Shown here one piece after another: positions 1 to 64,000 of a stretch of DNA of 64,000 nucleotides. Every line of letters starts with the position of its first letter. The first letter of the stretch is position 1. Source of the DNA: Acidobacteriota bacterium (GTDB taxonomy: Bacteria; Acidobacteriota; Vicinamibacteria; Vicinamibacterales; UBA2999); contig CANIBQ010000006.1 of the NCBI GenBank assembly GCA_947465645.1, positions 1-64,000 of the forward strand, written 5' to 3'. A program made the position numbers and the translations under genes. The notes beneath the pieces were generated by a model. It did not search any database, had not been told where the DNA came from, and saw only the letters and a program-made list of their open reading frames with translations.

Positions 1-525
1 ACCATCCTGCAGCAGGTCAAGATCCTGCGCACGATCGCGTCGGAGTTCTCGAGCTTCTCCTCGTCGCCCACGGCGAAGCGGTCGGCTGTCGACATTGCCG
101 CGATGCTCCACGAGATCATCGACCCGTACCGCCTGGCCCTGCGCGATCGCATCCGCTTCGAGGTGGCTGTGGCTCACGACCTGCCGCAGGTCTACGTCGA
201 TCGCACGCTCGTCGCCCGGGCCCTCACCAACATCGTCGAGAACGCGCTGCACGCGATGCCGGGTTCCGGCTCGCTCAGCGTCGAGGCGCGCGCCGCAGAC
301 ACGTCCGTGACGATCCGGGTGGCGGACACCGGCGTGGGCATGGACGCCGAGGCCCTCGCCCGCGCCTTCGAGCCGTACTTCTCCACCAAGAGCACGGGAA
401 CGGGATTAGGGCTGCCGATTGCGAAGCGGAATGTTGAGTTAAGCGGCGGGAGGATCGCGGTGGACAGCGTGCAAGGTCAAGGTACGAAGGTCACTCTCAC
501 TCTGCCTGTTTTAGAGTCTTCGTGA
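1..525 (+). CDS. Sensor histidine kinase, C-terminal part (cut by window edge)
   Basis: The frame is open from the first base and ends at TGA 523-525. Visible parts are the end of a dimerisation segment and a complete HATPase domain: N box NIVENALHAM, G1 box DTGVGMD, and an ATP lid and G2 box with STKSTGTGLGLPIAK. The N-box type and the stretch EFSSFSSSP resemble NtrY/NtrB-like nitrogen-type kinases (family knowledge). It would phosphorylate a response regulator that lies outside the window. Its last 29 bases overlap the end of the convergent pssA gene. The sensor part is not visible, so the signal cannot be named. Confidence 0.9.
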   Translation, partial: TILQQVKILRTIASEFSSFSSSPTAKRSAVDIAAMLHEIIDPYRLALRDRIRFEVAVAHDLPQVYVDRTLVARALTNIVENALHAMPGSGSLSVEARAADTSVTIRVADTGVGMDAEALARAFEPYFSTKSTGTGLGLPIAKRNVELSGGRIAVDSVQGQGTKVTLTLPVLESS

Positions 526-1351
526 CCTCCGTGTCCTTCGTGGTTTCAAGATCGACAGATTTCTTATGGAACTTGTGCCATCCCATTTCGATAAACGCTG
601 AAGCCAGATACCCATAGGCGAGGACGACGAGGACGATCTCGGGGTGGGCGACAAACAGCGCCAATCCGATCGCGACGAGCACCAGGATGGCGTAGCTGCG
701 GCGGGTCTGCAGGTCCACCGTCTTGAAGCCGCGGAAGCGGATCGTGCTGACCATCAGCACGGCGGGCACCAGTACCATCGCGAGCACGGGCAGCGCTTCG
801 GTGTAGGTCTGGAAGCCGTACGGATACATATACACCGTGGCCGCGGGGATACCCGCGGCCGCGGGACTCGGCATGCCGACGAAGTAGCGCTTGTCCTGGG
901 CCGGAGAAGCCGACTGGATGTTGAAGCGCGCCAGCCGGATGGCCGCGGCGGCGACGAAGACGAATCCCACCGCCCAACCGAGACGTCCCAGCGGGTGCAG
1001 TCCCCACGCGAACGACAGGATGGCGGGGGCGATGCCGAACGAGATGATGTCCGCCAGCGAATCGAACTGGATGCCGAACTCGCTCTCCGTTCCAGTCATC
1101 CGCGCGATCCGGCCGTCGAACATGTCGGCGACGATCGCCCAGCCGATGAACGGCGCCGCCGTCGCGAACTCGCCGCGCATCGCATAGACGATGCAGGCGT
1201 AGCCGCAGAACATGCTCGCCATCGTGAACATGCTGGGCAGCAGGTAGACGCCGCGGCGGAAGCGGCGCGCCTGTGCGCCGTCGGTGCGCCGCCGCAGCGG
1301 GCGCAGCATCCGGATCCGCGACCGTCTCGCGTCGGTGTTGTGATTCACCAT
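497..1351 (-). CDS. pssA: CDP-diacylglycerol--serine O-phosphatidyltransferase
   Basis: This integral membrane enzyme joins CDP-diacylglycerol and serine to make phosphatidylserine. The 284-residue protein has several membrane segments and a CDP-alcohol phosphatidyltransferase region (ADMFDGRIARMTG, then FGIQFDSLADIISFG), which supplies the metal-binding aspartates. The start is the ATG at 1349-1351, which overlaps the stop of psd by one base, so the two are translationally coupled. An upstream in-frame extension runs through psd and was rejected. The C-terminal tail (ETTKDTEVTKT) is encoded by a short-word repeat at about 509-552 and looks like an added tail rather than part of the enzyme fold. 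Confidence 0.93.
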   Translation of the reverse strand: MVNHNTDARRSRIRMLRPLRRRTDGAQARRFRRGVYLLPSMFTMASMFCGYACIVYAMRGEFATAAPFIGWAIVADMFDGRIARMTGTESEFGIQFDSLADIISFGIAPAILSFAWGLHPLGRLGWAVGFVFVAAAAIRLARFNIQSASPAQDKRYFVGMPSPAAAGIPAATVYMYPYGFQTYTEALPVLAMVLVPAVLMVSTIRFRGFKTVDLQTRRSYAILVLVAIGLALFVAHPEIVLVVLAYGYLASAFIEMGWHKFHKKSVDLETTKDTEVTKTLKQAE

Positions 1352-1977
1352 CAGGCCAGCTTGGCGATGACCGTCACGCCGCCGAGCACCTTGTCCCCTA
1401 CCTTCGTGGTCACCGTGGCGGTCGTCGGCAGGAAGATGTCCATCCGCGACCCGAACTTCATGACGCCGAACCGGTCCCCGGCCTTGACGACCTGGCCTTC
1501 CTTGATCCGGCACACGATCCGCCGGGCGAGGATGCCGACGATTTGCCGGACGACGATGGTCTGGCCGTTGTGGTCGATCCAGACCTCGGTGAACTCGTTG
1601 AGGTCGCCCGCGTCGGCCCGGTACGCCGGGAGGAAGCGGCCGGGATGATACTCCACTTTGGTGACCGTGCCGCCGATCGGCAGGCGGTTCACGTGAACGT
1701 CGGTTGGCGACAGGAAGATGCTGATCTGCTGCCACTGTCCGGGCGGAAACGCCTGGCCCGAGGGCGCCCCGGCGACCAGGACGCGGCCGTCGGCCGGCGA
1801 CAGGATTGCCGAATCGGCTTGCGTGATGATGCGGTCAGGGTCGCGGAAGAAGAACAGGAAGAACCCGCTGAGGATCAGCAGGATCACGCCGAGCAGCGTG
1901 TTGACGGCGAAGGCGGCAATCAGAGCGAGGAGAAGCGCGCCGCCGATGAACGGCCAGCCCGCGGGGTCAATCCGCAT
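1351..1977 (-). CDS. psd: Phosphatidylserine decarboxylase, short (archaeal-type) proenzyme
   Basis: It converts phosphatidylserine to phosphatidylethanolamine, the step after PssA. The 208-residue length fits the short PSD-A form. One or two hydrophobic segments lie near the N-terminus (ALLLALIAAFAV and the following stretch). The motif KFGSRMDIFLP near residues 170-180 contains the Gly-Ser pair where the proenzyme cuts itself to form the pyruvoyl cofactor. It sits directly upstream of pssA in the same direction with overlapping stop and start, forming a two-gene phospholipid operon. Confidence 0.93.
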   Translation of the reverse strand: MRIDPAGWPFIGGALLLALIAAFAVNTLLGVILLILSGFFLFFFRDPDRIITQADSAILSPADGRVLVAGAPSGQAFPPGQWQQISIFLSPTDVHVNRLPIGGTVTKVEYHPGRFLPAYRADAGDLNEFTEVWIDHNGQTIVVRQIVGILARRIVCRIKEGQVVKAGDRFGVMKFGSRMDIFLPTTATVTTKVGDKVLGGVTVIAKLA

Positions 1978-2048
1978 CCGCCTATCGTACAGAAAAAGGG
2001 GCCGGGAAATCCCCGGCCCGGATGTCGTCAGCGATCGCCGTGAAGAAA

Positions 2049-2285
2049 CTACGAGGCGTGGGCGGGCGAATACCCCCGCGCAATCTCTTCCATGCGATCC
2101 TTCAGCGCCAGTTTTCGTTTTTTGAGGGTGACTTCTTCGAGTTGTTCGGAGGTTGAGAGGTAGTGCTTTTCGGTGAGTTCGTGCAGCCGGTCGTCCAACT
2201 GGTGGTGCTGGGTTGCGAGCTCGCGATAGGTGTCATCGCGCTGCAGCAACTGGGTCCTGGTGTGCTGCGCTTCCACTGCATTCAT
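2049..2285 (-). CDS. DUF465 (YdcH-like) small coiled-coil protein
   Basis: The protein has 78 residues and is rich in charged helix-forming residues. HHQLDDRLHELTEKHYLS followed by EEVTLKKRKLALKDRMEEI matches the DUF465/YdcH family closely. The family's function is not established. A strong ribosome-binding site (GGAGGGG) lies seven bases before the ATG at 2285. It is monocistronic: psd starts 71 bases downstream in the same direction. Confidence 0.88.
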   Translation of the reverse strand: MNAVEAQHTRTQLLQRDDTYRELATQHHQLDDRLHELTEKHYLSTSEQLEEVTLKKRKLALKDRMEEIARGYSPAHAS

Positions 2286-2368
2286 AGGCCGCCCCTCCTT
2301 TCGTCAATGAAAAGGTGAGAACGTTTGTTACAACTAGGCGAACCATAGCACACAGGGTTGCTGGGTGG

Positions 2369-2848
2369 CTAGGTCGACGGCTGGGGTGGCTCAGCTCCCT
2401 CGTCCCGCCACAGAATCAGCGCGTCCTCTACCGGATTGGAGTAGTAATTCCGGCGTGTGCCGGCGACATAGAAACCGAGGCGCTCGTACAGGCGCCGCGC
2501 TCCTTCGTTGGAGGCGCGGACTTCGAGCGTCGCCCGCCGCGCGCCGAGGTCTTTGGCTTCCGCCAGGATGTGGTGCAGCAGCGCCGTGCCGATGCCCTGC
2601 GTCCGGTAGGCCGGGCGCATCGCCAGGTTGTTGATGTGGATCTCGTCGAAGACCAGCCAGAAGGCGCAGAAGCCGGCGACGGGACAGTCCTGCGTGCGCA
2701 CGACGTAGATGTGGCAGACGGCGCGGTTCTGCAGCTCCCACGTGTACATGTCGCGGGTCCAGGGGTTGGTGAACGACTCGGCCTCGACCTCGAGGACGCC
2801 TGCCAGGTCCGGCTCGCCATCCAGCCGTTCGATCCAGTAGCGCGGCAT
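2369..2848 (-). CDS. rimI: Ribosomal protein S18-alanine N-acetyltransferase (GNAT)
   Basis: A GNAT-fold protein of 159 residues. The acetyl-CoA loop is visible as RPAYRTQGIGTALL, followed by the helix and LYERLGF typical of RimI. In other bacteria RimI acetylates the N-terminal alanine of ribosomal protein S18. The ATG at 2848 is immediately next to the tsaB stop (2849-2851), the usual tsaB-rimI pairing, which supports this name over a generic acetyltransferase. Confidence 0.9.
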   Translation of the reverse strand: MPRYWIERLDGEPDLAGVLEVEAESFTNPWTRDMYTWELQNRAVCHIYVVRTQDCPVAGFCAFWLVFDEIHINNLAMRPAYRTQGIGTALLHHILAEAKDLGARRATLEVRASNEGARRLYERLGFYVAGTRRNYYSNPVEDALILWRDEGAEPPQPST

Positions 2849-3604
2849 CTACGCGGGCGACCCGGTCTGCCGCGCCGCGTCGTACCGGCGGACATACAGC
2901 GGCCGGATGGCGTGCGGTGGCGGCCTCTCGCCCGCGCGCGCGGCGTCGGTGGCGAGCTGTCCGATGATGCCGGCGATGAGGGGCGAGGCCGGATCCGCGA
3001 TGCGCGCCCCTGCTCCACGCGTTGCCACGATCAGGTCGCGGAAGGTGCCAGCCCCGTCGCCGACAAACAGCGTCGGCTGCTGGTCCAGGCCCTGCAGGAC
3101 CGCCTCCGGCAGCGCGACAATCGGCGGCTCGACTTCCCTGCCGTCTTGATACAGCGCCGCGTACACCTCGCCACGCCACGCGTCGATCCAGGTGGCAACG
3201 CGTGTCTCGCGTGTCTCGCGTGTAAGCGCGTCAAGTGCAGTCCCGCCTGTGGGGCAAGCCTTGTCAGGCTTGCCCGGCGAGCCCGACAGGGCTCGCCCCA
3301 CGACCTCAAGAGAATCGAGCGCTGAAACCCCTATCAGCGGCTTGCCGGTCGCAAACGCCAGCCCCTGCATGGTCGCGATGCCGATTCGCAACCCGGTAAA
3401 CGAGCCTGGGCCCGTCGCCACCGCGAACACGTCCACGTCGCCCAGCTCCACGCCTTCCTGCTCGAGCAGCGCCATCAGCTCCCGCGGCAGCCGCGCCGCC
3501 GGTGCGCCGTTCGCCTCGCTCGCGGCCTCGCGCAGCACGCGCCGATCGCGCGTCAGCGCGCTGCTGCCGGCGCGCGTCGTGGTGTCCAGGGAGAGGACGA
3601 GCAT
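2849..3604 (-). CDS. tsaB: tRNA threonylcarbamoyladenosine biosynthesis protein TsaB (with inserted palindrome)
   Basis: TsaB is the partner of TsaD in making the universal t6A modification of tRNA. The N-terminus MLVLSLDTTTRAG and the stretch TGPGSFTGLRIGIATMQGLA are family signatures. The 251 residues exceed a typical TsaB because a 53-base PR1 palindrome is translated in frame after GVSALDSLEV, adding VGRALSGSPGKPDKACPT, followed by the simple run TRETRETRV. The conserved sequence then resumes with WIDAWRGEVYAALY. The insertion is between conserved blocks, so the protein may still work. It is transcribed with rimI. Confidence 0.9.
   Translation of the reverse strand: MLVLSLDTTTRAGSSALTRDRRVLREAASEANGAPAARLPRELMALLEQEGVELGDVDVFAVATGPGSFTGLRIGIATMQGLAFATGKPLIGVSALDSLEVVGRALSGSPGKPDKACPTGGTALDALTRETRETRVATWIDAWRGEVYAALYQDGREVEPPIVALPEAVLQGLDQQPTLFVGDGAGTFRDLIVATRGAGARIADPASPLIAGIIGQLATDAARAGERPPPHAIRPLYVRRYDAARQTGSPA
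3249..3301. repeat. PR1 palindrome, in-frame copy inside tsaB
   Basis: A 53-base element of two hairpin modules: GTGG, arm GGCAAGCC, loop TTGTCA, arm GGCTTGCC, spacer C, then arm GGCGAGCC, loop CGACAG, arm GGCTCGCC, and CCAC. Two of three frames on each strand have no stop, which allows translation. A tandem word run (CGTGTCTCG repeated) lies next to it at about 3200-3222. Confidence 0.9.
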
Positions 3605-3624
3605 GAGTTACGCGATAATAGCGG

Positions 3625-3700
3625 TCCCACTCCCAACTCCCCAACTTCCAACTCCCAACGTCTGGGCTTTGGGTCTTGGGCGTTGGGTCTTGGGACTTAT
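3625..3700. repeat. Short-word hairpin (AACTCCC / TTGGGTC type)
   Basis: The gap between tsaB and mutS holds a left arm of ACTCCCAACTCCCC-like words and a right arm of TTGGGTCTTGGG-like words, which are roughly inverse. The mutS ribosome-binding region lies at its right end. It belongs to the same class as the elements at 6424, 47591 and 62646. Confidence 0.75.
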
Positions 3701-3703
3701 CTG

Positions 3704-6424
3704 ATGTCCTCCACCACCTCCGTTTCCCCGGCGATGCGTCAGTACCTCGACGCCAAGCGCCAGCACCGCGACGCCATCGTCTTTTTCCGGATGGGGGACT
3801 TCTACGAGATCTTCTACGAGGACGCGCTGGTGGCGGCGCGCGCCCTCGACCTGACGCTGACGTCGCGCTCCAAGGACGCGGGCGGCGCCAGCATCCCGAT
3901 GTGCGGCCTGCCCTACCACGCCGTGGACGGCTACCTCGCGAAGCTGGTGAAGAAGGGCTTCCGCGTCGCGATGTGCGAGCAGGTGGAAGACCCGAAGAAA
4001 GCCAAGGGCCTGGTCAAGCGCGAGGTGGTCCGCGTCGTTTCGCCGGGCACGCTGACCGACAGCAGTTACCTCGAAGCCCGCGAGCCCGCCTACCTGATGT
4101 CGATCGTGGGGCGGGGGATCGTGGGGCCGGCCTTGTCAGGAACTGCTGCTTCTGTGGGGCAAACCTTGTCAGGTGTGCCCGGCCGGCCTGACAAGGCCGG
4201 CCCCACACGCGCAGACAGCGTGTTCGGCGTCGCGCTGATCGACCTCTCCACCGGCGAATTCACCACCGCCGAGTATCGCGGCCCGGACGGCATCCTCGCC
4301 CTCGCCGACGAGATCGCCGTCCTCCGGCCCCGCGAGCTCGTCCTGACCACCGATTCCACCATCGTCGAGACTTTCCCCGAGATCGCCCGCCTGCAGATGC
4401 CGGTGACGCGGACCGAAGGCTGGGGCTTCGAGCCCGACACGGCACGGCGCGCGCTGCTCGACCAGCTCAAGGTGCACGGCCTCGAGAGCTTCGGCCTCGA
4501 CGGCCACGGCGCCGCGATCCAGGCGGCGGGCGGCCTGCTGGCCTACCTGCGCGATTCGCAGAAAGCGGATCTCGCCCACGTGCGCACGGTCAGCTTCAAG
4601 TGCGCGGCCGACTGCCTGGTGATCGATCCGATCACCCTGAAGCACCTCGAGGTGGTGATCGGCGCCGAAGGCACGCCGCAAGGCTCCCTGCTCCATGAGA
4701 TCGACCGCACCGCGACGTCGATGGGCGCGCGCCTGCTGCGGTCGTGGCTGCTCAAGCCGCTGCTGGCGCTCGAGCCGATCCGCGACCGCCTGGACGCGGT
4801 CGAAGAGCTCGCCTTCCGCGCGACCGATCGAGGCAAGTTCCGCGAGACGCTCAAGACGGTGCACGACCTCGAGCGCCTGGTCGCCCGCGCCGCGCTCGGC
4901 AGCGCCGGACCGCGCGACCTGGTCGCCCTCCGCCAGTCGCTGGCCGCCGTCCCCCGTGTGAAAACGGTGCTGCAGGACGTCCAAGCGCCGCTGCTGCGCA
5001 GCCTGATCGCCGAGCTGGACGACCTCACCGACGTCCGCGACCTGATCGAGCGCACGCTGATCGACGAGCCGCCCGCCTTCGCGCGGGATGGCGGATTCAC
5101 CCGCGACGGCATCGATCCGGAGCTCGACGAGATCAAGACCATCAGCCGCTCGGGACGCCAGGTGATCGCCGAGATGGAAGAGGGCGAGCGGACGCGAACC
5201 GGGATCGCCTCGCTGAAAGTCCGCTTCAATCGGGTGTTCGGCTATTACATCGAGGTCTCGAAGTCGAACCTGCACGCGGTCCCGGGCGACTACCACCGCA
5301 AGCAGACGATTGCCGGCGGTGAGCGGTTCACGACGGTCGCGCTCAAGGAGTACGAGGAGAAGGTGCTCGGCGCGGACGAGCGGATCCTCGCGCGCGAGCT
5401 GGAGATTTTCGAGCGGCTTCGAGTCCAGGTCGGAGCGGAAGCGCCGCGCATCCAGGACACGGCGCGCGCCCTGGCCACGCTCGACGTCCTCGCCGCGCTC
5501 GCGGAGACGGCGGCGGTCTGCAACTACACCAAGCCGCACGTGCACGACGGCGACGAGTACGTGGCCACTGACGCCCGGCATCCGGTGGTCGAGCGCTTCG
5601 CGACCGACCCGTTCGTGCCCAACGACATCGATCTCAACGGCAACGCCCGCCAGCTGGTGATCCTCACCGGGCCGAACATGGGCGGCAAGTCCACCTACCT
5701 GCGGCAGACCGCGCTCATCCCGCTGATGGCGCAGATCGGCTCATTCGTCCCGGCGAAGGACGCGAAGGTGCCGCTGATCGACCGCATCTTCGCGCGCGTC
5801 GGCGCCTCCGACAACATCGCGCGCGGCCAGTCCACCTTCATGGTGGAGATGCAGGAGACCGCCAACATTCTCCACACCGCTTCGTCCCGCAGCCTGGTCG
5901 TGCTCGACGAGATCGGCCGCGGCACCTCGACCTTCGACGGATTGAGCATCGCCTGGGCGGTGGCCGAGCATCTCGCGACCAACCCGCTCGCCCGTCCCAA
6001 GACGCTTTTCGCCACCCACTATCACGAGCTGACCGACCTCGCCGACTCGCTCCCCGGCGTCGTCAACGCGCACGTCGCGGCCCGCGAGTGGAAGGACGAC
6101 ATCATCTTCCTGCGCAAGATCGTCCCCGGCCGATCCGACCGCAGCTACGGCATCCAGGTCGCGCGACTGGCAGGCCTGCCCCAGGCAGTGGTGACACGTG
6201 CCAAGGAGATCCTCGGGGGCCTCGAGCGCGACGAGCTCTTCCGCGGCGGCCGTCCCACGCTGTCGGGCGCGCCCGGCGATCTCGAGACCGAACAGCTTGG
6301 CCTTTTCACCGCCGGGAGCGATGATGAGATCACCAGACGCCTGAAGGCGCTGGACATCGATGACACCACGCCACGCCAGGCGCTGGAGCTGCTTTCAGAG
6401 CTCAAGAAGTTGACCGAGGAATGA
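3704..6424 (+). CDS. mutS: DNA mismatch repair protein MutS (with inserted palindrome)
   Basis: MutS recognises mismatches and starts repair with MutL. The mismatch-binding GDFYEIFYED (Phe-x-Glu) is near residue 30. The ATPase domain shows GPNMGGKST, DEIGRGTSTFDG and THYHEL. The 906-residue protein is slightly long because residues about 135-170 contain translated PR1 sequence (positions 4121-4206) between YLMSIV and FGVALIDLSTGEF, a linker between the first and connector domains. The start is the ATG at 3704; the upstream TTG at 3683 lies in the short-word repeat and was not used. The stop overlaps the next gene's ATG (ATGA). Confidence 0.96.
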   Translation: MSSTTSVSPAMRQYLDAKRQHRDAIVFFRMGDFYEIFYEDALVAARALDLTLTSRSKDAGGASIPMCGLPYHAVDGYLAKLVKKGFRVAMCEQVEDPKKAKGLVKREVVRVVSPGTLTDSSYLEAREPAYLMSIVGRGIVGPALSGTAASVGQTLSGVPGRPDKAGPTRADSVFGVALIDLSTGEFTTAEYRGPDGILALADEIAVLRPRELVLTTDSTIVETFPEIARLQMPVTRTEGWGFEPDTARRALLDQLKVHGLESFGLDGHGAAIQAAGGLLAYLRDSQKADLAHVRTVSFKCAADCLVIDPITLKHLEVVIGAEGTPQGSLLHEIDRTATSMGARLLRSWLLKPLLALEPIRDRLDAVEELAFRATDRGKFRETLKTVHDLERLVARAALGSAGPRDLVALRQSLAAVPRVKTVLQDVQAPLLRSLIAELDDLTDVRDLIERTLIDEPPAFARDGGFTRDGIDPELDEIKTISRSGRQVIAEMEEGERTRTGIASLKVRFNRVFGYYIEVSKSNLHAVPGDYHRKQTIAGGERFTTVALKEYEEKVLGADERILARELEIFERLRVQVGAEAPRIQDTARALATLDVLAALAETAAVCNYTKPHVHDGDEYVATDARHPVVERFATDPFVPNDIDLNGNARQLVILTGPNMGGKSTYLRQTALIPLMAQIGSFVPAKDAKVPLIDRIFARVGASDNIARGQSTFMVEMQETANILHTASSRSLVVLDEIGRGTSTFDGLSIAWAVAEHLATNPLARPKTLFATHYHELTDLADSLPGVVNAHVAAREWKDDIIFLRKIVPGRSDRSYGIQVARLAGLPQAVVTRAKEILGGLERDELFRGGRPTLSGAPGDLETEQLGLFTAGSDDEITRRLKALDIDDTTPRQALELLSELKKLTEE
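4121..4206. repeat. PR1 palindrome, one partial and one full copy inside mutS
   Basis: A partial left module (4121-4140) is followed by a complete 53-base element (4154-4206). The left arms of the full copy are slightly decayed (GGCAAACC against GGTGTGCC), while the right module is perfect. The whole unit is translated in frame as part of MutS. Confidence 0.88.
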
Positions 6425-8004
6425 CAACTCCCAACTCCGCAACTCCCAACTCCCAAGCGCGCGCGCGCTTTCGTAGCGTCGTGGTTGTGTTGGGGTTTGG
6501 TGTTTGGGCGTTGGGAGTTATCGGGTGCGGGTCGTCGAGCGCACCCGAGAGTGACGACGTCCTCAACGTCATCGTCCGCTCATCGCCCAACAACTTCGAC
6601 CCGCGCATCGGCACCGACGAAGTCTCCCAGCGCGTCCACGAGCTGGTCTACAGCCGGCTGATGGTCAACGGTCCCGACCTGCGCGTCGGTCCCGGTCTCG
6701 CCGCGCGGCTCGATAACCCGGATCCGCTCACCTACATCGCGCACCTGCGCACCGGCGTGCGCTTTCACGACGGCCGCGAGCTCACGTCGAAAGACGTCGT
6801 CTACACCTTCGGCAGCTTCCTCGACCCGGACTTCGTATCGCCTCGCAAGGGCGCGTACCGGGTGCTCGAGTCGGTGAAGGCGCTCGACGACTACACCGTC
6901 GAGTTCAAGCTGAAGGAACCGTTCGGCTCCTTCCCCATCCAGCTCGTGATGCCCGTCGTCCCCGCCGACTCGGGCGATTCGCTCCGCACCTTCCCCATCG
7001 GCACGGGACCGTATCGCTTCGTGCGCTACGCCACCGACGACCAGGTGGTGCTGTCAGCGTTTGAAGGCTTCTGGGATGGGCTGCCGCAGAACGCCGGCAT
7101 CGTGCTCCGCATCGTCCCCGACGAGACGATGCGCGGGCTGGAGCTGCGGAAGGGAACGGCGGACATGGCGGTGAACGACGTGTCGCCGGACATCGCCTAC
7201 GAGCTGGAAAAGCGCGGCGGGCTGACGATCGCGCAGTCGCTCGGCGTGGACTACAGCTACATCGGCCTCAACATGCGCGACCCGATCTTCGCCGACAAGC
7301 GGGTGCGCCATGCCATCGGCTACGCGGTGGACCGCGACGCCATCGTCAAGTACCTCCGCCGCGGGCTCGCGAGGCCGGCGGTCGGCGTCCTCTCGCCGGT
7401 CGCCTGGGCGTTCGAGCCGAACGTGCACCAGTTCACCCACGACATCGAGAAGGCGAAGCGCCTCCTGGACGAGGCCGGCTACCGGGATCCGGACGGCGAC
7501 GGTCCACAGCCGCGGCTGCGGTTGTCGCTCAAGACATCCACCGACGAGTTCATCCGGCTGCAGGCGACCGTCATCCAGCAGGATCTGAAGAAGGTGGGGA
7601 TCGAGACCGACGTGCGGTCGTATGAGTTCGCGACCTTCTACGCGGACGTCCTGAAGGGCGCCGTGCAGATGTACACGCTGCAGTGGGTGGGGGTGACCGA
7701 TCCCGACATGCTGCGGCGCGTCTACCACTCGCAGCAGGTGCCGCCGGTCGGCTTCAACCGGACCTACTACAAGAATCCCGAGGTCGATCGGTTGATCGAC
7801 CTCGCGTCAGCCGCGCCGACCGATGACGAGCGCAGGAAGTACTACGGAGAGGTCCAGAAGATCGTGGCCGAGGACGCGCCGTACATCAGCCTTTGGTACA
7901 AGACCAACATCGCCGTCACGCGCGCGAACATCACCGGCATGCGGATGTCCGCGCAGCCCGACTTCGCCGTGTTGAGGGATGTGAAGAAGGGCGCGACGAA
8001 CTAA
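6421..8004 (+). CDS. ABC transporter substrate-binding lipoprotein (peptide/nickel family, SBP_bac_5)
   Basis: A lipid-anchored binding protein of the oligopeptide/dipeptide class. The family signature is clear (LRTGVRFHDGRELTSKDVVYTF), as is the C-terminal LQWVGVTDPDMLRRVYHS region. At the N-terminus a hydrophobic run ends in the lipobox GVIGCGSS, giving a lipidated Cys at about residue 37. That signal peptide is encoded by a short-word hairpin (6424-6530). The start ATG overlaps the mutS stop. No permease or ATPase genes are nearby, so the transport partner must be elsewhere. Confidence 0.9.
   Translation: MTTPNSATPNSQARARFRSVVVVLGFGVWALGVIGCGSSSAPESDDVLNVIVRSSPNNFDPRIGTDEVSQRVHELVYSRLMVNGPDLRVGPGLAARLDNPDPLTYIAHLRTGVRFHDGRELTSKDVVYTFGSFLDPDFVSPRKGAYRVLESVKALDDYTVEFKLKEPFGSFPIQLVMPVVPADSGDSLRTFPIGTGPYRFVRYATDDQVVLSAFEGFWDGLPQNAGIVLRIVPDETMRGLELRKGTADMAVNDVSPDIAYELEKRGGLTIAQSLGVDYSYIGLNMRDPIFADKRVRHAIGYAVDRDAIVKYLRRGLARPAVGVLSPVAWAFEPNVHQFTHDIEKAKRLLDEAGYRDPDGDGPQPRLRLSLKTSTDEFIRLQATVIQQDLKKVGIETDVRSYEFATFYADVLKGAVQMYTLQWVGVTDPDMLRRVYHSQQVPPVGFNRTYYKNPEVDRLIDLASAAPTDDERRKYYGEVQKIVAEDAPYISLWYKTNIAVTRANITGMRMSAQPDFAVLRDVKKGATN
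6424..6530. repeat. Short-word hairpin forming the lipoprotein signal-peptide coding region
   Basis: The left arm is CAACTCCC words, then an alternating GC run, then a right arm of TTGGGGTTTGGTG and TTGGGCGTTGGGAGTT words. The right arm encodes the hydrophobic core (VVVVLGFGVWALGVIG) of the preceding CDS. Confidence 0.75.
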
Positions 8005-8010
8005 CAGCAC

Positions 8011-8079
8011 GTGGGGCGGACCTTGTGTGGGGCGGACCTTGTCAGGTCCGCCGGGCAAGCCTGACAAGGCTTGCCCCAC
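8011..8079. repeat. PR1 palindrome between convergent genes
   Basis: A partial left module (8011-8026) is followed by a full copy at 8027-8079. Its left module has arms GGCGGACC and GGTCCGCC and its right module has GGCAAGCC and GGCTTGCC. It sits between convergent genes and could act as a bidirectional terminator hairpin, although there is no T-tract. Confidence 0.9.
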
Positions 8080-8086
8080 TTAGACT

Positions 8087-8836
8087 TCAGATCTTCTCGA
8101 GCTCCGCGCGCGCTTCGGCGGAATAGGGCGACGTCGGGTGGTCGTCCACGATCTGCGTGAACGTCTTCTTCGCCTCTTCCTGGTTCCCTTTCGCCTGATA
8201 CGCCTTGGCGAGCTCCATCAGGATCGCGTCCTTCGGCAGCGTGTCGTCGGTGCTCGCCGCCAGCTCCTTCCAGGTCGCAATCGCGGCGTCGTGCTGGCCC
8301 GCGTTCATCTGGGTGTCAGCCTTCCCGAGCCGCGACATGCGTCCGTAGAGGCTCTCCGCTCCCGCGCGCTGCACGACCGCGTCGAACGCGGCGACCGCTT
8401 CGTCGTTCTTGCCGAGCGCGGCGAGTCCTGATGCGTAGTGATAGCGCGCGGTGATGCCCGACTCCGTGTCGGGATAGGTATCGGCTGCGGTCTTGAGCTT
8501 GGGCAGCGCGGCATTGAGCTTCGCCGCCTCTGAGGGGAAGGACCCCACCGCGCCCATTGTGGCGGCGGCGGGCAGTTCTCCCGGTGTCGCCGCGGTAGAC
8601 GACGGCGGGATGACGCGCGCGTCCATGACGACCATCGCCTCGGCCAGCGCCTGCTGCGCCTGCGAGTCGTCGCCCTGCCGCCACGCCGTGATGGCGAAGA
8701 TGGCGCCGACGATCACCAGCACCAGCACGACGAGCCCGGCGACCTGAGCCTTGCGGGGCTCGATGAAATCCCGCGCCGCACCCAGCGAGTGCGCCAGTTC
8801 GTTTTCTTTCAGATGATGACGTTCTTTGCGTTTCAT
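8087..8836 (-). CDS. Membrane-anchored tetratricopeptide-repeat protein (YfgM-like)
   Basis: The protein has 249 residues: a basic N-terminus (MKRKERHH), one membrane helix at about residues 33-51 (VAGLVVLVLVIVGAIFAITAW), then TPR-like helices outside the cytoplasm ending in DHPTSPYSAEARAELEKI. This layout matches YfgM-type and Tol-associated TPR proteins, which help periplasmic folding or outer-membrane assembly in other bacteria. The exact role here is inferred only from architecture. It is followed by PR1 and a convergent lipoprotein gene. Confidence 0.78.
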   Translation of the reverse strand: MKRKERHHLKENELAHSLGAARDFIEPRKAQVAGLVVLVLVIVGAIFAITAWRQGDDSQAQQALAEAMVVMDARVIPPSSTAATPGELPAAATMGAVGSFPSEAAKLNAALPKLKTAADTYPDTESGITARYHYASGLAALGKNDEAVAAFDAVVQRAGAESLYGRMSRLGKADTQMNAGQHDAAIATWKELAASTDDTLPKDAILMELAKAYQAKGNQEEAKKTFTQIVDDHPTSPYSAEARAELEKI

Positions 8837-8846
8837 ATCGTCTTTC

Positions 8847-8880
8847 GTCTGGGCCCTGGGGCCTGAGCCCTGGGCCCTTC
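8847..8880. repeat. Short-word repeat (GGGCCCTGGG type)
   Basis: CTGGGCCCTGGGGCCTGAGCCCTGGGCCC repeats one GC-rich word in both orientations between the tRNA and the TPR gene. It belongs to the short-word hairpin class. Confidence 0.6.
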
Positions 8881-8887
8881 TTGTTCG

Positions 8888-8964
8888 TGGCGTCCCCGGA
8901 CGGATTTGAACCGTCGGCCTCGCGCTTAGGAGGCGCGCGCTCTATCCAGCTGAGCTACGGGGAC
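8888..8964 (-). tRNA. tRNA-Arg (anticodon CCT)
   Basis: The reverse strand folds as a full cloverleaf. The acceptor stem is GTCCCCG paired with CGGGGAC, and the D arm is GCTC-GAGC. The anticodon stem is CGCGC/GCGCG with loop CTCCTAA, giving anticodon CCT, which reads AGG. The T arm is GACGG-TTCAAAT-CCGTC. The discriminator is G and the CCA end is encoded (8890-8888). Confidence 0.96.
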
Positions 8965-8983
8965 CTGACTTATTCTAACTGCC

Positions 8984-9056
8984 GGTCCGGCTAAAGCCGG
9001 ACACTACGACTGATGCCCCTTAAAGGACGTACGTAGTGTCCGGCTTTAGCCGGACC
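8984..9056. repeat. PR2 palindrome pair, opposed
   Basis: Two PR2 units face each other: GGTCCGGCTAAAGCCGGAC with ACTACG (8984-9008), and TACGTAGTGTCC GGCTTTAGCCGGACC (about 9028-9056). Together they form a large stem-loop between apt and the tRNA. The last bases of the second unit supply the apt stop codon. Confidence 0.88.
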
Positions 9057-9568
9057 TAGTACTGCAGCACCGAAAAGACGCGCTCGCCGGCGAGCTTCGC
9101 CTTTCCGTTCAGGAACAGCAGCTCGATCAGGAACGCCATCCCATAGAGGTCGCCCCCGAGTGTCTTCACCAGTTGCCCTGCTGCGGCGGCCGTCCCGCCT
9201 GTCGCCAGCACATCGTCCACGATCAGCACGCGCTGGCCCTTCTGGACCGCGTCCTCGTGGATTTCGAGCGCGTCCGTGCCGTACTCGAGATCGTAGGTCT
9301 CCTTGATCGCCTTCGCGGGGAGTTTCCCCGGCTTGCGGATCGGGATGAACCCGGCGCCAATGCGCTCGGCCACCGCCCCGCCGAGGATGAACCCGCGGCT
9401 CTCGATCCCGATCACCGCGTCGATGCCCTGCCCGATGTAGGGCGTCGACAGCAGGTCCACGGTGATCTTGAACCCCTGCGGGTCGCGCAGCAGTGTGGTG
9501 ATGTCGTAGAAGAGGATCCCCTGCTTCGGAAAGTCGGGAACGGAGCGGATATGTTGTTTAAGGTCCAT
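9056..9568 (-). CDS. apt: Adenine phosphoribosyltransferase
   Basis: It salvages adenine to AMP using PRPP. The 170-residue length is typical. The N-terminal FPKQGILFYDITTLL and the PRPP loop VLIVDDVLATGGTAAA are diagnostic. The TAG stop (9056-9058) lies at the edge of a PR2 palindrome. It is preceded by the acylphosphatase gene with a two-base gap, so they are probably co-transcribed. Confidence 0.96.
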   Translation of the reverse strand: MDLKQHIRSVPDFPKQGILFYDITTLLRDPQGFKITVDLLSTPYIGQGIDAVIGIESRGFILGGAVAERIGAGFIPIRKPGKLPAKAIKETYDLEYGTDALEIHEDAVQKGQRVLIVDDVLATGGTAAAAGQLVKTLGGDLYGMAFLIELLFLNGKAKLAGERVFSVLQY

Positions 9569-9570
9569 GG

Positions 9571-9843
9571 CTACCTGATTCGGAAATCCTTCGTCCCGGC
9601 TGGCACATCCTCATCGCACACGTGGACCGACTCCACTCGTGCCCCGCCAGGCCCCTGCCGCACTGCCCGCTCGACGCGATCCACGGCCTCGGCCTCGCCC
9701 TCTACGTAGGCCTCGACCCGGCCGTCGGGCAGGTTCCGCACCCATCCCGTGACGCCTTCGCGGTGCGCGGCTGTCTGGGTGAAGTAACGGAAACCCACAC
9801 CCTGGACGCGTCCACTGATGACGAACCGGCGTGCGACACGCAT
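9571..9843 (-). CDS. acyP: Acylphosphatase
   Basis: A small hydrolase (90 residues) of carboxyl-phosphate bonds such as acetyl phosphate. The signature [11 protein letters not shown] carries the catalytic Arg, and [12 protein letters not shown] carries the catalytic Asn. It lies two bases upstream of apt on the same strand. Confidence 0.95.
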
Positions 9844-9928
9844 TCGGGGAAGCGAGGATTATAGCGGTAATGCAGAGGTAAGGTGGGACAGCGCGCCCGT
9901 TATCAGGGCGCGCTGGTTGTGTTCGCTT

Positions 9929-9981
9929 GTGGGGCAAGCCTTGTCAGGCTTGCCCGGCCGGCCTGACAAGGCCGGCCCCAC
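9929..9981. repeat. PR1 palindrome
   Basis: A perfect 53-base copy: left module GGCAAGCC/GGCTTGCC, right module GGCCGGCC/GGCCGGCC. It lies in the gap just after the end of the EF-hand/lectin-like gene. Confidence 0.95.
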
Positions 9982-9988
9982 GTGCAGT

Positions 9989-11110
9989 CTATCTGCCCTG
10001 GACGCTGACGTTGACCCGGAACTCGCCGGCGTTGTCGTTCAGGTGGTCGTCGTTGACGCCAAGGTAGAGCCGGCCGCTGGACGGCACCCGCAGGGTGCGC
10101 CGATTGCCGACCGCCACGGCCTGTCCGTTCCCAATTCTGGCAATCAGGACCCCAGCCGGCGCTGACGGCACCGGCGAGTCGATCGCCCGGCGGCCGCTGC
10201 GTGAGCCGAACGGCTCGGCCACGTCGTTGGAGTCGGCGCTCAGCTCAACCGTGCCTTGCGCATCGAAGGTGATCACGTCGCCCGCCACCACGTCGATGCC
10301 CGAATCGGTCCAGCGCTGCGTCGGGTTGATGTAGATTCCCTGACCAGCCGTGGCCGCGGGGTAGCCGCCCTGATTCTCGCTCCCGTCCCGGACCTCAGTC
10401 CCTGAAAGGATGCCGTCGCCGTTCCAGTCACGCTGCGTGAACGCGTTGGCGTTGCCCTGGAACTCGTTGCGCGTGATGACGCCGTCGCCGTTGCTGTCCA
10501 TGTTCTGGAAGCGCGGCAGCATCGGGTTGTTGTTCACGTTGTTGTTGCGTCCCCGCGCGCGGGCGTTGACCGGCGCGTTGTCGACGACGCTGTAGTTGCC
10601 GTTGTTGTTGTTGCTGTTATTACCGTTGTTATTGAAGTTTCGCGGGGCGCAGAACGACACGCCGCCCGAACCGGGTGCGCTCCAGTCGCCGTACTGCTGC
10701 GTGTATTCCGCCGAGCCCACGATCTCGTCGATCACCGGGTCGACGCCGCGCTGCGCCGTCATCTGCGCGTAGCCGCGCGCACCGTTCGCATCGGGCTGCC
10801 GGCCAAGGATGTGACGATAGAGCGTGTTCACCGACCGGAGGTACGGTGTCTCCTCGCCGTTCTCCTGCTTGATGAACCGCTGGTCGTGTTCGGCTGATTT
10901 GGCGATGTCGCGCACGATGTCGCGAACGCTGGCTTGACCGTTCTGGAGCCGCTGGACGAATCCAGCGCTTCCCGCGTCGGCCGGGCGTTCCAGCATGTGC
11001 CGGTACAGCTCATCGACAACGCGGCGGGCGTCCGTAGTGCAGGGCTGCTGGGCCCACGCGGCGGACGAGAGAAACAACATGGCGACCGAAAGGGTGAGCA
11101 CACGGGACAT
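9989..11110 (-). CDS. Secreted protein with DUF4214-like repeats, EF-hands and a C-terminal LecA-like domain
   Basis: A signal peptide (MSRVLTLSVAMLFLSSAAWAQ) starts the 373-residue protein. Two similar helical units follow (ELYRHMLERPADAGSAGFVQ and LYRHILGRQPDANGARGYAQ), as in DUF4214. An Asn-rich tract (NFNNNGNNSNNNNGN) leads to two calcium-binding EF-hand loops (DSNGDGVITRNEF and DWNGDGILSGTEV). The C-terminus (GRLYLGVNDDHLNDNAGEFRVNV) resembles calcium-dependent PA-IL galactose lectins. A secreted, calcium-dependent carbohydrate-binding role is inferred. The start ATG at 11110 has a good AGGAGGA site; longer frames run through a PR1 copy and were rejected. Confidence 0.82.
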   Translation of the reverse strand: MSRVLTLSVAMLFLSSAAWAQQPCTTDARRVVDELYRHMLERPADAGSAGFVQRLQNGQASVRDIVRDIAKSAEHDQRFIKQENGEETPYLRSVNTLYRHILGRQPDANGARGYAQMTAQRGVDPVIDEIVGSAEYTQQYGDWSAPGSGGVSFCAPRNFNNNGNNSNNNNGNYSVVDNAPVNARARGRNNNVNNNPMLPRFQNMDSNGDGVITRNEFQGNANAFTQRDWNGDGILSGTEVRDGSENQGGYPAATAGQGIYINPTQRWTDSGIDVVAGDVITFDAQGTVELSADSNDVAEPFGSRSGRRAIDSPVPSAPAGVLIARIGNGQAVAVGNRRTLRVPSSGRLYLGVNDDHLNDNAGEFRVNVSVQGR

Positions 11111-11172
11111 CACAAATCCTCCTGCTGAGAGGATCCACCGCACGATCGATGCCGTCGCCACGGCAGAGGTAA

Positions 11173-11225
11173 GTGGGGCAAGCCTTGTCAGGCTTGCCCG
11201 GCCGGCCTGACAAGGCCGGCCCCAC
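11173..11225. repeat. PR1 palindrome
   Basis: A perfect 53-base copy, identical in module order to the one at 9929 (GGCAAGCC module, then GGCCGGCC module). It separates ppc from the EF-hand/lectin-like gene; both are on the minus strand. The two copies flank that gene in the same orientation. Confidence 0.95.
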
Positions 11226-11242
11226 GATCTCATGTGCAGTCT

Positions 11243-13876
11243 CTAGCCCGTGTTCCGCATCCCCGCGGCGATCCCGTTGACCGTCACCATGAACGCGTGC
11301 CGCAGCCGCGGGTCCTCGTCCCCCGCGCGGAGCCGCCGCACGACCTCGACCTGCACGAGGTTGATCGGGTCGACATAGGGGTTGCGGACATTGATGGAGC
11401 GCCGCAGGACCGGGTTCGCCTGGACCAGCTCTTTGTGCCCCGTCACCGCCAGCAGCGCCGTGATAGCGCGCCCGAGGCGCCCGCGCAGCTCGGCGCCGAG
11501 CGCCTGCAGGTTCTCCGGCACGAGCTGGCGATCGTATTCGGCGGCGATCCGCGCTTCGGTCTTGGCGAGCACCATGTCAACCAGGTCCACCGCCGACCGG
11601 AAGTGCGCCCAGTCGCGATACATCTCGCGGAGCTGCTCGCCTTCCTGCCGCGCCTGGGCGCACTCGAACGCCTCCTCGACTCCAAGCCAGGATCCGAGCA
11701 GCAGCCGCGTCTGCGTCCAGGAGAACTGCCACGGGATGGCGCGCAGTGTTTCGATCCCTCCCCCGGCTTTCCTCCTCGCGGGACGGCTGCCGATATTCAC
11801 CTCTTCCAGCTCCCGCAGCGGCGTGGACGCGCGGAAGTAGTCGATGAACGCAGGGTTCTCGTGCACGTAGCCGCGATACGCGCGCGTGGCGTCGGCCGAG
11901 AGCCGCTCCATGCACTCGCGCCACTCCGCTTTGGCTGGCGGCGTCGGCTTGAGCCATGACTCCAGCGTGCCGCTCGCATACACCTCGAGCGTCCGCAGCG
12001 CGATGTCCGGCAATCCGAACAGCGCCTGGATCATCTCGCCCTGCTCCGTCACGCGGAGCTCGCCGTTGATCGACCCGGGCGGTTGCGACTGCAGCGCCAG
12101 GTAGGTCGGACCGCCGCCGCGTCCGACGCTGCCGCCGCGCCCGTGAAAGAGCGTCACCCGCACGCCGTGCCGCTCGCACGCCGCGACAATCGTTTCCTGC
12201 GCCTTGTAGAGCTCCCAGCCCGCCGTGAGACGCCCGGCATCCTTGGCCGAATCCGAGTAGCCGACCATCACCTCCTGGCGCCCGTTGATGCGGCGGCGAT
12301 ACGCGTCGATGGTCAACAGGCGATCCAGGACCGAGGATGCGCGCCGGAGGTCCGCGGCGGTTTCAAACAGCGGCACGACCCGCAGCGGCGTCTCGATGCC
12401 CGCCCATTCCTGCAACAGCACCACGGCGAGCACATCCGACGCCTGCTGGGTCATGGTGATGACGTAGGCCCCGAGCGATTCCGGATGAATCGTCGCGATC
12501 ATCCGGAACGTGTCGAGAACGTCTTGAACCTCCCCCGTCGCACCCTCGCACCGTCGCGCCATCGAACGGTCGCCGTCGTTCAGGAGCGTGACGAGCAGGG
12601 CTATGCGTCCTTCCTCATCCAGCTTCGCGTATGCGCCGCCCGTGAGCGCGTCGATCGCCGCGGCGTGCTTCCCCGCTTCCTGCCGTACGTCGAGTCGCGC
12701 CAGCACGACGCCGAACGCAGCGAGACGCCGGAGGACGTCGGTCAGCCGTCCCGCGGCGATCAGTCCGTCTCCGATCGCCACCAGCGAGTCGTAGCAGAGT
12801 CGCAGCGGCGCGGTCAGCGACTCGGCATCGAGATAGACATCCGCGGGCGGCGGCGTCTCGGCCACCAGCGAGGCCTCCAGCCAGCTCCGCGTCGCCGCCA
12901 GTCGCGTGCGGACCTCGCGCAGCAGTTCGCGGTACGGCTCCGTCGTCTCGCCCACCTCCGCGCGCAGCTCCGGCGTCGCCCGCGTCATCGACAGCTCTTC
13001 GCGCAGCGCATCCACTTCTTTCAGATAGAGGTCGGCCGCTTCCCAGCGCGAGATGAGACACGCCTGTCGCGTCACTTCCGGCGTGACGTTCGGGTTGCCG
13101 TCGCGGTCCCCGCCAATCCATGACCCGAAGCGCACCGGCGTGGCTTCGAGTGGCAGCGTGCGTCCGGTGGACGCCTGCAGCGCGCGATCGACGCTGCGGA
13201 CCAGGTGCGGTACCGCGTCCCACAGGCTCTGCTCGAATACCACCATGCTGGTGCGCACTTCGTGCAGCACCGTCGGGCGCTCGTGGCGCACTTCGTCGGT
13301 GTCCCACGCCGACAGCACCTCGGCGCGCAGCGCGTTGGTGCAGTCCTCGCGCTCCGGCAGCGTCAGGTCGGTCCGCTCGCGCTCAGCGAGGAACGCGGCG
13401 ATGCGGTTGTACTTGTGGATCAGCGTGCGGCGCGACACCTCGGTCGGGTGCGCGGTGAGCACCAGCTCGATCCGCAGCGCGCGCACGGCCTGGTAGAGAT
13501 CGTCGGGCGAGATGCCGTCAGCGACCAGGCGGGCGAAGGTTTCCGCCACCGACCCCCGTTGCGGCTTCGCCTGTGGATCGCGCAGGTAGGCGCGGCGCCG
13601 CCGGATGCGGTGATGCTGCTCCGCCACGTTCGCGAGGTTGAGAAAGTGGGCAAAGGCGCGCGCCAGCGGCAGCGCCGCATCCACCGGCAGTCCCGCCAGC
13701 AGCGACGCCAGCTCCCGAAAGCTCGCATCGTCGCGGCTCTGGGCGAGCCGGCGGACGCGCTCGACCGTCTGGAAGAGCGGCTCCCCCTCGTGGCGGCGCA
13801 GCGTGTCGCCGAGCAGTTCGCCGAGTAACCGCACGTCCTCCCGGAGCGGTTTGTGGGGATCGGACGGCGTCACCAT
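11243..13876 (-). CDS. ppc: Phosphoenolpyruvate carboxylase
   Basis: It carboxylates PEP to oxaloacetate to refill the TCA cycle. The 877 residues match the bacterial form. The catalytic His motif is ELVLTAHPTEVSRRT, the Lys region is VMVGYSDSAKDAGR, the Gly-rich loop is FHGRGGSVGRGGGPTY, and the C-terminus MRNTG is the usual catalytic end. Its start region faces the start of the divergent gene at 13897 across about 20 bases. Confidence 0.97.
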   Translation of the reverse strand: MVTPSDPHKPLREDVRLLGELLGDTLRRHEGEPLFQTVERVRRLAQSRDDASFRELASLLAGLPVDAALPLARAFAHFLNLANVAEQHHRIRRRRAYLRDPQAKPQRGSVAETFARLVADGISPDDLYQAVRALRIELVLTAHPTEVSRRTLIHKYNRIAAFLAERERTDLTLPEREDCTNALRAEVLSAWDTDEVRHERPTVLHEVRTSMVVFEQSLWDAVPHLVRSVDRALQASTGRTLPLEATPVRFGSWIGGDRDGNPNVTPEVTRQACLISRWEAADLYLKEVDALREELSMTRATPELRAEVGETTEPYRELLREVRTRLAATRSWLEASLVAETPPPADVYLDAESLTAPLRLCYDSLVAIGDGLIAAGRLTDVLRRLAAFGVVLARLDVRQEAGKHAAAIDALTGGAYAKLDEEGRIALLVTLLNDGDRSMARRCEGATGEVQDVLDTFRMIATIHPESLGAYVITMTQQASDVLAVVLLQEWAGIETPLRVVPLFETAADLRRASSVLDRLLTIDAYRRRINGRQEVMVGYSDSAKDAGRLTAGWELYKAQETIVAACERHGVRVTLFHGRGGSVGRGGGPTYLALQSQPPGSINGELRVTEQGEMIQALFGLPDIALRTLEVYASGTLESWLKPTPPAKAEWRECMERLSADATRAYRGYVHENPAFIDYFRASTPLRELEEVNIGSRPARRKAGGGIETLRAIPWQFSWTQTRLLLGSWLGVEEAFECAQARQEGEQLREMYRDWAHFRSAVDLVDMVLAKTEARIAAEYDRQLVPENLQALGAELRGRLGRAITALLAVTGHKELVQANPVLRRSINVRNPYVDPINLVQVEVVRRLRAGDEDPRLRHAFMVTVNGIAAGMRNTG

Positions 13877-13896
13877 TGATTTACTATGTTCCCACG

Positions 13897-14451
13897 ATGA
13901 AACCCTCCGACTGCATCTTGTTCAGTGGCGGCGCGCCCGGCGCCGAGGCGGCCTTCGGCGCCTGCGCGGAAGAGCATGGCGTCGAGGAAGTGAATTTCAC
14001 GTTCGACGGCCACCGGATCGAGCGTCACCGCGGCGTGCGGGTCCTCAACCACGAGGAGTTGCTCGCCGGCGACGTGAGCTTCGAATACCTGTCGAAGCTG
14101 ATGCACCGCCGCTACACCGAGGGCCCGACGCTGCGGAAGGTGCTCCAGACGCTCTGGTATCAGGTGAACAGCGGCCAGGAGATCTATGTCATCGGGTCGA
14201 TCCTGGAGGACGACACCGTCAAGGGCGGCACCGGCTGGGGCGCCGAGTTCGCCAAACTGTGCAACAAGCCGCTGTTCGTGTTCGACCAGGAGCGCGACGG
14301 CTGGTTCCGCTGGAACAGCGCCACCTTCGAAGACGCCACCGCCAACCCGCCGGTCATCACCCACCCTCACTTCACCGGGACCGGCACCCGCGCCCTCAAA
14401 GCCAACGCAAAGAAGGCCATTAACGGACTGTTTGACCGCTCCTTCGCCTAA
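13897..14451 (+). CDS. Hypothetical protein, possibly SLOG/YspA-like Rossmann fold
   Basis: I do not recognise the full protein (184 residues from the ATG at 13897). The N-terminus CILFSGGAPGAEAAFGACAEEHGVEE has the glycine-rich pattern seen in YspA (DUF2493) proteins of the SLOG superfamily, which bind nucleotide-derived ligands. A second cluster, YVIGSILEDDTVKGGTGWGAEFAK, could form the other side of such a pocket. It is divergent from ppc with almost no gap. The function is unknown and the SLOG link is a suggestion by pattern only. Confidence 0.65.
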   Translation: MKPSDCILFSGGAPGAEAAFGACAEEHGVEEVNFTFDGHRIERHRGVRVLNHEELLAGDVSFEYLSKLMHRRYTEGPTLRKVLQTLWYQVNSGQEIYVIGSILEDDTVKGGTGWGAEFAKLCNKPLFVFDQERDGWFRWNSATFEDATANPPVITHPHFTGTGTRALKANAKKAINGLFDRSFA

Positions 14452-14545
14452 CCCCGGACCCTCGCACCTTCGCACCTTCGGACGCACCCTCGCACCCCGC
14501 GCACCGTCGCACCCTCGCACCTTCAAGATCTGCCAAGGTGCGCCG
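14452..14545. repeat. Short-word repeat (CACCCTCG / CACCTTCG words)
   Basis: The words CTCGCACCTTCGCACC, ACGCACCCTCGCACC and GTCGCACCCTCGCACC are repeated, ending in CAAGGTGCG, which is the inverse of the word. It lies between the SLOG-like gene and the diguanylate cyclase. Confidence 0.7.
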
Positions 14546-14593
14546 ATTAGGACCGCAGTGCCTACTAATCTCGTCGGCCTCGGATTGCGGGAC

Positions 14594-15634
14594 ATGAACA
14601 GCGCGTCGCAGCTCCAGTCGCTGGCGACCTTCCGTGCGCTCCTCTGCGAGCTGCTGGACTTCTTTGATGAGGTCCTCTCGTCCGAGGACGAGGGGCTCGA
14701 CGGCCAGAAGCTGTGCGAGAAGGTCGGCCACTATCGCGGCCAGCTGGCGGCGGCGGTGGACCAGGGACAGATCGCGGCGATTGCCGGTCCGCTGCTGGCC
14801 GTCTGCCAGGAAACATTCGATCGCCTGAAGCGGCAGCGCGAGGGGACGCGAGAGGAGGTCACCTCGCTGATCATCCAGGTGCGCGACGCCATGGCGCTGC
14901 TCGTCGGCGAGGGCGGCGCGTTCTCCTCCGAGATAAGCGATGCCGCCACCCGGCTCGAAGCCCTGCGGCTGATCCCCGATATCCAGGACCTGAAGGCGAG
15001 CCTGTCGCGCGAGGTCCGCGAGCTCAAGCACGTCGCCCGCGAGCGCGAGCAGCGCTGGAAGGCCACCGTTGGCGTCTTCGAAAGCCGCGTCGCGCAGCTC
15101 GAGGACCAGCTCAGTAAGAGCCAGGAAGAAGCGTCGGTGGATCCGCTGACCGGCGTGGCCAACCGCCGCGCGTTCGACCGGGCGATGCGCGACTGCTTCG
15201 AGGTGCGGGGACGCAACTTCGTCGTCGCGGTTCTCGACGTGGACGACTTCAAGCGCATCAACGACACCTTCGGCCATGCCAAGGGTGACGTCGTGCTCCA
15301 GATGGTGGCCGACACGCTCAAGGCCGCGGTCCGCGGAGACGACGTCGTGGCACGCATCGGCGGCGACGAGTTCGCATTGATCGCTACGGGCTTAACCCTC
15401 CAGCAGGCCGAGCGCCGGATGCACGCCGTGCTGACGACGCTGGGGGCGGCGAATGCCGGGATGGGCGAGACGCACGTGACCATCAGCTGCGGGATCGCCG
15501 AGTGCTCCGCCGGCGACACGCCCCAGACCCTGCTCACGCGCGCGGACGAAGCCGTCTACGAAGCGAAGCACTCCGGCAAGAACCACATCATGACCCGCGC
15601 CCTCCCCTTCATCCGCGACTTGCGCGCCAGCTGA
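14594..15634 (+). CDS. Diguanylate cyclase with N-terminal helical region
   Basis: It makes the second messenger c-di-GMP from two GTP. The C-terminal GGDEF domain has DPLTGVANRRAFD and the active site RIGGDEFALI. An intact inhibitory I-site (RGDD) lies five residues before GGDEF, so product inhibition is expected. The roughly 190 N-terminal residues are helical and probably coiled-coil, without membrane segments or a recognised sensor. I chose the ATG at 14594; a GTG at 14558 with AGGA upstream is an equally possible start. Confidence 0.88.
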   Translation: MNSASQLQSLATFRALLCELLDFFDEVLSSEDEGLDGQKLCEKVGHYRGQLAAAVDQGQIAAIAGPLLAVCQETFDRLKRQREGTREEVTSLIIQVRDAMALLVGEGGAFSSEISDAATRLEALRLIPDIQDLKASLSREVRELKHVAREREQRWKATVGVFESRVAQLEDQLSKSQEEASVDPLTGVANRRAFDRAMRDCFEVRGRNFVVAVLDVDDFKRINDTFGHAKGDVVLQMVADTLKAAVRGDDVVARIGGDEFALIATGLTLQQAERRMHAVLTTLGAANAGMGETHVTISCGIAECSAGDTPQTLLTRADEAVYEAKHSGKNHIMTRALPFIRDLRAS

Positions 15635-15640
15635 TCAGAA

Positions 15641-15705
15641 GCGCGCAGTAAAAGGTAAAAGGTAGCTTTGCCCTTTAACCTTTCCCCTTTGACCTACTAG
15701 AATCA
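15641..15705. repeat. Short-word hairpin (AAAGGTAAAAGGTA / CCTTTAACCTTT)
   Basis: The left arm AGTAAAAGGTAAAAGGTAG faces the right arm CCCTTTAACCTTTCCCCTTT. It fills the gap between the cyclase and the bacilliredoxin and could form a stem-loop in the transcript. Confidence 0.72.
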
Positions 15706-15709
15706 CCTC

Positions 15710-16144
15710 ATGACCTACCCAGAACATTTCGTCGCTCCCTTCCGCGCCGAGCTGACTCAGCTTGGCGTCGAGGAGCTGCGCACCGCGGCTGACGTCGACC
15801 AGGCCGTGAAGACGACCTCCGGCACGCTGATGATCGTGGTGAACTCGATCTGCGGCTGCGCCGCCGGCAAGGCGCGCCCAGGCGTGGCGCTCGCGCTGAG
15901 GAATGCCGTCAAGCCCGCCCGCGTCGCCACCGTCTTCGCCGGCGCCGACATGGAAGCCACCGAACGCGCGCGCGGCTACTTCACCGGCTACGCGCCCTCG
16001 TCTCCGTCGATCGGCCTGCTGCGTGACGGCAAGCTCGTATGGATGCTCGAGCGCCGCCAGATCGAGAGCCAGGGCGCCGAACAGATCGCCGCCGCGCTGA
16101 CCTCCGCCTTCGAGCAGTTCTGCTCGAAGCCCGTCACCCACTAG
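15710..16144 (+). CDS. BrxA/BrxB family bacilliredoxin
   Basis: A thioredoxin-fold protein of 144 residues with the CGC active site in VVNSICGCAAGKARPG, the family signature. In Firmicutes such proteins remove bacillithiol from oxidised protein thiols. Whether this organism makes bacillithiol is not shown here. It stands alone between repeats. Confidence 0.9.
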   Translation: MTYPEHFVAPFRAELTQLGVEELRTAADVDQAVKTTSGTLMIVVNSICGCAAGKARPGVALALRNAVKPARVATVFAGADMEATERARGYFTGYAPSSPSIGLLRDGKLVWMLERRQIESQGAEQIAAALTSAFEQFCSKPVTH

Positions 16145-16180
16145 CGTCGCCGACGTAGCTCACCACTAACCGTCGCCGAC

Positions 16181-16208
16181 GTACGTAGTGTCCGGCTTTA
16201 GCCGGACC
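16181..16208. repeat. PR2 palindrome
   Basis: A single PR2 unit (GTACGTAGTGTCC then GGCTTTAGCCGGACC). It is preceded by two CGTCGCCGACGTA words (16146-16183). The following small ORF could be extended into it as (V)SGFSRT, which I take as artefactual. Confidence 0.88.
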
Positions 16209-16223
16209 GTTCACCCGGGGACG

Positions 16224-16532
16224 ATGGCAGACTCACCCGAAGACGAAGCGATGGCTGCCAGGGTTGATCCTCTCGAGAAGAAACTGGACACGCTCGCCAC
16301 ATCGATTGACCAGCGGTGCAAGGACGTGAACGCTGTGTTTATCGAACAGCGGCGGTACACAGAGATCGCTTTCTCGAAGTTTGAAGCGAAGATGGATGCC
16401 GGCTTCGCGCGGATGGACGACCGTTTTTCCCGTCTGGAGCGCAAGCTGGATCAGTTCATCGACACGCAGACTGAGACCAATCGGCTGGTGGAGCTCAGGC
16501 TCGGTCCGATGAAGCGGCGGGGCCCCCGCTAG
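16224..16532 (+). CDS. Small coiled-coil hypothetical protein
   Basis: The protein has 102 residues, strongly helical and charged (DPLEKKLDTLATSIDQRC, DDRFSRLERKLDQFIDTQ), with no signal or membrane segment. The heptad pattern suggests a coiled coil. The start is the ATG at 16224; a GTG at 16188 lies inside PR2 and was rejected. Its end overlaps the convergent arfB by four bases. No function can be assigned. Confidence 0.65.
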   Translation: MADSPEDEAMAARVDPLEKKLDTLATSIDQRCKDVNAVFIEQRRYTEIAFSKFEAKMDAGFARMDDRFSRLERKLDQFIDTQTETNRLVELRLGPMKRRGPR

Positions 16533-16948
16533 TCCTCGCCGCGCGCCCGTCCTCTCAGCTCTTTCACCGTCCCCCGCTTCTTCTTGCTCGTCAGTCGCTT
16601 CTCCTTGGCTGCCGCCTTCGGCCTGGTCGGGCGCCGCTTCCGCGGCCGGACCAGCGCCTTCTGGATCAGCGCCACCAACCGTTCCCGCGCGGCCTCGCGG
16701 TTTTGCGCCTGTGTTCGGTGCTCCCGGCTGTCGATCAGCAGGACGCCCTCCTGGGTCATGCGCGTGCCCGCCAGCGCGGCGAGCCGCGACTTGACGTCTG
16801 CCGGCAGCGACGAGCCCTTGACGTTGAAGCGCAGCTCCACCGCCGTGGCGACCTTGTTGACGTTCTGCCCGCCCGGCCCCGACGCGCGGACGAATCGCTC
16901 TTCGACCTCCCGGTCCTCGAGCGCGATGGTGTCAGTGATCTGGATCAA
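16529..16948 (-). CDS. arfB: Alternative ribosome-rescue factor / peptidyl-tRNA hydrolase ArfB
   Basis: It releases stalled peptides from ribosomes lacking a stop codon. The RF-type GGQ motif is in RASGPGGQNVNKVATAVELRF, and the basic C-terminal tail (RPRKRRPTRPKAAAKEKR, KKKRGT) that enters the empty mRNA channel is present. The 139-residue length is typical. Its ATG overlaps the end of the cupin gene, so they are probably co-transcribed. Confidence 0.94.
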   Translation of the reverse strand: MIQITDTIALEDREVEERFVRASGPGGQNVNKVATAVELRFNVKGSSLPADVKSRLAALAGTRMTQEGVLLIDSREHRTQAQNREAARERLVALIQKALVRPRKRRPTRPKAAAKEKRLTSKKKRGTVKELRGRARGED

Positions 16949-17592
16949 CGGCCGGTCCGCGAGTTCGGCGCCGCGCCTGCCCCGCCTCCGGCGCTGTTGC
17001 GTCCATCGGTCTTCAGGTCGGCCGCGGAATCCTCAGCAGTCTTTGGCGGCGTCACCTTGTCCGGATCGACCCGGATCATCAGGTAGGTAACGTGGTCGTC
17101 GATCTTCGTGAACTGGTGTCCCGTGCCGGCGGGAATGACGATCACGTCGCCGGCCTTGATCTCGTGGGCGACGCCGTTGCGAATCGACGCGGCGTTGTTC
17201 CCCGGTCCATTCAGCAGCCGCACCGTCGTCTCGGTGGACGGACGACGTTGCTTACCGACCAGCTCCGGCCCCAGGACCAGCGTCGCCGCGCCGCTGATGA
17301 CGTGGTAGACCTCGCTCACCAGGTCATGCTCGGCGACGACGGCGGTGGGGTTGTTGATCTTGCCGCGATGGACGACCGCGACGCCGACGTTGGCCTTGCC
17401 GATGCTGACCTGCCGGACCTGCTGGTCGGTGAGCGCGTTCGCCTTCGCGCGCGCCGTGTAGGCATCGATCTCGCTCTTCGGGATATACGTCCCCGGGCAC
17501 ATCGTGCAGCTCGGCGCGAATTCCCGTTCCTGGCCCGACAACCCCGCGGCGGCCACTCCAACGGCGACGGCACACATCAATAGTCTTCGCAT
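16945..17592 (-). CDS. Secreted cupin-domain protein
   Basis: The protein has 215 residues with a signal peptide (MRRLLMCAVAVGVAAAGLSG). The cupin core shows SEVYHVISGAATLVLG and GDVIVIPAGTGHQF, with histidines suited to metal binding. The substrate is unknown. The start is the ATG at 17592 with AGGGAG eight bases upstream. A longer frame runs back through the divergent gene's start and was rejected. Only 37 bases separate it from the divergent TPR gene. Confidence 0.82.
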   Translation of the reverse strand: MRRLLMCAVAVGVAAAGLSGQEREFAPSCTMCPGTYIPKSEIDAYTARAKANALTDQQVRQVSIGKANVGVAVVHRGKINNPTAVVAEHDLVSEVYHVISGAATLVLGPELVGKQRRPSTETTVRLLNGPGNNAASIRNGVAHEIKAGDVIVIPAGTGHQFTKIDDHVTYLMIRVDPDKVTPPKTAEDSAADLKTDGRNSAGGGAGAAPNSRTGR

Positions 17593-17629
17593 CAACAATC
17601 TCCCTTCGAACCCCGGTAATATACCCGGC

Positions 17630-19156
17630 ATGCGCACCAAACACCTTGCCGCGGCGCTGGCGATCCTTGCCTGCCTTGCGATCGCCCGGCCGCACGCGCA
17701 GACGCTCGGCACCATCAACTTCCCCACCTCCGGCGCGGCCGCCGCGCAGCCGGCGTTTTTCGAGGGGGTGAAGTATCTCCACAGCTTCCAGTTCGAGGAG
17801 GCGGCCGAGGCGTTCAGGCGCGCGCAGAAGGCCGACCCTGGCTTTGCGATGGCCTACTGGGGCGAGGCGATGAGCCACAACCATCCCCTCTGGGCGCAGC
17901 TGGACGTGCCCGCCTCCAAGGCCGCGCTCGAGAAGCTGGCGCCGACGCCCCAGGCGCAGGTGGCCAAGGCCGGGACGCCCAAGGAGAAGGCGTACTTCGA
18001 GGCCGCGCACCTGCTGTTCTTTGCGCCCGGCGACAAGCTGGCGCGCGACAACGCTTATTCGCAGGCGATGGCCAGGATGCACGCGCAGTGGCCCGAGGAT
18101 CACGAGATCGCGACCTTCTATGCGCTGTCGCTGCTGGGCACCGTGCGACCCGGCGAGACCGGCTTCCGCCGCCAGGCGCTGGCCGCCTCGCTGGTAGAGC
18201 CCGTGTTCAAGGCCAACGCCAATCATCCCGGCGCCGCGCATTTCATCATCCACGCGTTCGACGACCCCGACCATGCGCCGCTCGCCCTGACCGCCGCGCG
18301 CTCCTACGCGAAGATTGCGCCGTCCGCCGCGCACGCGCTGCATATGCCGTCGCATACCTTCATCCAGCTCGGGATGTGGGACGACGTCATCAAGTCCAAC
18401 GTCGTCGCCAACAACGCCGCCAACGAGGTGAATGCGCGGCTGAAGCTGCCCGAGGGGCGCGAGGACTTCCACACGCTGTCGTGGCTGCTCTACGGCAACC
18501 TGATGGCCGGCAAGTTCGACGAGGCGGCGAAGAACGTCGCCGTGGCGAAGGCCGCGGCCGAGCGCAACCCCACCGCTGCGGCCGTGCAGAACGGCTATCT
18601 CGGGATGCGCGCGCGCTACATCCTCGAGACCGGGAAGTGGGAGAAGATTCCCGTCGCGGATGCGGCTCCGGCGTCATCTGCCGAGCACGCCAACATGCCC
18701 GGGATGCCCGGCATGGCGCCGCAGGTGAATGGCACGTGGACGTTCATCGCCGGGATGAGCGCCGCGAAGCTTGGCGACATCCCCACCGCGCAGAAGGCCG
18801 AGGGCCAGCTCCGCGCGATGCGCCAGCGGATCGAGGCTGACGGGAACGCCTACGCCGCCAAGTCCGTGGCGATCATGGAGAAGGAAGTCGGCGCGGTGAC
18901 CAAGCTGGCGGAGGGCCAGAAGGACGAGGCCGTGCGCCTGGCGAAGGAAGCCGCGGAGATCGAGGCGACGATGGCCGCGCCGTCAGGCCCGCCGGAACCG
19001 ATCAAGCCCGCGCGCGAGCTGTACGCGGACGTGCTGCTCGAGGCCGGGCGGTTGAACGATGCCGCGATCGCGTATGAGCAGGCGCTGCTGCGAACGCCGA
19101 ACCGCACGCCGTCGGTGAAGGGACTTGCCCGCGCGCGAGCTCAGGCATCGCGCTGA
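17630..19156 (+). CDS. Secreted tetratricopeptide-repeat protein
   Basis: A 508-residue protein with a signal peptide (MRTKHLAAALAILACLAIARPHAQ). Helical TPR-like units follow, beginning YLHSFQFEEAAEAFRRAQKADPGFAMAYW and ending DAAIAYEQALLRTPN. Histidine clusters (MSHNHPLW, HFIIHAFDDPDHA, HALHMPSHTF) and a MPGMPGM segment suggest a metal site, but this is speculative. Its last 16 bases overlap the end of the convergent DUF6361 frame. Confidence 0.82.
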   Translation: MRTKHLAAALAILACLAIARPHAQTLGTINFPTSGAAAAQPAFFEGVKYLHSFQFEEAAEAFRRAQKADPGFAMAYWGEAMSHNHPLWAQLDVPASKAALEKLAPTPQAQVAKAGTPKEKAYFEAAHLLFFAPGDKLARDNAYSQAMARMHAQWPEDHEIATFYALSLLGTVRPGETGFRRQALAASLVEPVFKANANHPGAAHFIIHAFDDPDHAPLALTAARSYAKIAPSAAHALHMPSHTFIQLGMWDDVIKSNVVANNAANEVNARLKLPEGREDFHTLSWLLYGNLMAGKFDEAAKNVAVAKAAAERNPTAAAVQNGYLGMRARYILETGKWEKIPVADAAPASSAEHANMPGMPGMAPQVNGTWTFIAGMSAAKLGDIPTAQKAEGQLRAMRQRIEADGNAYAAKSVAIMEKEVGAVTKLAEGQKDEAVRLAKEAAEIEATMAAPSGPPEPIKPARELYADVLLEAGRLNDAAIAYEQALLRTPNRTPSVKGLARARAQASR

Positions 19157-19977
19157 GCATCGGCTGGATGGGCGTCAGAGCATTGACTCAGCTCAGCCCA
19201 AGGACCTTGAACATCGCCGTCTTCGGGTCCCCGTAGAAAATCGGATCGACGTGTTCGACAACATCGGCACTCACCTCGAGGAACATACTGTCTCCCAACC
19301 GAGAGCGAGACGAGATGGGTAATCAGCGAATCGCGGCCTCCGGGTTTCAGGTCGGCATACCTCCTCTGTAGGAAAACGGCTTCAGCCTTGCGCAGGCGAA
19401 AGTCAGTGCCGTCGGGAAACAGTCCACCAGGCATGATGTGCCCGAGGCGAAGCGACGAGTTCCATAGTGACTCCACGCCATCTGTGTGGGCGGCGTCGTC
19501 GTCGTCGCGCCAGACCTGCGGCCCCAACGCTCCGGCAGAGAGCCGGTTCTTATAGCTGGATTCGGACAGGCGCTGAGTCGCAATGCCAAGCGCACCGAGC
19601 GCGTTCCAATAGATCTCAGAAGGTGTGCGAACGATGTTGCGTCCGCTCTCCATACCGATGGCCCGTGCTTCGTTTCTTAGTAGTGCCTTGAGTAGCTCGA
19701 ACTGAAGGTCACGGGACAGGCGGTCTGTGTCCTTGCCAAGAGCCTTCTTCGACTGCTCCAGGTACTGATAGATCGCAGGAACAAACATCAGGTAACGCGC
19801 GCGCGTCATCGGGGTGGTGACCGCGGGATAGAAGTGATCGGCGAAGGCACCCTGAAGGACCAGAAACCCGAGTTCATCGATGACCCCTCCCGGTGTCAGG
19901 GATTTAAGGACCTCTCGGGCGCGCGCAATCTCAGCGCTCGACGAAGACAGCCACGCGACGCCGCTATGAATTGCCAA
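19141..19977 (-). CDS. DUF6361 family protein, C-terminally shortened
   Basis: The N-terminal part carries DUF6361 features as I remember them: GVAWLSSSS, then VIDELGFLVLQGAFADHFYP, then TTPMTRARYLMFVPAIYQYLE, and later TPSEIYWNALGALGI. The family's function is unknown to me. The likely start is the TTG at 19977, which overlaps the stop of the upstream nuclease-helicase, so the two are coupled. The protein is about 278 residues; relatives I recall are longer. The last 55 residues lose family character and run into the end of the opposing TPR gene, so truncation by rearrangement or a frameshift is likely. Confidence 0.7.
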   Translation of the reverse strand: MAIHSGVAWLSSSSAEIARAREVLKSLTPGGVIDELGFLVLQGAFADHFYPAVTTPMTRARYLMFVPAIYQYLEQSKKALGKDTDRLSRDLQFELLKALLRNEARAIGMESGRNIVRTPSEIYWNALGALGIATQRLSESSYKNRLSAGALGPQVWRDDDDAAHTDGVESLWNSSLRLGHIMPGGLFPDGTDFRLRKAEAVFLQRRYADLKPGGRDSLITHLVSLSVGRQYVPRGECRCCRTRRSDFLRGPEDGDVQGPWAELSQCSDAHPADAQRDA

Positions 19978-22900
19978 GTTCGCGCAAGGCGCTCTCGGCG
20001 AACGCGCAGAGCGTGTTGACGAGCCGCATTTGTTCGATGCTCGAACAGCGGACGTCCAGCAGGCGTGGGCTGCACACGACGATCGCCAGCGCTCTCGCGC
20101 GTGAGATGGCGACGTTGAAGCGATTGCGGCTGAAGAGGAACTCGAGGCCGCGCGGCACGTCTTCACCGGTCGATGAGGCCATTGAGAAGAACACGACGGG
20201 GGCTTCCCTGCCCTGAAACTTGTCAACGGTTCCTGCCTGCACGCCATCCGGCAGTACGTCTCGAAGACAACGCACCTGCATGTTGTAAGGCGCGACGACC
20301 AGGATGTCTGCTGGTCTCAACGGTCGTGTCCTCCCCTCGTCGTCCGTAAACGTCCCGCCTGCAAGGAGTAGCCGCACCTGGGCGGCAACGGCAGCCGCCT
20401 CTTCGGGGGAGCGTTGCGCGTTGCCGTCATGTTCGACAGAAATCAACCGCAGGCCAGTGCCTGTCAGGCCATTCGAATCACGTTCGGTTCGACGTTCGGT
20501 CCGGCTGAAGCCGGACACTACGTCAACGCGCTGCCGTTCGCGGCCTGGTGCGCTGGCGAGGCGGCCGTCGTAGGCGAGGTCGGAGATGAAACGACAGATG
20601 TCTGGGTGCATCCGCCACGTCTGCGCCAGGAACAGCCCGCGGTCTTCTGAGACTGTCGCCGTTTCGCCGAGCAGGTGCTCCAGCACGGAGCAGCCGGATC
20701 CATCGGGATGCACTCCCTGCACTACCTGCGGCAACTGTTGGGGATCGCCGAGGAGCACGAGGTTTCGTGCGGCCGTGCACATGGCGACGGCGTCGGCCAG
20801 TGATACCTGTCCTGCTTCATCGATGAACAGGTAATCCAGTCGCTGATCCATCCTTGGCCGCGTGAACAACCACGACGTACCCGCAATCAACGCCGCGTCC
20901 GACGTCTCGCACTCCTCGTTGTCATCAGTGTCCTTGATGAACTCGCCCCCAAACGCATCGTCGTCACTCCCCTTCTTCAGACCTTGGAAAGTGACGCCTT
21001 CGGCGGTGGCGACCTTCTCAACTTCTGTGAGGAGGTTGTTGATGGCCTTGTGGCTGTTGGCCGCGACGCCGACCCGGCGGCCCTGGGAAATGAGCGACAC
21101 GATCATTCGAGCTCCGGTCCATGTCTTGCCCGACCCTGGAGGGCCCTGGATGAACAGGTAGCTCGAATCCAGAGCCGCGACCAGCGCCTTCTGGGCGCCA
21201 AGGTCGAGTGTCTGTAGGACAGCGCCAGGTTCACGTCCACGGACGCTGGGCAGATCGCGAGCGAGCAGGGCGCGGGCGGCCGAGTATCCAGTCCCCTCCG
21301 CGATCACAGCGTCAGCGACACGGCCCAAGGCGGCCCTCTGGGACTTGGTGTCCAACGGGTTCCCTGCCGCAATCGCAGATGGCAACGGCTCGTCCGATCG
21401 CTTCAGGCCTCGCTTCAGTCCGAGGCGCCGATTCTCCTCATCGATCCACGCGATTGTGCCGGCGGATTCGCGTCGGAACGGGTCTTCAATCTGCGCGTCC
21501 GCACCGAGCTTGAACTCCTGGTCCGGGAACTCCAACGTATAGACGAGAGACCGCTGCACGGGCTCTGGAGCAATGCCGTCGACAGGCCGCAGGTAGGCGA
21601 TGGCCTGGGTGTCGAGCAGCAAATCGTCGAGCGATTTCTTCTGCCGGTCGAAATAGGCCCACCATTCAGGCTTGGCTTCACGCCGGTGGTAGTTGAGCAG
21701 AGGCCCAAGCACCCTCGCAGCCGGTGACCCCAGGACCGCCAGCTGCTCACGGCGTCTGGCAGTCAGGGCATCCTCTTCCGCTCGCTTCGGATTGTCTTTC
21801 GGCGGGTCAGTACCCTTCCACGGAATCTCTGCGCCCGCGCTCTTCTCGGCGTCACGCTTTTGCTCGAGCAGCCATTCGTGGAGCTTGACGGTGGAGACGC
21901 AGTCTTCCTCGTTGTACGTGACGATCGCGTCCAGAATCGCCGGGTCGCCGCTGACACGCCAACGCTCGAACTCGAGGATGGAATCGGCACCGTCGCTGAC
22001 GATGCCCTGGCCGGCCCCTTCCATGAAGAAGGTCCGCACCTTCTTGATCGAGTAGCTAGGGTGGGAGATGCGCAGCGACTGGCGCACGACCTGATACAGG
22101 TCGACGAAGACCTCCCGTCGCAGGAGGTCGTCGACCTCGTCCTCCCGCGTCGAGTGTTCGCTCATCAAACGCTTGAGAGCGGTGACCTCGTACGGAGCGT
22201 AGTGATACACGTGCAGGTCCGGCCACTCGACGAGCCGGGCGTGAACGAAATCGATGAACTGCTCGAAGGCGACCTTTTCGGCCTTTCGGTCGAGCGCTTG
22301 AAAGGCCTGGAACTTCGACGCCCCGCCGTCGGTCGTCACGGCTCCGAACAGATACTCGAGGCCATAGCCAGGCTCGAAGTACGGATCACCCTCCATGTCG
22401 AAATAGACGTCGCCGGCGGACGGAGCTGGAAGCAGCCGGAACCCCGACCGCTCGTCGAGTGGCAACAGGTCGAAGCGGTGCTTGCCAGTCCGGCGAAACT
22501 GAGTCTGAAGCATCGCCTGATGCCGGAGGCGGTCCAGCGCCGCGCGACCGATCTTCACGGGGACGGCTGCGTCGAGCGCGGCGAGCTGGGCGACCGTCTG
22601 CACGCCGATGTCGTTCAGGCGTTGGACCTGCGCGCGAGATATGCCGGCGACCAGGCTCAGGTGATCCTCGGCCTCCCATTGCTCGTCGCACGCGTGCTCG
22701 TACTCGCACAGGGCGCAGTGCGCAACCGGGTAGGGAGAGGTCGGCCGGTTGGTGCGCATGATATCGAGGAAGTGACGACGGACGGCGCGGTAGTAGGCGG
22801 CGAAGTCCGCGTATCGGAAGTGGTCGGCGTCGCCGGTGCCAAGGATCACGTGCATATGGGCCGGGTCGCTCCCCTGCGCGCGCGCGAGCTGGCCGCTGTA

Positions 22901-23350
22901 GAAACAGAGTTGCAGGATGAAGTACGGCTTGCTGTGGCGAGCGAGCTTGGTGTCCCACGCCTCGTAGCTCCACCCGCCCAGGCTGGAGGGCGTCTCCGTC
23001 CTTATGAGGAAGTCGCTGATGCCGTGCCAGTCGTCTTCCGCGAGCACGCCCTGGTAGATGACATCGGCGCCTTCGCGCATGGCAGCCAGCGTTCGCGCCG
23101 CATCGCGATCCCAGTTCCGCTCGCCCGGAAGAGAATCGATCTCGACGATGCGCCGGCCTTCGGCGCGGAACCGCGCCAACCACGCGCCCTCGTGTTCGAG
23201 CCCCTTGGCGGCCAGAAGCTCCGCGTGCGCGTCACGGGGCTGCCGCGGGCGCTCTCCGCGGTTGCGTTCGAGTTGAATCAGGTGTTCGCACTCGAGGAAG
23301 TGATTGAGGTCACTCGGTGAAAACACCAGTTGGCCGGCTACGCTCTGCAT
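19964..23350 (-). CDS. TM0106-type RecB-like nuclease fused to an RNase H-like domain and a DNA2-like SF1 helicase
   Basis: The protein has 1128 residues. The N-terminal Cas4/RecB-like nuclease has Cys21 and Cys212, Cys215, Cys221 (HCALCEYEHAC) for an iron-sulfur cluster, with GISDF and EAWDTK as nuclease residues. A DEDD exonuclease-like domain begins at VYFDMEGDP (about 314) and includes YNEEDC (about 478). The superfamily 1 helicase has GPPGSGKT near 735, DEAGQ, GDPQQLP and the C-terminal SRARALAIVV. It probably unwinds and degrades DNA. A PR2 palindrome is translated in frame near residues 940-951. It is followed by the coupled DUF6361 gene and preceded by a small zinc-ribbon gene, possibly one operon. 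Confidence 0.9.
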   Translation of the reverse strand: MQSVAGQLVFSPSDLNHFLECEHLIQLERNRGERPRQPRDAHAELLAAKGLEHEGAWLARFRAEGRRIVEIDSLPGERNWDRDAARTLAAMREGADVIYQGVLAEDDWHGISDFLIRTETPSSLGGWSYEAWDTKLARHSKPYFILQLCFYSGQLARAQGSDPAHMHVILGTGDADHFRYADFAAYYRAVRRHFLDIMRTNRPTSPYPVAHCALCEYEHACDEQWEAEDHLSLVAGISRAQVQRLNDIGVQTVAQLAALDAAVPVKIGRAALDRLRHQAMLQTQFRRTGKHRFDLLPLDERSGFRLLPAPSAGDVYFDMEGDPYFEPGYGLEYLFGAVTTDGGASKFQAFQALDRKAEKVAFEQFIDFVHARLVEWPDLHVYHYAPYEVTALKRLMSEHSTREDEVDDLLRREVFVDLYQVVRQSLRISHPSYSIKKVRTFFMEGAGQGIVSDGADSILEFERWRVSGDPAILDAIVTYNEEDCVSTVKLHEWLLEQKRDAEKSAGAEIPWKGTDPPKDNPKRAEEDALTARRREQLAVLGSPAARVLGPLLNYHRREAKPEWWAYFDRQKKSLDDLLLDTQAIAYLRPVDGIAPEPVQRSLVYTLEFPDQEFKLGADAQIEDPFRRESAGTIAWIDEENRRLGLKRGLKRSDEPLPSAIAAGNPLDTKSQRAALGRVADAVIAEGTGYSAARALLARDLPSVRGREPGAVLQTLDLGAQKALVAALDSSYLFIQGPPGSGKTWTGARMIVSLISQGRRVGVAANSHKAINNLLTEVEKVATAEGVTFQGLKKGSDDDAFGGEFIKDTDDNEECETSDAALIAGTSWLFTRPRMDQRLDYLFIDEAGQVSLADAVAMCTAARNLVLLGDPQQLPQVVQGVHPDGSGCSVLEHLLGETATVSEDRGLFLAQTWRMHPDICRFISDLAYDGRLASAPGRERQRVDVVSGFSRTERRTERDSNGLTGTGLRLISVEHDGNAQRSPEEAAAVAAQVRLLLAGGTFTDDEGRTRPLRPADILVVAPYNMQVRCLRDVLPDGVQAGTVDKFQGREAPVVFFSMASSTGEDVPRGLEFLFSRNRFNVAISRARALAIVVCSPRLLDVRCSSIEQMRLVNTLCAFAESALRELGNS
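20498..20522. repeat. PR2 palindrome, in-frame copy inside the nuclease-helicase gene
   Basis: GGTCCGGCTGAAGCCGGAC followed by ACTACG, read on the minus strand as VVSGFSRT. Neighbouring GTTCGGTTCGACGTTCGG words flank it, adding ERRTERD to the protein. Confidence 0.9.
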
Positions 23351-23392
23351 CGCATCAGACTGATTGCGCGCACAGGTTATCCCAAAGGCGGT

Positions 23393-23665
23393 TCATCCCG
23401 GGCTGGTGGCGCGTTGCTGGAGGTGGGCGAGCATCAGCCGGCGATGGTCGAGTTCCGCGGGTGTCAGCGCCCGGAGGCGGCACTGCTGTCCGCCGAGTAC
23501 CCGCGCGCGGCCGCGGTTGCGCTCAGCTCGGTAGCACTCGAAGCACAAGGTGTGGTCGCGATCGGCGCGAACGACGCCCCGGTACTGGAACTTGGCCTTC
23601 CGGTCGCGGCACCGCTGACAGAGGTGCCTGTGCTGCTTGCTCTCGTGAATGGCTGTGGCTGACAT
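23393..23665 (-). CDS. Small zinc-ribbon-like hypothetical protein
   Basis: About 90 residues with two Cys pairs (CQRCRDRK and CFECYRAE) spaced as in a zinc ribbon, and many basic residues. It may bind nucleic acid. A good GGGAGG site lies before two adjacent ATGs (23668 and 23665). The C-terminal half is basic and less ordered. It is followed after 42 bases by the nuclease-helicase on the same strand. I do not know a function. Confidence 0.7.
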   Translation of the reverse strand: MSATAIHESKQHRHLCQRCRDRKAKFQYRGVVRADRDHTLCFECYRAERNRGRARVLGGQQCRLRALTPAELDHRRLMLAHLQQRATSPG

Positions 23666-23821
23666 CATCCGGCCTCCCATATGCGGACGGTATCGGGACC
23701 CCGGGACAGCTCAGGTCATACGCCCTGCCTTCGCCTGGTGAAGGGCGTTTTGCCCTGGCACGCACGGGAGGCTGGACGCCGTGCTTACACTAGTCAGGTG
23801 GATTCCTTCACACGCTACCTT

Positions 23822-24052
23822 GTGCAAGTTGCCAAGTGGGGAAACAGCCTGGCTGTTCGGCTTCCCCGCGCGGCGGTGGAAGCACTGGGGCTCCATGAAG
23901 GGGACAAGATCGAGCTTCGGGTGGAGGGCGCCCGCGAGCTTGAGGTGAGCCACGACCGCAGCCGGGAGAAGGCGCTCGAACGCCTCCGCCGGCTGCGTCG
24001 TCCCCTACCCGACGGCTTTACGTTCGACCGCGATCAGGCGCAGGAACGCTAG
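23822..24052 (+). CDS. AbrB/MazE-type antitoxin-like DNA-binding protein, no toxin partner seen
   Basis: A swapped-hairpin AbrB domain is obvious: VAKWGNSLAVRLPRAAVEALGLHEGDKIELRV. The C-terminal part (LRRPLPDGFTFDRDQAQER) is the usual toxin-binding tail of VapB/MazE antitoxins. I chose the GTG at 23822, which gives the standard MQVAKWGN start; a GTG at 23798 is an alternative. Such genes normally overlap a PIN or MazF toxin, but only 15 bases follow before a convergent gene, so the toxin is absent. Confidence 0.8.
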   Translation: MQVAKWGNSLAVRLPRAAVEALGLHEGDKIELRVEGARELEVSHDRSREKALERLRRLRRPLPDGFTFDRDQAQER

Positions 24053-24067
24053 GCAACTCCTCAACGG

Positions 24068-24847
24068 TCAGCGCGCGTCGGTGAGCGGCTCGAGTCCGGC
24101 CCTCCTGACGGCCGCACGGGCTTCGGTGCCCTCCAGCGCTTGCAGATACGCGCGCGCGGCGGGCTCGTTCGCGGCGCGCGCGACGAGGGCCGCGGCGTAG
24201 ATCGTTGGTGACTGGATCGCCGCTGGCAGCAGGCCGGCCACCTTCACGCCCTTGTTCGGCGCCAGCTCGCTCGTGAAGGTGATGCCGATCTCGGCTTCCC
24301 CCTTTGCGACGGCGTCGGCGACCTCGCTCCCCTGCTTCCGGTAGACGGTCTTCGACTTCATCTGCTCGGCGATCCCCAGCTTCTTCAGCAGCCCCTCGAA
24401 GTAGGTGCCGGAGGTGCCGCCCGCCGCGGGGTTCACGTACGACACGGTCTTCGCCTTCAGCAACGCCGCCTTGAACGTCTCCGTCGTCGACAGATTCGGC
24501 GAGGGAGCCCCCGCACGCACGCCGACGCCGATCATCCCGCGCGCGAGCTCGACCTTGCTGCCCTTCACCACCTGGCCGGCCTTCTCCATCGCGTCGATCG
24601 CGGCGCCGGTGACGACGATGACGTCGGCCTTCTCGCCGGAGGCCAGCTTCTTGGTCAGCGCGCCGGTGGTGTCGGTGGTGTAAACGAGCTTCACCGACGT
24701 GAGGCGCTGGAACGCGGCGCCGACCTCGTGGACGGGAACGGTCATCGCCCCGCCGGTGAAGATCTTCAGCTCGCCCTGGGCGGACGCGAGCGCGGGAAGC
24801 AGGATCGCGCACACGAGCGCGGCGGAGGTTCTGAGGATGGTTGGCAT
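24068..24847 (-). CDS. Periplasmic substrate-binding protein, ModA-like (SBP_bac_11)
   Basis: A signal peptide (MPTILRTSAALVCAILLPALASAQ) is followed by a two-lobed binding protein of 259 residues in total. ELKIFTGGAMT, LVYTTDTTGALTKKLASGEKADVIVVTG and NPAAGGTSGTYFEGLLKKLGI match the ModA-like family. True molybdate specificity is doubtful, because no modB or modC genes are nearby and this family has many divergent members. The start is the ATG at 24847 with GAGAG upstream. Confidence 0.82.
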   Translation of the reverse strand: MPTILRTSAALVCAILLPALASAQGELKIFTGGAMTVPVHEVGAAFQRLTSVKLVYTTDTTGALTKKLASGEKADVIVVTGAAIDAMEKAGQVVKGSKVELARGMIGVGVRAGAPSPNLSTTETFKAALLKAKTVSYVNPAAGGTSGTYFEGLLKKLGIAEQMKSKTVYRKQGSEVADAVAKGEAEIGITFTSELAPNKGVKVAGLLPAAIQSPTIYAAALVARAANEPAARAYLQALEGTEARAAVRRAGLEPLTDAR

Positions 24848-24865
24848 TTGGGTACTCTCTTTTTC

Positions 24866-24930
24866 GGCGGGTCCAAGGACCCGCCCTACACGACTGCGCT
24901 GGTCGGCAAGCCTAACAAGGCTTGCCCCAC
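24866..24930. repeat. PR3 palindrome plus half PR1
   Basis: GGCGGGTCCAAGGACCCGCC with CTACA (24866-24890), then a worn right half of PR1 ending GGCTTGCCCCAC (24903-24930). PR3 recurs at 26894. Confidence 0.75.
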
Positions 24931-25090
24931 GTACTGTCGGCGCGGCTGGTTGTAACACAGTTGGCACCACGATTGCTCTAGCTATGGTCGCTACGCTCGT
25001 TCCCCACTCTGGCGGGACGACAAACATCCAATCCCATCGACGGGAGGTGCAATTTGCCTCCCGCTCGCCACGTACAGGGCCTTTTTCGGT

Positions 25091-25108
25091 CGATGGTATG
25101 GTCGTCGC
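25091..25108 (+). promoter_or_regulatory. Imperfect copy of the GACGATGGTATCGTC palindrome
   Basis: CGATGGTATGGTCGTCGC lies just before the gene at 25114. It matches 17 of 18 bases of the sites at 25544 and 29160, which precede two paralogous coiled-coil genes. It could be an operator or promoter element. Confidence 0.5.
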
Positions 25109-25113
25109 CTGAC

Positions 25114-25488
25114 ATGGAGAGTATCCCGCTACTCATCGAGTTCGCCCCTGGGACATCCCTGTTGCGCGAGGGCGACCGGGTATCCGACCTGCCGATCGTC
25201 AGGAACGGACCCCCAGGCACGTTTGTCATCTTCCCGGGCGACCTGAGGGTCTCCCTCCCAACCGATCAAATCGTCTACGCGGACGACACACATGGCGCCG
25301 CGACGGTCGGATTCGGAGGCATGCGGTTCGAGGGCATGGACGATGGCCGCCTGGTGTTCATCCGCGTCCGCGAGCTTCACCCGGAGAGCGAGCTCTCCCC
25401 TGCGCGCAGCCACAGAATGACACTGGACCCGCGCTGGGTCTCTTCGATCACGGTGGATGGACGAGCGGTCTGGCCAATGAAGAAGTAG
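25114..25488 (+). CDS. Hypothetical protein
   Basis: The protein has 124 residues from the ATG at 25114, without signal peptide or membrane segment. It is rich in beta-type stretches (GTFVIFPGDLRVSLP, GRLVFIRVREL) and ends SSITVDGRAVWPMKK. I do not recognise a family. The start was chosen because an upstream ATG at 25093 lies inside the motif GATGGTATGGTC, which is shared with two other genes and looks regulatory. It is flanked by repeat-rich gaps. Confidence 0.55.
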   Translation: MESIPLLIEFAPGTSLLREGDRVSDLPIVRNGPPGTFVIFPGDLRVSLPTDQIVYADDTHGAATVGFGGMRFEGMDDGRLVFIRVRELHPESELSPARSHRMTLDPRWVSSITVDGRAVWPMKK

Positions 25489-25504
25489 GCGCCGTTCCGG
25501 CGCC

Positions 25505-25531
25505 TGGCCGACCTGACAAGGTCGGCCCCAC
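25505..25531. repeat. Half PR1 (single hairpin module)
   Basis: One module only: GGCCGACC, loop TGACAA, GGTCGGCC, then CCAC. The same module recurs twice near 26275-26332. It shows that PR1 halves occur alone. Confidence 0.8.
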
Positions 25532-25541
25532 GTACAAAGAG

Positions 25542-25556
25542 GACGATGGTATCGTC
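25542..25556 (+). promoter_or_regulatory. Perfect inverted repeat GACGAT-GGT-ATCGTC upstream of coiled-coil gene
   Basis: GACGATGGTATCGTC is a perfect 6-bp palindrome with a 3-base centre, followed by GTCGCA, 52 bases before the ATG at 25608. The identical site is found at 29158 before the paralogue. A regulator-binding site is the simplest reading. Confidence 0.6.
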
Positions 25557-25607
25557 GTCGCACTTCATCGTCTCGCCGGCGAATCGGCCACGACGCGGGA
25601 GGAGCAG

Positions 25608-26219
25608 ATGGCGGGACGCGACTTATCGGAACGCGTAGAAATTCTGGAGCAAAGAGTGGGATCGCTGGCATCACTCCCGGCCAAGGTCACGGCCCTGACC
25701 AAGGACGTCGGCACGCTGAGGGAGGAATTTTCGCAATTCCGCGCCGAGGTGCGGGTTGAATTTTCTGCCATCCGGAACCAGATGGGCGGGCTCCACGAGG
25801 TCACGATGACCCGGTCGCTGGAGCTTCACGAGGCTGGAACAGCGCAGACCTTGGGGCTGCACGACAAGGCAATCGCCCGGATGGACGGTCTCCACGGAAT
25901 TGCCATGACCCGGTCGCTGGAGCTTCACGAGGCTGGGACAGCGCAGACCTTGGGGCTGCACGACAAGGCAATCGCCCGGATGGACGGTCTCCACGAGGTC
26001 GCCATGACCCGATCGCTGGAGTTCCACGACGCCGGAAAGGCACACGCCCTCGGGCTGCATGACGAGGCGATGGCGCGCATGGAGCACCTGCACGGCATCG
26101 CGATGACCGCGACGCGGGAACTTCAGGCGACGCTGCAAACCGATCTACGCGCGATACTCGCCCGGCTGGACGAGCCTCGCCCTTCGCGACCGCGCCGCAG
26201 TCCCCGCGCGAAGCGATAG
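25608..26219 (+). CDS. Coiled-coil protein with 11-residue (hendecad) tandem repeats
   Basis: The protein has 203 residues and no signal or membrane segment. The first 60 residues are a coiled coil (RVEILEQRVGSLASLPAKV, then LREEFSQFRAEVRVEFSAIR) that is clearly paralogous to the protein at 29227. Residues 67-165 are three 33-residue repeats, each made of three 11-mers such as MTRSLELHEAG, TAQTLGLHDKA and IARMDGLHGIA, with His at a fixed position in each. The C-terminus is very basic (RPSRPRRSPRAKR). A GGGAGGAG site precedes the ATG. The function is unknown; a filament or DNA-tethering role would fit the shape. Confidence 0.75.
   Translation: MAGRDLSERVEILEQRVGSLASLPAKVTALTKDVGTLREEFSQFRAEVRVEFSAIRNQMGGLHEVTMTRSLELHEAGTAQTLGLHDKAIARMDGLHGIAMTRSLELHEAGTAQTLGLHDKAIARMDGLHEVAMTRSLEFHDAGKAHALGLHDEAMARMEHLHGIAMTATRELQATLQTDLRAILARLDEPRPSRPRRSPRAKR
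25806..26102 (+). repeat. Three tandem 99-base repeats in the coiled-coil gene
   Basis: The period is 99 bases (33 codons). The first two copies are nearly identical in DNA and the third is diverged, so one duplication looks recent. Confidence 0.85.
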
Positions 26220-26274
26220 CGATAGATAAGGCGGGTCCACTGGCCTTGGAAGTAGGCGCCGTTCCGGCGCCTGG

Positions 26275-26332
26275 CCGACCTCACAAGGTCGGCCCCACGT
26301 ACTGACTGCGCTTGTCACAAGGTCGGCCCCAC
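26275..26332. repeat. Two half-PR1 modules
   Basis: GGCCGACC-TCACAA-GGTCGGCC with CCAC (26275-26301), then a second, partial TTGTCACAAGGTCGGCCCCAC (about 26310-26332). They overlie the broken 3' end of the VOC fragment. Confidence 0.75.
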
Positions 26333-26451
26333 CTACTGACGCACCCCATCGGCAGGTCTTCGAACCGCCACTTGAAGAGCTGCGAATAGAAGGTCTTCGC
26401 CTTCTCGAGGTCATTGGTATTCAGCTCGACGTGCACAAACGCGTTTGCCAT
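26281..26451 (-). pseudogene. VOC/glyoxalase-family gene remnant (N-terminal 37 codons)
   Basis: Reading from the ATG at 26451 gives MANAFVHVELNTNDLEKAK, then TFYSQLFKWRFEDLPMG, the typical first beta-alpha unit of VOC proteins of about 125-130 residues. After residue 37 the frame enters PR1-type repeat sequence (CVSRWGRPCDK) and stops at 26281-26283. The rest of the gene is missing, so this is a remnant cut at a repeat. Confidence 0.75.
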
Positions 26452-26556
26452 GATTTCTCCCCGGCGCCTCCAATAAGACCAACCCTACAGCTGTGCTTCC
26501 CCGCTTGTTCAATAAGAGACACTTTTCCGCATCAGGATAGACGACGATAGTGATGG

Positions 26557-26895
26557 ATGTTTGACTGGTTCAAGAGGAACACGCCGGCGCCTGCCCCGAT
26601 CTCGGTGGCCCCGGAGCCGAAAGCGGCGCCGAAGAAGGCTGGAGGACGGATGGACGGCAAGTACCTGCCGCTCTTCAACTACCTTGAGCACCGCTACGCG
26701 AACACGGTCGTCCTGACGTTCCAGCAGATCGAGGATCTCCTGGAGTCGGCCCTGCCGGCCCCGGCCCGCACCGATGCCGCGTGGTGGTCGCCCGGCGGTT
26801 CCGACGCGCGCTACGCGCTGGCGTGGACGCAGGCGGAGATGACCGCGAAGCCGAACATCCTCGCGCAGAACGTGATTTTCGAACGCGCGCCGTAG
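26557..26895 (+). CDS. DUF7662-like small protein
   Basis: The protein has 112 residues: a basic and Pro/Ala-rich N-terminus (MFDWFKRNTPAPAP) followed by KYLPLFNYLEHR, VVLTFQQIEDLLESALPAPAR, AAWWS and a C-terminal ALAWTQAEM. This pattern resembles small DUF7662-type domains as I recall them. Their function is unknown. The sequence GACGACGATAGTGATGG just before the ATG partly resembles the palindrome found upstream of the neighbouring coiled-coil genes. Confidence 0.68.
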   Translation: MFDWFKRNTPAPAPISVAPEPKAAPKKAGGRMDGKYLPLFNYLEHRYANTVVLTFQQIEDLLESALPAPARTDAAWWSPGGSDARYALAWTQAEMTAKPNILAQNVIFERAP

Positions 26896-26920
26896 GCGGG
26901 TCCACAGGACCCGCCCTACA
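26894..26920. repeat. PR3 palindrome
   Basis: GGCGGGTCCACAGGACCCGCC followed by CTACA, directly after the stop of the DUF7662-like gene. It is the same family as 24866. Confidence 0.8.
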
Positions 26921-26928
26921 CTACGAGG

Positions 26929-27108
26929 GTGCGGCCGGCGGGACTGTGTGATTCGTGCGCTCACGCGAAAACCATCGAATCGTCGCGCGGCTCGGTCTTC
27001 ATCCTCTGCCAGCTCTCGCTGACGGATCCCCGCTTCCCCCGCTACCCGACCCTCCCGGTCATCGCCTGCCCCGGCTACACGCCAATCTCCCCAGACGAGG
27101 GAATATGA
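26929..27108 (+). CDS. Small Cys-containing hypothetical protein
   Basis: The frame from the GTG at 26929 encodes 59 residues: MRPAGLCDSCAHAKTIESSR, then GSVFILCQLSLTDPRFPRYP and a C-terminal ACPGYTPISP. Four cysteines (two in CDSC, then LC and AC) could bind a metal. The family feels familiar as a small conserved protein in Acidobacteriota and Actinobacteria, but without a known role. The stop is at 27106-27108, and the next small Cys-rich gene starts eight bases later. Confidence 0.65.
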   Translation: MRPAGLCDSCAHAKTIESSRGSVFILCQLSLTDPRFPRYPTLPVIACPGYTPISPDEGI

Positions 27109-27115
27109 TCGCAGC

Positions 27116-27301
27116 GTGGAAGATCGTTTCCCGGTGACCTGCCCGTACTGCGGCGAAGACGCCGAGATCTACGTCGAGCCAGAGGTGCACGGGACGCTGG
27201 TGCAGGACTGCGAGGTCTGCTGCAACCCCTGGCAGGTCACGGTCTGGTGGGACGGCGGAGAGCGCTATGTCTCGGTGCAGCGCGGAGACGGCGAAGAATA
27301 G
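27116..27301 (+). CDS. CPXCG-motif cysteine-rich protein
   Basis: The protein has 61 residues with a clear zinc-ribbon pattern: CPYCGEDAEIYVEP and QDCEVCCNPWQVTV. This matches the small CPXCG-motif family of unknown function. It starts at the GTG at 27116 and is tightly followed by the DEAD-box helicase gene, so they may share a transcript. Confidence 0.85.
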   Translation: MEDRFPVTCPYCGEDAEIYVEPEVHGTLVQDCEVCCNPWQVTVWWDGGERYVSVQRGDGEE

Positions 27302-27324
27302 CTGGTACGTGCGACAATCATTGG

Positions 27325-29142
27325 ATGTCTCCCTCGAAATCCACCTCCCCTGACAATGCCTTCTCCTCCCTCGGCCTGACAGACTCCCTCGTCGCCGTCG
27401 TCGCCGCCCTCGGCTACGAGGAGGCCACGCCGGTCCAGCGCCAGACGATCCCTCTCATGCTGGAAGGTAAGGATCTCCTCGCCCAGGCTGCCACCGGCAC
27501 GGGAAAGACGGCGGCCTTCGCGCTGCCGATGATCCAGACGCTGAAGGGGGGCCACGGAAATGCAGAAGGCAAGAAGGCTGAAGGCAAACTGGAAGGCGGA
27601 AGTGAAACCGGCACGCCGCGGCTGATCAGAAAGGGCGGCCGGCCAAAGACCTGCGGCATGGTGCTGGTGCCCACGCGCGAGCTGGCCATGCAGGTGGCGG
27701 AGGCGATTCACAAGTACGCGCGGGGCTCGAGCCTCTATGTCGTGCCGCTTTACGGCGGCGCCTCGATGCAGCAGCAGATCCGCGCCCTCGAGCGCGGCGC
27801 CGACATCGTCGTGGCCACGCCTGGCCGGGCGCTCGATCACATCCGCCGCAAGACGCTCGTGCTCGATGCGATGCAGGTGGTCGTGCTCGACGAAGCGGAC
27901 GAGATGCTCGACATGGGATTCGCCGAGGACATCGACACGATCCTCGAGAGCACGCCGACGACGCGGCAGACGACCCTCTTCTCCGCGACGATGCCGGCGC
28001 GGATCCTGGCGATCGCGAAGCGTCACCTGAACAACCCGACGCGCGTGACGGTCGCGCACGAGAAAACCGCGGCGGGCAAGATGCCGCGGGTCCGCCAGGT
28101 GGCCTACGTGATCCGCCGCGACCAGAAGCCGGCGGCGCTCGATCGCATCCTCGACATGGAGAGTCCCACGTCGGCGCTGGTCTTCTGCCGCACGCGCCTC
28201 GAGGTGGATACGCTCGTCGAGACGCTCAACGCGCACGGCTACCGGGCGGAAGCGCTGCACGGCGGGATGATGCAGCGCCAGCGTGACGGGGTGATGGCCC
28301 GGATGCGCGCGCAGAAGACGGATCTGCTGATCGCCACTGACGTCGCCGCGCGCGGGCTCGACATCGAGCACCTCTCCCACGTCGTCAACTACGACCTCCC
28401 TCCTGAACCGGAGTCCTACGTGCACCGCATCGGCCGCACCGGCCGCGCGGGACGCGAGGGCACGGCGATCAGCCTGGTCGAGCCGCGCGAGCATCGCCTG
28501 CTGAAGACCATCGAGCAGCTCACCAAGCAGAAGATCGAGGTCAACACGCTGCCGACGGTCGCCGATCTCCGCGCGCGGAGGATCGAGATCACCAAGTCGT
28601 CCATCCGCGAGCAGCTCGTCGCTGGTGGCTTCGACGATGTGAAGGTGGTCGTGCAGGCACTGGCGGATGAATTCGATCTGATCGACGTCGCGGCCGCGGC
28701 GGTGAAGGTCGCGCACCTCGCGACGATCGGCGACGGCGAGGAGAAGGAGATTCCCTCGGCCGGTCCGGCTAAAGCCGGACACTACGAAGGAGGTGGTTCT
28801 GATCGAGGCCTTCGGCCTCGATCGGCGAGCCATAAAGGCTCGCCCCACATGTCGGAAGGCGACCGGGGTCCGCGAGGCCGGTCATCCCGTGGCAGCGACC
28901 CGAACGTGGTGCGGCTCTTTGTCGGGGCTGGCCGCGAGGCGGGCATCCGGCCGGGCGACCTGGTCGGCGCCATTGCCGGCGAAGCGGGGATCCCGGCGAA
29001 GCTGCTCGGCGCGATCGAGATCAGCGAGCGTTTCTCCCTGGTCGAAGTGCCCGAGGACATGGCAGACGACATCATCGCCGCCATGAAAAAGGCCAACCTG
29101 CGCGGCCAGAAAGTCACGATCCGCCGGGAGCGCGACTCCTAG
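27325..29142 (+). CDS. DEAD-box RNA helicase with C-terminal DbpA-type RNA-binding domain (repeat-invaded)
   Basis: It unwinds RNA, probably in ribosome assembly or cold adaptation. Helicase motifs in order are AQAATGTGKTAAF, PTRELAMQ, VVLDEADEML, LFSATMP, TDVAARGLDIE and HRIGRTGRAG. The C-terminus (NVVRLFVGAGREAGIRPGDL onward) is a DbpA-like RNA-binding domain, giving a CsdA/DeaD-like 605-residue protein. Two insertions stand out: residues about 76-109 between motifs I and Ia, encoded by AAGGCTGAAGGC-type words, and residues about 479-513 before the DbpA domain, containing a translated PR2 (GPAKAGHY) and another palindrome. The start is the ATG at 27325. Confidence 0.94.
   Translation: MSPSKSTSPDNAFSSLGLTDSLVAVVAALGYEEATPVQRQTIPLMLEGKDLLAQAATGTGKTAAFALPMIQTLKGGHGNAEGKKAEGKLEGGSETGTPRLIRKGGRPKTCGMVLVPTRELAMQVAEAIHKYARGSSLYVVPLYGGASMQQQIRALERGADIVVATPGRALDHIRRKTLVLDAMQVVVLDEADEMLDMGFAEDIDTILESTPTTRQTTLFSATMPARILAIAKRHLNNPTRVTVAHEKTAAGKMPRVRQVAYVIRRDQKPAALDRILDMESPTSALVFCRTRLEVDTLVETLNAHGYRAEALHGGMMQRQRDGVMARMRAQKTDLLIATDVAARGLDIEHLSHVVNYDLPPEPESYVHRIGRTGRAGREGTAISLVEPREHRLLKTIEQLTKQKIEVNTLPTVADLRARRIEITKSSIREQLVAGGFDDVKVVVQALADEFDLIDVAAAAVKVAHLATIGDGEEKEIPSAGPAKAGHYEGGGSDRGLRPRSASHKGSPHMSEGDRGPRGRSSRGSDPNVVRLFVGAGREAGIRPGDLVGAIAGEAGIPAKLLGAIEISERFSLVEVPEDMADDIIAAMKKANLRGQKVTIRRERDS
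27558..27606. repeat. Short-word run (GAAGGC) inside the DEAD-box gene
   Basis: GCAGAAGGCAAGAAGGC, TGAAGGCAAAC and TGGAAGGCGGAAG repeat one word and are read as HGNAEGKKAEGKLEGG between helicase motifs I and Ia. Confidence 0.7.
28762..28850. repeat. PR2 and a PR1-like palindrome inside the DEAD-box gene
   Basis: GGTCCGGCTAAAGCCGGAC with ACTACG (28762-28786) is read as GPAKAGHY. It is followed by GAGGCCTTCGGCCTC and by GGCGAGCC-ATAAA-GGCTCGCCCCAC (to about 28848). Both lie in the linker before the DbpA domain. Confidence 0.85.
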
Positions 29143-29157
29143 CGAACGGAAGCCATC

Positions 29158-29172
29158 GACGATGGTATCGTC
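29158..29172 (+). promoter_or_regulatory. Perfect inverted repeat GACGAT-GGT-ATCGTC upstream of coiled-coil paralogue
   Basis: Identical to the site at 25542, including the GTCGCA that follows, and 55 bases before the ATG at 29227. Conservation of site and spacing between two paralogues points to a shared regulator. Confidence 0.6.
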
Positions 29173-29226
29173 GTCGCACGTCTACTTCGGCCCGCCAACG
29201 ACGGCGCAAGGGCTGGAGGAAGACAA

Positions 29227-29622
29227 ATGGCCGGACGATCGCTGGAAGAACGCATCAATACCTTGGAGCGTAACGGGGCTTCTTTGCAAGAATTGCCAGC
29301 AAAAGTAGACCAACTCGCCGGCAACCTCGATGCGCTCACGAGGAAAGTCGACGTACTCGCCGGGGACCTCGACGCGCTGACCGTAAATGTCGGAGTGCTT
29401 ACCGACGACGTCGGGACCTTCAGATCGGAATTTCTGCAATTTCGCGACGAGACGCGCGGTGAATTTTCTGCCGTCAGGGTTGAGATGCACAAGCTGAATG
29501 AAACCGCCATGACCCGGATGGGTGAGCTGTACGAGCTCACCTCAAGGCAGATGCGCGTCCTTCACGAGGACGTGATCACGCGGATCACCATCCTCGGTGA
29601 AGGGCGGCAGCGCGACTCCTAA
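29227..29622 (+). CDS. Coiled-coil protein, paralogue of the gene at 25608
   Basis: The protein has 131 residues. MAGRSLEERINTLE, LQELPAKVDQLAG and DDVGTFRSEFLQFRDETRGE align with the start of the 25608 product (MAGRDLSERVEILE, SLPAKVTALTKDVGT, REEFSQFRAEVRVE). Here the middle is extended by seven-residue units (LAGNLDA, LTRKVDV, LAGDLDA, LTVNVGV), typical of a left-handed coiled coil, instead of the 11-residue repeats of its paralogue. No signal or membrane segment. The function is unknown. Confidence 0.72.
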   Translation: MAGRSLEERINTLERNGASLQELPAKVDQLAGNLDALTRKVDVLAGDLDALTVNVGVLTDDVGTFRSEFLQFRDETRGEFSAVRVEMHKLNETAMTRMGELYELTSRQMRVLHEDVITRITILGEGRQRDS

Positions 29623-29628
29623 CGAACC

Positions 29629-29652
29629 GGAGGCCTGAAGGCCTCCTCTACC
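29629..29652. repeat. PR4-type palindrome
   Basis: GGAGGCCTGAAGGCCTCC followed by CTACC, in the gap between convergent genes. The core resembles the palindrome at 45797. Confidence 0.65.
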
Positions 29653-29653
29653 C

Positions 29654-31684
29654 TCAATACTGCAGGTCGCGCATCGTGAACGGGCGCGGGGGTTCGGCGC
29701 CGAGGATGCGGTGCAGGATCGAGTTCAGCGTCCACTCGTCGTTGTCGAACCCGCCGTGCGAGTTGCTCCGCGACACGCTGCCCGCGCCGCCCGGCGCGCC
29801 GGCGACGACGATGCTGGGACGCCCGTCTACGTGTCTCCCGAAAATTCTCGCCACGTCCCGATCGGGCGCCGCCACGGCCTCGAGCTGCTGCACGTAGCGC
29901 TGCATGCCGAGCAGCGGCGTGTCGAACCGCCCCTCGAAGGCGTTGCTCACCAGGTACAACAGCGACTTCCCATACGGACCGACGTCGTCGTCGCGCTCGC
30001 CCTGGTCGCTGAGCATGAAGAGCGAGGGCTGCGGTGCCTTTCCTCCCAGGACGTGCGGCACCACGTGCTTCTTGAAGTCATTCACGGTGATCGCGGGAGC
30101 CATGAACGACAGCGATCGGAAGTTGACGCCGAGCGCCGTGAGCTGCTCCAGCGCATGCGCCGCGAAGATGCTCCCGGCGCTGTGGGCGACGACGTGTAGC
30201 TCCCATTTCTGGCGCCGGGCGGCAGGGACGCGCGCGAGCGCCTTCCTGGCGTGCTTCACGAGTAGCTGGATCACGCCGCGCTCGGCCGGATCGTGCGACG
30301 CGCCCCGCGCGTTCTCCTTCATCTCGTTCCACATGCCGGTGCCGGGACGGCTGAGCGTCAGCTCGAACGTCCGGTCCTTCGCTTCGATCAGGTGATCGCG
30401 AAACTCGTCGAGCCACTCGCGCGGGCCGCCCGACCGCCCGTCGTCCCTGCCGAACGCGTCACGGATGATCGCGCGCAGCGTCTCGGCGGCGCCGGTTTCC
30501 CACATCAGGTGCACGGGATAGATTTCGTTCGCGAGGCAGACGTCGCGGAACGCGACCACCCGTTTCGCCGCGTCGCGCTCGTTGTTGAGGCCTCCGTGCA
30601 GGTAGAGCATCACGCGCTGCGCCGACCAGCCGCGCGTCGCCGCGGGAATCGTTTCGGTGAACATCCGCTCGATGTCCTGCTCCGTCGTCCAGTATTCGCC
30701 CGACCCGGACAAGCGGCCGTTGTTGCCGGAGTTGATCACGTACGGACGGATGTCGGCGAGCGGAATGGACGGCGTGGCCCGGTGGATCCCCGCCGTGCTC
30801 GCGCCGCTCGTCTCCCAGAGATCGACGGTGATCGGGACGCCGATCTGCGCCACCCAGACATCGGTGGCGTGAATCAGGTAGTCCTCGTACGGCAGCAGCG
30901 CAAACCCGCCTTCGCCCCACCCGTCTCCCCAGGAGTTCTGGACGAGGAAGCCTTCCTCCGTGTAGCCGACGAACGCCACCGCGTGTCCGCTGTCGGCGCG
31001 GCCGACCCGCTGGATGGTCGGCAGCTTCCACTTCGGCGCCACCTGGCGCGCCCGGCCGTCGGGCGCGTCCCAGCCGTCGTGCACCATCAGCGTCACGTAC
31101 AGGATGCCGGCGGCGTTGAGCGCGGCATGCATGTCGCGCACGCCGCGGTGGCGAACGCGGTAATAGGCGCCGCCAGGAATTGCCCGGGCCTCCTGCATGA
31201 CATCGGTGGTGAAATGCTCGATGCCGTGCGCCTTGTCCTTCCACGACGCGCGGCGGCAGACGCCGTGCGCCACCCACCCCTTCATCGCGCCGCGCGCCGA
31301 GGATCCTTCGTAGTCTTCCCCGGGCCATTCGTCGTAGCGGCGCGCAAGCTCGTAGACCATGCGGGGACTGACGCGGCCGCGACCGATTCGTTTTCCGAGG
31401 TGATACTGAATGACCGCCGCGAGCGCGAAGCCGGTGCAGGCGCCTTCATTCCCCTGGTCGAGGATCTCGGGCACGCGATCGCAGTTGACGATGCGGCGCG
31501 GCAGCGGCTCGAGGGTCGGACGGTAGAGCCAGTCGCGCAGGTCCACGCGATCCGGCATCGCATCCAGCGTCCGCCCCTTGTGGGATGCGGGACGCAGGGC
31601 CGGAGTGGACGATCGACGGGACTTCGCGGAGGGACGGGTGGTTTTCGGAAGTTGCTGGGCGCGCGAGGCGCGTGATGTCGGCAT
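29654..31684 (-). CDS. Papain-like (C1) cysteine peptidase fused to an alpha/beta-hydrolase
   Basis: The protein has 676 residues and no signal peptide. The first half is a C1 papain fold with Gln77 and Cys83 (LDQGNEGACTGFALAA), His234 (DSGHAVAFVG) and Asn250 (LVQNSWGDGWGEGGFALLP). The second half has HGG (YLHGGLNN) as a possible oxyanion loop and the nucleophile elbow AHSAG with Ser502, followed by a late FMLSDQGERDDDVG. The combination suggests a two-activity hydrolase. The first 43 residues are basic and low in complexity; an internal ATG before PDRVDLRDW is a possible start. The role is unknown; it stands alone. Confidence 0.8.
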   Translation of the reverse strand: MPTSRASRAQQLPKTTRPSAKSRRSSTPALRPASHKGRTLDAMPDRVDLRDWLYRPTLEPLPRRIVNCDRVPEILDQGNEGACTGFALAAVIQYHLGKRIGRGRVSPRMVYELARRYDEWPGEDYEGSSARGAMKGWVAHGVCRRASWKDKAHGIEHFTTDVMQEARAIPGGAYYRVRHRGVRDMHAALNAAGILYVTLMVHDGWDAPDGRARQVAPKWKLPTIQRVGRADSGHAVAFVGYTEEGFLVQNSWGDGWGEGGFALLPYEDYLIHATDVWVAQIGVPITVDLWETSGASTAGIHRATPSIPLADIRPYVINSGNNGRLSGSGEYWTTEQDIERMFTETIPAATRGWSAQRVMLYLHGGLNNERDAAKRVVAFRDVCLANEIYPVHLMWETGAAETLRAIIRDAFGRDDGRSGGPREWLDEFRDHLIEAKDRTFELTLSRPGTGMWNEMKENARGASHDPAERGVIQLLVKHARKALARVPAARRQKWELHVVAHSAGSIFAAHALEQLTALGVNFRSLSFMAPAITVNDFKKHVVPHVLGGKAPQPSLFMLSDQGERDDDVGPYGKSLLYLVSNAFEGRFDTPLLGMQRYVQQLEAVAAPDRDVARIFGRHVDGRPSIVVAGAPGGAGSVSRSNSHGGFDNDEWTLNSILHRILGAEPPRPFTMRDLQY

Positions 31685-31791
31685 CCGCGCAGGATAGGGC
31701 TACGGCAGCCCGCTCTCTGCACAAAAAAACTGCGAGCGGGAAGTAGGAGCTAAATAGGGGTTAGGGGGAAGGGGGTAGAAAGACGGGAGAG

Positions 31792-32367
31792 CTAACGGAT
31801 GAACGTGAACTTGGCCTGGCCGGATGTTCCACTGCCCCAGGGCCAGAGGAACGCGCCGTTGCTGGGCCGCGCGACGGCGCTGACGCGCACGTAGTATTCG
31901 CGGTTCGGCTGCAGGACTGACGTCTTGAAGAGCGGCAGGCGCTGGAAGGTCGTCATCCACTGCCGCACGGCCGCATCGTCTTCGGTGATCTGCTGCTGAT
32001 CGACGCGGCCGTCGAGCATGCGGACGATGGTGTGGCGGCGGTGCAGGTTGTCGAACTGGACGCTGTTGCTGACGACGGTCGTGGCAATCGTGCGGTCAAC
32101 CCACGCGGGCACTTCGAGCCGCAGGTCCACGGTGTAGGTAAAGGTGGTTTTCAGCCCGCTCTGGATGGCCGCCTTCACCTCGTCGGTAAAGCCGTCGGCG
32201 AGCTCGAATGTCACGAGGACGTTGTCATCCCGGACCAGCGGGACGATACGGAGCTGTTCCGCAGCCGCCAGGGTGGCGGTCAATGACAGCAGCGTCAACC
32301 CCACCCAGGTCAATAAAGACAGGGATTTCGTTGAGCGGCCGCCGGAATGTCCTGAATTGGGACGCAT
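31792..32367 (-). CDS. DUF4390 domain protein, exported
   Basis: The protein has 191 residues, with an N-terminal hydrophobic signal (WVGLTLLSLTATLAAA). The body (VRDDNVLVTFELADGFTDEV, RLEVPAWVDRTIA, then LQPNREYYVRVSA) fits DUF4390, a beta-rich periplasmic family of unknown function. Its 3' gap (31685-31791) has a purine-rich word run (TAGGGGTTAGGGGGAAGGGGG) and no gene. Confidence 0.82.
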   Translation of the reverse strand: MRPNSGHSGGRSTKSLSLLTWVGLTLLSLTATLAAAEQLRIVPLVRDDNVLVTFELADGFTDEVKAAIQSGLKTTFTYTVDLRLEVPAWVDRTIATTVVSNSVQFDNLHRRHTIVRMLDGRVDQQQITEDDAAVRQWMTTFQRLPLFKTSVLQPNREYYVRVSAVARPSNGAFLWPWGSGTSGQAKFTFIR

Positions 32368-32490
32368 TTGCTGATTGCGAGGTCACTCTAGCACACGTCA
32401 GGCTCATCAGGTGCTAAGATTCTGAAGAGCTGGTCCCGATAAACACCGTGGGACCTCAGGGGTTCAGTAACAGTCCAAACAGTTCAACAG

Positions 32491-33531
32491 GTGCGCATCC
32501 TTCGCATTGCCGTCGTCGTGTCGCTGGCGGTCGCTGCTCTCGGGCAGCCGACGTCCGCGCAGAGCCTTTCCTTCTCGCTCTTCGAGCGATACGTGGAATC
32601 GCTGCGCGTGCAGACCGCCATTCCCGGCATGTCGGCCGCGGTGGTGCAGGACGGACGCATCGTGTGGGAGAAAGGCTTCGGCCTCGAGGACGTCGATCGC
32701 ACGGTCGCCGCCACCCCACGCACGCCGTACGCGGTGGCGGACCTGTCGCAGACACTCGCGTCTACCCTGCTCCTCGGGCAGTGCGTGGATCGCGGCACGC
32801 TGGAAATGTCGGACCGCGTGCGCCGCTGGGTGTCGCAGTATCCGGACGCCGACGCGACCGTCGGCCAGCTCCTCGCGCACACGACACCCGCCGGCTTCAA
32901 GTACGACGCGTCGCGCTTCGCTGATCTGACCGGCGTGCTCGACCAGTGCACCAGCGCCCGGTATCCGGTCCGGCTCGTCGCGACCATCTTCGACAGCCTC
33001 GGCATGACCGACACGGTGCCCGGCCAGGACCTCGACGATCCCTCGTCACCCAACCGGCGCTTCCACCCGGCCGATCGCCTGGCGCAATACTCGAGCGTCC
33101 TGAAACGGATCGCGGTGCCGTACCGCGTGGACAGGAAGGGCAAGCCGGTGCGCTCGGAGAATTCCGCGACGACGCTGACCGCGTCCACCGGTGTCGTCTC
33201 GACCGTCCGCGACCTCGCGCGCTTTGATGCCGCGCTCAGCGAAGGCGACCTGGTTGACTCCGGCACGCTGGCCGCGGCCTGGTCCCGTTCCGGCTCGCGG
33301 CCGACCGGCCTCGGCTGGTTCGTCCAGTCCTACGGCAGCGAAAAGGTCGTGTGGCACTTCGGGCTCGAGAAGGATTCGTATTCCTCGCTCATCCTCAAGG
33401 TCCCCGGCAAAGACCTGACGCTGATCCTGCTCGCCAACAGCGACGGCCTGAGCGCGCGATACAACCTCCACTCCGGTGACGTGAACGCGTCGCCCTTCGC
33501 GAGCACCTTCCTGCGCATATTCGTTCCCTGA
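32491..33531 (+). CDS. Beta-lactamase-fold serine hydrolase homologue with altered active site
   Basis: A signal peptide (MRILRIAVVVSLAVAALGQPTSAQ) starts the 346-residue protein. The fold of class C beta-lactamase and DD-peptidase relatives is recognisable (IPGMSAAVVQDGRIVWEKGFG, LEMSDRVRRWV, GWFVQSYGSEKVVWHFG). The usual catalytic Ser-x-x-Lys aligns with Asp84-Leu-Ser-Gln87 (YAVADLSQTLAS), and the Tyr-x-Asn motif reads YSS. The enzyme may be inactive or use another role, such as binding. The start is the GTG at 32491. A beta-barrel gene follows after three bases. Confidence 0.83.
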   Translation: MRILRIAVVVSLAVAALGQPTSAQSLSFSLFERYVESLRVQTAIPGMSAAVVQDGRIVWEKGFGLEDVDRTVAATPRTPYAVADLSQTLASTLLLGQCVDRGTLEMSDRVRRWVSQYPDADATVGQLLAHTTPAGFKYDASRFADLTGVLDQCTSARYPVRLVATIFDSLGMTDTVPGQDLDDPSSPNRRFHPADRLAQYSSVLKRIAVPYRVDRKGKPVRSENSATTLTASTGVVSTVRDLARFDAALSEGDLVDSGTLAAAWSRSGSRPTGLGWFVQSYGSEKVVWHFGLEKDSYSSLILKVPGKDLTLILLANSDGLSARYNLHSGDVNASPFASTFLRIFVP

Positions 33532-33534
33532 CCC

Positions 33535-34131
33535 TTGGCTCGGGTCATCCTCGCGGTTTTCCTTACCCTCATCGCTCCCGCCGCGGCCTCGGCCGACTGG
33601 CTGATCACCCCCTTTCTCGGCACCGCCTTTTCCGGTGAGACGACGTTCGTCGCCGACCCCGGCGCGGGACAGAAGAAGGCGATGTTCGGGGCGTCGGTGG
33701 CGTTGCTCGGCACCGGCATGTTCGGGCTCGAAGCGGACGTCGCGCACTCCCCCCGCTATTTCCAGGGGGACACGCCGGGCTGCGTCGGCTGCATCGTGCT
33801 CAAGAGCCGGATCACGACGCTCAGCGGCAACGTCATCGTCGCGGCGCCGATCGCGCTCACGCGCGAATCACTGCGGCCGTATCTGGTCGGGGGTCTGGGA
33901 CTGCTTCAGGCGAGGACGGACGATCTGATCGGCCTGCGGGCGATCCGCAAGGATCTGCTCGGCCTCACGGTCGGCGGCGGCGCGGTGGGGTTTCTCAGCG
34001 CAGACGCCGGCGTCCGGTTCGATCTGCGCCACGTCAAGGCGATATCGGGAGAAGCGGGCTCGCTCGCGCGCCCGGGCCTCTCCCGACTCAGTTTCTGGCG
34101 CTTCAGTGTTGGTGTAGCGATACGTTATTGA
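33535..34131 (+). CDS. Outer-membrane beta-barrel protein
   Basis: The protein has 198 residues with a signal peptide (VILAVFLTLIAPAAASA). Amphipathic strands follow and the end is FWRFSVGVAIRY, a typical barrel terminus with a final aromatic residue. The start is the TTG at 33535, three bases after the preceding stop, so it is coupled with the serine-hydrolase-like gene. Its last 29 bases overlap the convergent small gene. No specific channel function is evident. Confidence 0.78.
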   Translation: MARVILAVFLTLIAPAAASADWLITPFLGTAFSGETTFVADPGAGQKKAMFGASVALLGTGMFGLEADVAHSPRYFQGDTPGCVGCIVLKSRITTLSGNVIVAAPIALTRESLRPYLVGGLGLLQARTDDLIGLRAIRKDLLGLTVGGGAVGFLSADAGVRFDLRHVKAISGEAGSLARPGLSRLSFWRFSVGVAIRY

Positions 34132-34372
34132 CCCGCCCGATCTGCTCGAGCAGCGACTGCACCGCATCGTCCAGTTGAGCCGGCGGGCATCCCTGCATCC
34201 GGCGTCCCGCGTCGCGCACCAGCAGCGTCATCACGTCGAGTCCGCGCACCAGCGTCGACATCCGCTCTTCGTCAAAGCGGCGGTTCGGATCCATCTGTTC
34301 CGCGAGCTGTTCCTTGAGGGCGAGGATGACGGCTTCTGCCGTCGTGAGGTTATCCAGGAGACCACTGTTCAT
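34103..34372 (-). CDS. Small hypothetical protein
   Basis: The protein has 89 residues from the ATG at 34372 (a longer GTG start at 34417 lies beside a PR1 copy). It is acidic and helical: MNSGLLDNLTTAEAVILALKE, then DEERMSTLVRGLDVMTLL. No family recognised. The end overlaps the beta-barrel gene. It may be transcribed after the hybrid kinase on the same strand. Confidence 0.55.
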   Translation of the reverse strand: MNSGLLDNLTTAEAVILALKEQLAEQMDPNRRFDEERMSTLVRGLDVMTLLVRDAGRRMQGCPPAQLDDAVQSLLEQIGRVNNVSLHQH

Positions 34373-34419
34373 GAAGATCCAATCGTCCGCGGGACGAGGA
34401 TCTTGAGGAACTTCCACCT

Positions 34420-34472
34420 GTGGGGCAAGCCTTGTCAGGCTTGCCAGGCCGGCCTGACAAGGCCGGCCCCAC
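34420..34472. repeat. PR1 palindrome
   Basis: A 53-base copy with GGCAAGCC and GGCCGGCC modules; the spacer between them is AGG instead of CGG. It lies between the hybrid kinase and the small gene at 34103. Confidence 0.93.
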
Positions 34473-34480
34473 GTACTGTC

Positions 34481-35656
34481 CTACGCTAACAATTCCCTGA
34501 TTTTCTCGAGCAAAACGTCCCTGGTAAACGGCTTGGGAATGAACGGGACGCCGGGCTCCAGGACGCTGCCGGGGGCGGCCCCGTGTTCGGGGTAGCCGGA
34601 CATGTACAACACCCGCAATCCTGGCCGGACGGCCGTCAGTTGCCTGGCGAGATCCCGGCCGGTGCCGCCGGGCATTACGACGTCGGTCAGGAGCAGGTCG
34701 ATGGTGCCGTCGAACTCGGCGGCGCGGGTCAGCGCCTCCGCCCCGTTGGCCGCCGGCAGCACCTTGAACCCCTGCGACCCGAGCATGTCGCCCAGCAGCT
34801 CCCGCACGTCGTCTTCGTCCTCGGTCAGCAGGATGGTCGCGTATTTCTTGACCCCGCGCTTCTTCGCGGCGGGCTTCTTGACCTCCGCTTCCACCACCGG
34901 CCGGTCTGTCGGCGGCAGGTAGATGCTGATCGAGGTGCCATGCCCCAGCACGCTGTCGATCCAGACGAAGCCCTCGCTCTGCTTGACGATGCCGTAGACG
35001 GTGGAGAGGCCGAGGCCGCCGGCGCGCACGGGATCCTTGGTCGTGAAGAACGGCTCGAACGCGCGCCCCTTGGTGTTGGCGTCCATGCCGTGCCCGGTAT
35101 CGGACACCTCGAGCAGCACCCAGTCTCCCGGCTTCATCGGCGGGTGGGTCTCGCTGAACAACTGGTCGACCGTCACGTTCCAGGCGCGGAAGCGCAGCCA
35201 GCCCCCGTCCTTCATCGCGTCCCGGGAGTTGATCGCCAGGTTCATCAGCACCTGCTGGATCTGGACGGGATCGGCCTCCACGGGGCGCAGGTCCGGCGCG
35301 ATCTCGATCGACAGGTGGATGTCCTCGCCGATGAACTGTTCGAGCAGCTCGCTCGCCGAGTTGACCAGGCGGCCGAGATCCAGCGGCCTGGGCGCCAGCA
35401 CCTGCTGACGGCTGAACGCCTGCAGCCGCCGGGTCAGCGACGCCGCCCGCTCGGTGTTGCGCAGGATCATGTCGATCTCGGTGGTCGACGCGATCCCGGC
35501 CTCGATGCGATCCCGCAGCCGCTCGCACGCCTGGGTGATCACCGTCAGCACGTTGCTGAAGTCGTGGGCGATGCCGCCGGCCAGCCGGCCCACTGCCTCC
35601 ATCTTCTGTGACTGGACCAGCAGCTCGTCACCGCTACGGCGCCCTGGTGTCAGCAC
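34481..35656 (-). CDS. Hybrid sensor kinase with receiver domain, lacking a sensor domain
   Basis: A HisKA region (QSQKMEAVGRLAGGIAHDFSNVLTVI, phospho-His in AHDFS), an HATPase (NLAINSRDAM, DTGHGMD, GGLGLSTVYGIV) and a C-terminal receiver (ILLTEDEDDVRELL, phospho-Asp in LLLTDVVMPG, Lys in IPKPF). Relatives carry PAS domains before QSQKMEAVG, but here only 16 residues precede it. The annotated start overlaps the divergent M48 gene by 49 bases; a start at the ATG at 35602 would avoid this. The protein looks N-terminally truncated. Confidence 0.85.
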   Translation of the reverse strand: MLTPGRRSGDELLVQSQKMEAVGRLAGGIAHDFSNVLTVITQACERLRDRIEAGIASTTEIDMILRNTERAASLTRRLQAFSRQQVLAPRPLDLGRLVNSASELLEQFIGEDIHLSIEIAPDLRPVEADPVQIQQVLMNLAINSRDAMKDGGWLRFRAWNVTVDQLFSETHPPMKPGDWVLLEVSDTGHGMDANTKGRAFEPFFTTKDPVRAGGLGLSTVYGIVKQSEGFVWIDSVLGHGTSISIYLPPTDRPVVEAEVKKPAAKKRGVKKYATILLTEDEDDVRELLGDMLGSQGFKVLPAANGAEALTRAAEFDGTIDLLLTDVVMPGGTGRDLARQLTAVRPGLRVLYMSGYPEHGAAPGSVLEPGVPFIPKPFTRDVLLEKIRELLA

Positions 35657-36624
35657 TTGTGCTCACGATGGCGCTTTCGTCCGCTTCTGCGCAGACGAAA
35701 ATCATCCCGGACAACAACAAATATTCGCCTGCGGAGGACGTGAAACTCGGTCAGGAAGCGGCGGCCGAAGCCCGCCAGCAGCTTCCGATGCTGAACGACG
35801 ACGGCGTGGACAGCTACGTCGAGGACGTTGGACGACGACTGGTGAACGCCATCCCGCCTGAATTCCAGCACCGCGAGTTCCGCCACACGTTCGACGTCAT
35901 CAACCAGAAGGAAATCAACGCGTTCGCGCTTCCAGGCGGACCGATGTTTCTCAACCGCGGCATGATCGAGGCCTCGAAGAGTGAAGCCGAGATGGCCGGC
36001 GTGATGGCGCACGAGATCGCACACGTGGCGCTGCGCCACGGCACCGCGCAAGCGACCAAGGGACAGAAATTCCAGATCGGCGCCATGGCCGGGCAGATCC
36101 TCGGAGCGATCGTCGGCGGCACCGCCGGTAGCGTCATCTCGCAAGGCTCGCAGCTCGGACTGGGCACCTACTTCATGAAGTACGGTCGCGAATACGAGCG
36201 TCAGGCCGACCTGCTGGGCGCCCAGATGATGGCGCGCGCGGGGTACGATCCGCGCCAGATGGCGAACATGTTCAAGACGATCGAGGCGCAGGGCGGGGGC
36301 CGCGGCGGGCCTGAATGGATGAGCAGCCACCCGAACCCGGGCAACCGCTTCGACGCGATCAACCGCGAGGCGGCAATGCTGCGCGTCACAAACCCCATTC
36401 GGGACTCAGGCCAGTTCCAGTCGGTGCGGAACCGGCTCGGCAACATGTCTCCGGCGTACACCGCAGAGCAGATCGCCAAGGGCCAGGGGCAAGGCCAGGG
36501 TGGGCAGACGCGCCCTGTCGGGACCAACAGCGGGCGTAGCGTGCAGGTGCAGGCGCCCTCCGGCCAGTACCGGACGCATAACGCCGGCAACTTCCTGCAG
36601 ATCGCCGTACCGTCCAATTGGTAA
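35608..36624 (+). CDS. M48 family metalloprotease (BepA/LoiP-like), N-terminal part ended by an in-frame stop
   Basis: A signal peptide (ALVSALVLTMALSSASAQ) is followed by a zinc protease domain with HEIAH (MAHEIAHVALRHG), the third ligand in EYERQADLLGAQ, and SSHPNPGNR. Such proteases control outer-membrane protein quality. The coding frame reaches VPSNW and then TAA (36622-36624). The same frame continues after the stop with the rest of the family's C-terminal domain. The GTG start overlaps the divergent kinase gene's annotated start; a GTG at 35647 is an alternative. Confidence 0.87.
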   Translation: MTGPAARHRYGALVSALVLTMALSSASAQTKIIPDNNKYSPAEDVKLGQEAAAEARQQLPMLNDDGVDSYVEDVGRRLVNAIPPEFQHREFRHTFDVINQKEINAFALPGGPMFLNRGMIEASKSEAEMAGVMAHEIAHVALRHGTAQATKGQKFQIGAMAGQILGAIVGGTAGSVISQGSQLGLGTYFMKYGREYERQADLLGAQMMARAGYDPRQMANMFKTIEAQGGGRGGPEWMSSHPNPGNRFDAINREAAMLRVTNPIRDSGQFQSVRNRLGNMSPAYTAEQIAKGQGQGQGGQTRPVGTNSGRSVQVQAPSGQYRTHNAGNFLQIAVPSNW

Positions 36625-36627
36625 CCG

Positions 36628-37032
36628 ATGAGCGGCCAGGAAACTGTGACGTATGTGCCAGAGGGTGCGTATTTCCAGGGCCAGAACGGCGGGAGCGCCT
36701 TCACTCACGGCATCGAGGTCGGCGTCGCGCCGGGCTCCGGTAACCTCGCACGCGATACGCAGCAGTTCGTCCAGTCGCTCTCGCGGTCGAATCCCGAGCT
36801 GCGTGCCGCCGGTAACGCGCGCCGCGACAACCTGGGTGGGCGCGCAGGCCTGACGACCCAGCTGTCGAACACGTCCGAGGTCACCGGCCAGCGCGAGTAC
36901 ATCGCGCTGTCAACGGCGCAGCTGAGGGACGGCAGCATCCTGTATGTGATCGGCGTCGCCCCGCAGCCCGAGGCGAACACCTACGAGACCACGTTCCGGC
37001 GTGTGAGACAGGGGCTGCGGATTACCGATTAA
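36628..37032 (+). CDS. C-terminal domain of the M48 protease, separated by one in-frame stop
   Basis: The 134 residues begin at the ATG at 36628, in the same frame as the M48 gene and three bases after its TAA. TVTYVPEGAYFQGQNGGSAFTHGIEVGVA and LRQGLRITD-like ends are, as I remember the family, the usual continuation after IAVPSNW in full-length relatives. It lacks its own signal peptide, so as a separate protein it would stay in the cytoplasm. The pair is best read as one gene broken by a nonsense change, or as a readthrough or sequencing case. Confidence 0.75.
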   Translation: MSGQETVTYVPEGAYFQGQNGGSAFTHGIEVGVAPGSGNLARDTQQFVQSLSRSNPELRAAGNARRDNLGGRAGLTTQLSNTSEVTGQREYIALSTAQLRDGSILYVIGVAPQPEANTYETTFRRVRQGLRITD

Positions 37033-37036
37033 CGGC

Positions 37037-37090
37037 GTGGGGCGGGCCTTGTCAGGCCCGCCGGGGCAAGCCTGACAAGGCTTGCCCCAC
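37037..37090. repeat. PR1 palindrome
   Basis: A 54-base copy: left module GGCGGGCC/GGCCCGCC, right module GGCAAGCC/GGCTTGCC. It sits between the convergent M48 and RND-TolC genes. Confidence 0.93.
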
Positions 37091-37122
37091 AACGTGCCAG
37101 GGGCGTCGTATCTGGACTGCAG

Positions 37123-40100
37123 CTACTGCGGGAACCGTCCCGACGCGACCAGCAACTCCAACCGAGCCCGCCTGACCGCATCCTCCGCAATCACCGCCGC
37201 TGTTTCCGCGTCGCGCGCGCGGCGCTGGGCGTCGATCACCTCGATGTTGGTGGTCGCTCCCTCCCGGAACGCGACGTCGGTGATCTGGACCACTTCGTTC
37301 GCCTGCTGCGCGGCTTCGCGCGCGCGGGCGAGGGCGCGCTCGGTGGAGAGAATCGCCTCACGCGCGGTTCGGATCTCGGACGTCGCCTGGCGTTCGACGT
37401 TGGCGCGCTCGGCTCGCACGACGTCCACCAGCGCGAGGCGCTCGCGCTTCAGGCCCTGGCGCTGGCCTGAATCAAAGAGCGGTACCGACAGAGCGAACGT
37501 GAGGCGCCACGAGCGGGCCTCGCTGAAGAGCCCCGACGGCGCGAGTATCTGCGGATTGAACATCGCCTGTGCAGACGGCAGACGGTCCCGCCACGAGTCG
37601 TCCAGCACCCGCTGGGCGGCCGCCTGCCGCGCGATCAAGGTCTGAAGATCGGTCCGCAGTGACAGGTCGAGCGCGAGTGGGTCGGCCGGCGTGGCCAGGT
37701 CGGGCTCATTCGCGGCGTCGACCGGGCCGTCGGCGGCAATCAGCACACCCAGCGCTTCCTGCGCCCGCCGCACGGCCAGGCGCGCCTCCTCGACGCGGGC
37801 CTGGATGCTCGAGAGGTCCTGCTGCGCGCGGAGCGCGTTCAGGCGGCTGCCGATCCCGCCTTCGAACCGCTGCTGCGCGAAGTCGTAGTGCGCCCTGGCA
37901 TTCTCGGTCGCGCGCTCGTTCAGCTCGACGACCCGGCGCTGCGCGATGATCGCCAGATACGCCTCTGCCGCCGCCACGCCAACCTGCCGCCGGACGTCGT
38001 CCGCGGTGCGCTGCGAGACGAAGACCTGGTCGGCCGCCTGTGCCCTGCGCGCCCAGTTGACCGGGGTCAGCAGCGGTACCGTCAGGCCGGCCGAGGTGAC
38101 CGTCTGGGTTCTCGGCGTGATGCTGGTGCCGGAGAACTCCGTAATCGGATCGATCACGTTGGCGCTGAACCCGGCATCCACGGTCGGCCTGGACAGCGAC
38201 CGCACCTGGTCCATCAGCGCTTCTGCCCGCACGATGCCGGCCGCCGCCTGCTGGACAGTCGGATTGTTGGTGACCGCGCGCCGCACCGCTTCCTCGAACG
38301 TCACGCGCTCGACCACCTGGGCGCCGGCGACGCCGGGCACCAGCAGCAGGGCCAGGAGGGCCGCCGTGGCGCGTGCCGCGCCGCCGCCTCGCATGCTCTG
38401 GACGATGACGTAGAGGATCGGGATGAAGAGGATGTTCAGGAACGTCGCAAAGAGCATCCCGCCGACAACCGTCGTGCCGACGGAGTGGCGTCCCTCCTGC
38501 CCCGCTCCCGATGCCAGGACGAGCGGCATGACGCCGAGGATGAAGGCCAGCGATGTCATGAGAATGGGGCGCAGCCGGATGCGGGAGGATTCTATCGCCG
38601 CGTCGACGACCGACATGCCCTTCGCCCGCAGCTGCTCCGCGAACTCGACGATCAGGATCGAGTTCTTGGCGGCCAGCCCGATCAGCATGACGAGCCCGAT
38701 CTGGCAGTAGAGATCGTTCTGCAGTCCCCGGGCCCACTGGGCCGACAGCGCACCGAGCACCGCCAGCGGTACGCCCAGCAGGACGATGAACGGCAGCACC
38801 AGCGACTCGTACTGCGCGGCGAGCGCGAGGTAGACCAGCAACAGCGCGATCCCGAAGATCGCCGCCGACTGCCCTCCCGCCCTCACTTCCTCCAGCGAGA
38901 TCCCGGACCACGCGTACCCGAACCCGGCCGGCAGCGACGTTTCCGCCAGCCGCTCCATCTCGGCGAGCGCCTGCCCCGAGCTGACCCCGGGCGCGGCGGA
39001 TCCACTGACCTGGGCCGACCGGAACAGGTTGAAGTGGCTGATCACCTGCGGCGCCGTCGTTTCGCGGACCTTCACGACGTTGGCGAGCGGCACCATCGCC
39101 CCTCCATTGGATCGCACGTAGTACTGGCCGAGGCTCTGCGGGTCGGAGCGAAACGCCTTGTCCGCCTGGACGTAGACGCGGTACGCGCGGTTGTTGAAAT
39201 CGAAGTCGTTCACGTTAGCGGATCCCAGGTATATCTGCATCGCGTTGGTGATCTCGCTGATCGGCAGGCCGAGACTCTGCGCCTTCTCCCGGTCGATGTC
39301 GACCGCCAGCTGCGGGTCGTTCGCCGTAAACGAGCTGAACAGTCCCGCCACCTGCGTGGATTGCTGCGACGCGCCGATCAGCGCCGCGGTCGCGCCGCCA
39401 AGATTCTGCACGTTGGGACTGCCGCTCTGGTCGAGGACCTCGAAGGTAAACCCGCCGACATTGCCGATGTTGATCCCGGGCGGCGCGAACGGGATCACGA
39501 TTCCGCCCTGGATCCCGAAGAGCGCTCCCCGGATTCGCGGCAGCAGGCCGGCGACCCGTTCCTCCGGCGTGTCCCGCACGTCGAACCCCTTGAGCAGGGT
39601 GAAAATCAGCCCCTGGTTTGGCGCGCTTCCCGCAAAGCTGAAGCCGACCACGGTAAATACCGACTGGACCTCCGGGACCTTCATCAGGATCTGCTCGGCC
39701 TCGCGCGCCACGTTGCTCGTGTACTCGAGCGACGCCCCCGGGGGCGCCTGCACGATGGTGATGAAATAGCCGGCGTCTTCCTCGGGGACGAACGCCCGCG
39801 GCACCAGCTGGTAGACGTAGTAGGTCGCGCCGAGCAGCCCGATGAACACCAGGACGACCAGCCAGCGGACCCGCATCAGTCCCCGCACCGCCATCACGTA
39901 CAGGTCGGTGCTCCTGTGCAGCACGCGCTCGATCGGACCGAAGAACCCTGACTCGGCGCTGCGCGGACGAAGCAGCAGCGCCGACAACGCGGGGGTCAGC
40001 GTCAACGCGTTGAACGCGGAAATGGCCACGGCGAAGGCGATGGTCAGCGCGAACTGCTGATACAGGCGCCCGGTCGTTCCCGGGAAGAACGCGACCGGCA

Positions 40101-41466
40101 CGAACACCGCGATCAGCACCAGCGCGGTCGCGATCACCGCGCCGAACACCTCGCGCATGGCGTCCGACGCCGCCTGCAGCGGTGATTTCTTGTGTTCCTG
40201 GATGTGGCGCTCGATGTTCTCAATCACCACGATCGCATCGTCCACCACGATGCCCGTGGCGAGCACGATCGCGAACAGCGTCAGCGTGTTGATCGAGAAA
40301 TCGAGCAGGTTGACGAACGCGAAGGTGCCGATCAGCGACACCGGCATGGTGAGCGCCGGGATGATCGTCGCGCGCCAGCTCTGGAGGAACACGAACATCA
40401 CCAGGACGACGAGCCCCACGGCCTCGGCCAGGGTGATGATCACCTCGGTGATCGACTCCTGGACCACCGTGGTCGTGTCAAACGCAGTGTCGAAGACGAG
40501 CCCGGGCGGGAATTCCGCCTCCAGCCGCGCCATTTCCGAGGTCACGGCGCGCTGGATGTCGAGGGCGTTGGAAGTCGGCAGCCCCATCACCGCGAACCCG
40601 ACCGATTCAAGCCCCTGGAAGCGCAGCTGCGAGGCATACGTCTCCGCCCCGAGCTCGACCGTGCCGATGTCACGTAGCCGCACGAGGTTGCCATTGCTGC
40701 CGGCTTTGATGATGACGTTCTCGAATTCCGACGCTTCGCGAAGGCGTCCGGCGGCCCGCACGCTGATCTGGTAGGTCTGCCCCTCGCGCGCCGGCGAATC
40801 GCCGACGCTCCCGGCCGCGACGTTGACGTTCTGCTCCCGCAAGGCGTTGACCACGTCGCCCGCCGTGAGCCGGCGCGCGGCCAGGCGGTTCGGGTCCAGC
40901 CAGACGCGCATCGAGTACTTGCGCTCGCCGAAGATGACGATGTCGGCAACGCCGGGGATCCGCTTCAGGGCGTCCTTGATGTAGACGTCGACGTAGTTCG
41001 ACGTGAACAGCGAGTCGTATTCCCCGTTTTTGGCGTACACCGCCCCGACCGAGATGAAGTTGCCGCCGCCTTTGGTGACGGTGATCCCGATCTGGCGCAC
41101 CTCGCCGGGGAGGCGGCCGAGCGCCTGGTTCACGCGGTTCTGCACATCGACGGCGGCGATGTCCGGATCGCGCGTGATGTCGAACGTGACGTTGATCTGG
41201 CTGAACCCGCTGTTGGTGCTCGACGAGGTCATGTACTGCATGCCCTCGACGCCGTTGATCGCCTGTTCGAGCGGCGTGGTCACCGCCGTCTCGACGGTCT
41301 CGGCGTTGGCGCCGGTGTAGACGGCGACCACGGAGACGGTCGGCGGGGTGACCGTCGGGTACCACGCGATCGGCATCGTCGGGATCGCCAGCGCGCCCGC
41401 GAGGACGATCACCAGCGAGCAGACGGTCGCGAGGATCGGGCGTGTGATGAAGGTGTCGACGAACAT
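37123..41466 (-). CDS. RND multidrug efflux permease (HAE1) fused to a TolC-like outer-membrane factor
   Basis: The single frame of 1447 residues joins two pump parts. Residues 1-1024 are an AcrB-type permease: MFVDTFITRPILATV start, proton-relay Asp pair in GIVVDDAIVVIENIERH, and the relay Lys in GLAAKNSILIVEFAEQLR. From Met1025 the sequence MRGGGAARATAALLALLLVP followed by GVAGAQ looks like a signal peptide, then a TolC/OprM-type factor with two repeat halves (VTFEEAVRRAVTNNPTVQQA; ATNIEVIDAQRRARDAE-like ends). There is no stop at the junction. The second part may be cleaved by signal peptidase or started internally at 38394. The adaptor gene lies immediately upstream. Confidence 0.92.
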   Translation of the reverse strand: MFVDTFITRPILATVCSLVIVLAGALAIPTMPIAWYPTVTPPTVSVVAVYTGANAETVETAVTTPLEQAINGVEGMQYMTSSSTNSGFSQINVTFDITRDPDIAAVDVQNRVNQALGRLPGEVRQIGITVTKGGGNFISVGAVYAKNGEYDSLFTSNYVDVYIKDALKRIPGVADIVIFGERKYSMRVWLDPNRLAARRLTAGDVVNALREQNVNVAAGSVGDSPAREGQTYQISVRAAGRLREASEFENVIIKAGSNGNLVRLRDIGTVELGAETYASQLRFQGLESVGFAVMGLPTSNALDIQRAVTSEMARLEAEFPPGLVFDTAFDTTTVVQESITEVIITLAEAVGLVVLVMFVFLQSWRATIIPALTMPVSLIGTFAFVNLLDFSINTLTLFAIVLATGIVVDDAIVVIENIERHIQEHKKSPLQAASDAMREVFGAVIATALVLIAVFVPVAFFPGTTGRLYQQFALTIAFAVAISAFNALTLTPALSALLLRPRSAESGFFGPIERVLHRSTDLYVMAVRGLMRVRWLVVLVFIGLLGATYYVYQLVPRAFVPEEDAGYFITIVQAPPGASLEYTSNVAREAEQILMKVPEVQSVFTVVGFSFAGSAPNQGLIFTLLKGFDVRDTPEERVAGLLPRIRGALFGIQGGIVIPFAPPGINIGNVGGFTFEVLDQSGSPNVQNLGGATAALIGASQQSTQVAGLFSSFTANDPQLAVDIDREKAQSLGLPISEITNAMQIYLGSANVNDFDFNNRAYRVYVQADKAFRSDPQSLGQYYVRSNGGAMVPLANVVKVRETTAPQVISHFNLFRSAQVSGSAAPGVSSGQALAEMERLAETSLPAGFGYAWSGISLEEVRAGGQSAAIFGIALLLVYLALAAQYESLVLPFIVLLGVPLAVLGALSAQWARGLQNDLYCQIGLVMLIGLAAKNSILIVEFAEQLRAKGMSVVDAAIESSRIRLRPILMTSLAFILGVMPLVLASGAGQEGRHSVGTTVVGGMLFATFLNILFIPILYVIVQSMRGGGAARATAALLALLLVPGVAGAQVVERVTFEEAVRRAVTNNPTVQQAAAGIVRAEALMDQVRSLSRPTVDAGFSANVIDPITEFSGTSITPRTQTVTSAGLTVPLLTPVNWARRAQAADQVFVSQRTADDVRRQVGVAAAEAYLAIIAQRRVVELNERATENARAHYDFAQQRFEGGIGSRLNALRAQQDLSSIQARVEEARLAVRRAQEALGVLIAADGPVDAANEPDLATPADPLALDLSLRTDLQTLIARQAAAQRVLDDSWRDRLPSAQAMFNPQILAPSGLFSEARSWRLTFALSVPLFDSGQRQGLKRERLALVDVVRAERANVERQATSEIRTAREAILSTERALARAREAAQQANEVVQITDVAFREGATTNIEVIDAQRRARDAETAAVIAEDAVRRARLELLVASGRFPQ

Positions 41467-42573
41467 TTACGAGGCGTTGACCGGCGCGCCGTCGCCTATC
41501 TTCTGGATATTGGAGACGATCACGCGCTCGCCTTCCTTGAGGCCCATGCGGACGATGTAGTCCTCGCCGATCACCTCGCCGAGCGTCACCGGCTTCTGGC
41601 GGGCGACTGTCCCCTTCTCCCCCTGCTCCGCGATGTAGACGAAGTACTGGCCACCAAGGCGGTTCACGGCCACGACCGGCACGGTCAGGGCCGGATCGTT
41701 GCTCCAGATCAGGCGGGCTCGCACGTACTGCATGACGCGCATGCCGGTCGGCATCTGCCGCAGCGTCGCCTTCACCAGCACCGACTGGGTGGCGTCGTCC
41801 GCGCGCGGCGCCACGAACGACACCGGGTTCGACGCGATTACCTGGCCGCTACTGTCGAGCAGTTCGACCGTGAGGCCCTCCCGCAGCTCGCCGGCGCGTT
41901 CGAGCGGCACGTTGAGGTAGGCCTCGAGGCCTTCCGGCGAATCGATGGTCGTAATCACCGTCGAGGGTGTCACGCGGTCGCCCTGGCGGATCGCGATCTC
42001 GCCGACGATGCCCGAGGTGGGCGCGGTGACGCGGTAGTACTGGAGCTGCACCTGCGTCTCGCGAATCTGCGACTGCACGGCCGCGAGCTGCGCCTCCGCG
42101 TTCTTCAGGGCGGTTTCGGCCTGTTCGAGCTCCGCGAGGCTGACGGCGCCGGCCGCATGCAGCTTCTGCAGCCGCGCAACCTGCTGGCGCGCATAGGACA
42201 CGTCGGCCTCACGGGCCGCGCGCTGCGACTCGATCGACGTCACGCTTGCCTGCTGGCGGTCAGGATCGATCTGGACCAGCGGCTGTCCCGCCGAGACGCG
42301 GTCCCCGGCCTTCACGAAGATCTGCCGCACCAGGCCCTCGACCTGCGGCTGGATGGTGGTGGAGCGCAGCGACCGGATCGTGGCGACGAACTCGGACGCC
42401 TGCGCCACGGGCTTGGGCGCGAGCGTGATGGTCTTGACGTCCATCGGCGGAAAGGCGCCAGGGCCGCCAGGACCACCACCTTCAGGGGCCTCCGGGGCGC
42501 CGCCGCAGCCGGCGCTGCCTATCGAGGCGAAGATCAACGCGACGAGAAATCTGGACGTAACGTATCGACACAT
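41467..42573 (-). CDS. RND efflux periplasmic adaptor (membrane fusion) lipoprotein
   Basis: It links the inner permease to the outer-membrane channel. The start ATG at 42573 gives a lipoprotein signal ending at IGSAGCGG. The lipoyl half (TIQPQVEGLVRQIFVKAGDRVSAGQPL), a helical hairpin (VSYARQQVARLQKL) and the beta-barrel domain (YRVTAPTSGIVGEIAIRQGDRV) are all visible over 368 residues. Its stop is directly followed by the ATG of the permease-TolC fusion, so the two form one operon encoding a full tripartite pump. Confidence 0.93.
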   Translation of the reverse strand: MCRYVTSRFLVALIFASIGSAGCGGAPEAPEGGGPGGPGAFPPMDVKTITLAPKPVAQASEFVATIRSLRSTTIQPQVEGLVRQIFVKAGDRVSAGQPLVQIDPDRQQASVTSIESQRAAREADVSYARQQVARLQKLHAAGAVSLAELEQAETALKNAEAQLAAVQSQIRETQVQLQYYRVTAPTSGIVGEIAIRQGDRVTPSTVITTIDSPEGLEAYLNVPLERAGELREGLTVELLDSSGQVIASNPVSFVAPRADDATQSVLVKATLRQMPTGMRVMQYVRARLIWSNDPALTVPVVAVNRLGGQYFVYIAEQGEKGTVARQKPVTLGEVIGEDYIVRMGLKEGERVIVSNIQKIGDGAPVNAS

Positions 42574-42643
42574 AGGGGTATCCGCGCAGGCGGGACTCAG
42601 CGTGATCCGGGGGCCTTCCAACTATACCTAAGACGTAAGACGG

Positions 42644-44665
42644 CTAGCGGAAGATCCCTTTGATGCCCCGGCCAAGTGCGCCAAACAGTCCCTGGATGGC
42701 GCGTTGTGCGCGCTGCTTCAGGCTCCCGCTGTGGATCGCGCACAGGCGCGTGGGGATCTCGTCGCCGTTTTTGAAGTACTCGACGTAGGTCGGACAGCCT
42801 TCGACCGGCCGCTGGTAGGAGAGGAGGCAGAACTCCTCGCCTTGCAAGTCACCGGGCCGTGCGAAGGGCTCGGCCGGACGGGCGCGCGCGACGCGGCGCA
42901 TGAAGTCGGACCAGATCGGCAGCGCCACGCGGGCGCCAGAGCCGGTGTTCCGGATTCGCTCCGGCTGGTCGAAGCCGACCCAGACACCCGCGACCACCGA
43001 TGAGGAGAACCCGACGAACCAGGCGTCGTGGTAGTCGTTGGTGGATCCGGTCTTGCCCCCGACTGGGCCCTTCACGCCGAGCCGCCGCGCCGAGGCACCG
43101 GTCCCGCGGTCGACCACGTCCTGCAGCATGGTCACCATCTGATACGCGACCTGCGGGGAGAGGATCTGCTCGCGTTCGGCATGAACCTGCAGGACCAGTT
43201 CGCCCGAGCCGTCCAGGACCGACGTCAGGGCGCGCGGCCGCACGCGGTACCCGAGCGTCGGGAAGACGGCGTACGCCGCGGTCAGGTCGAGCGGCGAGAC
43301 GAGGCCGCTGCCGAGCGCCAGCGACGGCACGTCCGGCTGATCGCGGACGCCGAGGTCCGCCACCAGGCGCAGGATCGATCCCGTTCCGACGCGCTGCTGC
43401 AGCAGCACCGCGGCCGCGTTGTTGGATTCGAGCAGCGCCGCGCGCAGCGTCATCTCGTCCTTGCCGCCCGCCTGCTCGTCGCGGGGAATCCAGACGCCCT
43501 CCGCCTGCTCGATCGCCACCTGCTTCAGGCCGGTGACCGTTGACACGGGCGACAGCCCCTGCTCGAGCGCTGCCGCGTAGACGAACGGCTTGAAGGCGGA
43601 CCCGGGCTGCCGGCGGCTTCGTGCGGCACGGTTGAAGGTGGTGGTGGCGAAATCAGACCCGCCGACCATCGCCAGCAGGTTGCCGGTCTGCGGATCCATC
43701 GCGACCAGCGCCCCCTGCAGTTCCTTGATGCCGAGCCGGCGCAGGCCGTCGCGGACCGCCGCTTCGGCGGCATCCTGGATCTCCGGGACGAACGTGGTGT
43801 GCACCTGCCAGTCAGGCGGGTTGTCGCCGCCGTAAACGTTGCGGAACTGCTGCCGCAGGTATTCCTTCGCGAACCCGTGCTTGGCGCTGGTGATCCGCGG
43901 TTGCGGCCTGACGCGAATCCGCTCGGCGCGCGCGGCCGACTCCTGCTCCGCCGTGATCTTCCCTTCCTCGCGCATGCGCTGCAGCACGACGAAGCTGCGG
44001 CGGCGCGCCGCGTCCAGGTGCGTCCAGGGCGAGTAGGACGCCGGCGCCCTGATGATGCCGGCGATCAGCGCGGCTTCGCCGATGGTGAGCTGCGACGCCT
44101 TCTTGCCGAGCATCTTCTCGGACATCGTCTCGATGCCGTAGATGCCGCCGCTCAGGTAGACCCGGTTGAGATAGAGCTGCAGGATCTCCCGCTTGGTCAG
44201 GAAGATCTCGAGCATCACCGCGAGCGCCGCCTCTTTGACCTTGCGGGCGTAGGTCCGCGAGTTGGACAGGAACAGCGTGCGCGCAAGCTGCTGCGTCAGC
44301 GTGCTGCCCCCCTGCCGCCCGTCCTCGGACCGCAGGTTGTAATACATGGCGCGCGTCAGCGCGATCGGATCGACCCCGGGATGCATGTAGAAGCGGTGGT
44401 CTTCGACCGCCACGACCGCGTCCTTGAAGTGCGTGGAGATCTGCTCGAACGGGACGTCCTTGCGCTGCTCGTCGAGGCGGAACCAGGGCCGGCCGGCGGC
44501 GTCGTAGAAGACCGTGTCCCCGACGCCGCGATTCAGCTTGTAGATCGTCCACCCGTGGCGTCCGGTCCAGGCCGCGGCCATCACCACCAGCACGATGGCG
44601 AGCCCGCCGGCGACGGCGATCAGCCAGTCCCGGATCGTCAGGGCGCGGAGGTCTGAGAACCGCAC
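42644..44665 (-). CDS. Penicillin-binding protein 1A (bifunctional transglycosylase/transpeptidase)
   Basis: It builds peptidoglycan. One N-terminal membrane helix (WLIAVAGGLAIVLVVMAAAW) precedes the glycosyltransferase GT51 domain (VVAVEDHRFYMHPGVDP, GGSTLTQQLART, KEAALAVMLE). The transpeptidase domain has SAFK (QPGSAFKPF), SNN (LLESNNAAAV) and KTG (GGKTGSTND). The 673-residue length fits PBP1A/PbpF-type enzymes. Its 5' end faces the divergent beta-propeller gene across 24 bases. Confidence 0.95.
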   Translation of the reverse strand: MRFSDLRALTIRDWLIAVAGGLAIVLVVMAAAWTGRHGWTIYKLNRGVGDTVFYDAAGRPWFRLDEQRKDVPFEQISTHFKDAVVAVEDHRFYMHPGVDPIALTRAMYYNLRSEDGRQGGSTLTQQLARTLFLSNSRTYARKVKEAALAVMLEIFLTKREILQLYLNRVYLSGGIYGIETMSEKMLGKKASQLTIGEAALIAGIIRAPASYSPWTHLDAARRRSFVVLQRMREEGKITAEQESAARAERIRVRPQPRITSAKHGFAKEYLRQQFRNVYGGDNPPDWQVHTTFVPEIQDAAEAAVRDGLRRLGIKELQGALVAMDPQTGNLLAMVGGSDFATTTFNRAARSRRQPGSAFKPFVYAAALEQGLSPVSTVTGLKQVAIEQAEGVWIPRDEQAGGKDEMTLRAALLESNNAAAVLLQQRVGTGSILRLVADLGVRDQPDVPSLALGSGLVSPLDLTAAYAVFPTLGYRVRPRALTSVLDGSGELVLQVHAEREQILSPQVAYQMVTMLQDVVDRGTGASARRLGVKGPVGGKTGSTNDYHDAWFVGFSSSVVAGVWVGFDQPERIRNTGSGARVALPIWSDFMRRVARARPAEPFARPGDLQGEEFCLLSYQRPVEGCPTYVEYFKNGDEIPTRLCAIHSGSLKQRAQRAIQGLFGALGRGIKGIFR

Positions 44666-44689
44666 GACTTCGATGGTAACCTTTCGCGA

Positions 44690-45787
44690 ATGGCTCGATG
44701 GCTCCTCGTTTTTCCGCTGCTGCTCACCGTTATGACGGCAGAGCCGGCCGCCCAGTCGGCTGAGCAGGACTTCCTCTCACGGGTCCGCCGGCTCACGGTC
44801 GAGGGGCGCCGCGCGGGCGAAGGCTACTGGGCGCCCGACGGGCAGCGGCTCGTGTTTCAGAGCGAGCGCGAGCCCGGCAATCCCTTCTACCAGATTTACA
44901 CGCTCGACCTCACCACCGGTGACGCATCGCGTATTTCGCCCGGCTACGGCAAGACCACCTGCGCGTTCTTCCGAGCCGGAACGGATCAGATCCTGTTCGC
45001 CTCCACGCACCACGATCCGCGGTCGAAGGCGCTGCAGCAGGAGGAGATGGACTTCCGCGCCTCGGGCAAGGAACGGCGCTATTCGTGGGACTACGACCCC
45101 GAGTTCGAGATCTACGCCTATGCCGAGAAGGCCCGGTCGTATGCCCGCCTGACCAACGCGCGCGGCTATGACGCGGAGGCCAGCTATTCGCCCGACGGCC
45201 AGTGGATCGCGTTCTCGTCGATGCGCGACGCGTACAACCGCCAGCTTTCTCCCGCCGACCAGAAGCTGCTCGACGTGGATCCCAGCTACTTCGGCGAGAT
45301 CTACATCATGCGCGCCGATGGATCGGGACAGAAGCGGCTGACCAGCGTGACCGGCTACGACGGCGGTCCTTTCTTCTCGCCCGACGGCACCCGCATCGTG
45401 TGGCGCCGGTTCGACGAGCAGGGCCTGATCGCGAATGTCTGGACGATGAAGATCGACGGTACCGACCAGCGTCAGGTCACCGACTTCGGCTCGATGAGCT
45501 GGGCGCCCTATATCCACCCGTCGCGCGAATACCTCCTGTTTGCGTCGAACAAGCTCGGGTTCGAAAACTTCGAGATCTTCATGGTGGACGTCGACGGCAG
45601 GAAGGAGCCCGTCCGCATCACCTACTCCGACGGATTCGACGGCCTCCCGGTTCCCTCGCCGGACGGCCGCCGGCTGGCGTGGACCTCGAACCGCGCCGGC
45701 GGCCGCGAAGGGCAGATATTCCTGGCCGACTGGAATCATCAGGCCGCGCTCGATGCCTTGAAGCGCTCCCCGGAGAGAAAGAAATGA
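44690..45787 (+). CDS. Secreted beta-propeller protein with PD40/TolB-like repeats
   Basis: A signal peptide (MARWLLVFPLLLTVMTAEPAAQ) is followed by at least four PD40/WD40-like repeats with the motif SPDG (EASYSPDGQWIAFSS, GPFFSPDGTRIVWRR, PSPDGRRLAWTSNRAG) and DGSGQKRLT-type strands. In TolB and dipeptidyl-peptidase relatives such repeats bind peptides or partners. It is coupled to the M28 peptidase gene by an ATGA overlap, which suggests a peptide-processing pair. 365 residues. Confidence 0.87.
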   Translation: MARWLLVFPLLLTVMTAEPAAQSAEQDFLSRVRRLTVEGRRAGEGYWAPDGQRLVFQSEREPGNPFYQIYTLDLTTGDASRISPGYGKTTCAFFRAGTDQILFASTHHDPRSKALQQEEMDFRASGKERRYSWDYDPEFEIYAYAEKARSYARLTNARGYDAEASYSPDGQWIAFSSMRDAYNRQLSPADQKLLDVDPSYFGEIYIMRADGSGQKRLTSVTGYDGGPFFSPDGTRIVWRRFDEQGLIANVWTMKIDGTDQRQVTDFGSMSWAPYIHPSREYLLFASNKLGFENFEIFMVDVDGRKEPVRITYSDGFDGLPVPSPDGRRLAWTSNRAGGREGQIFLADWNHQAALDALKRSPERKK

Positions 45788-47592
45788 GTATCTGGCCGCG
45801 CAGGCTGAAGCCTGCGCTCTACATTCTTCTAGGGCTCGCATGTGCGGGGTCGGCAAGCGCGCAGACGAGGGCGCACGTCGAGGTGCTGGCTTCGGATCGG
45901 CTCGAGGGTCGCGAGGCGGGCTCCGCGGGCGAGAGGCTTGCGGCCGAATACATCGCCGCCCAGCTCACGCGCATCGGCGCCAGGCCGCTGCCGGGCCGGG
46001 CGGACATGTTCGTGCCGTTCGAGTTCACCGCCGGCAGCCGGGACGGCGGCTCGCGCGTCACGATCACGCAAGGGGGAACGGCGCGCGCATTCGCCTCGCG
46101 CTCCGACATCCAGGCGCTGTCCTTCTCGGACGATGCCGAGGTCAGCGGCAGCGTGGTATTTGCCGGCTACGGTCTGGTGGTTCCCGAGTCCCAGAACTTC
46201 GGCTACGACAGCTATGCCACGCTCGACGTCAGGGACAAGATCGTCGTCGTCCTTCGCTACTTTCCCGAAGACGCCGACCAGCAGACGCGCGCGGTGCTCG
46301 CCCGCTATGCCGACCTGCGCTACAAGGCGATGGCCGCCCGGCAGCGCGGCGCCAGAGCGCTGCTGGTGGTCACCGGCCCGCGTTCTCCGAACGCCGGCAC
46401 GCTCGTGCCGATGACCTTCGATACCGCCATCGCCGGATCCGGCATTCCCGCCGCCAGCGTCAGCGGCGCAATAGCCGACGCGCTCTTTTCGCCCGGGTCG
46501 AAATCCTTACGCGACGTGCAGCAGGAGCTCGATTCGGCCAACCCGCACGTCGCCGGCTTCGAGCTGCCGGGCGTGACGGTCACCCTCACAACAGCCGTCG
46601 TCCGCGAGAAGCAGACCGGACGCAACGTGATCGCCTACCTCCCCGCCACGCAGCCGCTGACCGGCGTTGACAAGGCGTGGGTGGCGGTCGGCGCGCACTA
46701 CGACCACCTGGGTCGCGGCGGCAAAGGCCACTCGCTCGCATCCCAGGCAGACGCCTCCGCCATCCACTATGGGGCCGATGACAACGCCTCCGGCACCGCC
46801 GCCGCCATCGCGATCGCGCAGGCGCTCGCCTCGCAGCCGAGACGCCGTCACGTGCTCATCGCGCTCTGGTCGGCTGAGGAGATCGGCCTGGTGGGATCCA
46901 ACGCGTTCGTCGTCGCGCCGCCGGTGCCGATCGCCCAGGTCGCGGCGTACTTCAACTTCGACATGGTCGGGCGCATGAGCGGCAACAAGCTGATCGTCCA
47001 GGCCACCGGCACGAGCCCGACGTGGGCACGGCTGCTCGAGCGCGCCAATGTCGCCGCCGGGTTCGACCTGGTGATCCAGCCCGACCCGTATCAGCCGACC
47101 GACGTCGCCACGTTCAACCAGGCGAGCGTCGCGAGCCTGGCCTTCTCCACCGGCGCGCACGCGGACTACCACAAGCCGTCCGACACGGCTGACAAGATCA
47201 ACTACGCCGACCTCGATCGCATCGTCACGATGGCCGTGGCGCTGGTGCGCGCGACCGCGGATGCCGACCAGGCGCCGCAGTTCTCCAAGGTCGATCAGCC
47301 GATCTCACGGGGCAGCATCGCGGGGGTGCGCGTGACGACGGGAACCATTCCCGACTACGCGACCGAGGTGAAGGGACTGCTGCTCGGCGGGGTGACCGGC
47401 GGCGGACCGGCGGATCGCGCCGGCCTGATGAAGGGAGACATCATCATCGAGATCGCCGGCCAGACGATCGCCAACATCTACGACTACACCTACGCGCTGG
47501 AGCTCCTGAAGGTCGATCAGGCGGTGAAGGTCGTCTACACCCGTGCCGGCGAAAAGCGCGAGACGCAGATGATTCCCGCTGCGCGCCGCTGA
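45784..47592 (+). CDS. Secreted M28 family metallopeptidase with PA and PDZ domains
   Basis: A two-zinc aminopeptidase-type enzyme of 602 residues. After the signal peptide come a PA insert (about residues 110-230) and the M28 catalytic core: VGAHYDHLG, GADDNASGTAA, WSAEEIGLVGS, FNFDMVGRM, and HADYHKPSDT with the last ligand His. A C-terminal PDZ (LLLGGVTGGGPADRAGLMKG) follows. The signal peptide begins MSIWPRRLKPALYILLGLA and is partly encoded by a PR4 palindrome (45797-45822). The ATG overlaps the preceding stop. The longer frame beginning at 45202 is a shadow of the propeller gene. Confidence 0.93.
   Translation: MSIWPRRLKPALYILLGLACAGSASAQTRAHVEVLASDRLEGREAGSAGERLAAEYIAAQLTRIGARPLPGRADMFVPFEFTAGSRDGGSRVTITQGGTARAFASRSDIQALSFSDDAEVSGSVVFAGYGLVVPESQNFGYDSYATLDVRDKIVVVLRYFPEDADQQTRAVLARYADLRYKAMAARQRGARALLVVTGPRSPNAGTLVPMTFDTAIAGSGIPAASVSGAIADALFSPGSKSLRDVQQELDSANPHVAGFELPGVTVTLTTAVVREKQTGRNVIAYLPATQPLTGVDKAWVAVGAHYDHLGRGGKGHSLASQADASAIHYGADDNASGTAAAIAIAQALASQPRRRHVLIALWSAEEIGLVGSNAFVVAPPVPIAQVAAYFNFDMVGRMSGNKLIVQATGTSPTWARLLERANVAAGFDLVIQPDPYQPTDVATFNQASVASLAFSTGAHADYHKPSDTADKINYADLDRIVTMAVALVRATADADQAPQFSKVDQPISRGSIAGVRVTTGTIPDYATEVKGLLLGGVTGGGPADRAGLMKGDIIIEIAGQTIANIYDYTYALELLKVDQAVKVVYTRAGEKRETQMIPAARR
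45797..45822. repeat. PR4-type palindrome in the M28 signal-peptide coding region
   Basis: GCGCAGGCTGAAGCCTGCGC followed by TCTAC, read as RRLKPALY. It is related in core (GGCTGAAGCC) to the palindrome at 29629. Confidence 0.7.
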
Positions 47593-47657
47593 CTCCCAAC
47601 TACCAACCCCGCAACTCCCAACGCTTGGGAGTTGGGCGTCTTGGGGGTTGGGAATTA
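47591..47657. repeat. Short-word hairpin (AACTCCC / GGGAGTT)
   Basis: The left arm ACTCCCAACTACCAACC and CAACTCCCAACG faces the right arm TTGGGAGTTGGGCG and TTGGGGGTTGGG. It forms a clear stem-loop between convergent genes and may act as a terminator for both. Confidence 0.82.
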
Positions 47658-48428
47658 CTTCTGAACGTCCCCGTCGATTGCCGCGATCTCCTTGTCCTCG
47701 ACGCCGAGGATGGCCTCCGCCTTTTCCGCCAGCGGGTCCGATTCAACCGGACCCTGAATGCGGGCATAGATGAACGCGACGGCAAAAATCACGACGATCA
47801 ACCCGAGCGACAGCCATCGTGGCACCTCGTAGTGCACGTAGCCCGCGCTGTGCAGGTACTCGAGCACCAGCTTGATGCCGACCCACGCGATGATCACGAA
47901 GGCGCCGTCCACCAGCGCGGGATACTTGTTCACCAGCACCAGCAACCGCCCGATCACCAGCCGCATCGCGATCACGCCGAGAATCCCGCCGGTGATGATC
48001 ACCCAGGTCTTGTTGGACATCGCCACGGCGACCAGGATCGAATCGATCGCGAAGACGATGTCGGTCAGCTCCACCTTCACCACCGTGGACCAGAACGGCG
48101 ACATCCCCAGGAACGACGTGGCTTTCTTCGGCTGGCGCCGCGCGGCGGCGTCTTCATGTCCCGAGAAATGCGTATACGGCAGCCACAGCAGGTAGGCGGC
48201 GCCGATCAGCATGACGAACTTCAGCTGGATCAGGTAGACCGCGAGCAGGATCGCGAGGATTCTGAACGCAAAGGCGCCGATGATTCCGTACTGGAGCGCT
48301 TTGCGCTGCTCGTGCTTGGGAAGCCCCAGCACGAGAACGGCGAGCACCATCGCGTTGTCGGCGCTCAGGAGTCCTTCGAGGGCGACCAGCAGGGCGACGG
48401 TGACGAGATCAGCGGATTGAATATCCAA
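47655..48428 (-). CDS. TerC family integral membrane protein
   Basis: The protein has 257 residues with seven or more membrane helices. The TerC acidic motifs are in place: ALEGLLSADNAMVLA and VELTDIVFAIDSILV. The family is linked to tellurite resistance and metal (manganese) export during membrane protein maturation. The C-terminal tail is acidic and cytoplasmic. It is divergent from the hspR operon and convergent with the M28 gene. Confidence 0.9.
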   Translation of the reverse strand: MDIQSADLVTVALLVALEGLLSADNAMVLAVLVLGLPKHEQRKALQYGIIGAFAFRILAILLAVYLIQLKFVMLIGAAYLLWLPYTHFSGHEDAAARRQPKKATSFLGMSPFWSTVVKVELTDIVFAIDSILVAVAMSNKTWVIITGGILGVIAMRLVIGRLLVLVNKYPALVDGAFVIIAWVGIKLVLEYLHSAGYVHYEVPRWLSLGLIVVIFAVAFIYARIQGPVESDPLAEKAEAILGVEDKEIAAIDGDVQK

Positions 48429-48474
48429 GCAGCCTTCAATCCTACCTCAGCGCCTCTCGCGACCGCGGCTCACC

Positions 48475-48503
48475 TTGACACGACCCATATCACTTCCTAG
48501 ACT
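48475..48503 (+). promoter_or_regulatory. Sigma-70-type promoter of the hspR operon
   Basis: TTGACA (48475-48480), a 17-base spacer, and TAGACT (48498-48503), 25 bases before the hspR ATG. CTTGACA (48474-48480) and TATCAAG (48512-48518) are inverted half-sites resembling HspR-type (HAIR) boxes, although the spacing is unusual. Confidence 0.7.
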
Positions 48504-48527
48504 CGATCTGTATCAAGGTTGGGCCCC

Positions 48528-48872
48528 ATGGCAGTGCAGCAGGAGCAATTTCTGATCAGCGTGGCGGCGGAAATGCTGGGGATGCACCCCCAGACGCTGC
48601 GGAAGTACGAGCGGCTGGGGCTGATCCAGCCGTCGCGGACGATCGGCAGCATGCGTCTCTACTCGAGCGAGGAACTCGAGAAGATCCGCCTGATCAAGAG
48701 CCTGGTGGATGACGGAGGGATCAACCTCGCGGGCGTGCAGCGGCTGCTGTCGATTGCTGAAGTGATGCAGCGGATCCGCCCCCTCATGGACGAGGGTGCC
48801 CTCGCCACCGGTGCGGGACGCCGGCAACTGGTCACCGAGATGCGCCGCCTCAGCGACGCATTGGGGCTGTGA
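48528..48872 (+). CDS. hspR: MerR-family heat-shock regulator HspR
   Basis: The protein has 114 residues with a MerR helix-turn-helix (LISVAAEMLGMHPQTLRKYERLGLIQPSRT, then RLYSSEELEKIRLIKSL). HspR proteins repress dnaK, dnaJ and clpB genes through inverted repeats and usually sit in the operon they control. Here it is followed by a J-protein and ClpB, which supports the name. The start is the ATG at 48528. Confidence 0.9.
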   Translation: MAVQQEQFLISVAAEMLGMHPQTLRKYERLGLIQPSRTIGSMRLYSSEELEKIRLIKSLVDDGGINLAGVQRLLSIAEVMQRIRPLMDEGALATGAGRRQLVTEMRRLSDALGL

Positions 48873-48940
48873 GATGCCTTGTGCCTCTGGCCTTTGGTCT
48901 TTGGTAGGGACCAGAGGCTAGAGGCCAAAGGCCAGAGACT
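48873..48940. repeat. Short-word hairpin (GCCTTTGG / CCAAAGGC)
   Basis: CTCTGGCCTTTGGTCTTTGG pairs with CCAGAGGCTAGAGGCCAAAGG around the loop GTAGGGA. It lies between hspR and dnaJ inside the operon and could attenuate downstream genes or protect mRNA. Confidence 0.82.
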
Positions 48941-49939
48941 ATGGAATTCAAGGACTACTACAACACGCTTGGCGTGACCAAGGCCTCGACCGAGAAGGAG
49001 ATCAAGGGCGCCTTCCGGAAGCTGGCCCGCAAGCATCACCCGGACGTCAACCCGGGCGACAAGCAGGCGGAGTCGCGGTTCAAGGACATCAACGAGGCCT
49101 ACGAGGTCCTGGGCGATCCGGCCAAGCGCAAGAAGTACGACGAGCTCGGCTCGAACTGGCGGGCCTACGAGCAGGCGGAGGCGCAGGGCGGGCCCAACCC
49201 GTTTGCGGGCCAGTGGAATCCCGGCGCCGGCGGCCAGGGCGGCGGCTTCCGCGGGATGACGCAGGAAGAGATGGCGGAGATGTTCGGGGACCAGAACCCC
49301 TTCTCCGACTTCTTCACGACATTCTTCGGCGGTGGCGGCGGCGCCGACCCGCGGCGTGGGGCCGGTGGACGGGCCCGTTCGCGGCAGCGACCCGGCCGCG
49401 ACGTCGAGCACGAGATCGAGCTGACGCTCGAGGACGCCTACGACGGCACGACGCGCCGGCTGTCGATGAAGCATGACGGTCACGCGCGCACCGTCGACGT
49501 GCGCATCCCGGCGGGCGTTGGCGATGGCTCGCGGGTGCGGGTCGCCGGCGAGGGCGAGCACGGCGTCGCCGGGGCGCAGTCGGGCGACCTGTATCTGCGC
49601 GTCCGCCTCGCGGTGCATCCGGAATTCGAACGCAAGGGACGCGATCTGTACGTCAAAGTACCCATTCCGGTGACCACCGCGGTGCTGGGCGGCGAAGCGG
49701 AAGTGAAGACACTGAGCGGCAAGGCGGTGCGCCTGCGGATCCCGCCGCTCACGCAGAATGGCCAGGTGTTCAGGCTGAAGGGCTACGGGATGCCCAAGGT
49801 GGGCAAACCGGACGAAAAAGGCGACCTGTACGCCCGCGTCGAGGTGCAGATGCCGACTGAGAATTCACCGTCGGAACGTGAACACTGGGAGGCCCTGGCA
49901 AAACTCGCTGGAGGAGCGGCCAACACCTCGGCCGCGTGA
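48941..49939 (+). CDS. DnaJ-class co-chaperone (CbpA-like, no zinc finger)
   Basis: An N-terminal J-domain ([31 protein letters not shown] with HPD) is followed by a Gly/Phe-rich linker and the two beta-barrel C-terminal domains ([21 protein letters not shown]). The four CxxCxGxG repeats of full DnaJ are absent, so it is a class B co-chaperone of 332 residues. It passes client proteins to DnaK, which is not in the window. It is followed immediately by clpB. Confidence 0.9.
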
Positions 49940-49941
49940 TC

Positions 49942-52539
<2,598 letters not shown>

Positions 52540-54477
52540 ATGGCGACTCCACGCACACCGCCGGGGACCAACCCCCGCGACAAGCGGCAAGGCGAGCGCC
52601 GGACGTTCGGCCAGGGCGGCCGGCCGGCAGGAGCCGTCTGGTACGTGCTCGGCTTCCTGTTCCTGATGGCGCTCGCCCAGGCCTGGTTCCTGGCGCCCTC
52701 GGGCCGCCAGATCTCCTACTCCGAGTTCAAGCAGGCCGTGCGGGGGGGGCAGCTCGCCGAGGTCGCCGTCGGGGAGCAGACCATCCGCGGCAGCTTCAAG
52801 ACCGAAACCGGCGGCAGCCTGAACTTCAACACCAACCGCATCGAGGATCCCAAGCTCCTCGAGGAGCTCGACGCCGCGGGCGTCAAGTACACCGGTGAGC
52901 TCATCAACCGGTGGCTGCCGGAGATCCTGGGCTGGGTCCTTCCGCTGCTGCTCCTCTTCGGCATCTGGAGCTTCTTCTTCCGGCGGATGGGCGGCGCCGA
53001 GGGCGGCGTCATGTCCTTCGCGCGCAGCAAGCACAAGGTGTTTGCCGAAGACGATGTGAAGGTAAGCTTCGCGGACGTGGCGGGCGTCGACGAGGCCGAG
53101 CAGGAGCTCAAGGAGATCGTCGAGTTCCTCAGGACGCCCAAGAAATACACGGCGCTCGGCGGGCGCATCCCCAAGGGCGTGCTCCTGGTGGGACCGCCCG
53201 GCACCGGCAAGACCCTGCTCGCCCGCGCCGTCGCCGGTGAAGCGAAGGTCCCCTTCTTCAGCATGAGCGGCTCGGAGTTCGTCGAGATGTTCGTCGGCGT
53301 CGGCGCGGCGCGCGTGCGGGATCTCTTCAGCCAGGCCGAACAGAAGGCGCCCTGCATCATCTTCATCGACGAGCTCGACGCGCTCGGCCGGGCGCGCGGG
53401 CAGAACCCGATGGGCTCACACGAGGAGCGCGAGCAGACGCTGAACCAGCTCCTCGCCGAGATGGATGGCTTCGACTCGCGCAAGGCGATCATCATCATGG
53501 GCGCCACCAACCGTCCCGAGGTGCTCGACCCGGCGCTGCTGCGGCCGGGCCGCTTCGACCGGCAGGTGCTCGTCGACAAACCCGACATCAACGGCCGCGA
53601 GCAGGTGCTGAAGATCCACACCAAGAACGTGAAGCTCTCGGAGAACGTCGACCTGAGGATCATCGCCGCCCGCACGGCGGGCTTCGCGGGCGCCGACCTG
53701 GCCAACCTGGTGAACGAGGCGGCGCTGCTCGCGGCGCGCAAGGACAAGACCTCGGTCGAGATGTCGGATTTCGACGAAGCGATCGACCGGCTGATCGCGG
53801 GCCTCGAGCGCAAGCGCGTGATGAACACGAAGGAGCGCGAGATCGTCGCCTATCACGAGTCGGGACACGCGATCGTCGCGACCCTGATCACCGACATGGA
53901 TCCGGTCCACAAGATCTCCATCGTCCAGCGGGGTTTCGGCGCGCTCGGCTACACGATGCAGCTGCCGCTTGAAGACCGCTACCTGATGCAGGAGGTCGAT
54001 CTGCTCAACCAGCTTGCCGTCCTGCTCGGCGGCCGGACGGCGGAGGAGATTGCGCTCGGCAAGATCTCGACCGGCGCGCAGAACGACCTGCTGCGGGCGA
54101 CCGACATCGCGCGCGCCATGGTCACCGAGTGGGGCATGAGCGAGGTGCTCGGGGCGATCAACTACGACGGCCACAAGCGGAACAAGTTCCTCGAGATGCA
54201 GATGGGCCCCGAGCGCGGCGTCTACGCCGACGACACGGCGCGGCTGATCGACGCCGAGGTGAAGCGCATCATGACCGACGCGCACGACCGGGCGACGCGC
54301 ATCCTGACCGACAAGCGCGACATGCTCGAAGCCGTCACGCGGCGGCTGCTGGAAATAGAGGTCATGGAGGGCGAGGAGCTGCGCCGCATCATGGGGGTTC
54401 CGCCGCCGCCGCCCGAGGCGCTCGCCGAGACGACTCCCCTGCCGCCGACCAGCGATCTGCCGGTGCTCGACGCCTGA
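52540..54477 (+). CDS. ftsH: Membrane-bound ATP-dependent zinc metalloprotease FtsH
   Basis: It degrades misfolded membrane and regulatory proteins. Two membrane helices ([19 protein letters not shown] and [19 protein letters not shown]) flank a periplasmic domain. The AAA domain has [26 protein letters not shown] and the [11 protein letters not shown], and the protease domain has HESGH. The 645-residue length is typical. The ATG directly follows the clpB stop, extending the heat-shock operon. Confidence 0.97.
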
Positions 54478-54482
54478 GTACG

Positions 54483-55652
54483 ATGGCTCAACACGCCTAC
54501 GCGGTGGCGGCCCTGGTCGCGCCGAAGGTCGCGGAACACCTGCGGCTGCACCGCACCACCGCCCCGCTCGACGCGCAGCAGGCGTCGGGAGACCTGCTGC
54601 CGGACGCGCCGGTGATCGAGGCGCTGGTGGACGCCGCGTTCTGGGCGAGCGTGCGCCGCGAGGAAGGGTACGTCCCCAAGATCTCTCTTGCCTACGTCCC
54701 GCCCCGTCCCGAGATCCTGCCGCTGCTGTTCGAGCACGCGATGTCGCTCGACCCGGGCGCGCTCACCAAGCTGGCTGCCGCGGTCGAGCGCCCGGGCATC
54801 CACCTCGGTGTGTGGTCCGCCTCCGCCAAGGCTTCGGCGGGACAGGCCGGTGACGGTCCGCTGATGGTCTGGGGCACCACCCACGCCCTGCCGCCCTTCT
54901 GCTTCGTCGTCGAAGTCATCGCGCCCGGCCTGCTGGTGCTGAAGCACCGGCCGCGGCAGGAATCCCGGAAGTTCATCAACGTGGCGGTGCTCGAGGGCGA
55001 TCGCATGAAGATCGTCGACGAGGCGGGGTCGCGCATCGCCGACTGCCCCGCCCTGCTGACGTCGATGATCGGCTTCGACACCCAGGCCGAGGACGGCACG
55101 ATCAACGTGCTGGTGCAGCTCGCGCTCTCGATGCGCAAGCATGGCCGCGGCGGCATTCTGCTCGCGGTGCCGGCGGAGAGCAGCACCTGGCGCGAATCGA
55201 TCGTCCATCCGATCGCCTACGGTGTGAGCCCGCCGTACACGGAGCTGGCGGACCTGGTGGCCGCCGGCCGCGCCAACGCGCCGAACGACGACTGGCTGGA
55301 CGCCGTCAACCGAGCGGTTGACGCGCTCGCCGGGCTGACCGCGGTCGACGGGGCGCTGGTCATGAGCAACCGCTACGACGTGCTCGCATTCGGCGCCAAG
55401 ATCAACCGCCGCAAGGGCGCGCAGCTGATCGAGCAGATCGTGGTCACCGAGCCGGTCGAGGGGTCGTCGGCGGAATGGATGCACCCGGGACAGCTTGGCG
55501 GCACACGTCATCTCTCGGCCGCGCAGTTCGTCCACGATCAGCGCGACGCGCTGGCGCTGGTCGCGTCGCAGGACGGCCGCTTCACGATCTTCGCCTGGTC
55601 GCCGTGCGACGGCGCCGTGCACGCGCACCGGGTCGAAACGTTGTTGTTATAG
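54483..55652 (+). CDS. DAC-like (DisA_N-related, DACNV-type) protein, possible c-di-AMP enzyme or sensor
   Basis: The protein has 389 residues and no signal peptide. The C-terminal part matches diadenylate cyclase logic: DGALVMSNRYDVLAFGAKI around residue 289 (DGA motif) and GTRHLSAAQFVHDQRDALALV near 341 (RHR/RHT-type motif). The N-terminal 250 residues are a DACNV-like region. It might synthesise c-di-AMP or only bind a nucleotide. A PR5 palindrome is translated in frame (SASAKASAGQ, residues about 113-122). The ATG lies five bases after the ftsH stop, so it probably belongs to the stress operon. Confidence 0.78.
   Translation: MAQHAYAVAALVAPKVAEHLRLHRTTAPLDAQQASGDLLPDAPVIEALVDAAFWASVRREEGYVPKISLAYVPPRPEILPLLFEHAMSLDPGALTKLAAAVERPGIHLGVWSASAKASAGQAGDGPLMVWGTTHALPPFCFVVEVIAPGLLVLKHRPRQESRKFINVAVLEGDRMKIVDEAGSRIADCPALLTSMIGFDTQAEDGTINVLVQLALSMRKHGRGGILLAVPAESSTWRESIVHPIAYGVSPPYTELADLVAAGRANAPNDDWLDAVNRAVDALAGLTAVDGALVMSNRYDVLAFGAKINRRKGAQLIEQIVVTEPVEGSSAEWMHPGQLGGTRHLSAAQFVHDQRDALALVASQDGRFTIFAWSPCDGAVHAHRVETLLL
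54819..54846. repeat. PR5 palindrome inside the DAC-like gene
   Basis: GCCTCCGCCAAGGCTTCGGC with GGGACAG; the arms CCGCC and GGCGG surround AAGGCTT. It is translated as SASAKASAGQ. Single copy in this window. Confidence 0.6.
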
Positions 55653-55656
55653 CGTT

Positions 55657-55709
55657 GTGGGGCCGGCCTTGTCAGGCCGGCCGGGCAAGCCTGACAAGGC
55701 TTGCCCCAC
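55657..55709. repeat. PR1 palindrome
   Basis: A 53-base copy with the module order reversed relative to 9929: GGCCGGCC first, then GGCAAGCC. It lies between the DAC-like gene and the hydrolase gene and may end the stress operon. Confidence 0.95.
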
Positions 55710-55737
55710 AAAACTCTCACACTTCGAGGAGCTAAGC

Positions 55738-56400
55738 ATGGGCGAGCGCGTCACGTTTCAATCCAACAGCCACACCACCAACGGCTACCTGGCGAAACCG
55801 GCCAGCGGCTCCGGGCCCGGCGTCATCGTCATCCAGGAATGGTGGGGGCTGGTTCCGCATATCGAAACCGTGACCGATCGCTTCGCCGCCGAAGGATTCG
55901 TCGCGCTGGCGCCGGACCTGTATCACGGCGAAAAGGCCACCTCACCCGACCAGGCCGGCAAGCTGATGATGGCGCTCAACATCGAGCACGCCGCCAAGGA
56001 CATTTCGGGCGCGATCGATTTTCTGCAGGCCCAGAAGGGCGTGACCGGATCGAAGGTGGGCACCGTCGGGTTCTGCATGGGCGGCGCGCTGTCGCTCTAT
56101 GTCGCCACCGTCAATCCCAAGGTCGGCGCAGCCGTCGTCTTCTACGGCGGGCATCCGAATGCGAAGCCGGACCTCGCGAAGCTGGAGGCGCCGGTGCTGG
56201 GAATCTGGGCGGGCAAGGACCATTTCGTGACGCCGGAGGTGGTCGCAGGCCTCGACGAGGCCCTGACCAAGCTGGGGAAGCCGCACCAGTTCCACACTTA
56301 CCCTGATGCCGATCACGCGTTCTTCAACGACACCCGTCCGGAAGTCCACAACGCCGCGGCCGCCGCGGACGCGTGGCAGAAGACGATCGCGTTCTTCCGC

Positions 56401-56430
<30 letters not shown>
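55738..56430 (+). CDS. Dienelactone hydrolase family protein
   Basis: An alpha/beta-hydrolase of 230 residues with the DLH features: QEWWGL oxyanion region, nucleophile Cys in GFCMGGALS, catalytic Asp in WAGKDHFV and His in DADHAFF. It could open lactones such as dienelactone; the true substrate is unknown. A GAGGA site precedes the ATG at 55738; earlier in-frame starts lie in PR1. The 3' end overlaps ilvD by 30 bases. Confidence 0.92.
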
Positions 56431-58071
<1,641 letters not shown>

Positions 58072-58200
58072 TGGTGATTTGTGATTGGGGATTAGGGATT
58101 CGTTGTTGATTGAGGAACTGTGATTCAGGATTGACTCAAGAATCCGAATTCGACCATCAACAACGAATTAAGAGATCACGAATCGCTAATCAATAATCTG
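58072..58200. repeat. Short-word hairpin (GATTAGGGATT / AATCGCTAATC type)
   Basis: The left arm GTGATTTGTGATTGGGGATT, AGGGATTCGTTGTTGATTGA faces the right arm TCGACCATCAACAACGAATT, GAGATCACGAATCGCTAATC. GTTGTTGAT and ATCAACAAC are exact inverses. It is AT-richer than its surroundings and fills the ilvC-ilvD gap. Confidence 0.82.
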
Positions 58201-58205
58201 CGGGC

Positions 58206-59228
58206 TTAAACCGACATCGGCTGCGGCACGCCCACGGGATCGAGGAACGGCATCATCTTCCGCAGCGGTCCGCCGACCTGCTCGATCGGGTGGTTGCGGT
58301 CGGCCTCGCGCAGCTTTTTGAAGTTCGGCTGGCCCTGCTCGTTCTCGTCGATCCATTTCTTGGCGAACGTGCCGTCCTGGATCTCCTTCAGCATCTGCCG
58401 CATCGTCGCCTTCGTCTCGGCCGTCACGATGCGCGAGCCGCCGACGTAGTCGCCGTACTCCGCCGTGTCGCTGATCGAGTAGCGCATGTACTGGAGGCCG
58501 CCCCGGTACATCAGGTCGACGATCAGCTTCAGCTCATGGAGACACTCGAAGTAGGCGATCTCCGGCTGGTAGCCAGCCTCGATCAAGGTCTCGAAGCCTG
58601 CCTTGACCAGGGCGCTGGTGCCGCCGCAGAGCACGGCCTGTTCGCCGAACAGGTCGGTCTCGGTCTCTTCCTTGAAAGTCGTCTCGATCACCCCCGCGCG
58701 CGTGCAGCCGATGCCGCGGCCGTACGAAAGGGCCTGCGCCTTGGCGTTGCCGCTGACGTCCTGGTACACGGCCACGAGGCCGGGGACGCCTGCGCCCTCG
58801 ATGAACACTTCGCGGACCCGGTGGCCCGGCGCCTTCGGCGCGATCATCGAGACGTCGACGTTCTTCGGCGGGACGATCCAGTTGAAGCGGATGGCGAAGC
58901 CGTGCGCGAACATCAGCGTCTTGCCCGCGGTCAGGTGCGGCTCGATCTCCGCCTTGTAGACCTTGGACTGGTGCTGGTCCGGGATCAGGATCATGATCAC
59001 GTCGGCCCACTTCGAGGCATCCGCGATGGTCATGACCTGGAGTCCGGCGGCGCGCGCCTTGTCAATCGACTTGCTGGCCGCGGGCAGCCCGACAACGACG
59101 TTGACGGCGCTGTCCTTCAGGTTGAGCGCGTGGGCGTGACCCTGCGAGCCGTAGCCGATGACGGCCACCTTCTTCTTACGGATCAGATCGATATCCGCGT
59201 CCCGGTCGTAATACATCGTCGCTGCCAT
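58206..59228 (-). CDS. ilvC: Ketol-acid reductoisomerase (class I)
   Basis: The second common step of branched-chain amino acid synthesis. The Rossmann fingerprint [16 protein letters not shown] and the NADPH-binding loop [19 protein letters not shown] are visible. Knotted C-terminal metal ligands appear in the [20 protein letters not shown] and [18 protein letters not shown] regions. 340 residues, the short class I form. It is flanked by repeats on both sides. Confidence 0.97.
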
Positions 59229-59243
59229 TGCTGTCTCCTGAAA

Positions 59244-59353
59244 CGGTCCGGCTGAAGCCGGACACTACGAATACCTAGTACGAAGCAGGACACTACGAAA
59301 CCCCGTACGTAGTGTCCGGCTTTAGCCGGACCTAAATGCTTTAGCCGGACCTA
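59244..59353. repeat. PR2 cluster between ilvC and ilvN
   Basis: An inverted PR2 (59244-59269), a broken copy (about 59280-59297), a forward PR2 (59304-59332) and a short tail copy (59339-59353) form stacked hairpins. The last contributes the ilvN stop codon. Confidence 0.85.
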
Positions 59354-59854
59354 AGAATACTGCGCGGCGGTAAGCGCCGTGTCGCCGCGCCGCATCGCCA
59401 CCTGGCCGGTGCGCACCATTTCGATGATCCCGAGCGGCGCGAGCCGGGCGATCACGGCGTCCACGTGCGGCGGCTCACCGGTAATCTCCAGCGTCATGGT
59501 CTGCTCGCCCGTGTCGACGATGTGGGCGCGGGTTTCGTCAACGACCCGCAGCAGCGTGGCGCGATCGTGACCGGCGACGGCCACCTTGACGAGCGCGAGG
59601 TCCCGGGCCACCGCCGGAACGCTGCCCAGGTCCTCGACTTCGAGCACGTTCACCAGCTTATAGAGATACGCCGTGACGCGTTCCGCGCTGGCCTGGTCGC
59701 TGTCGATGACGACGGTCATCCTGGAGACGCCGGGATCGGCGGTTCGGCCAACGGTGAGCGACTCGATGTTGAAGGCGCGCCGGCGGAACAGGTTGGCGAC
59801 GCGATTGAGTACACCGGGCTTGTCCTCGACGAGCGCGACGAGAGTATGGTGCAT
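59351..59854 (-). CDS. ilvN: Acetolactate synthase, small regulatory subunit
   Basis: The protein has 167 residues. The N-terminal ACT domain (HTLVALVEDKPGVLNRVANLF, AFNIESLTVGRTADPGVSRM) binds valine for feedback control, followed by the ALS_ss_C domain. It starts eight bases after the ilvB stop, so it is co-transcribed. The TAG stop abuts PR2 repeats. Confidence 0.96.
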   Translation of the reverse strand: MHHTLVALVEDKPGVLNRVANLFRRRAFNIESLTVGRTADPGVSRMTVVIDSDQASAERVTAYLYKLVNVLEVEDLGSVPAVARDLALVKVAVAGHDRATLLRVVDETRAHIVDTGEQTMTLEITGEPPHVDAVIARLAPLGIIEMVRTGQVAMRRGDTALTAAQYS

Positions 59855-59862
59855 GTGATTCC

Positions 59863-61584
59863 TTAGATCGGATCCGCGGATGTCTCGACCAGCACGGACG
59901 GCTGCGGACGCCGGATCATCGCGTCGAGATCCGCGCCAGCGGGGACCATCGGGTAGACGCTGTCTTCCTGCTCGACCCTGAAGTCGATCAGCACCGTGCC
60001 CTCGGCCGCGCGCGCGCGCTGCACGACGTCCTCGACGTCGCCGCGCTTGTCGACGCGGTAGCCCGCCAGGCCGTGCGCGTCGGCGAGCTTGACGAAGTCA
60101 GGGCTGCGCAGCGGCGTCGCCGAATAGCGGCGCTCGTAGAAGAACTCCTGCCACTGGCGCACCATGCCGAGGAAGCCGTTGTTGATGATCGCGATGTTGA
60201 TCTTGACGCCTTCCTGCGCCGCGGTCGTCAGCTCGCACTGCGTCATCTGGAAGCCGCCGTCGCCGACAATCGCCCAGACTTCCGCGTCTGGCATGGCCAT
60301 CTTCGCCCCGATCGCCGCGGGGACGGCGAACCCCATCGTGCCGAGGCCGCCCGAGGTGATCAGCGAACGCGGCGTCTCGTGGTGGTAGTACTGCGCTTCC
60401 CACATCTGGTGCTGGCCGACATCGGTGACCACGATCGCCTTGCCCCCGGTGATTCGCCAGATGTCGTTGATGACATGGGCCGCGTAGAGGTGCCCGGTGT
60501 CGGGCAGCGTCTGGATGTCGCGCACCGCGGCATCGCCCTTCATCGACTCGATGTAGGCGACCCAGGGGGCGTGGTCGGCCGGTTCGAGCACGTCGAGCAG
60601 GTCCTTGAGCGTCTCGCGCAGGTCGCCGACGATAAAGGCGTCGGCGTGGACGTTCTTGTTGATCTCAGACGGGTCGATGTCGATGTGCAGCTTCTTCGCG
60701 TGCGGCGCGTAGGTCTTGGTGTTGCCGGTGACGCGGTCGTCGAACCGCATCCCGAACGCCATCAGCAGATCGGCTTCCTGGATCGCATGATTGACCCACG
60801 CTTCGCCGTGCATCCCCATCATGCCGAGGTTCAGCCGATGACTGGCCGGGACGCCGCCGAGGCCGAGCAGCGTCATGGCGATCGGCACGTCGAGCCGCTC
60901 GGCAAACGTGATCAGCTCCTTCATCGCGGCGCTCTGGATCACGCCCTGCCCCGCCAGAATCACGGGACGCCGTGAGTGCCGGATGAGGTCGGCCGCCTGC
61001 TCGAGCTCGGCGCTGCTGGCCCCTTTCAGCGGATGGTAGCCGCGCATCTTGACCGGGCGCGGATCCCACTCCCATTCGATCGAGGCCTGCTGCGCGTCCT
61101 TGGTGATGTCTACGAGGACCGGCCCGGGCCGCCCGGACTTGGCGAGGTGAAACGCCTCCTTCATGATCGGCATGATGTCTTCGACCCGGGTCACCAGGTA
61201 GTTGTGCTTGGTGATCGGGAGGGTGATGCCGGTGATGTCGGTTTCCTGGAACGCGTCGTAGCCAATCAGCTTGCTGGGCACCTGCCCGGTGATGCACACC
61301 ATTGGCGAGGAATCCATCATGGCGGTGGCAATGCCCGTCACCATGTTGGTGGCGCCTGGCCCCGAGGTGGCCATCGCGACGCCCACCTTGCCGCTCGCAC
61401 GGGCGTAGCCGTCGGCCATATGCGTCGCGCCCTGCTCGTGCCGGACCAGGACGTGACGGATCGGGTAGTCGAGGATGGCGTCGTAGGCCGGGAGGATTGC
61501 CCCGCCGGGGTAGCCGAAAACGGTGGTGACCCCTTCATGTACAAGGCATTCCCAGATCAGTTGTGCGCCTGTGCGTTTAGGCAT
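59863..61584 (-). CDS. ilvB: Acetolactate synthase, large catalytic subunit
   Basis: A ThDP-dependent enzyme joining two pyruvates. The catalytic Glu is in VRHEQGATHMADGYARASG. The ThDP motif begins IVGDGGFQMTQCELTTAAQE and ends with the N of IINN. 573 residues, typical. It is the first gene of the ilvB-ilvN-ilvC-ilvD set, all on the minus strand, although repeat-filled gaps separate ilvN/ilvC and ilvC/ilvD. Confidence 0.97.
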   Translation of the reverse strand: MPKRTGAQLIWECLVHEGVTTVFGYPGGAILPAYDAILDYPIRHVLVRHEQGATHMADGYARASGKVGVAMATSGPGATNMVTGIATAMMDSSPMVCITGQVPSKLIGYDAFQETDITGITLPITKHNYLVTRVEDIMPIMKEAFHLAKSGRPGPVLVDITKDAQQASIEWEWDPRPVKMRGYHPLKGASSAELEQAADLIRHSRRPVILAGQGVIQSAAMKELITFAERLDVPIAMTLLGLGGVPASHRLNLGMMGMHGEAWVNHAIQEADLLMAFGMRFDDRVTGNTKTYAPHAKKLHIDIDPSEINKNVHADAFIVGDLRETLKDLLDVLEPADHAPWVAYIESMKGDAAVRDIQTLPDTGHLYAAHVINDIWRITGGKAIVVTDVGQHQMWEAQYYHHETPRSLITSGGLGTMGFAVPAAIGAKMAMPDAEVWAIVGDGGFQMTQCELTTAAQEGVKINIAIINNGFLGMVRQWQEFFYERRYSATPLRSPDFVKLADAHGLAGYRVDKRGDVEDVVQRARAAEGTVLIDFRVEQEDSVYPMVPAGADLDAMIRRPQPSVLVETSADPI

Positions 61585-61610
61585 GTCTGCCAGTGTGCCC
61601 TGCCGCCACC

Positions 61611-61629
61611 CTATCAGTCCAATTGATAG
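61611..61629 (-). promoter_or_regulatory. Inverted repeat CTATCA-N7-TGATAG upstream of ilvB
   Basis: A perfect 6-bp palindrome with a 7-base centre, 27 bases before the ilvB ATG. On the minus strand a possible promoter (TTGCTT, 16 bases, TATCAA) overlaps it. An operator is plausible. No leader peptide with branched-chain codon runs was seen. Confidence 0.45.
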
Positions 61630-61675
61630 TGGTTCCTAGAAGATAAGCAAACGGCATACAACCCTGAGTCGCCCC

Positions 61676-61723
61676 GTCACCGGGGTCTGACCCCGGAACG
61701 ACTCGTCACCGGGGTCTGACCCC
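61676..61723. repeat. Two direct copies of GTCACCGGGGTCTGACCCC
   Basis: Copies at 61676-61694 and 61705-61723, each with a small GGGGTC/GACCCC hairpin, between ilvB and the divergent lipoprotein gene. Confidence 0.8.
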
Positions 61724-61762
61724 TGAATAAGTGGTCCGGTTGTTGAAACACCCTCGCAGAGG

Positions 61763-62647
61763 ATGAAAAACATGACCACGCATTGGACGATGGCGGCCCT
61801 GCTCAGCTCGGCGTTGATTGCGGGCTGCAACGGGCGCGGCAACGAAAACTCGGCAAACATTGAGGAAATGACGGCGTCGCCCGGTGCGGGCACCGTTCCC
61901 GCCGACGAAGTGGTTGCACCGCTCGAAACGTCCCCGCGAGTGGACGCCCCGGCTGTTCGCGACACGCGGCCCCCCGCTCGCGCACCCAGGGCGGCTCCCA
62001 GGCCTGCCCCATCGATGAGGTCCGACGCGGACGAGCCGGCCTATAGCCCGGTTGAACGGACCCGTCCGGCGGATCGCCCCGTCCGCAATGCGGATGCAGC
62101 CCCGGCCCCCCGCTTGCCGCAGTGGCGTGAGGTGACCATCGGAGCGGGGACGGCGATCCCGATGGAGCTGATGACGGCCCTGTCGTCAGAGACCGCTCAG
62201 ATTGAAACGGCCGTCCGCGCGCGTGTCAGCCGGGACATCATCGTTGACGGCTACACCGCGATCCCTGCCGGTTCGATCGTGACCGGCACGGTGACCGACG
62301 TGGATCGCGCCGGCCGCGTTCGCGGGCGCTCCAGGCTCGCGTTCGCGTTCAACGAAGTCCAGATGAACGGGGGTCGCGAGGATCTGCGGACCAACCCGGT
62401 GTCGTTCGAAGGCGAGGCCACCAAGGGTGAGGACGCGACCAAGGTTGGTGCGGGCGCCGGCATCGGCGCGGTCATCGGCGGGATCCTCGGTGGCGGCGAC
62501 GGCGCGGCCAAAGGCGCCGCGATTGGTGGGGCGGCCGGCGCAGGCACCGTGCTGGCGACGCGCGGCAAGGAAGTCGAGGTCGCCAACGGCGCCGAGATTA
62601 CCGCCACGCTCGCGCAGCCGACGACGATACGGGTGTCAACCCGATAA
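61763..62647 (+). CDS. Putative lipoprotein with glycine-zipper segment
   Basis: The protein has 294 residues. The signal ends at a lipobox (SSALIAGCNG). A Pro/Arg/Ala-rich linker follows (about residues 55-115), then a folded region (WREVTIGAGTAIPMELMTAL, AIPAGSIVTGTVTDVDRAG) with TrbI/VirB10-like flavour. A glycine zipper (GAGIGAVIGGILGGGDGAAK) and a final beta segment end it. It is probably envelope-associated; the function is unknown. An ATG at 61772 is an alternative start with a better-spaced AGAGG site. Confidence 0.75.
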   Translation: MKNMTTHWTMAALLSSALIAGCNGRGNENSANIEEMTASPGAGTVPADEVVAPLETSPRVDAPAVRDTRPPARAPRAAPRPAPSMRSDADEPAYSPVERTRPADRPVRNADAAPAPRLPQWREVTIGAGTAIPMELMTALSSETAQIETAVRARVSRDIIVDGYTAIPAGSIVTGTVTDVDRAGRVRGRSRLAFAFNEVQMNGGREDLRTNPVSFEGEATKGEDATKVGAGAGIGAVIGGILGGGDGAAKGAAIGGAAGAGTVLATRGKEVEVANGAEITATLAQPTTIRVSTR

Positions 62648-62712
62648 ATCCCAACTCCCAAAAGCCCAATTCCCAATTAATTTGGGAGTTGGCGAGTTGG
62701 GCGTTGGAAGTT
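62646..62712. repeat. Short-word hairpin (CCAACTCCC / GGGAGTTGG)
   Basis: CCCAACTCCCAAAAGCCC and AATTCCCAATTAA pair with TTTGGGAGTTGGCGAGTTGG. It sits between the ends of convergent genes and is a likely terminator-like structure. Confidence 0.8.
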
Positions 62713-63399
62713 TCATACGGCCGCAGTCTCTGCCATGCGCACGAGATTGCGGCCGTCCCTTTTTGCCTGGTAGAGCGCTCCATCCGCCAGCCGCACGAGC
62801 GCGGACGGCTCCCCCTCTTCCCCCCCGCTCATCGTCGCCACGCCAATGCTGACCGTGAGGCTCCGCTGCGTCACCGGGTGACGGATGGCGCGACCTTCCA
62901 CCGTGGCGCGAAGGCGCTCGGCGAGAGCGCGCGCTCCCGGTGAGTCGGTATCGGGCAACAGGACAGCGAATTCCTCCCCGCCGTACCGCGCGACGAGGTC
63001 ACCTGCGCGCTTGGCGCCTTCGTCGATGATCCGCGCCACCTCCCTGAGGCAGGAGTCGCCGGCCGGGTGACCGAGCGCGTCGTTGTAGGCCTTGAACCCG
63101 TCGATGTCGATCATCAGCAGGGAGAGCCGCGACCCGGTGCGCGTCGCGCGCCGCCATTCCATGGTCAGCTCCTCTTCGAAGGACCGGCGATTGGACACGC
63201 CGGTGAGGGCGTCGAGGTAGGAAATCTGCGCGAGCTTGCGGTTCGCCTCTTCGAGCTGCTGGGTGCGCTCGCGGACAAGGCGCATCAACTCGGACTGCTG
63301 GTGGCGCAGCACGCGCAGGCGCCAGCGGTACAAGAAGGTCAGGACCGCTGCCCCGCCGACGAGCGCCGCGATCCACGGCGCCATGCCTGAGAGCGTCAC
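62713..63399 (-). CDS. Membrane-anchored diguanylate cyclase (GGEEF)
   Basis: The protein has 228 residues: one N-terminal membrane helix (WIAALVGGAAVLTFLY), a coiled coil (LMRLVRERTQQLEEANRKLAQIS) and a GGDEF-family domain with active site RYGGEEFAVL. The I-site RAGD lies five residues before it. The coiled-coil start (YRWRLRVLRHQQSEL) matches the end of large two-component Y_Y_Y sensors, but no periplasmic sensor is encoded, so it may be a truncated form. The stop of the CDGSH gene is two bases upstream. Confidence 0.88.
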   Translation of the reverse strand: MTLSGMAPWIAALVGGAAVLTFLYRWRLRVLRHQQSELMRLVRERTQQLEEANRKLAQISYLDALTGVSNRRSFEEELTMEWRRATRTGSRLSLLMIDIDGFKAYNDALGHPAGDSCLREVARIIDEGAKRAGDLVARYGGEEFAVLLPDTDSPGARALAERLRATVEGRAIRHPVTQRSLTVSIGVATMSGGEEGEPSALVRLADGALYQAKRDGRNLVRMAETAAV

Positions 63400-63401
63400 A
63401 G

Positions 63402-63629
63402 TCAGCGTGTCGGCTTGTCCTCGGAGCCGGGCACAGCGGCCTCCGCGGCGTTGAAGCCGACCTTCGAATGGGTGCCGTCACAGAAGGGCTTTCTGGTGGA
63501 CGCGCCGCACCGGCAGAGGGCGAAAGGATGCTTCTCGACCTGGTATTCGACGCCGTCCCAGTCGACAATCTTCACGTCGTCGCCGTCGACCAGGTAGGGA
63601 CCGTTGCGGCGCACGCGGATAGTGGTCAT
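63402..63629 (-). CDS. CDGSH-type iron-sulfur protein
   Basis: The protein has 75 residues with one CDGSH site (CRCGASTRKPFCDGTH), whose three Cys and one His bind a 2Fe-2S cluster. The N-terminal beta strands (IRVRRNGPYLVDGDDVKIVD) are usual for bacterial members. Its role may be redox or cluster transfer. It is tightly followed by the GGEEF gene. Confidence 0.92.
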   Translation of the reverse strand: MTTIRVRRNGPYLVDGDDVKIVDWDGVEYQVEKHPFALCRCGASTRKPFCDGTHSKVGFNAAEAAVPGSEDKPTR

Positions 63630-63666
63630 GCGATTCCTCTGACGTTCACTTTCCTTGCCCGGGATC

Positions 63667-63999
63667 TCAGTACGACGCGGGGCTCTGCCCGATGGCGATA
63701 ATGCTGCAGGCGGCGATCACGTTCAGTTTGCGCTTGCGGGCCTGCGTGAGCAGCTCGTCGCTCTCGGCCCCCGGATTGACCCAGATCTCAGCAATCCCCT
63801 TCTGCTCGAACTCCGCCAACAGCCGCATGGCCACGTCAGGCTGTACGTACACGGTCGCCATGTCGATCGGTCCCGGCACCTCCAGCACTGAGGCGTAGGT
63901 GGCGATCCCCTCCACCTCGCGCTCGTTGGGATTGATCGGGATGACCGTGTAGCCCTGGGCCTTGAACGCTCGGAGCGCCTTGTTGCCGAACTTGTTCCG
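63667..63999 (-). CDS. CoA-binding domain protein (YccU-like), 5' end outside the window
   Basis: The open frame continues to the window edge. It encodes a Rossmann-type CoA-binding fold: NKFGNKALRAFKAQGYTVIP, then INPNEREVEGIATYASV, VYVQPDVAMRLLAEFEQKGI and WVNPGAESDELLTQAR. It resembles YccU and the CoA-binding half of succinyl-CoA synthetase. The function of the stand-alone family is poorly known. The GTG at 63915 is internal, not the start. Confidence 0.87.
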   Translation of the reverse strand, partial: RNKFGNKALRAFKAQGYTVIPINPNEREVEGIATYASVLEVPGPIDMATVYVQPDVAMRLLAEFEQKGIAEIWVNPGAESDELLTQARKRKLNVIAACSIIAIGQSPASY

Positions 64000-64000
64000 A

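Follow-up and report, generated by a model that had tools for sequence, protein, structure and literature searches.

The closest described systems to the repeat reported here are the REPs of the GTAG-tagged superfamily (Di Nocera et al. 2013, PMC3733652) and the REPINs (Bertels and Rainey 2011, PMC3116915). The available part of PMC3733652 names Proteobacteria, Cyanobacteria, Chloroflexi, and PVC as carriers of GTAG REPs, notes a GTGG tag in most GTAG-20 elements of Opitutus terrae, and reports insertions within genes for Opitutus and Rickettsia; Acidobacteria appear there only with transposases that have unrelated terminal repeats. The preference for heterodimers is given no obvious explanation in that text, and escape from SbcCD is proposed. 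For REPINs, compensatory changes are called common and a “clover” fold is proposed as the RAYT substrate (PMC3116915, available part). Palindrome counts have been listed for three Acidobacteriota genomes (PMC12306157, available part), so REP-like repeats as such are not new to the phylum, and a rare RAYT class, class 3, whose flanking structures are atypical, is recorded in Planctomycetes, Acidobacteria, and Proteobacteria (PMC6006769, available part). Here, we report PR1, very probably a GTGG-tagged REP family with a head-to-head dimer as its unit (REPIN/BIME-like), dispersed by a cognate RAYT. New here are the family, the group that hosts it, and the candidate RAYT clade; co-variation and in-frame insertion have precedents.

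The window (the whole 64-kb stretch of DNA analyzed) contained eight full PR1 elements (53 to 54 bp) and four further halves. Each half consisted of a GTGG tag, a 9-bp stem, and a 4-nt loop (TGTC as read from the GTGG side), and each full element of two halves in inverted orientation, separated in the window by 1 to 2 nt. An earlier sequence-only reading had recognized the hairpins and described them as 8-bp arms around TTGTCA or TGACAA, which is corrected here. A pattern search returned all eight of its full copies (3249, 4154, 8027, 9929, 11173, 34420, 37037, and 55657) with the arms that it gave; its length of 53 bp holds for most of them (the 37037 copy has 54 bp and a 2-nt spacer), and the arms that it took to be always paired mostly are, with one mismatch in the left stem of the 4154 copy. 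In the half at 3276 to 3301, the T-A closing pair was replaced by C-G. The half pattern matched 20 times in the 64-kb window (up to three mismatches) against a mean of 0.01 in 100 shuffles, and GTRG-tagged hairpins overall numbered 32 against a mean of 1.2 and a maximum of 4 (30 shuffles). DNA folding of four window copies gave two adjacent hairpins (z-scores, −5.0 to −7.1), and Rfam at its gathering threshold returned only a tRNA from the window.

Six of the eight window dimers were extragenic, all within 32 bp of a stop codon, and two lay in frame within genes. Written as the triplets of their two halves, the intergenic dimers were GGA/AAG at 8027 to 8079 (+), flanked by two convergent genes; AAG/CGG at 9929 to 9981 (+), with a stop codon 7 bp away; AAG/CGG at 11173 to 11225 (+), 17 bp beyond the stop of a PEP carboxylase gene; AAG/CGG at 34420 to 34472 (+), 8 bp from the stop of a histidine kinase gene; GGG/AAG at 37037 to 37090 (+; 54 bp), with convergent genes on either side; and the copy at 55657 to 55709 (−), 4 bp past a stop. 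The last is the exact reverse complement of 9929 to 9981, so the difference in module order once seen between these two copies is one of orientation, and that reading was rejected. Halves are nonetheless interchangeable in the sense of mosaic dimers, the AAG half occurring in seven of the eight with CGG, GAG, GGA, or GGG as its partner. A single AAG half was located at 24905 to 24930 (−). The supposed single modules near 25505 and 26275 stand directly after a GTAG-tagged hairpin of other sequence (GTAGGCGCCGTTCCGGCGCC) and are parts of hybrid dimers, one joining that hairpin to an inverted PR1 half (CGA) at 25485 to 25531 and a near-identical one at 26252 to 26298 (no strand assigned to either).

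PR1 has the tetranucleotide tag at the foot of a 6- to 13-bp stem with a short loop by which GTAG/GTRG-tagged REPs are recognized (the search pattern itself required the tag, so tag frequency is no independent evidence), and it is present in many dispersed copies, in the window and in relatives, with a mainly extragenic placement (counted on the window dimers only). Two inverted REPs as a unit, the mark of REPINs and BIMEs, were found in 49 listed dimers, eight of them in the window.

A second REP family (GTAGTGTCCGGCTTTAGCCGGAC, GTAGTGTCCGGCTT[TC]AGCCGGAC) had tags at 9007(−), 9033(+), 16185(+), 20521(−), 28785(−), 59268(−), and 59309(+); its type adjoins RAYT genes in relatives (L153, L167, L266, L277, L279, and L282) and has its own branch in the RAYT tree. 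Further GTAG-tagged hairpins of other sequence were seen at 24866 to 24889, 26892 to 26919, 45822(−), and 29651(−) (GTAGGGCGGGTCC..., GTAGAGCGCAGGC..., GTAGAGGAGGCC...), some of them resembling repeats beside RAYTs in L267, L269, and L154. Short repeats of the type CTCCCAACTCCCAAC (3616 to 3700, 6414 to 6450, 47586 to 47622, and 62641 to 62677) are not REP-like; TTGGGTCTTGGG follows the first of them in inverse sense. Three 99-bp direct tandem repeats (25778 to 26074) lie between the two hybrid dimers in an open reading frame without a Pfam match.

Of the two dimers within genes, that at 3249 to 3301 (+; AAG/GAG) was in frame inside tsaB (2849 to 3604, −; TIGR03725, 149.2 bits; cut-off, 69.3), and the segment that it encodes (VVGRALSGSPGKPDKACPT) was absent from the six relatives with a fully printed alignment. 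The other, at 4154 to 4206 (+; AAA with one mismatch/CGG), was in frame inside mutS (3704 to 6424, +). Its protein has 33 more residues between domains I and II than those of L001 and L002, encoded by PR1 and by a truncated half at 4121 to 4140 (+; half-pattern search); L004 and L005 carry other, unrelated residues in the same linker. Both the MutS and the TsaB of the window scored far above curated cut-offs. The truncated half, the single half at 24905 to 24930, and the in-frame position of the 3249 and 4154 copies go beyond the sequence-only reading. In relatives, PR1 was found inside matches to TruA, RNase E/G, and amidase profiles, and at interdomain positions in an ABC exporter and an ABC-F protein. 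A long open reading frame spanned PR1 in 32 of 41 relative copies, which alone is no evidence at such GC content; claims of PR1 within genes rest on profile-supported genes. The PR1 copy of L218 is probably upstream of the gene's true start.

PR1 occupied nearly the same spot in xanthine-dehydrogenase-type subunits of two genomes (L102 in G006 and L106 in G027), perhaps an inherited insertion that would be useful as a dated copy. PR1-like residues in the TruA loop of G006 also occurred in G035 and G036, with a different reading frame in G036 (by eye), while most other TruA rows had none in that loop; the alignment suggests that the loop has been hit by repeated insertion. By eye, the TruA proteins of L119, L295, L299, and L301 had PR1-like loop residues in different frames, a possible recurrent landing site. 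The in-frame copies in mutS, tsaB, TruA, and RNase E/G indicate that core informational genes tolerate such insertions.

The three proteins nearest to the window's MutS (78 to 80% identical) came from Acidobacteriota metagenome-assembled genomes (MAGs), followed by records titled Vicinamibacteria. Two loci titled Acidimicrobiia (L010 and L024) had MutS proteins 66 to 69% identical to the window's that fell among Vicinamibacteria and are possibly mislabeled bins. Within one family, 10 of 43 genomes contained the GTGG-to-loop part (up to one mismatch), and across the class 10 of 193 genomes had an exact match to a longer PR1 pattern; reversed control patterns gave one match each in G043 and G044. 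A covariance model of the PR1 half (R1, trained on such copies; 150 candidates scored per genome) gave matches in 12 of 20 chosen genomes and none in the other 8. It matched at least 54 times in G036, at least 22 times in G026, and at least 17 times in G027; G001, the nearest relative by MutS, had one weak match. The exact 53-bp pattern had no matches in collections of viral contigs and genome contigs. In the window and its relatives, no movement was observed and no base-exact empty site was obtained.

Co-variation was measured on 108 halves, taken from the window plus 113 loci in relatives by a pattern that did not constrain the three central stem bases and tolerated at most one mismatch elsewhere, after removal of duplicates of the same 48-nt context. 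The variable triplet was fully paired in 96 of them, against a mean of 25.3 and a maximum of 41 in 10,000 shuffles, which bears out the claim of co-varying arms; 12 halves were mismatched. Nine paired triplet types occurred, some in many copies, and tag and loop were conserved across PR1 halves while stems varied. The sequence-only reading had offered selection on structure or copying of whole modules, in agreement with the nine paired triplets and the conserved tag and loop, and both are probably at work. Among 43 distinct halves, 95.6% of stem cells were paired, compared with 82.7% in column shuffles and 22 to 49% in slid structures, the stem structure having been derived from those same sequences; two-sided change affected 58 cells, compared with 18.4 in shuffles. 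Counted as pairs, such change was not unusual (5 versus 3.9, a value reached in 119 of 500 shuffles). Because related copies are not independent, these figures show constraint and amplification and do not count events.

No RAYT was detected in the window, as the earlier reading had said of a REP-associated Y1 transposase: the best tblastn match among 121 RAYT queries had an E value of 0.002, several of the ten matches at E up to 0.05 were PR1 copies themselves, and a RAYT profile that detected its positive control L155 at 7e-71 found nothing at E up to 1. Y1_Tnp was present in 32 of 43 family genomes. The earlier reading had proposed a search for a Y1 gene carrying flanking copies, and such genes were found in two relatives. 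In G002, the RAYT of L155 (P0001; NF047646, 101.6 bits; cut-off of the curated RAYT model, 80) had a PR1-type dimer on each side; one dimer has an enlarged loop, and the other differs from a dispersed copy in the same genome (L085) by one loop base, one spacer base, and, in one half, the outer stem pair. In G030, the RAYT of L161, the closest in the class to that of L155 (56% identical), was bordered on one side by three PR1-type dimers in tandem and on the other by a half and a dimer, every one of them with a GCGG tag. Loops at both of these REPtrons, that is, RAYTs flanked by copies of the family (TTCA, TTTCA, and similar), were shorter than in most dispersed TTGTCA copies.

REPtrons were found in 2 of the 12 PR1-bearing genomes. 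The loci read in the others (RAYTs of G104 in part) included no PR1-flanked RAYT: the single RAYT of G036, which has the most PR1 copies, had another REP on its flanks, and G027 yielded none (both draft MAGs). In a search of 396 genomes spread evenly over the phylum for a closer RAYT, only G002 itself was returned (E, 1e-40). Near RAYTs, 137 tagged hairpins were counted in 71,380 bp, compared with 25 in 180,446 bp far from them, about 14-fold denser (82 RAYT genes from 100 loci, with tandem arrays inflating the near figure; 11 loci without a RAYT by BLAST were left out of flank reading). GTRG- or GCAG-tagged hairpins stood on both sides within 450 bp at 19 of the 82 RAYT genes; a loose fuzzy PR1 scan gave mostly chance matches and was not counted as evidence. 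A quick tree of 94 rows put the RAYTs with PR1 flanks (two) and those whose loci contain the second REP family (nine) on separate branches (SH-aLRT of 91 each, below its 95 mark). All P rows of this tree were fetched as matches of P0001, so their closeness to it follows from how they were chosen; an independent contrast is that of L264 and L265 (the L155 and L161 genes) with nine PR2-type loci, with labels taken from the whole locus and not from flanks alone. Protein ends encoded by PR1 were found in 5 of 121 RAYT proteins (P0010, P0016, P0020, P0044, and P0045) at 25.8 to 33.5 bits, against at most 22.3 bits in five shuffled sets. The label of PR1-peptide RAYT was rejected for P0006, P0015, and P0050, which were not above shuffled controls.

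We propose that the PR1 unit is two inverted REPs a few nucleotides apart, each with GTGG, a 9-bp stem, and a TGTC loop, and that a cognate RAYT (TnpA_REP, an HuH/Y1 transposase) located outside the window would disperse it. The enzyme would read the tag, the loop, and the intact pairing of the single-stranded hairpin, not the sequence of its stem; stems would therefore change only by paired steps, with later amplification of each working variant. Recognition, cleavage, and movement by the RAYT are what we infer from the analogous pairs in PMC8266576, and we infer that the window's own genome carries such a RAYT. The elements are probably mobile. The presence of a PR1-flanked RAYT in only 2 of 12 PR1-bearing genomes slightly weakens the proposal, and it is also what an alternative would lean on, together with the lack of a RAYT in the window: that PR1 is a MITE or some other repeat, moved by an unrelated transposase or spread through recombination alone, its RAYT neighbors being coincidental. 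We judge this highly improbable, as two RAYT loci in two genomes have PR1-type dimers on both sides, tagged hairpins are enriched near RAYTs, and the two REP families have separate RAYT branches.

The stop-codon proximity of all six intergenic window dimers (within 32 bp) would also suit a role in host RNA (protection of mRNA 3′ ends, attenuation, or termination) for which PR1 and its pairing are kept. Copies inside mutS, tsaB, TruA, RNase E/G, and other genes, a patchy distribution among relatives (10 of 193 genomes), conservation of tag and loop while stems vary, and PR1-type dimers flanking RAYT genes make this origin very unlikely, and such a role could be secondary to mobility. Paired changes could also arise without selection. 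A single template switch at a hairpin can alter several bases of an arm together, and quasipalindrome correction of this kind would copy one arm onto the other before the variants spread. The 12 mismatched halves among 108 are what its intermediates would look like; yet it does not account for the conservation of tag and loop, the association with RAYTs, or the lasting difference between the halves of one dimer. As a full account it is unlikely, though less so than the two preceding readings, and it may have worked in concert with RAYT dispersal, so that the confidence given to the two overlaps.

Of the 49 dimers, 11 had a decayed half, and none of the 38 intact dimers was a homodimer, whereas random pairing within genomes would give 9.8. 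When the 16 combinations were counted once each, 1.0 homodimer was expected (P of none, 0.34), so founder copying may suffice for the absence; in the L092 dimer, both halves have the same triplet and differ in the outer base. With the split point between hairpins allowed to vary, a two-hairpin fold was favored in 48 of the 49 real dimers (median, 7.1 kcal/mol) and, on the other strand, again in 48 of 49 (median, 8.1 kcal/mol), whereas one long hairpin was favored in 98 of 98 model homodimers (median, 12.2 kcal/mol). In the window copies, the gain of the two-hairpin fold ranged from 0.8 to 9.0 kcal/mol, and some gained little (0.8 to 2.4). These modeled energies and the absence of homodimers allow the tentative idea, which we hold to be possible but on balance doubtful, of a double rule by which each half would pair with itself and not with its partner, giving two RAYT-readable hairpins and no long, deletion-prone palindrome. 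If true, the rule would account for the co-variation of the arms as well as for an excess of REP heterodimers that has had no explanation. PR1 fits both the SbcCD escape and the clover-substrate proposals, and is a clean case for asking why REP dimers so often join two different halves.

PR1 adds a REP/RAYT pairing in Vicinamibacteria, a soil-type Acidobacteriota lineage, and the phylum of its host is not listed among GTAG-REP carriers in the available part of PMC3733652. It offers many naturally co-varying stems with candidate cognate transposases. The sequence-only reading had allowed that PR1 might be a known REP family mobilized by a RAYT: RAYTs with flanking PR1-type copies are present here in two relatives, and tagged REPs in head-to-head dimers with complementary stem changes are a described kind (PMC3733652, available part), but the same sequence was not found described in the literature searched.

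Compared with GTAG REPs as presented in the available part of PMC3733652, PR1 likewise consists of short tagged stem-loops joined as head-to-head heterodimers, some with 1- to 2-bp spacers; both have complementary stem variants, hybrid dimers, copies near gene ends, in-frame copies in DNA/RNA processing genes, and RAYT neighbors, and PR1 differs in its TGTC loop and its own stem series. Palindromes in frame in conserved protein genes are also shared with Rickettsia RPE-4, RPE-6, and RPE-1 (via PMC3733652, available part). RPE-4 and RPE-6 are given there as CGTC-type and without an associated transposase, whereas PR1 has a GTGG tag, for which RPE membership was rejected, and RAYT neighbors in two relatives. 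With REPINs (PMC3116915, available part), PR1 shares an inverted REP doublet as the proposed replicating unit and an association with RAYTs; its spacer is a few nucleotides rather than tens of bases, and its two-hairpin fold is the more stable in 48 of 49 dimers, whereas the REPIN clover fold is called less stable. The Group 3 TnpA_REP/REP pairs (PMC8266576, available part) resemble PR1 in a REP with a perfect stem and, probably, in the importance of tag, loop, and intact pairing.
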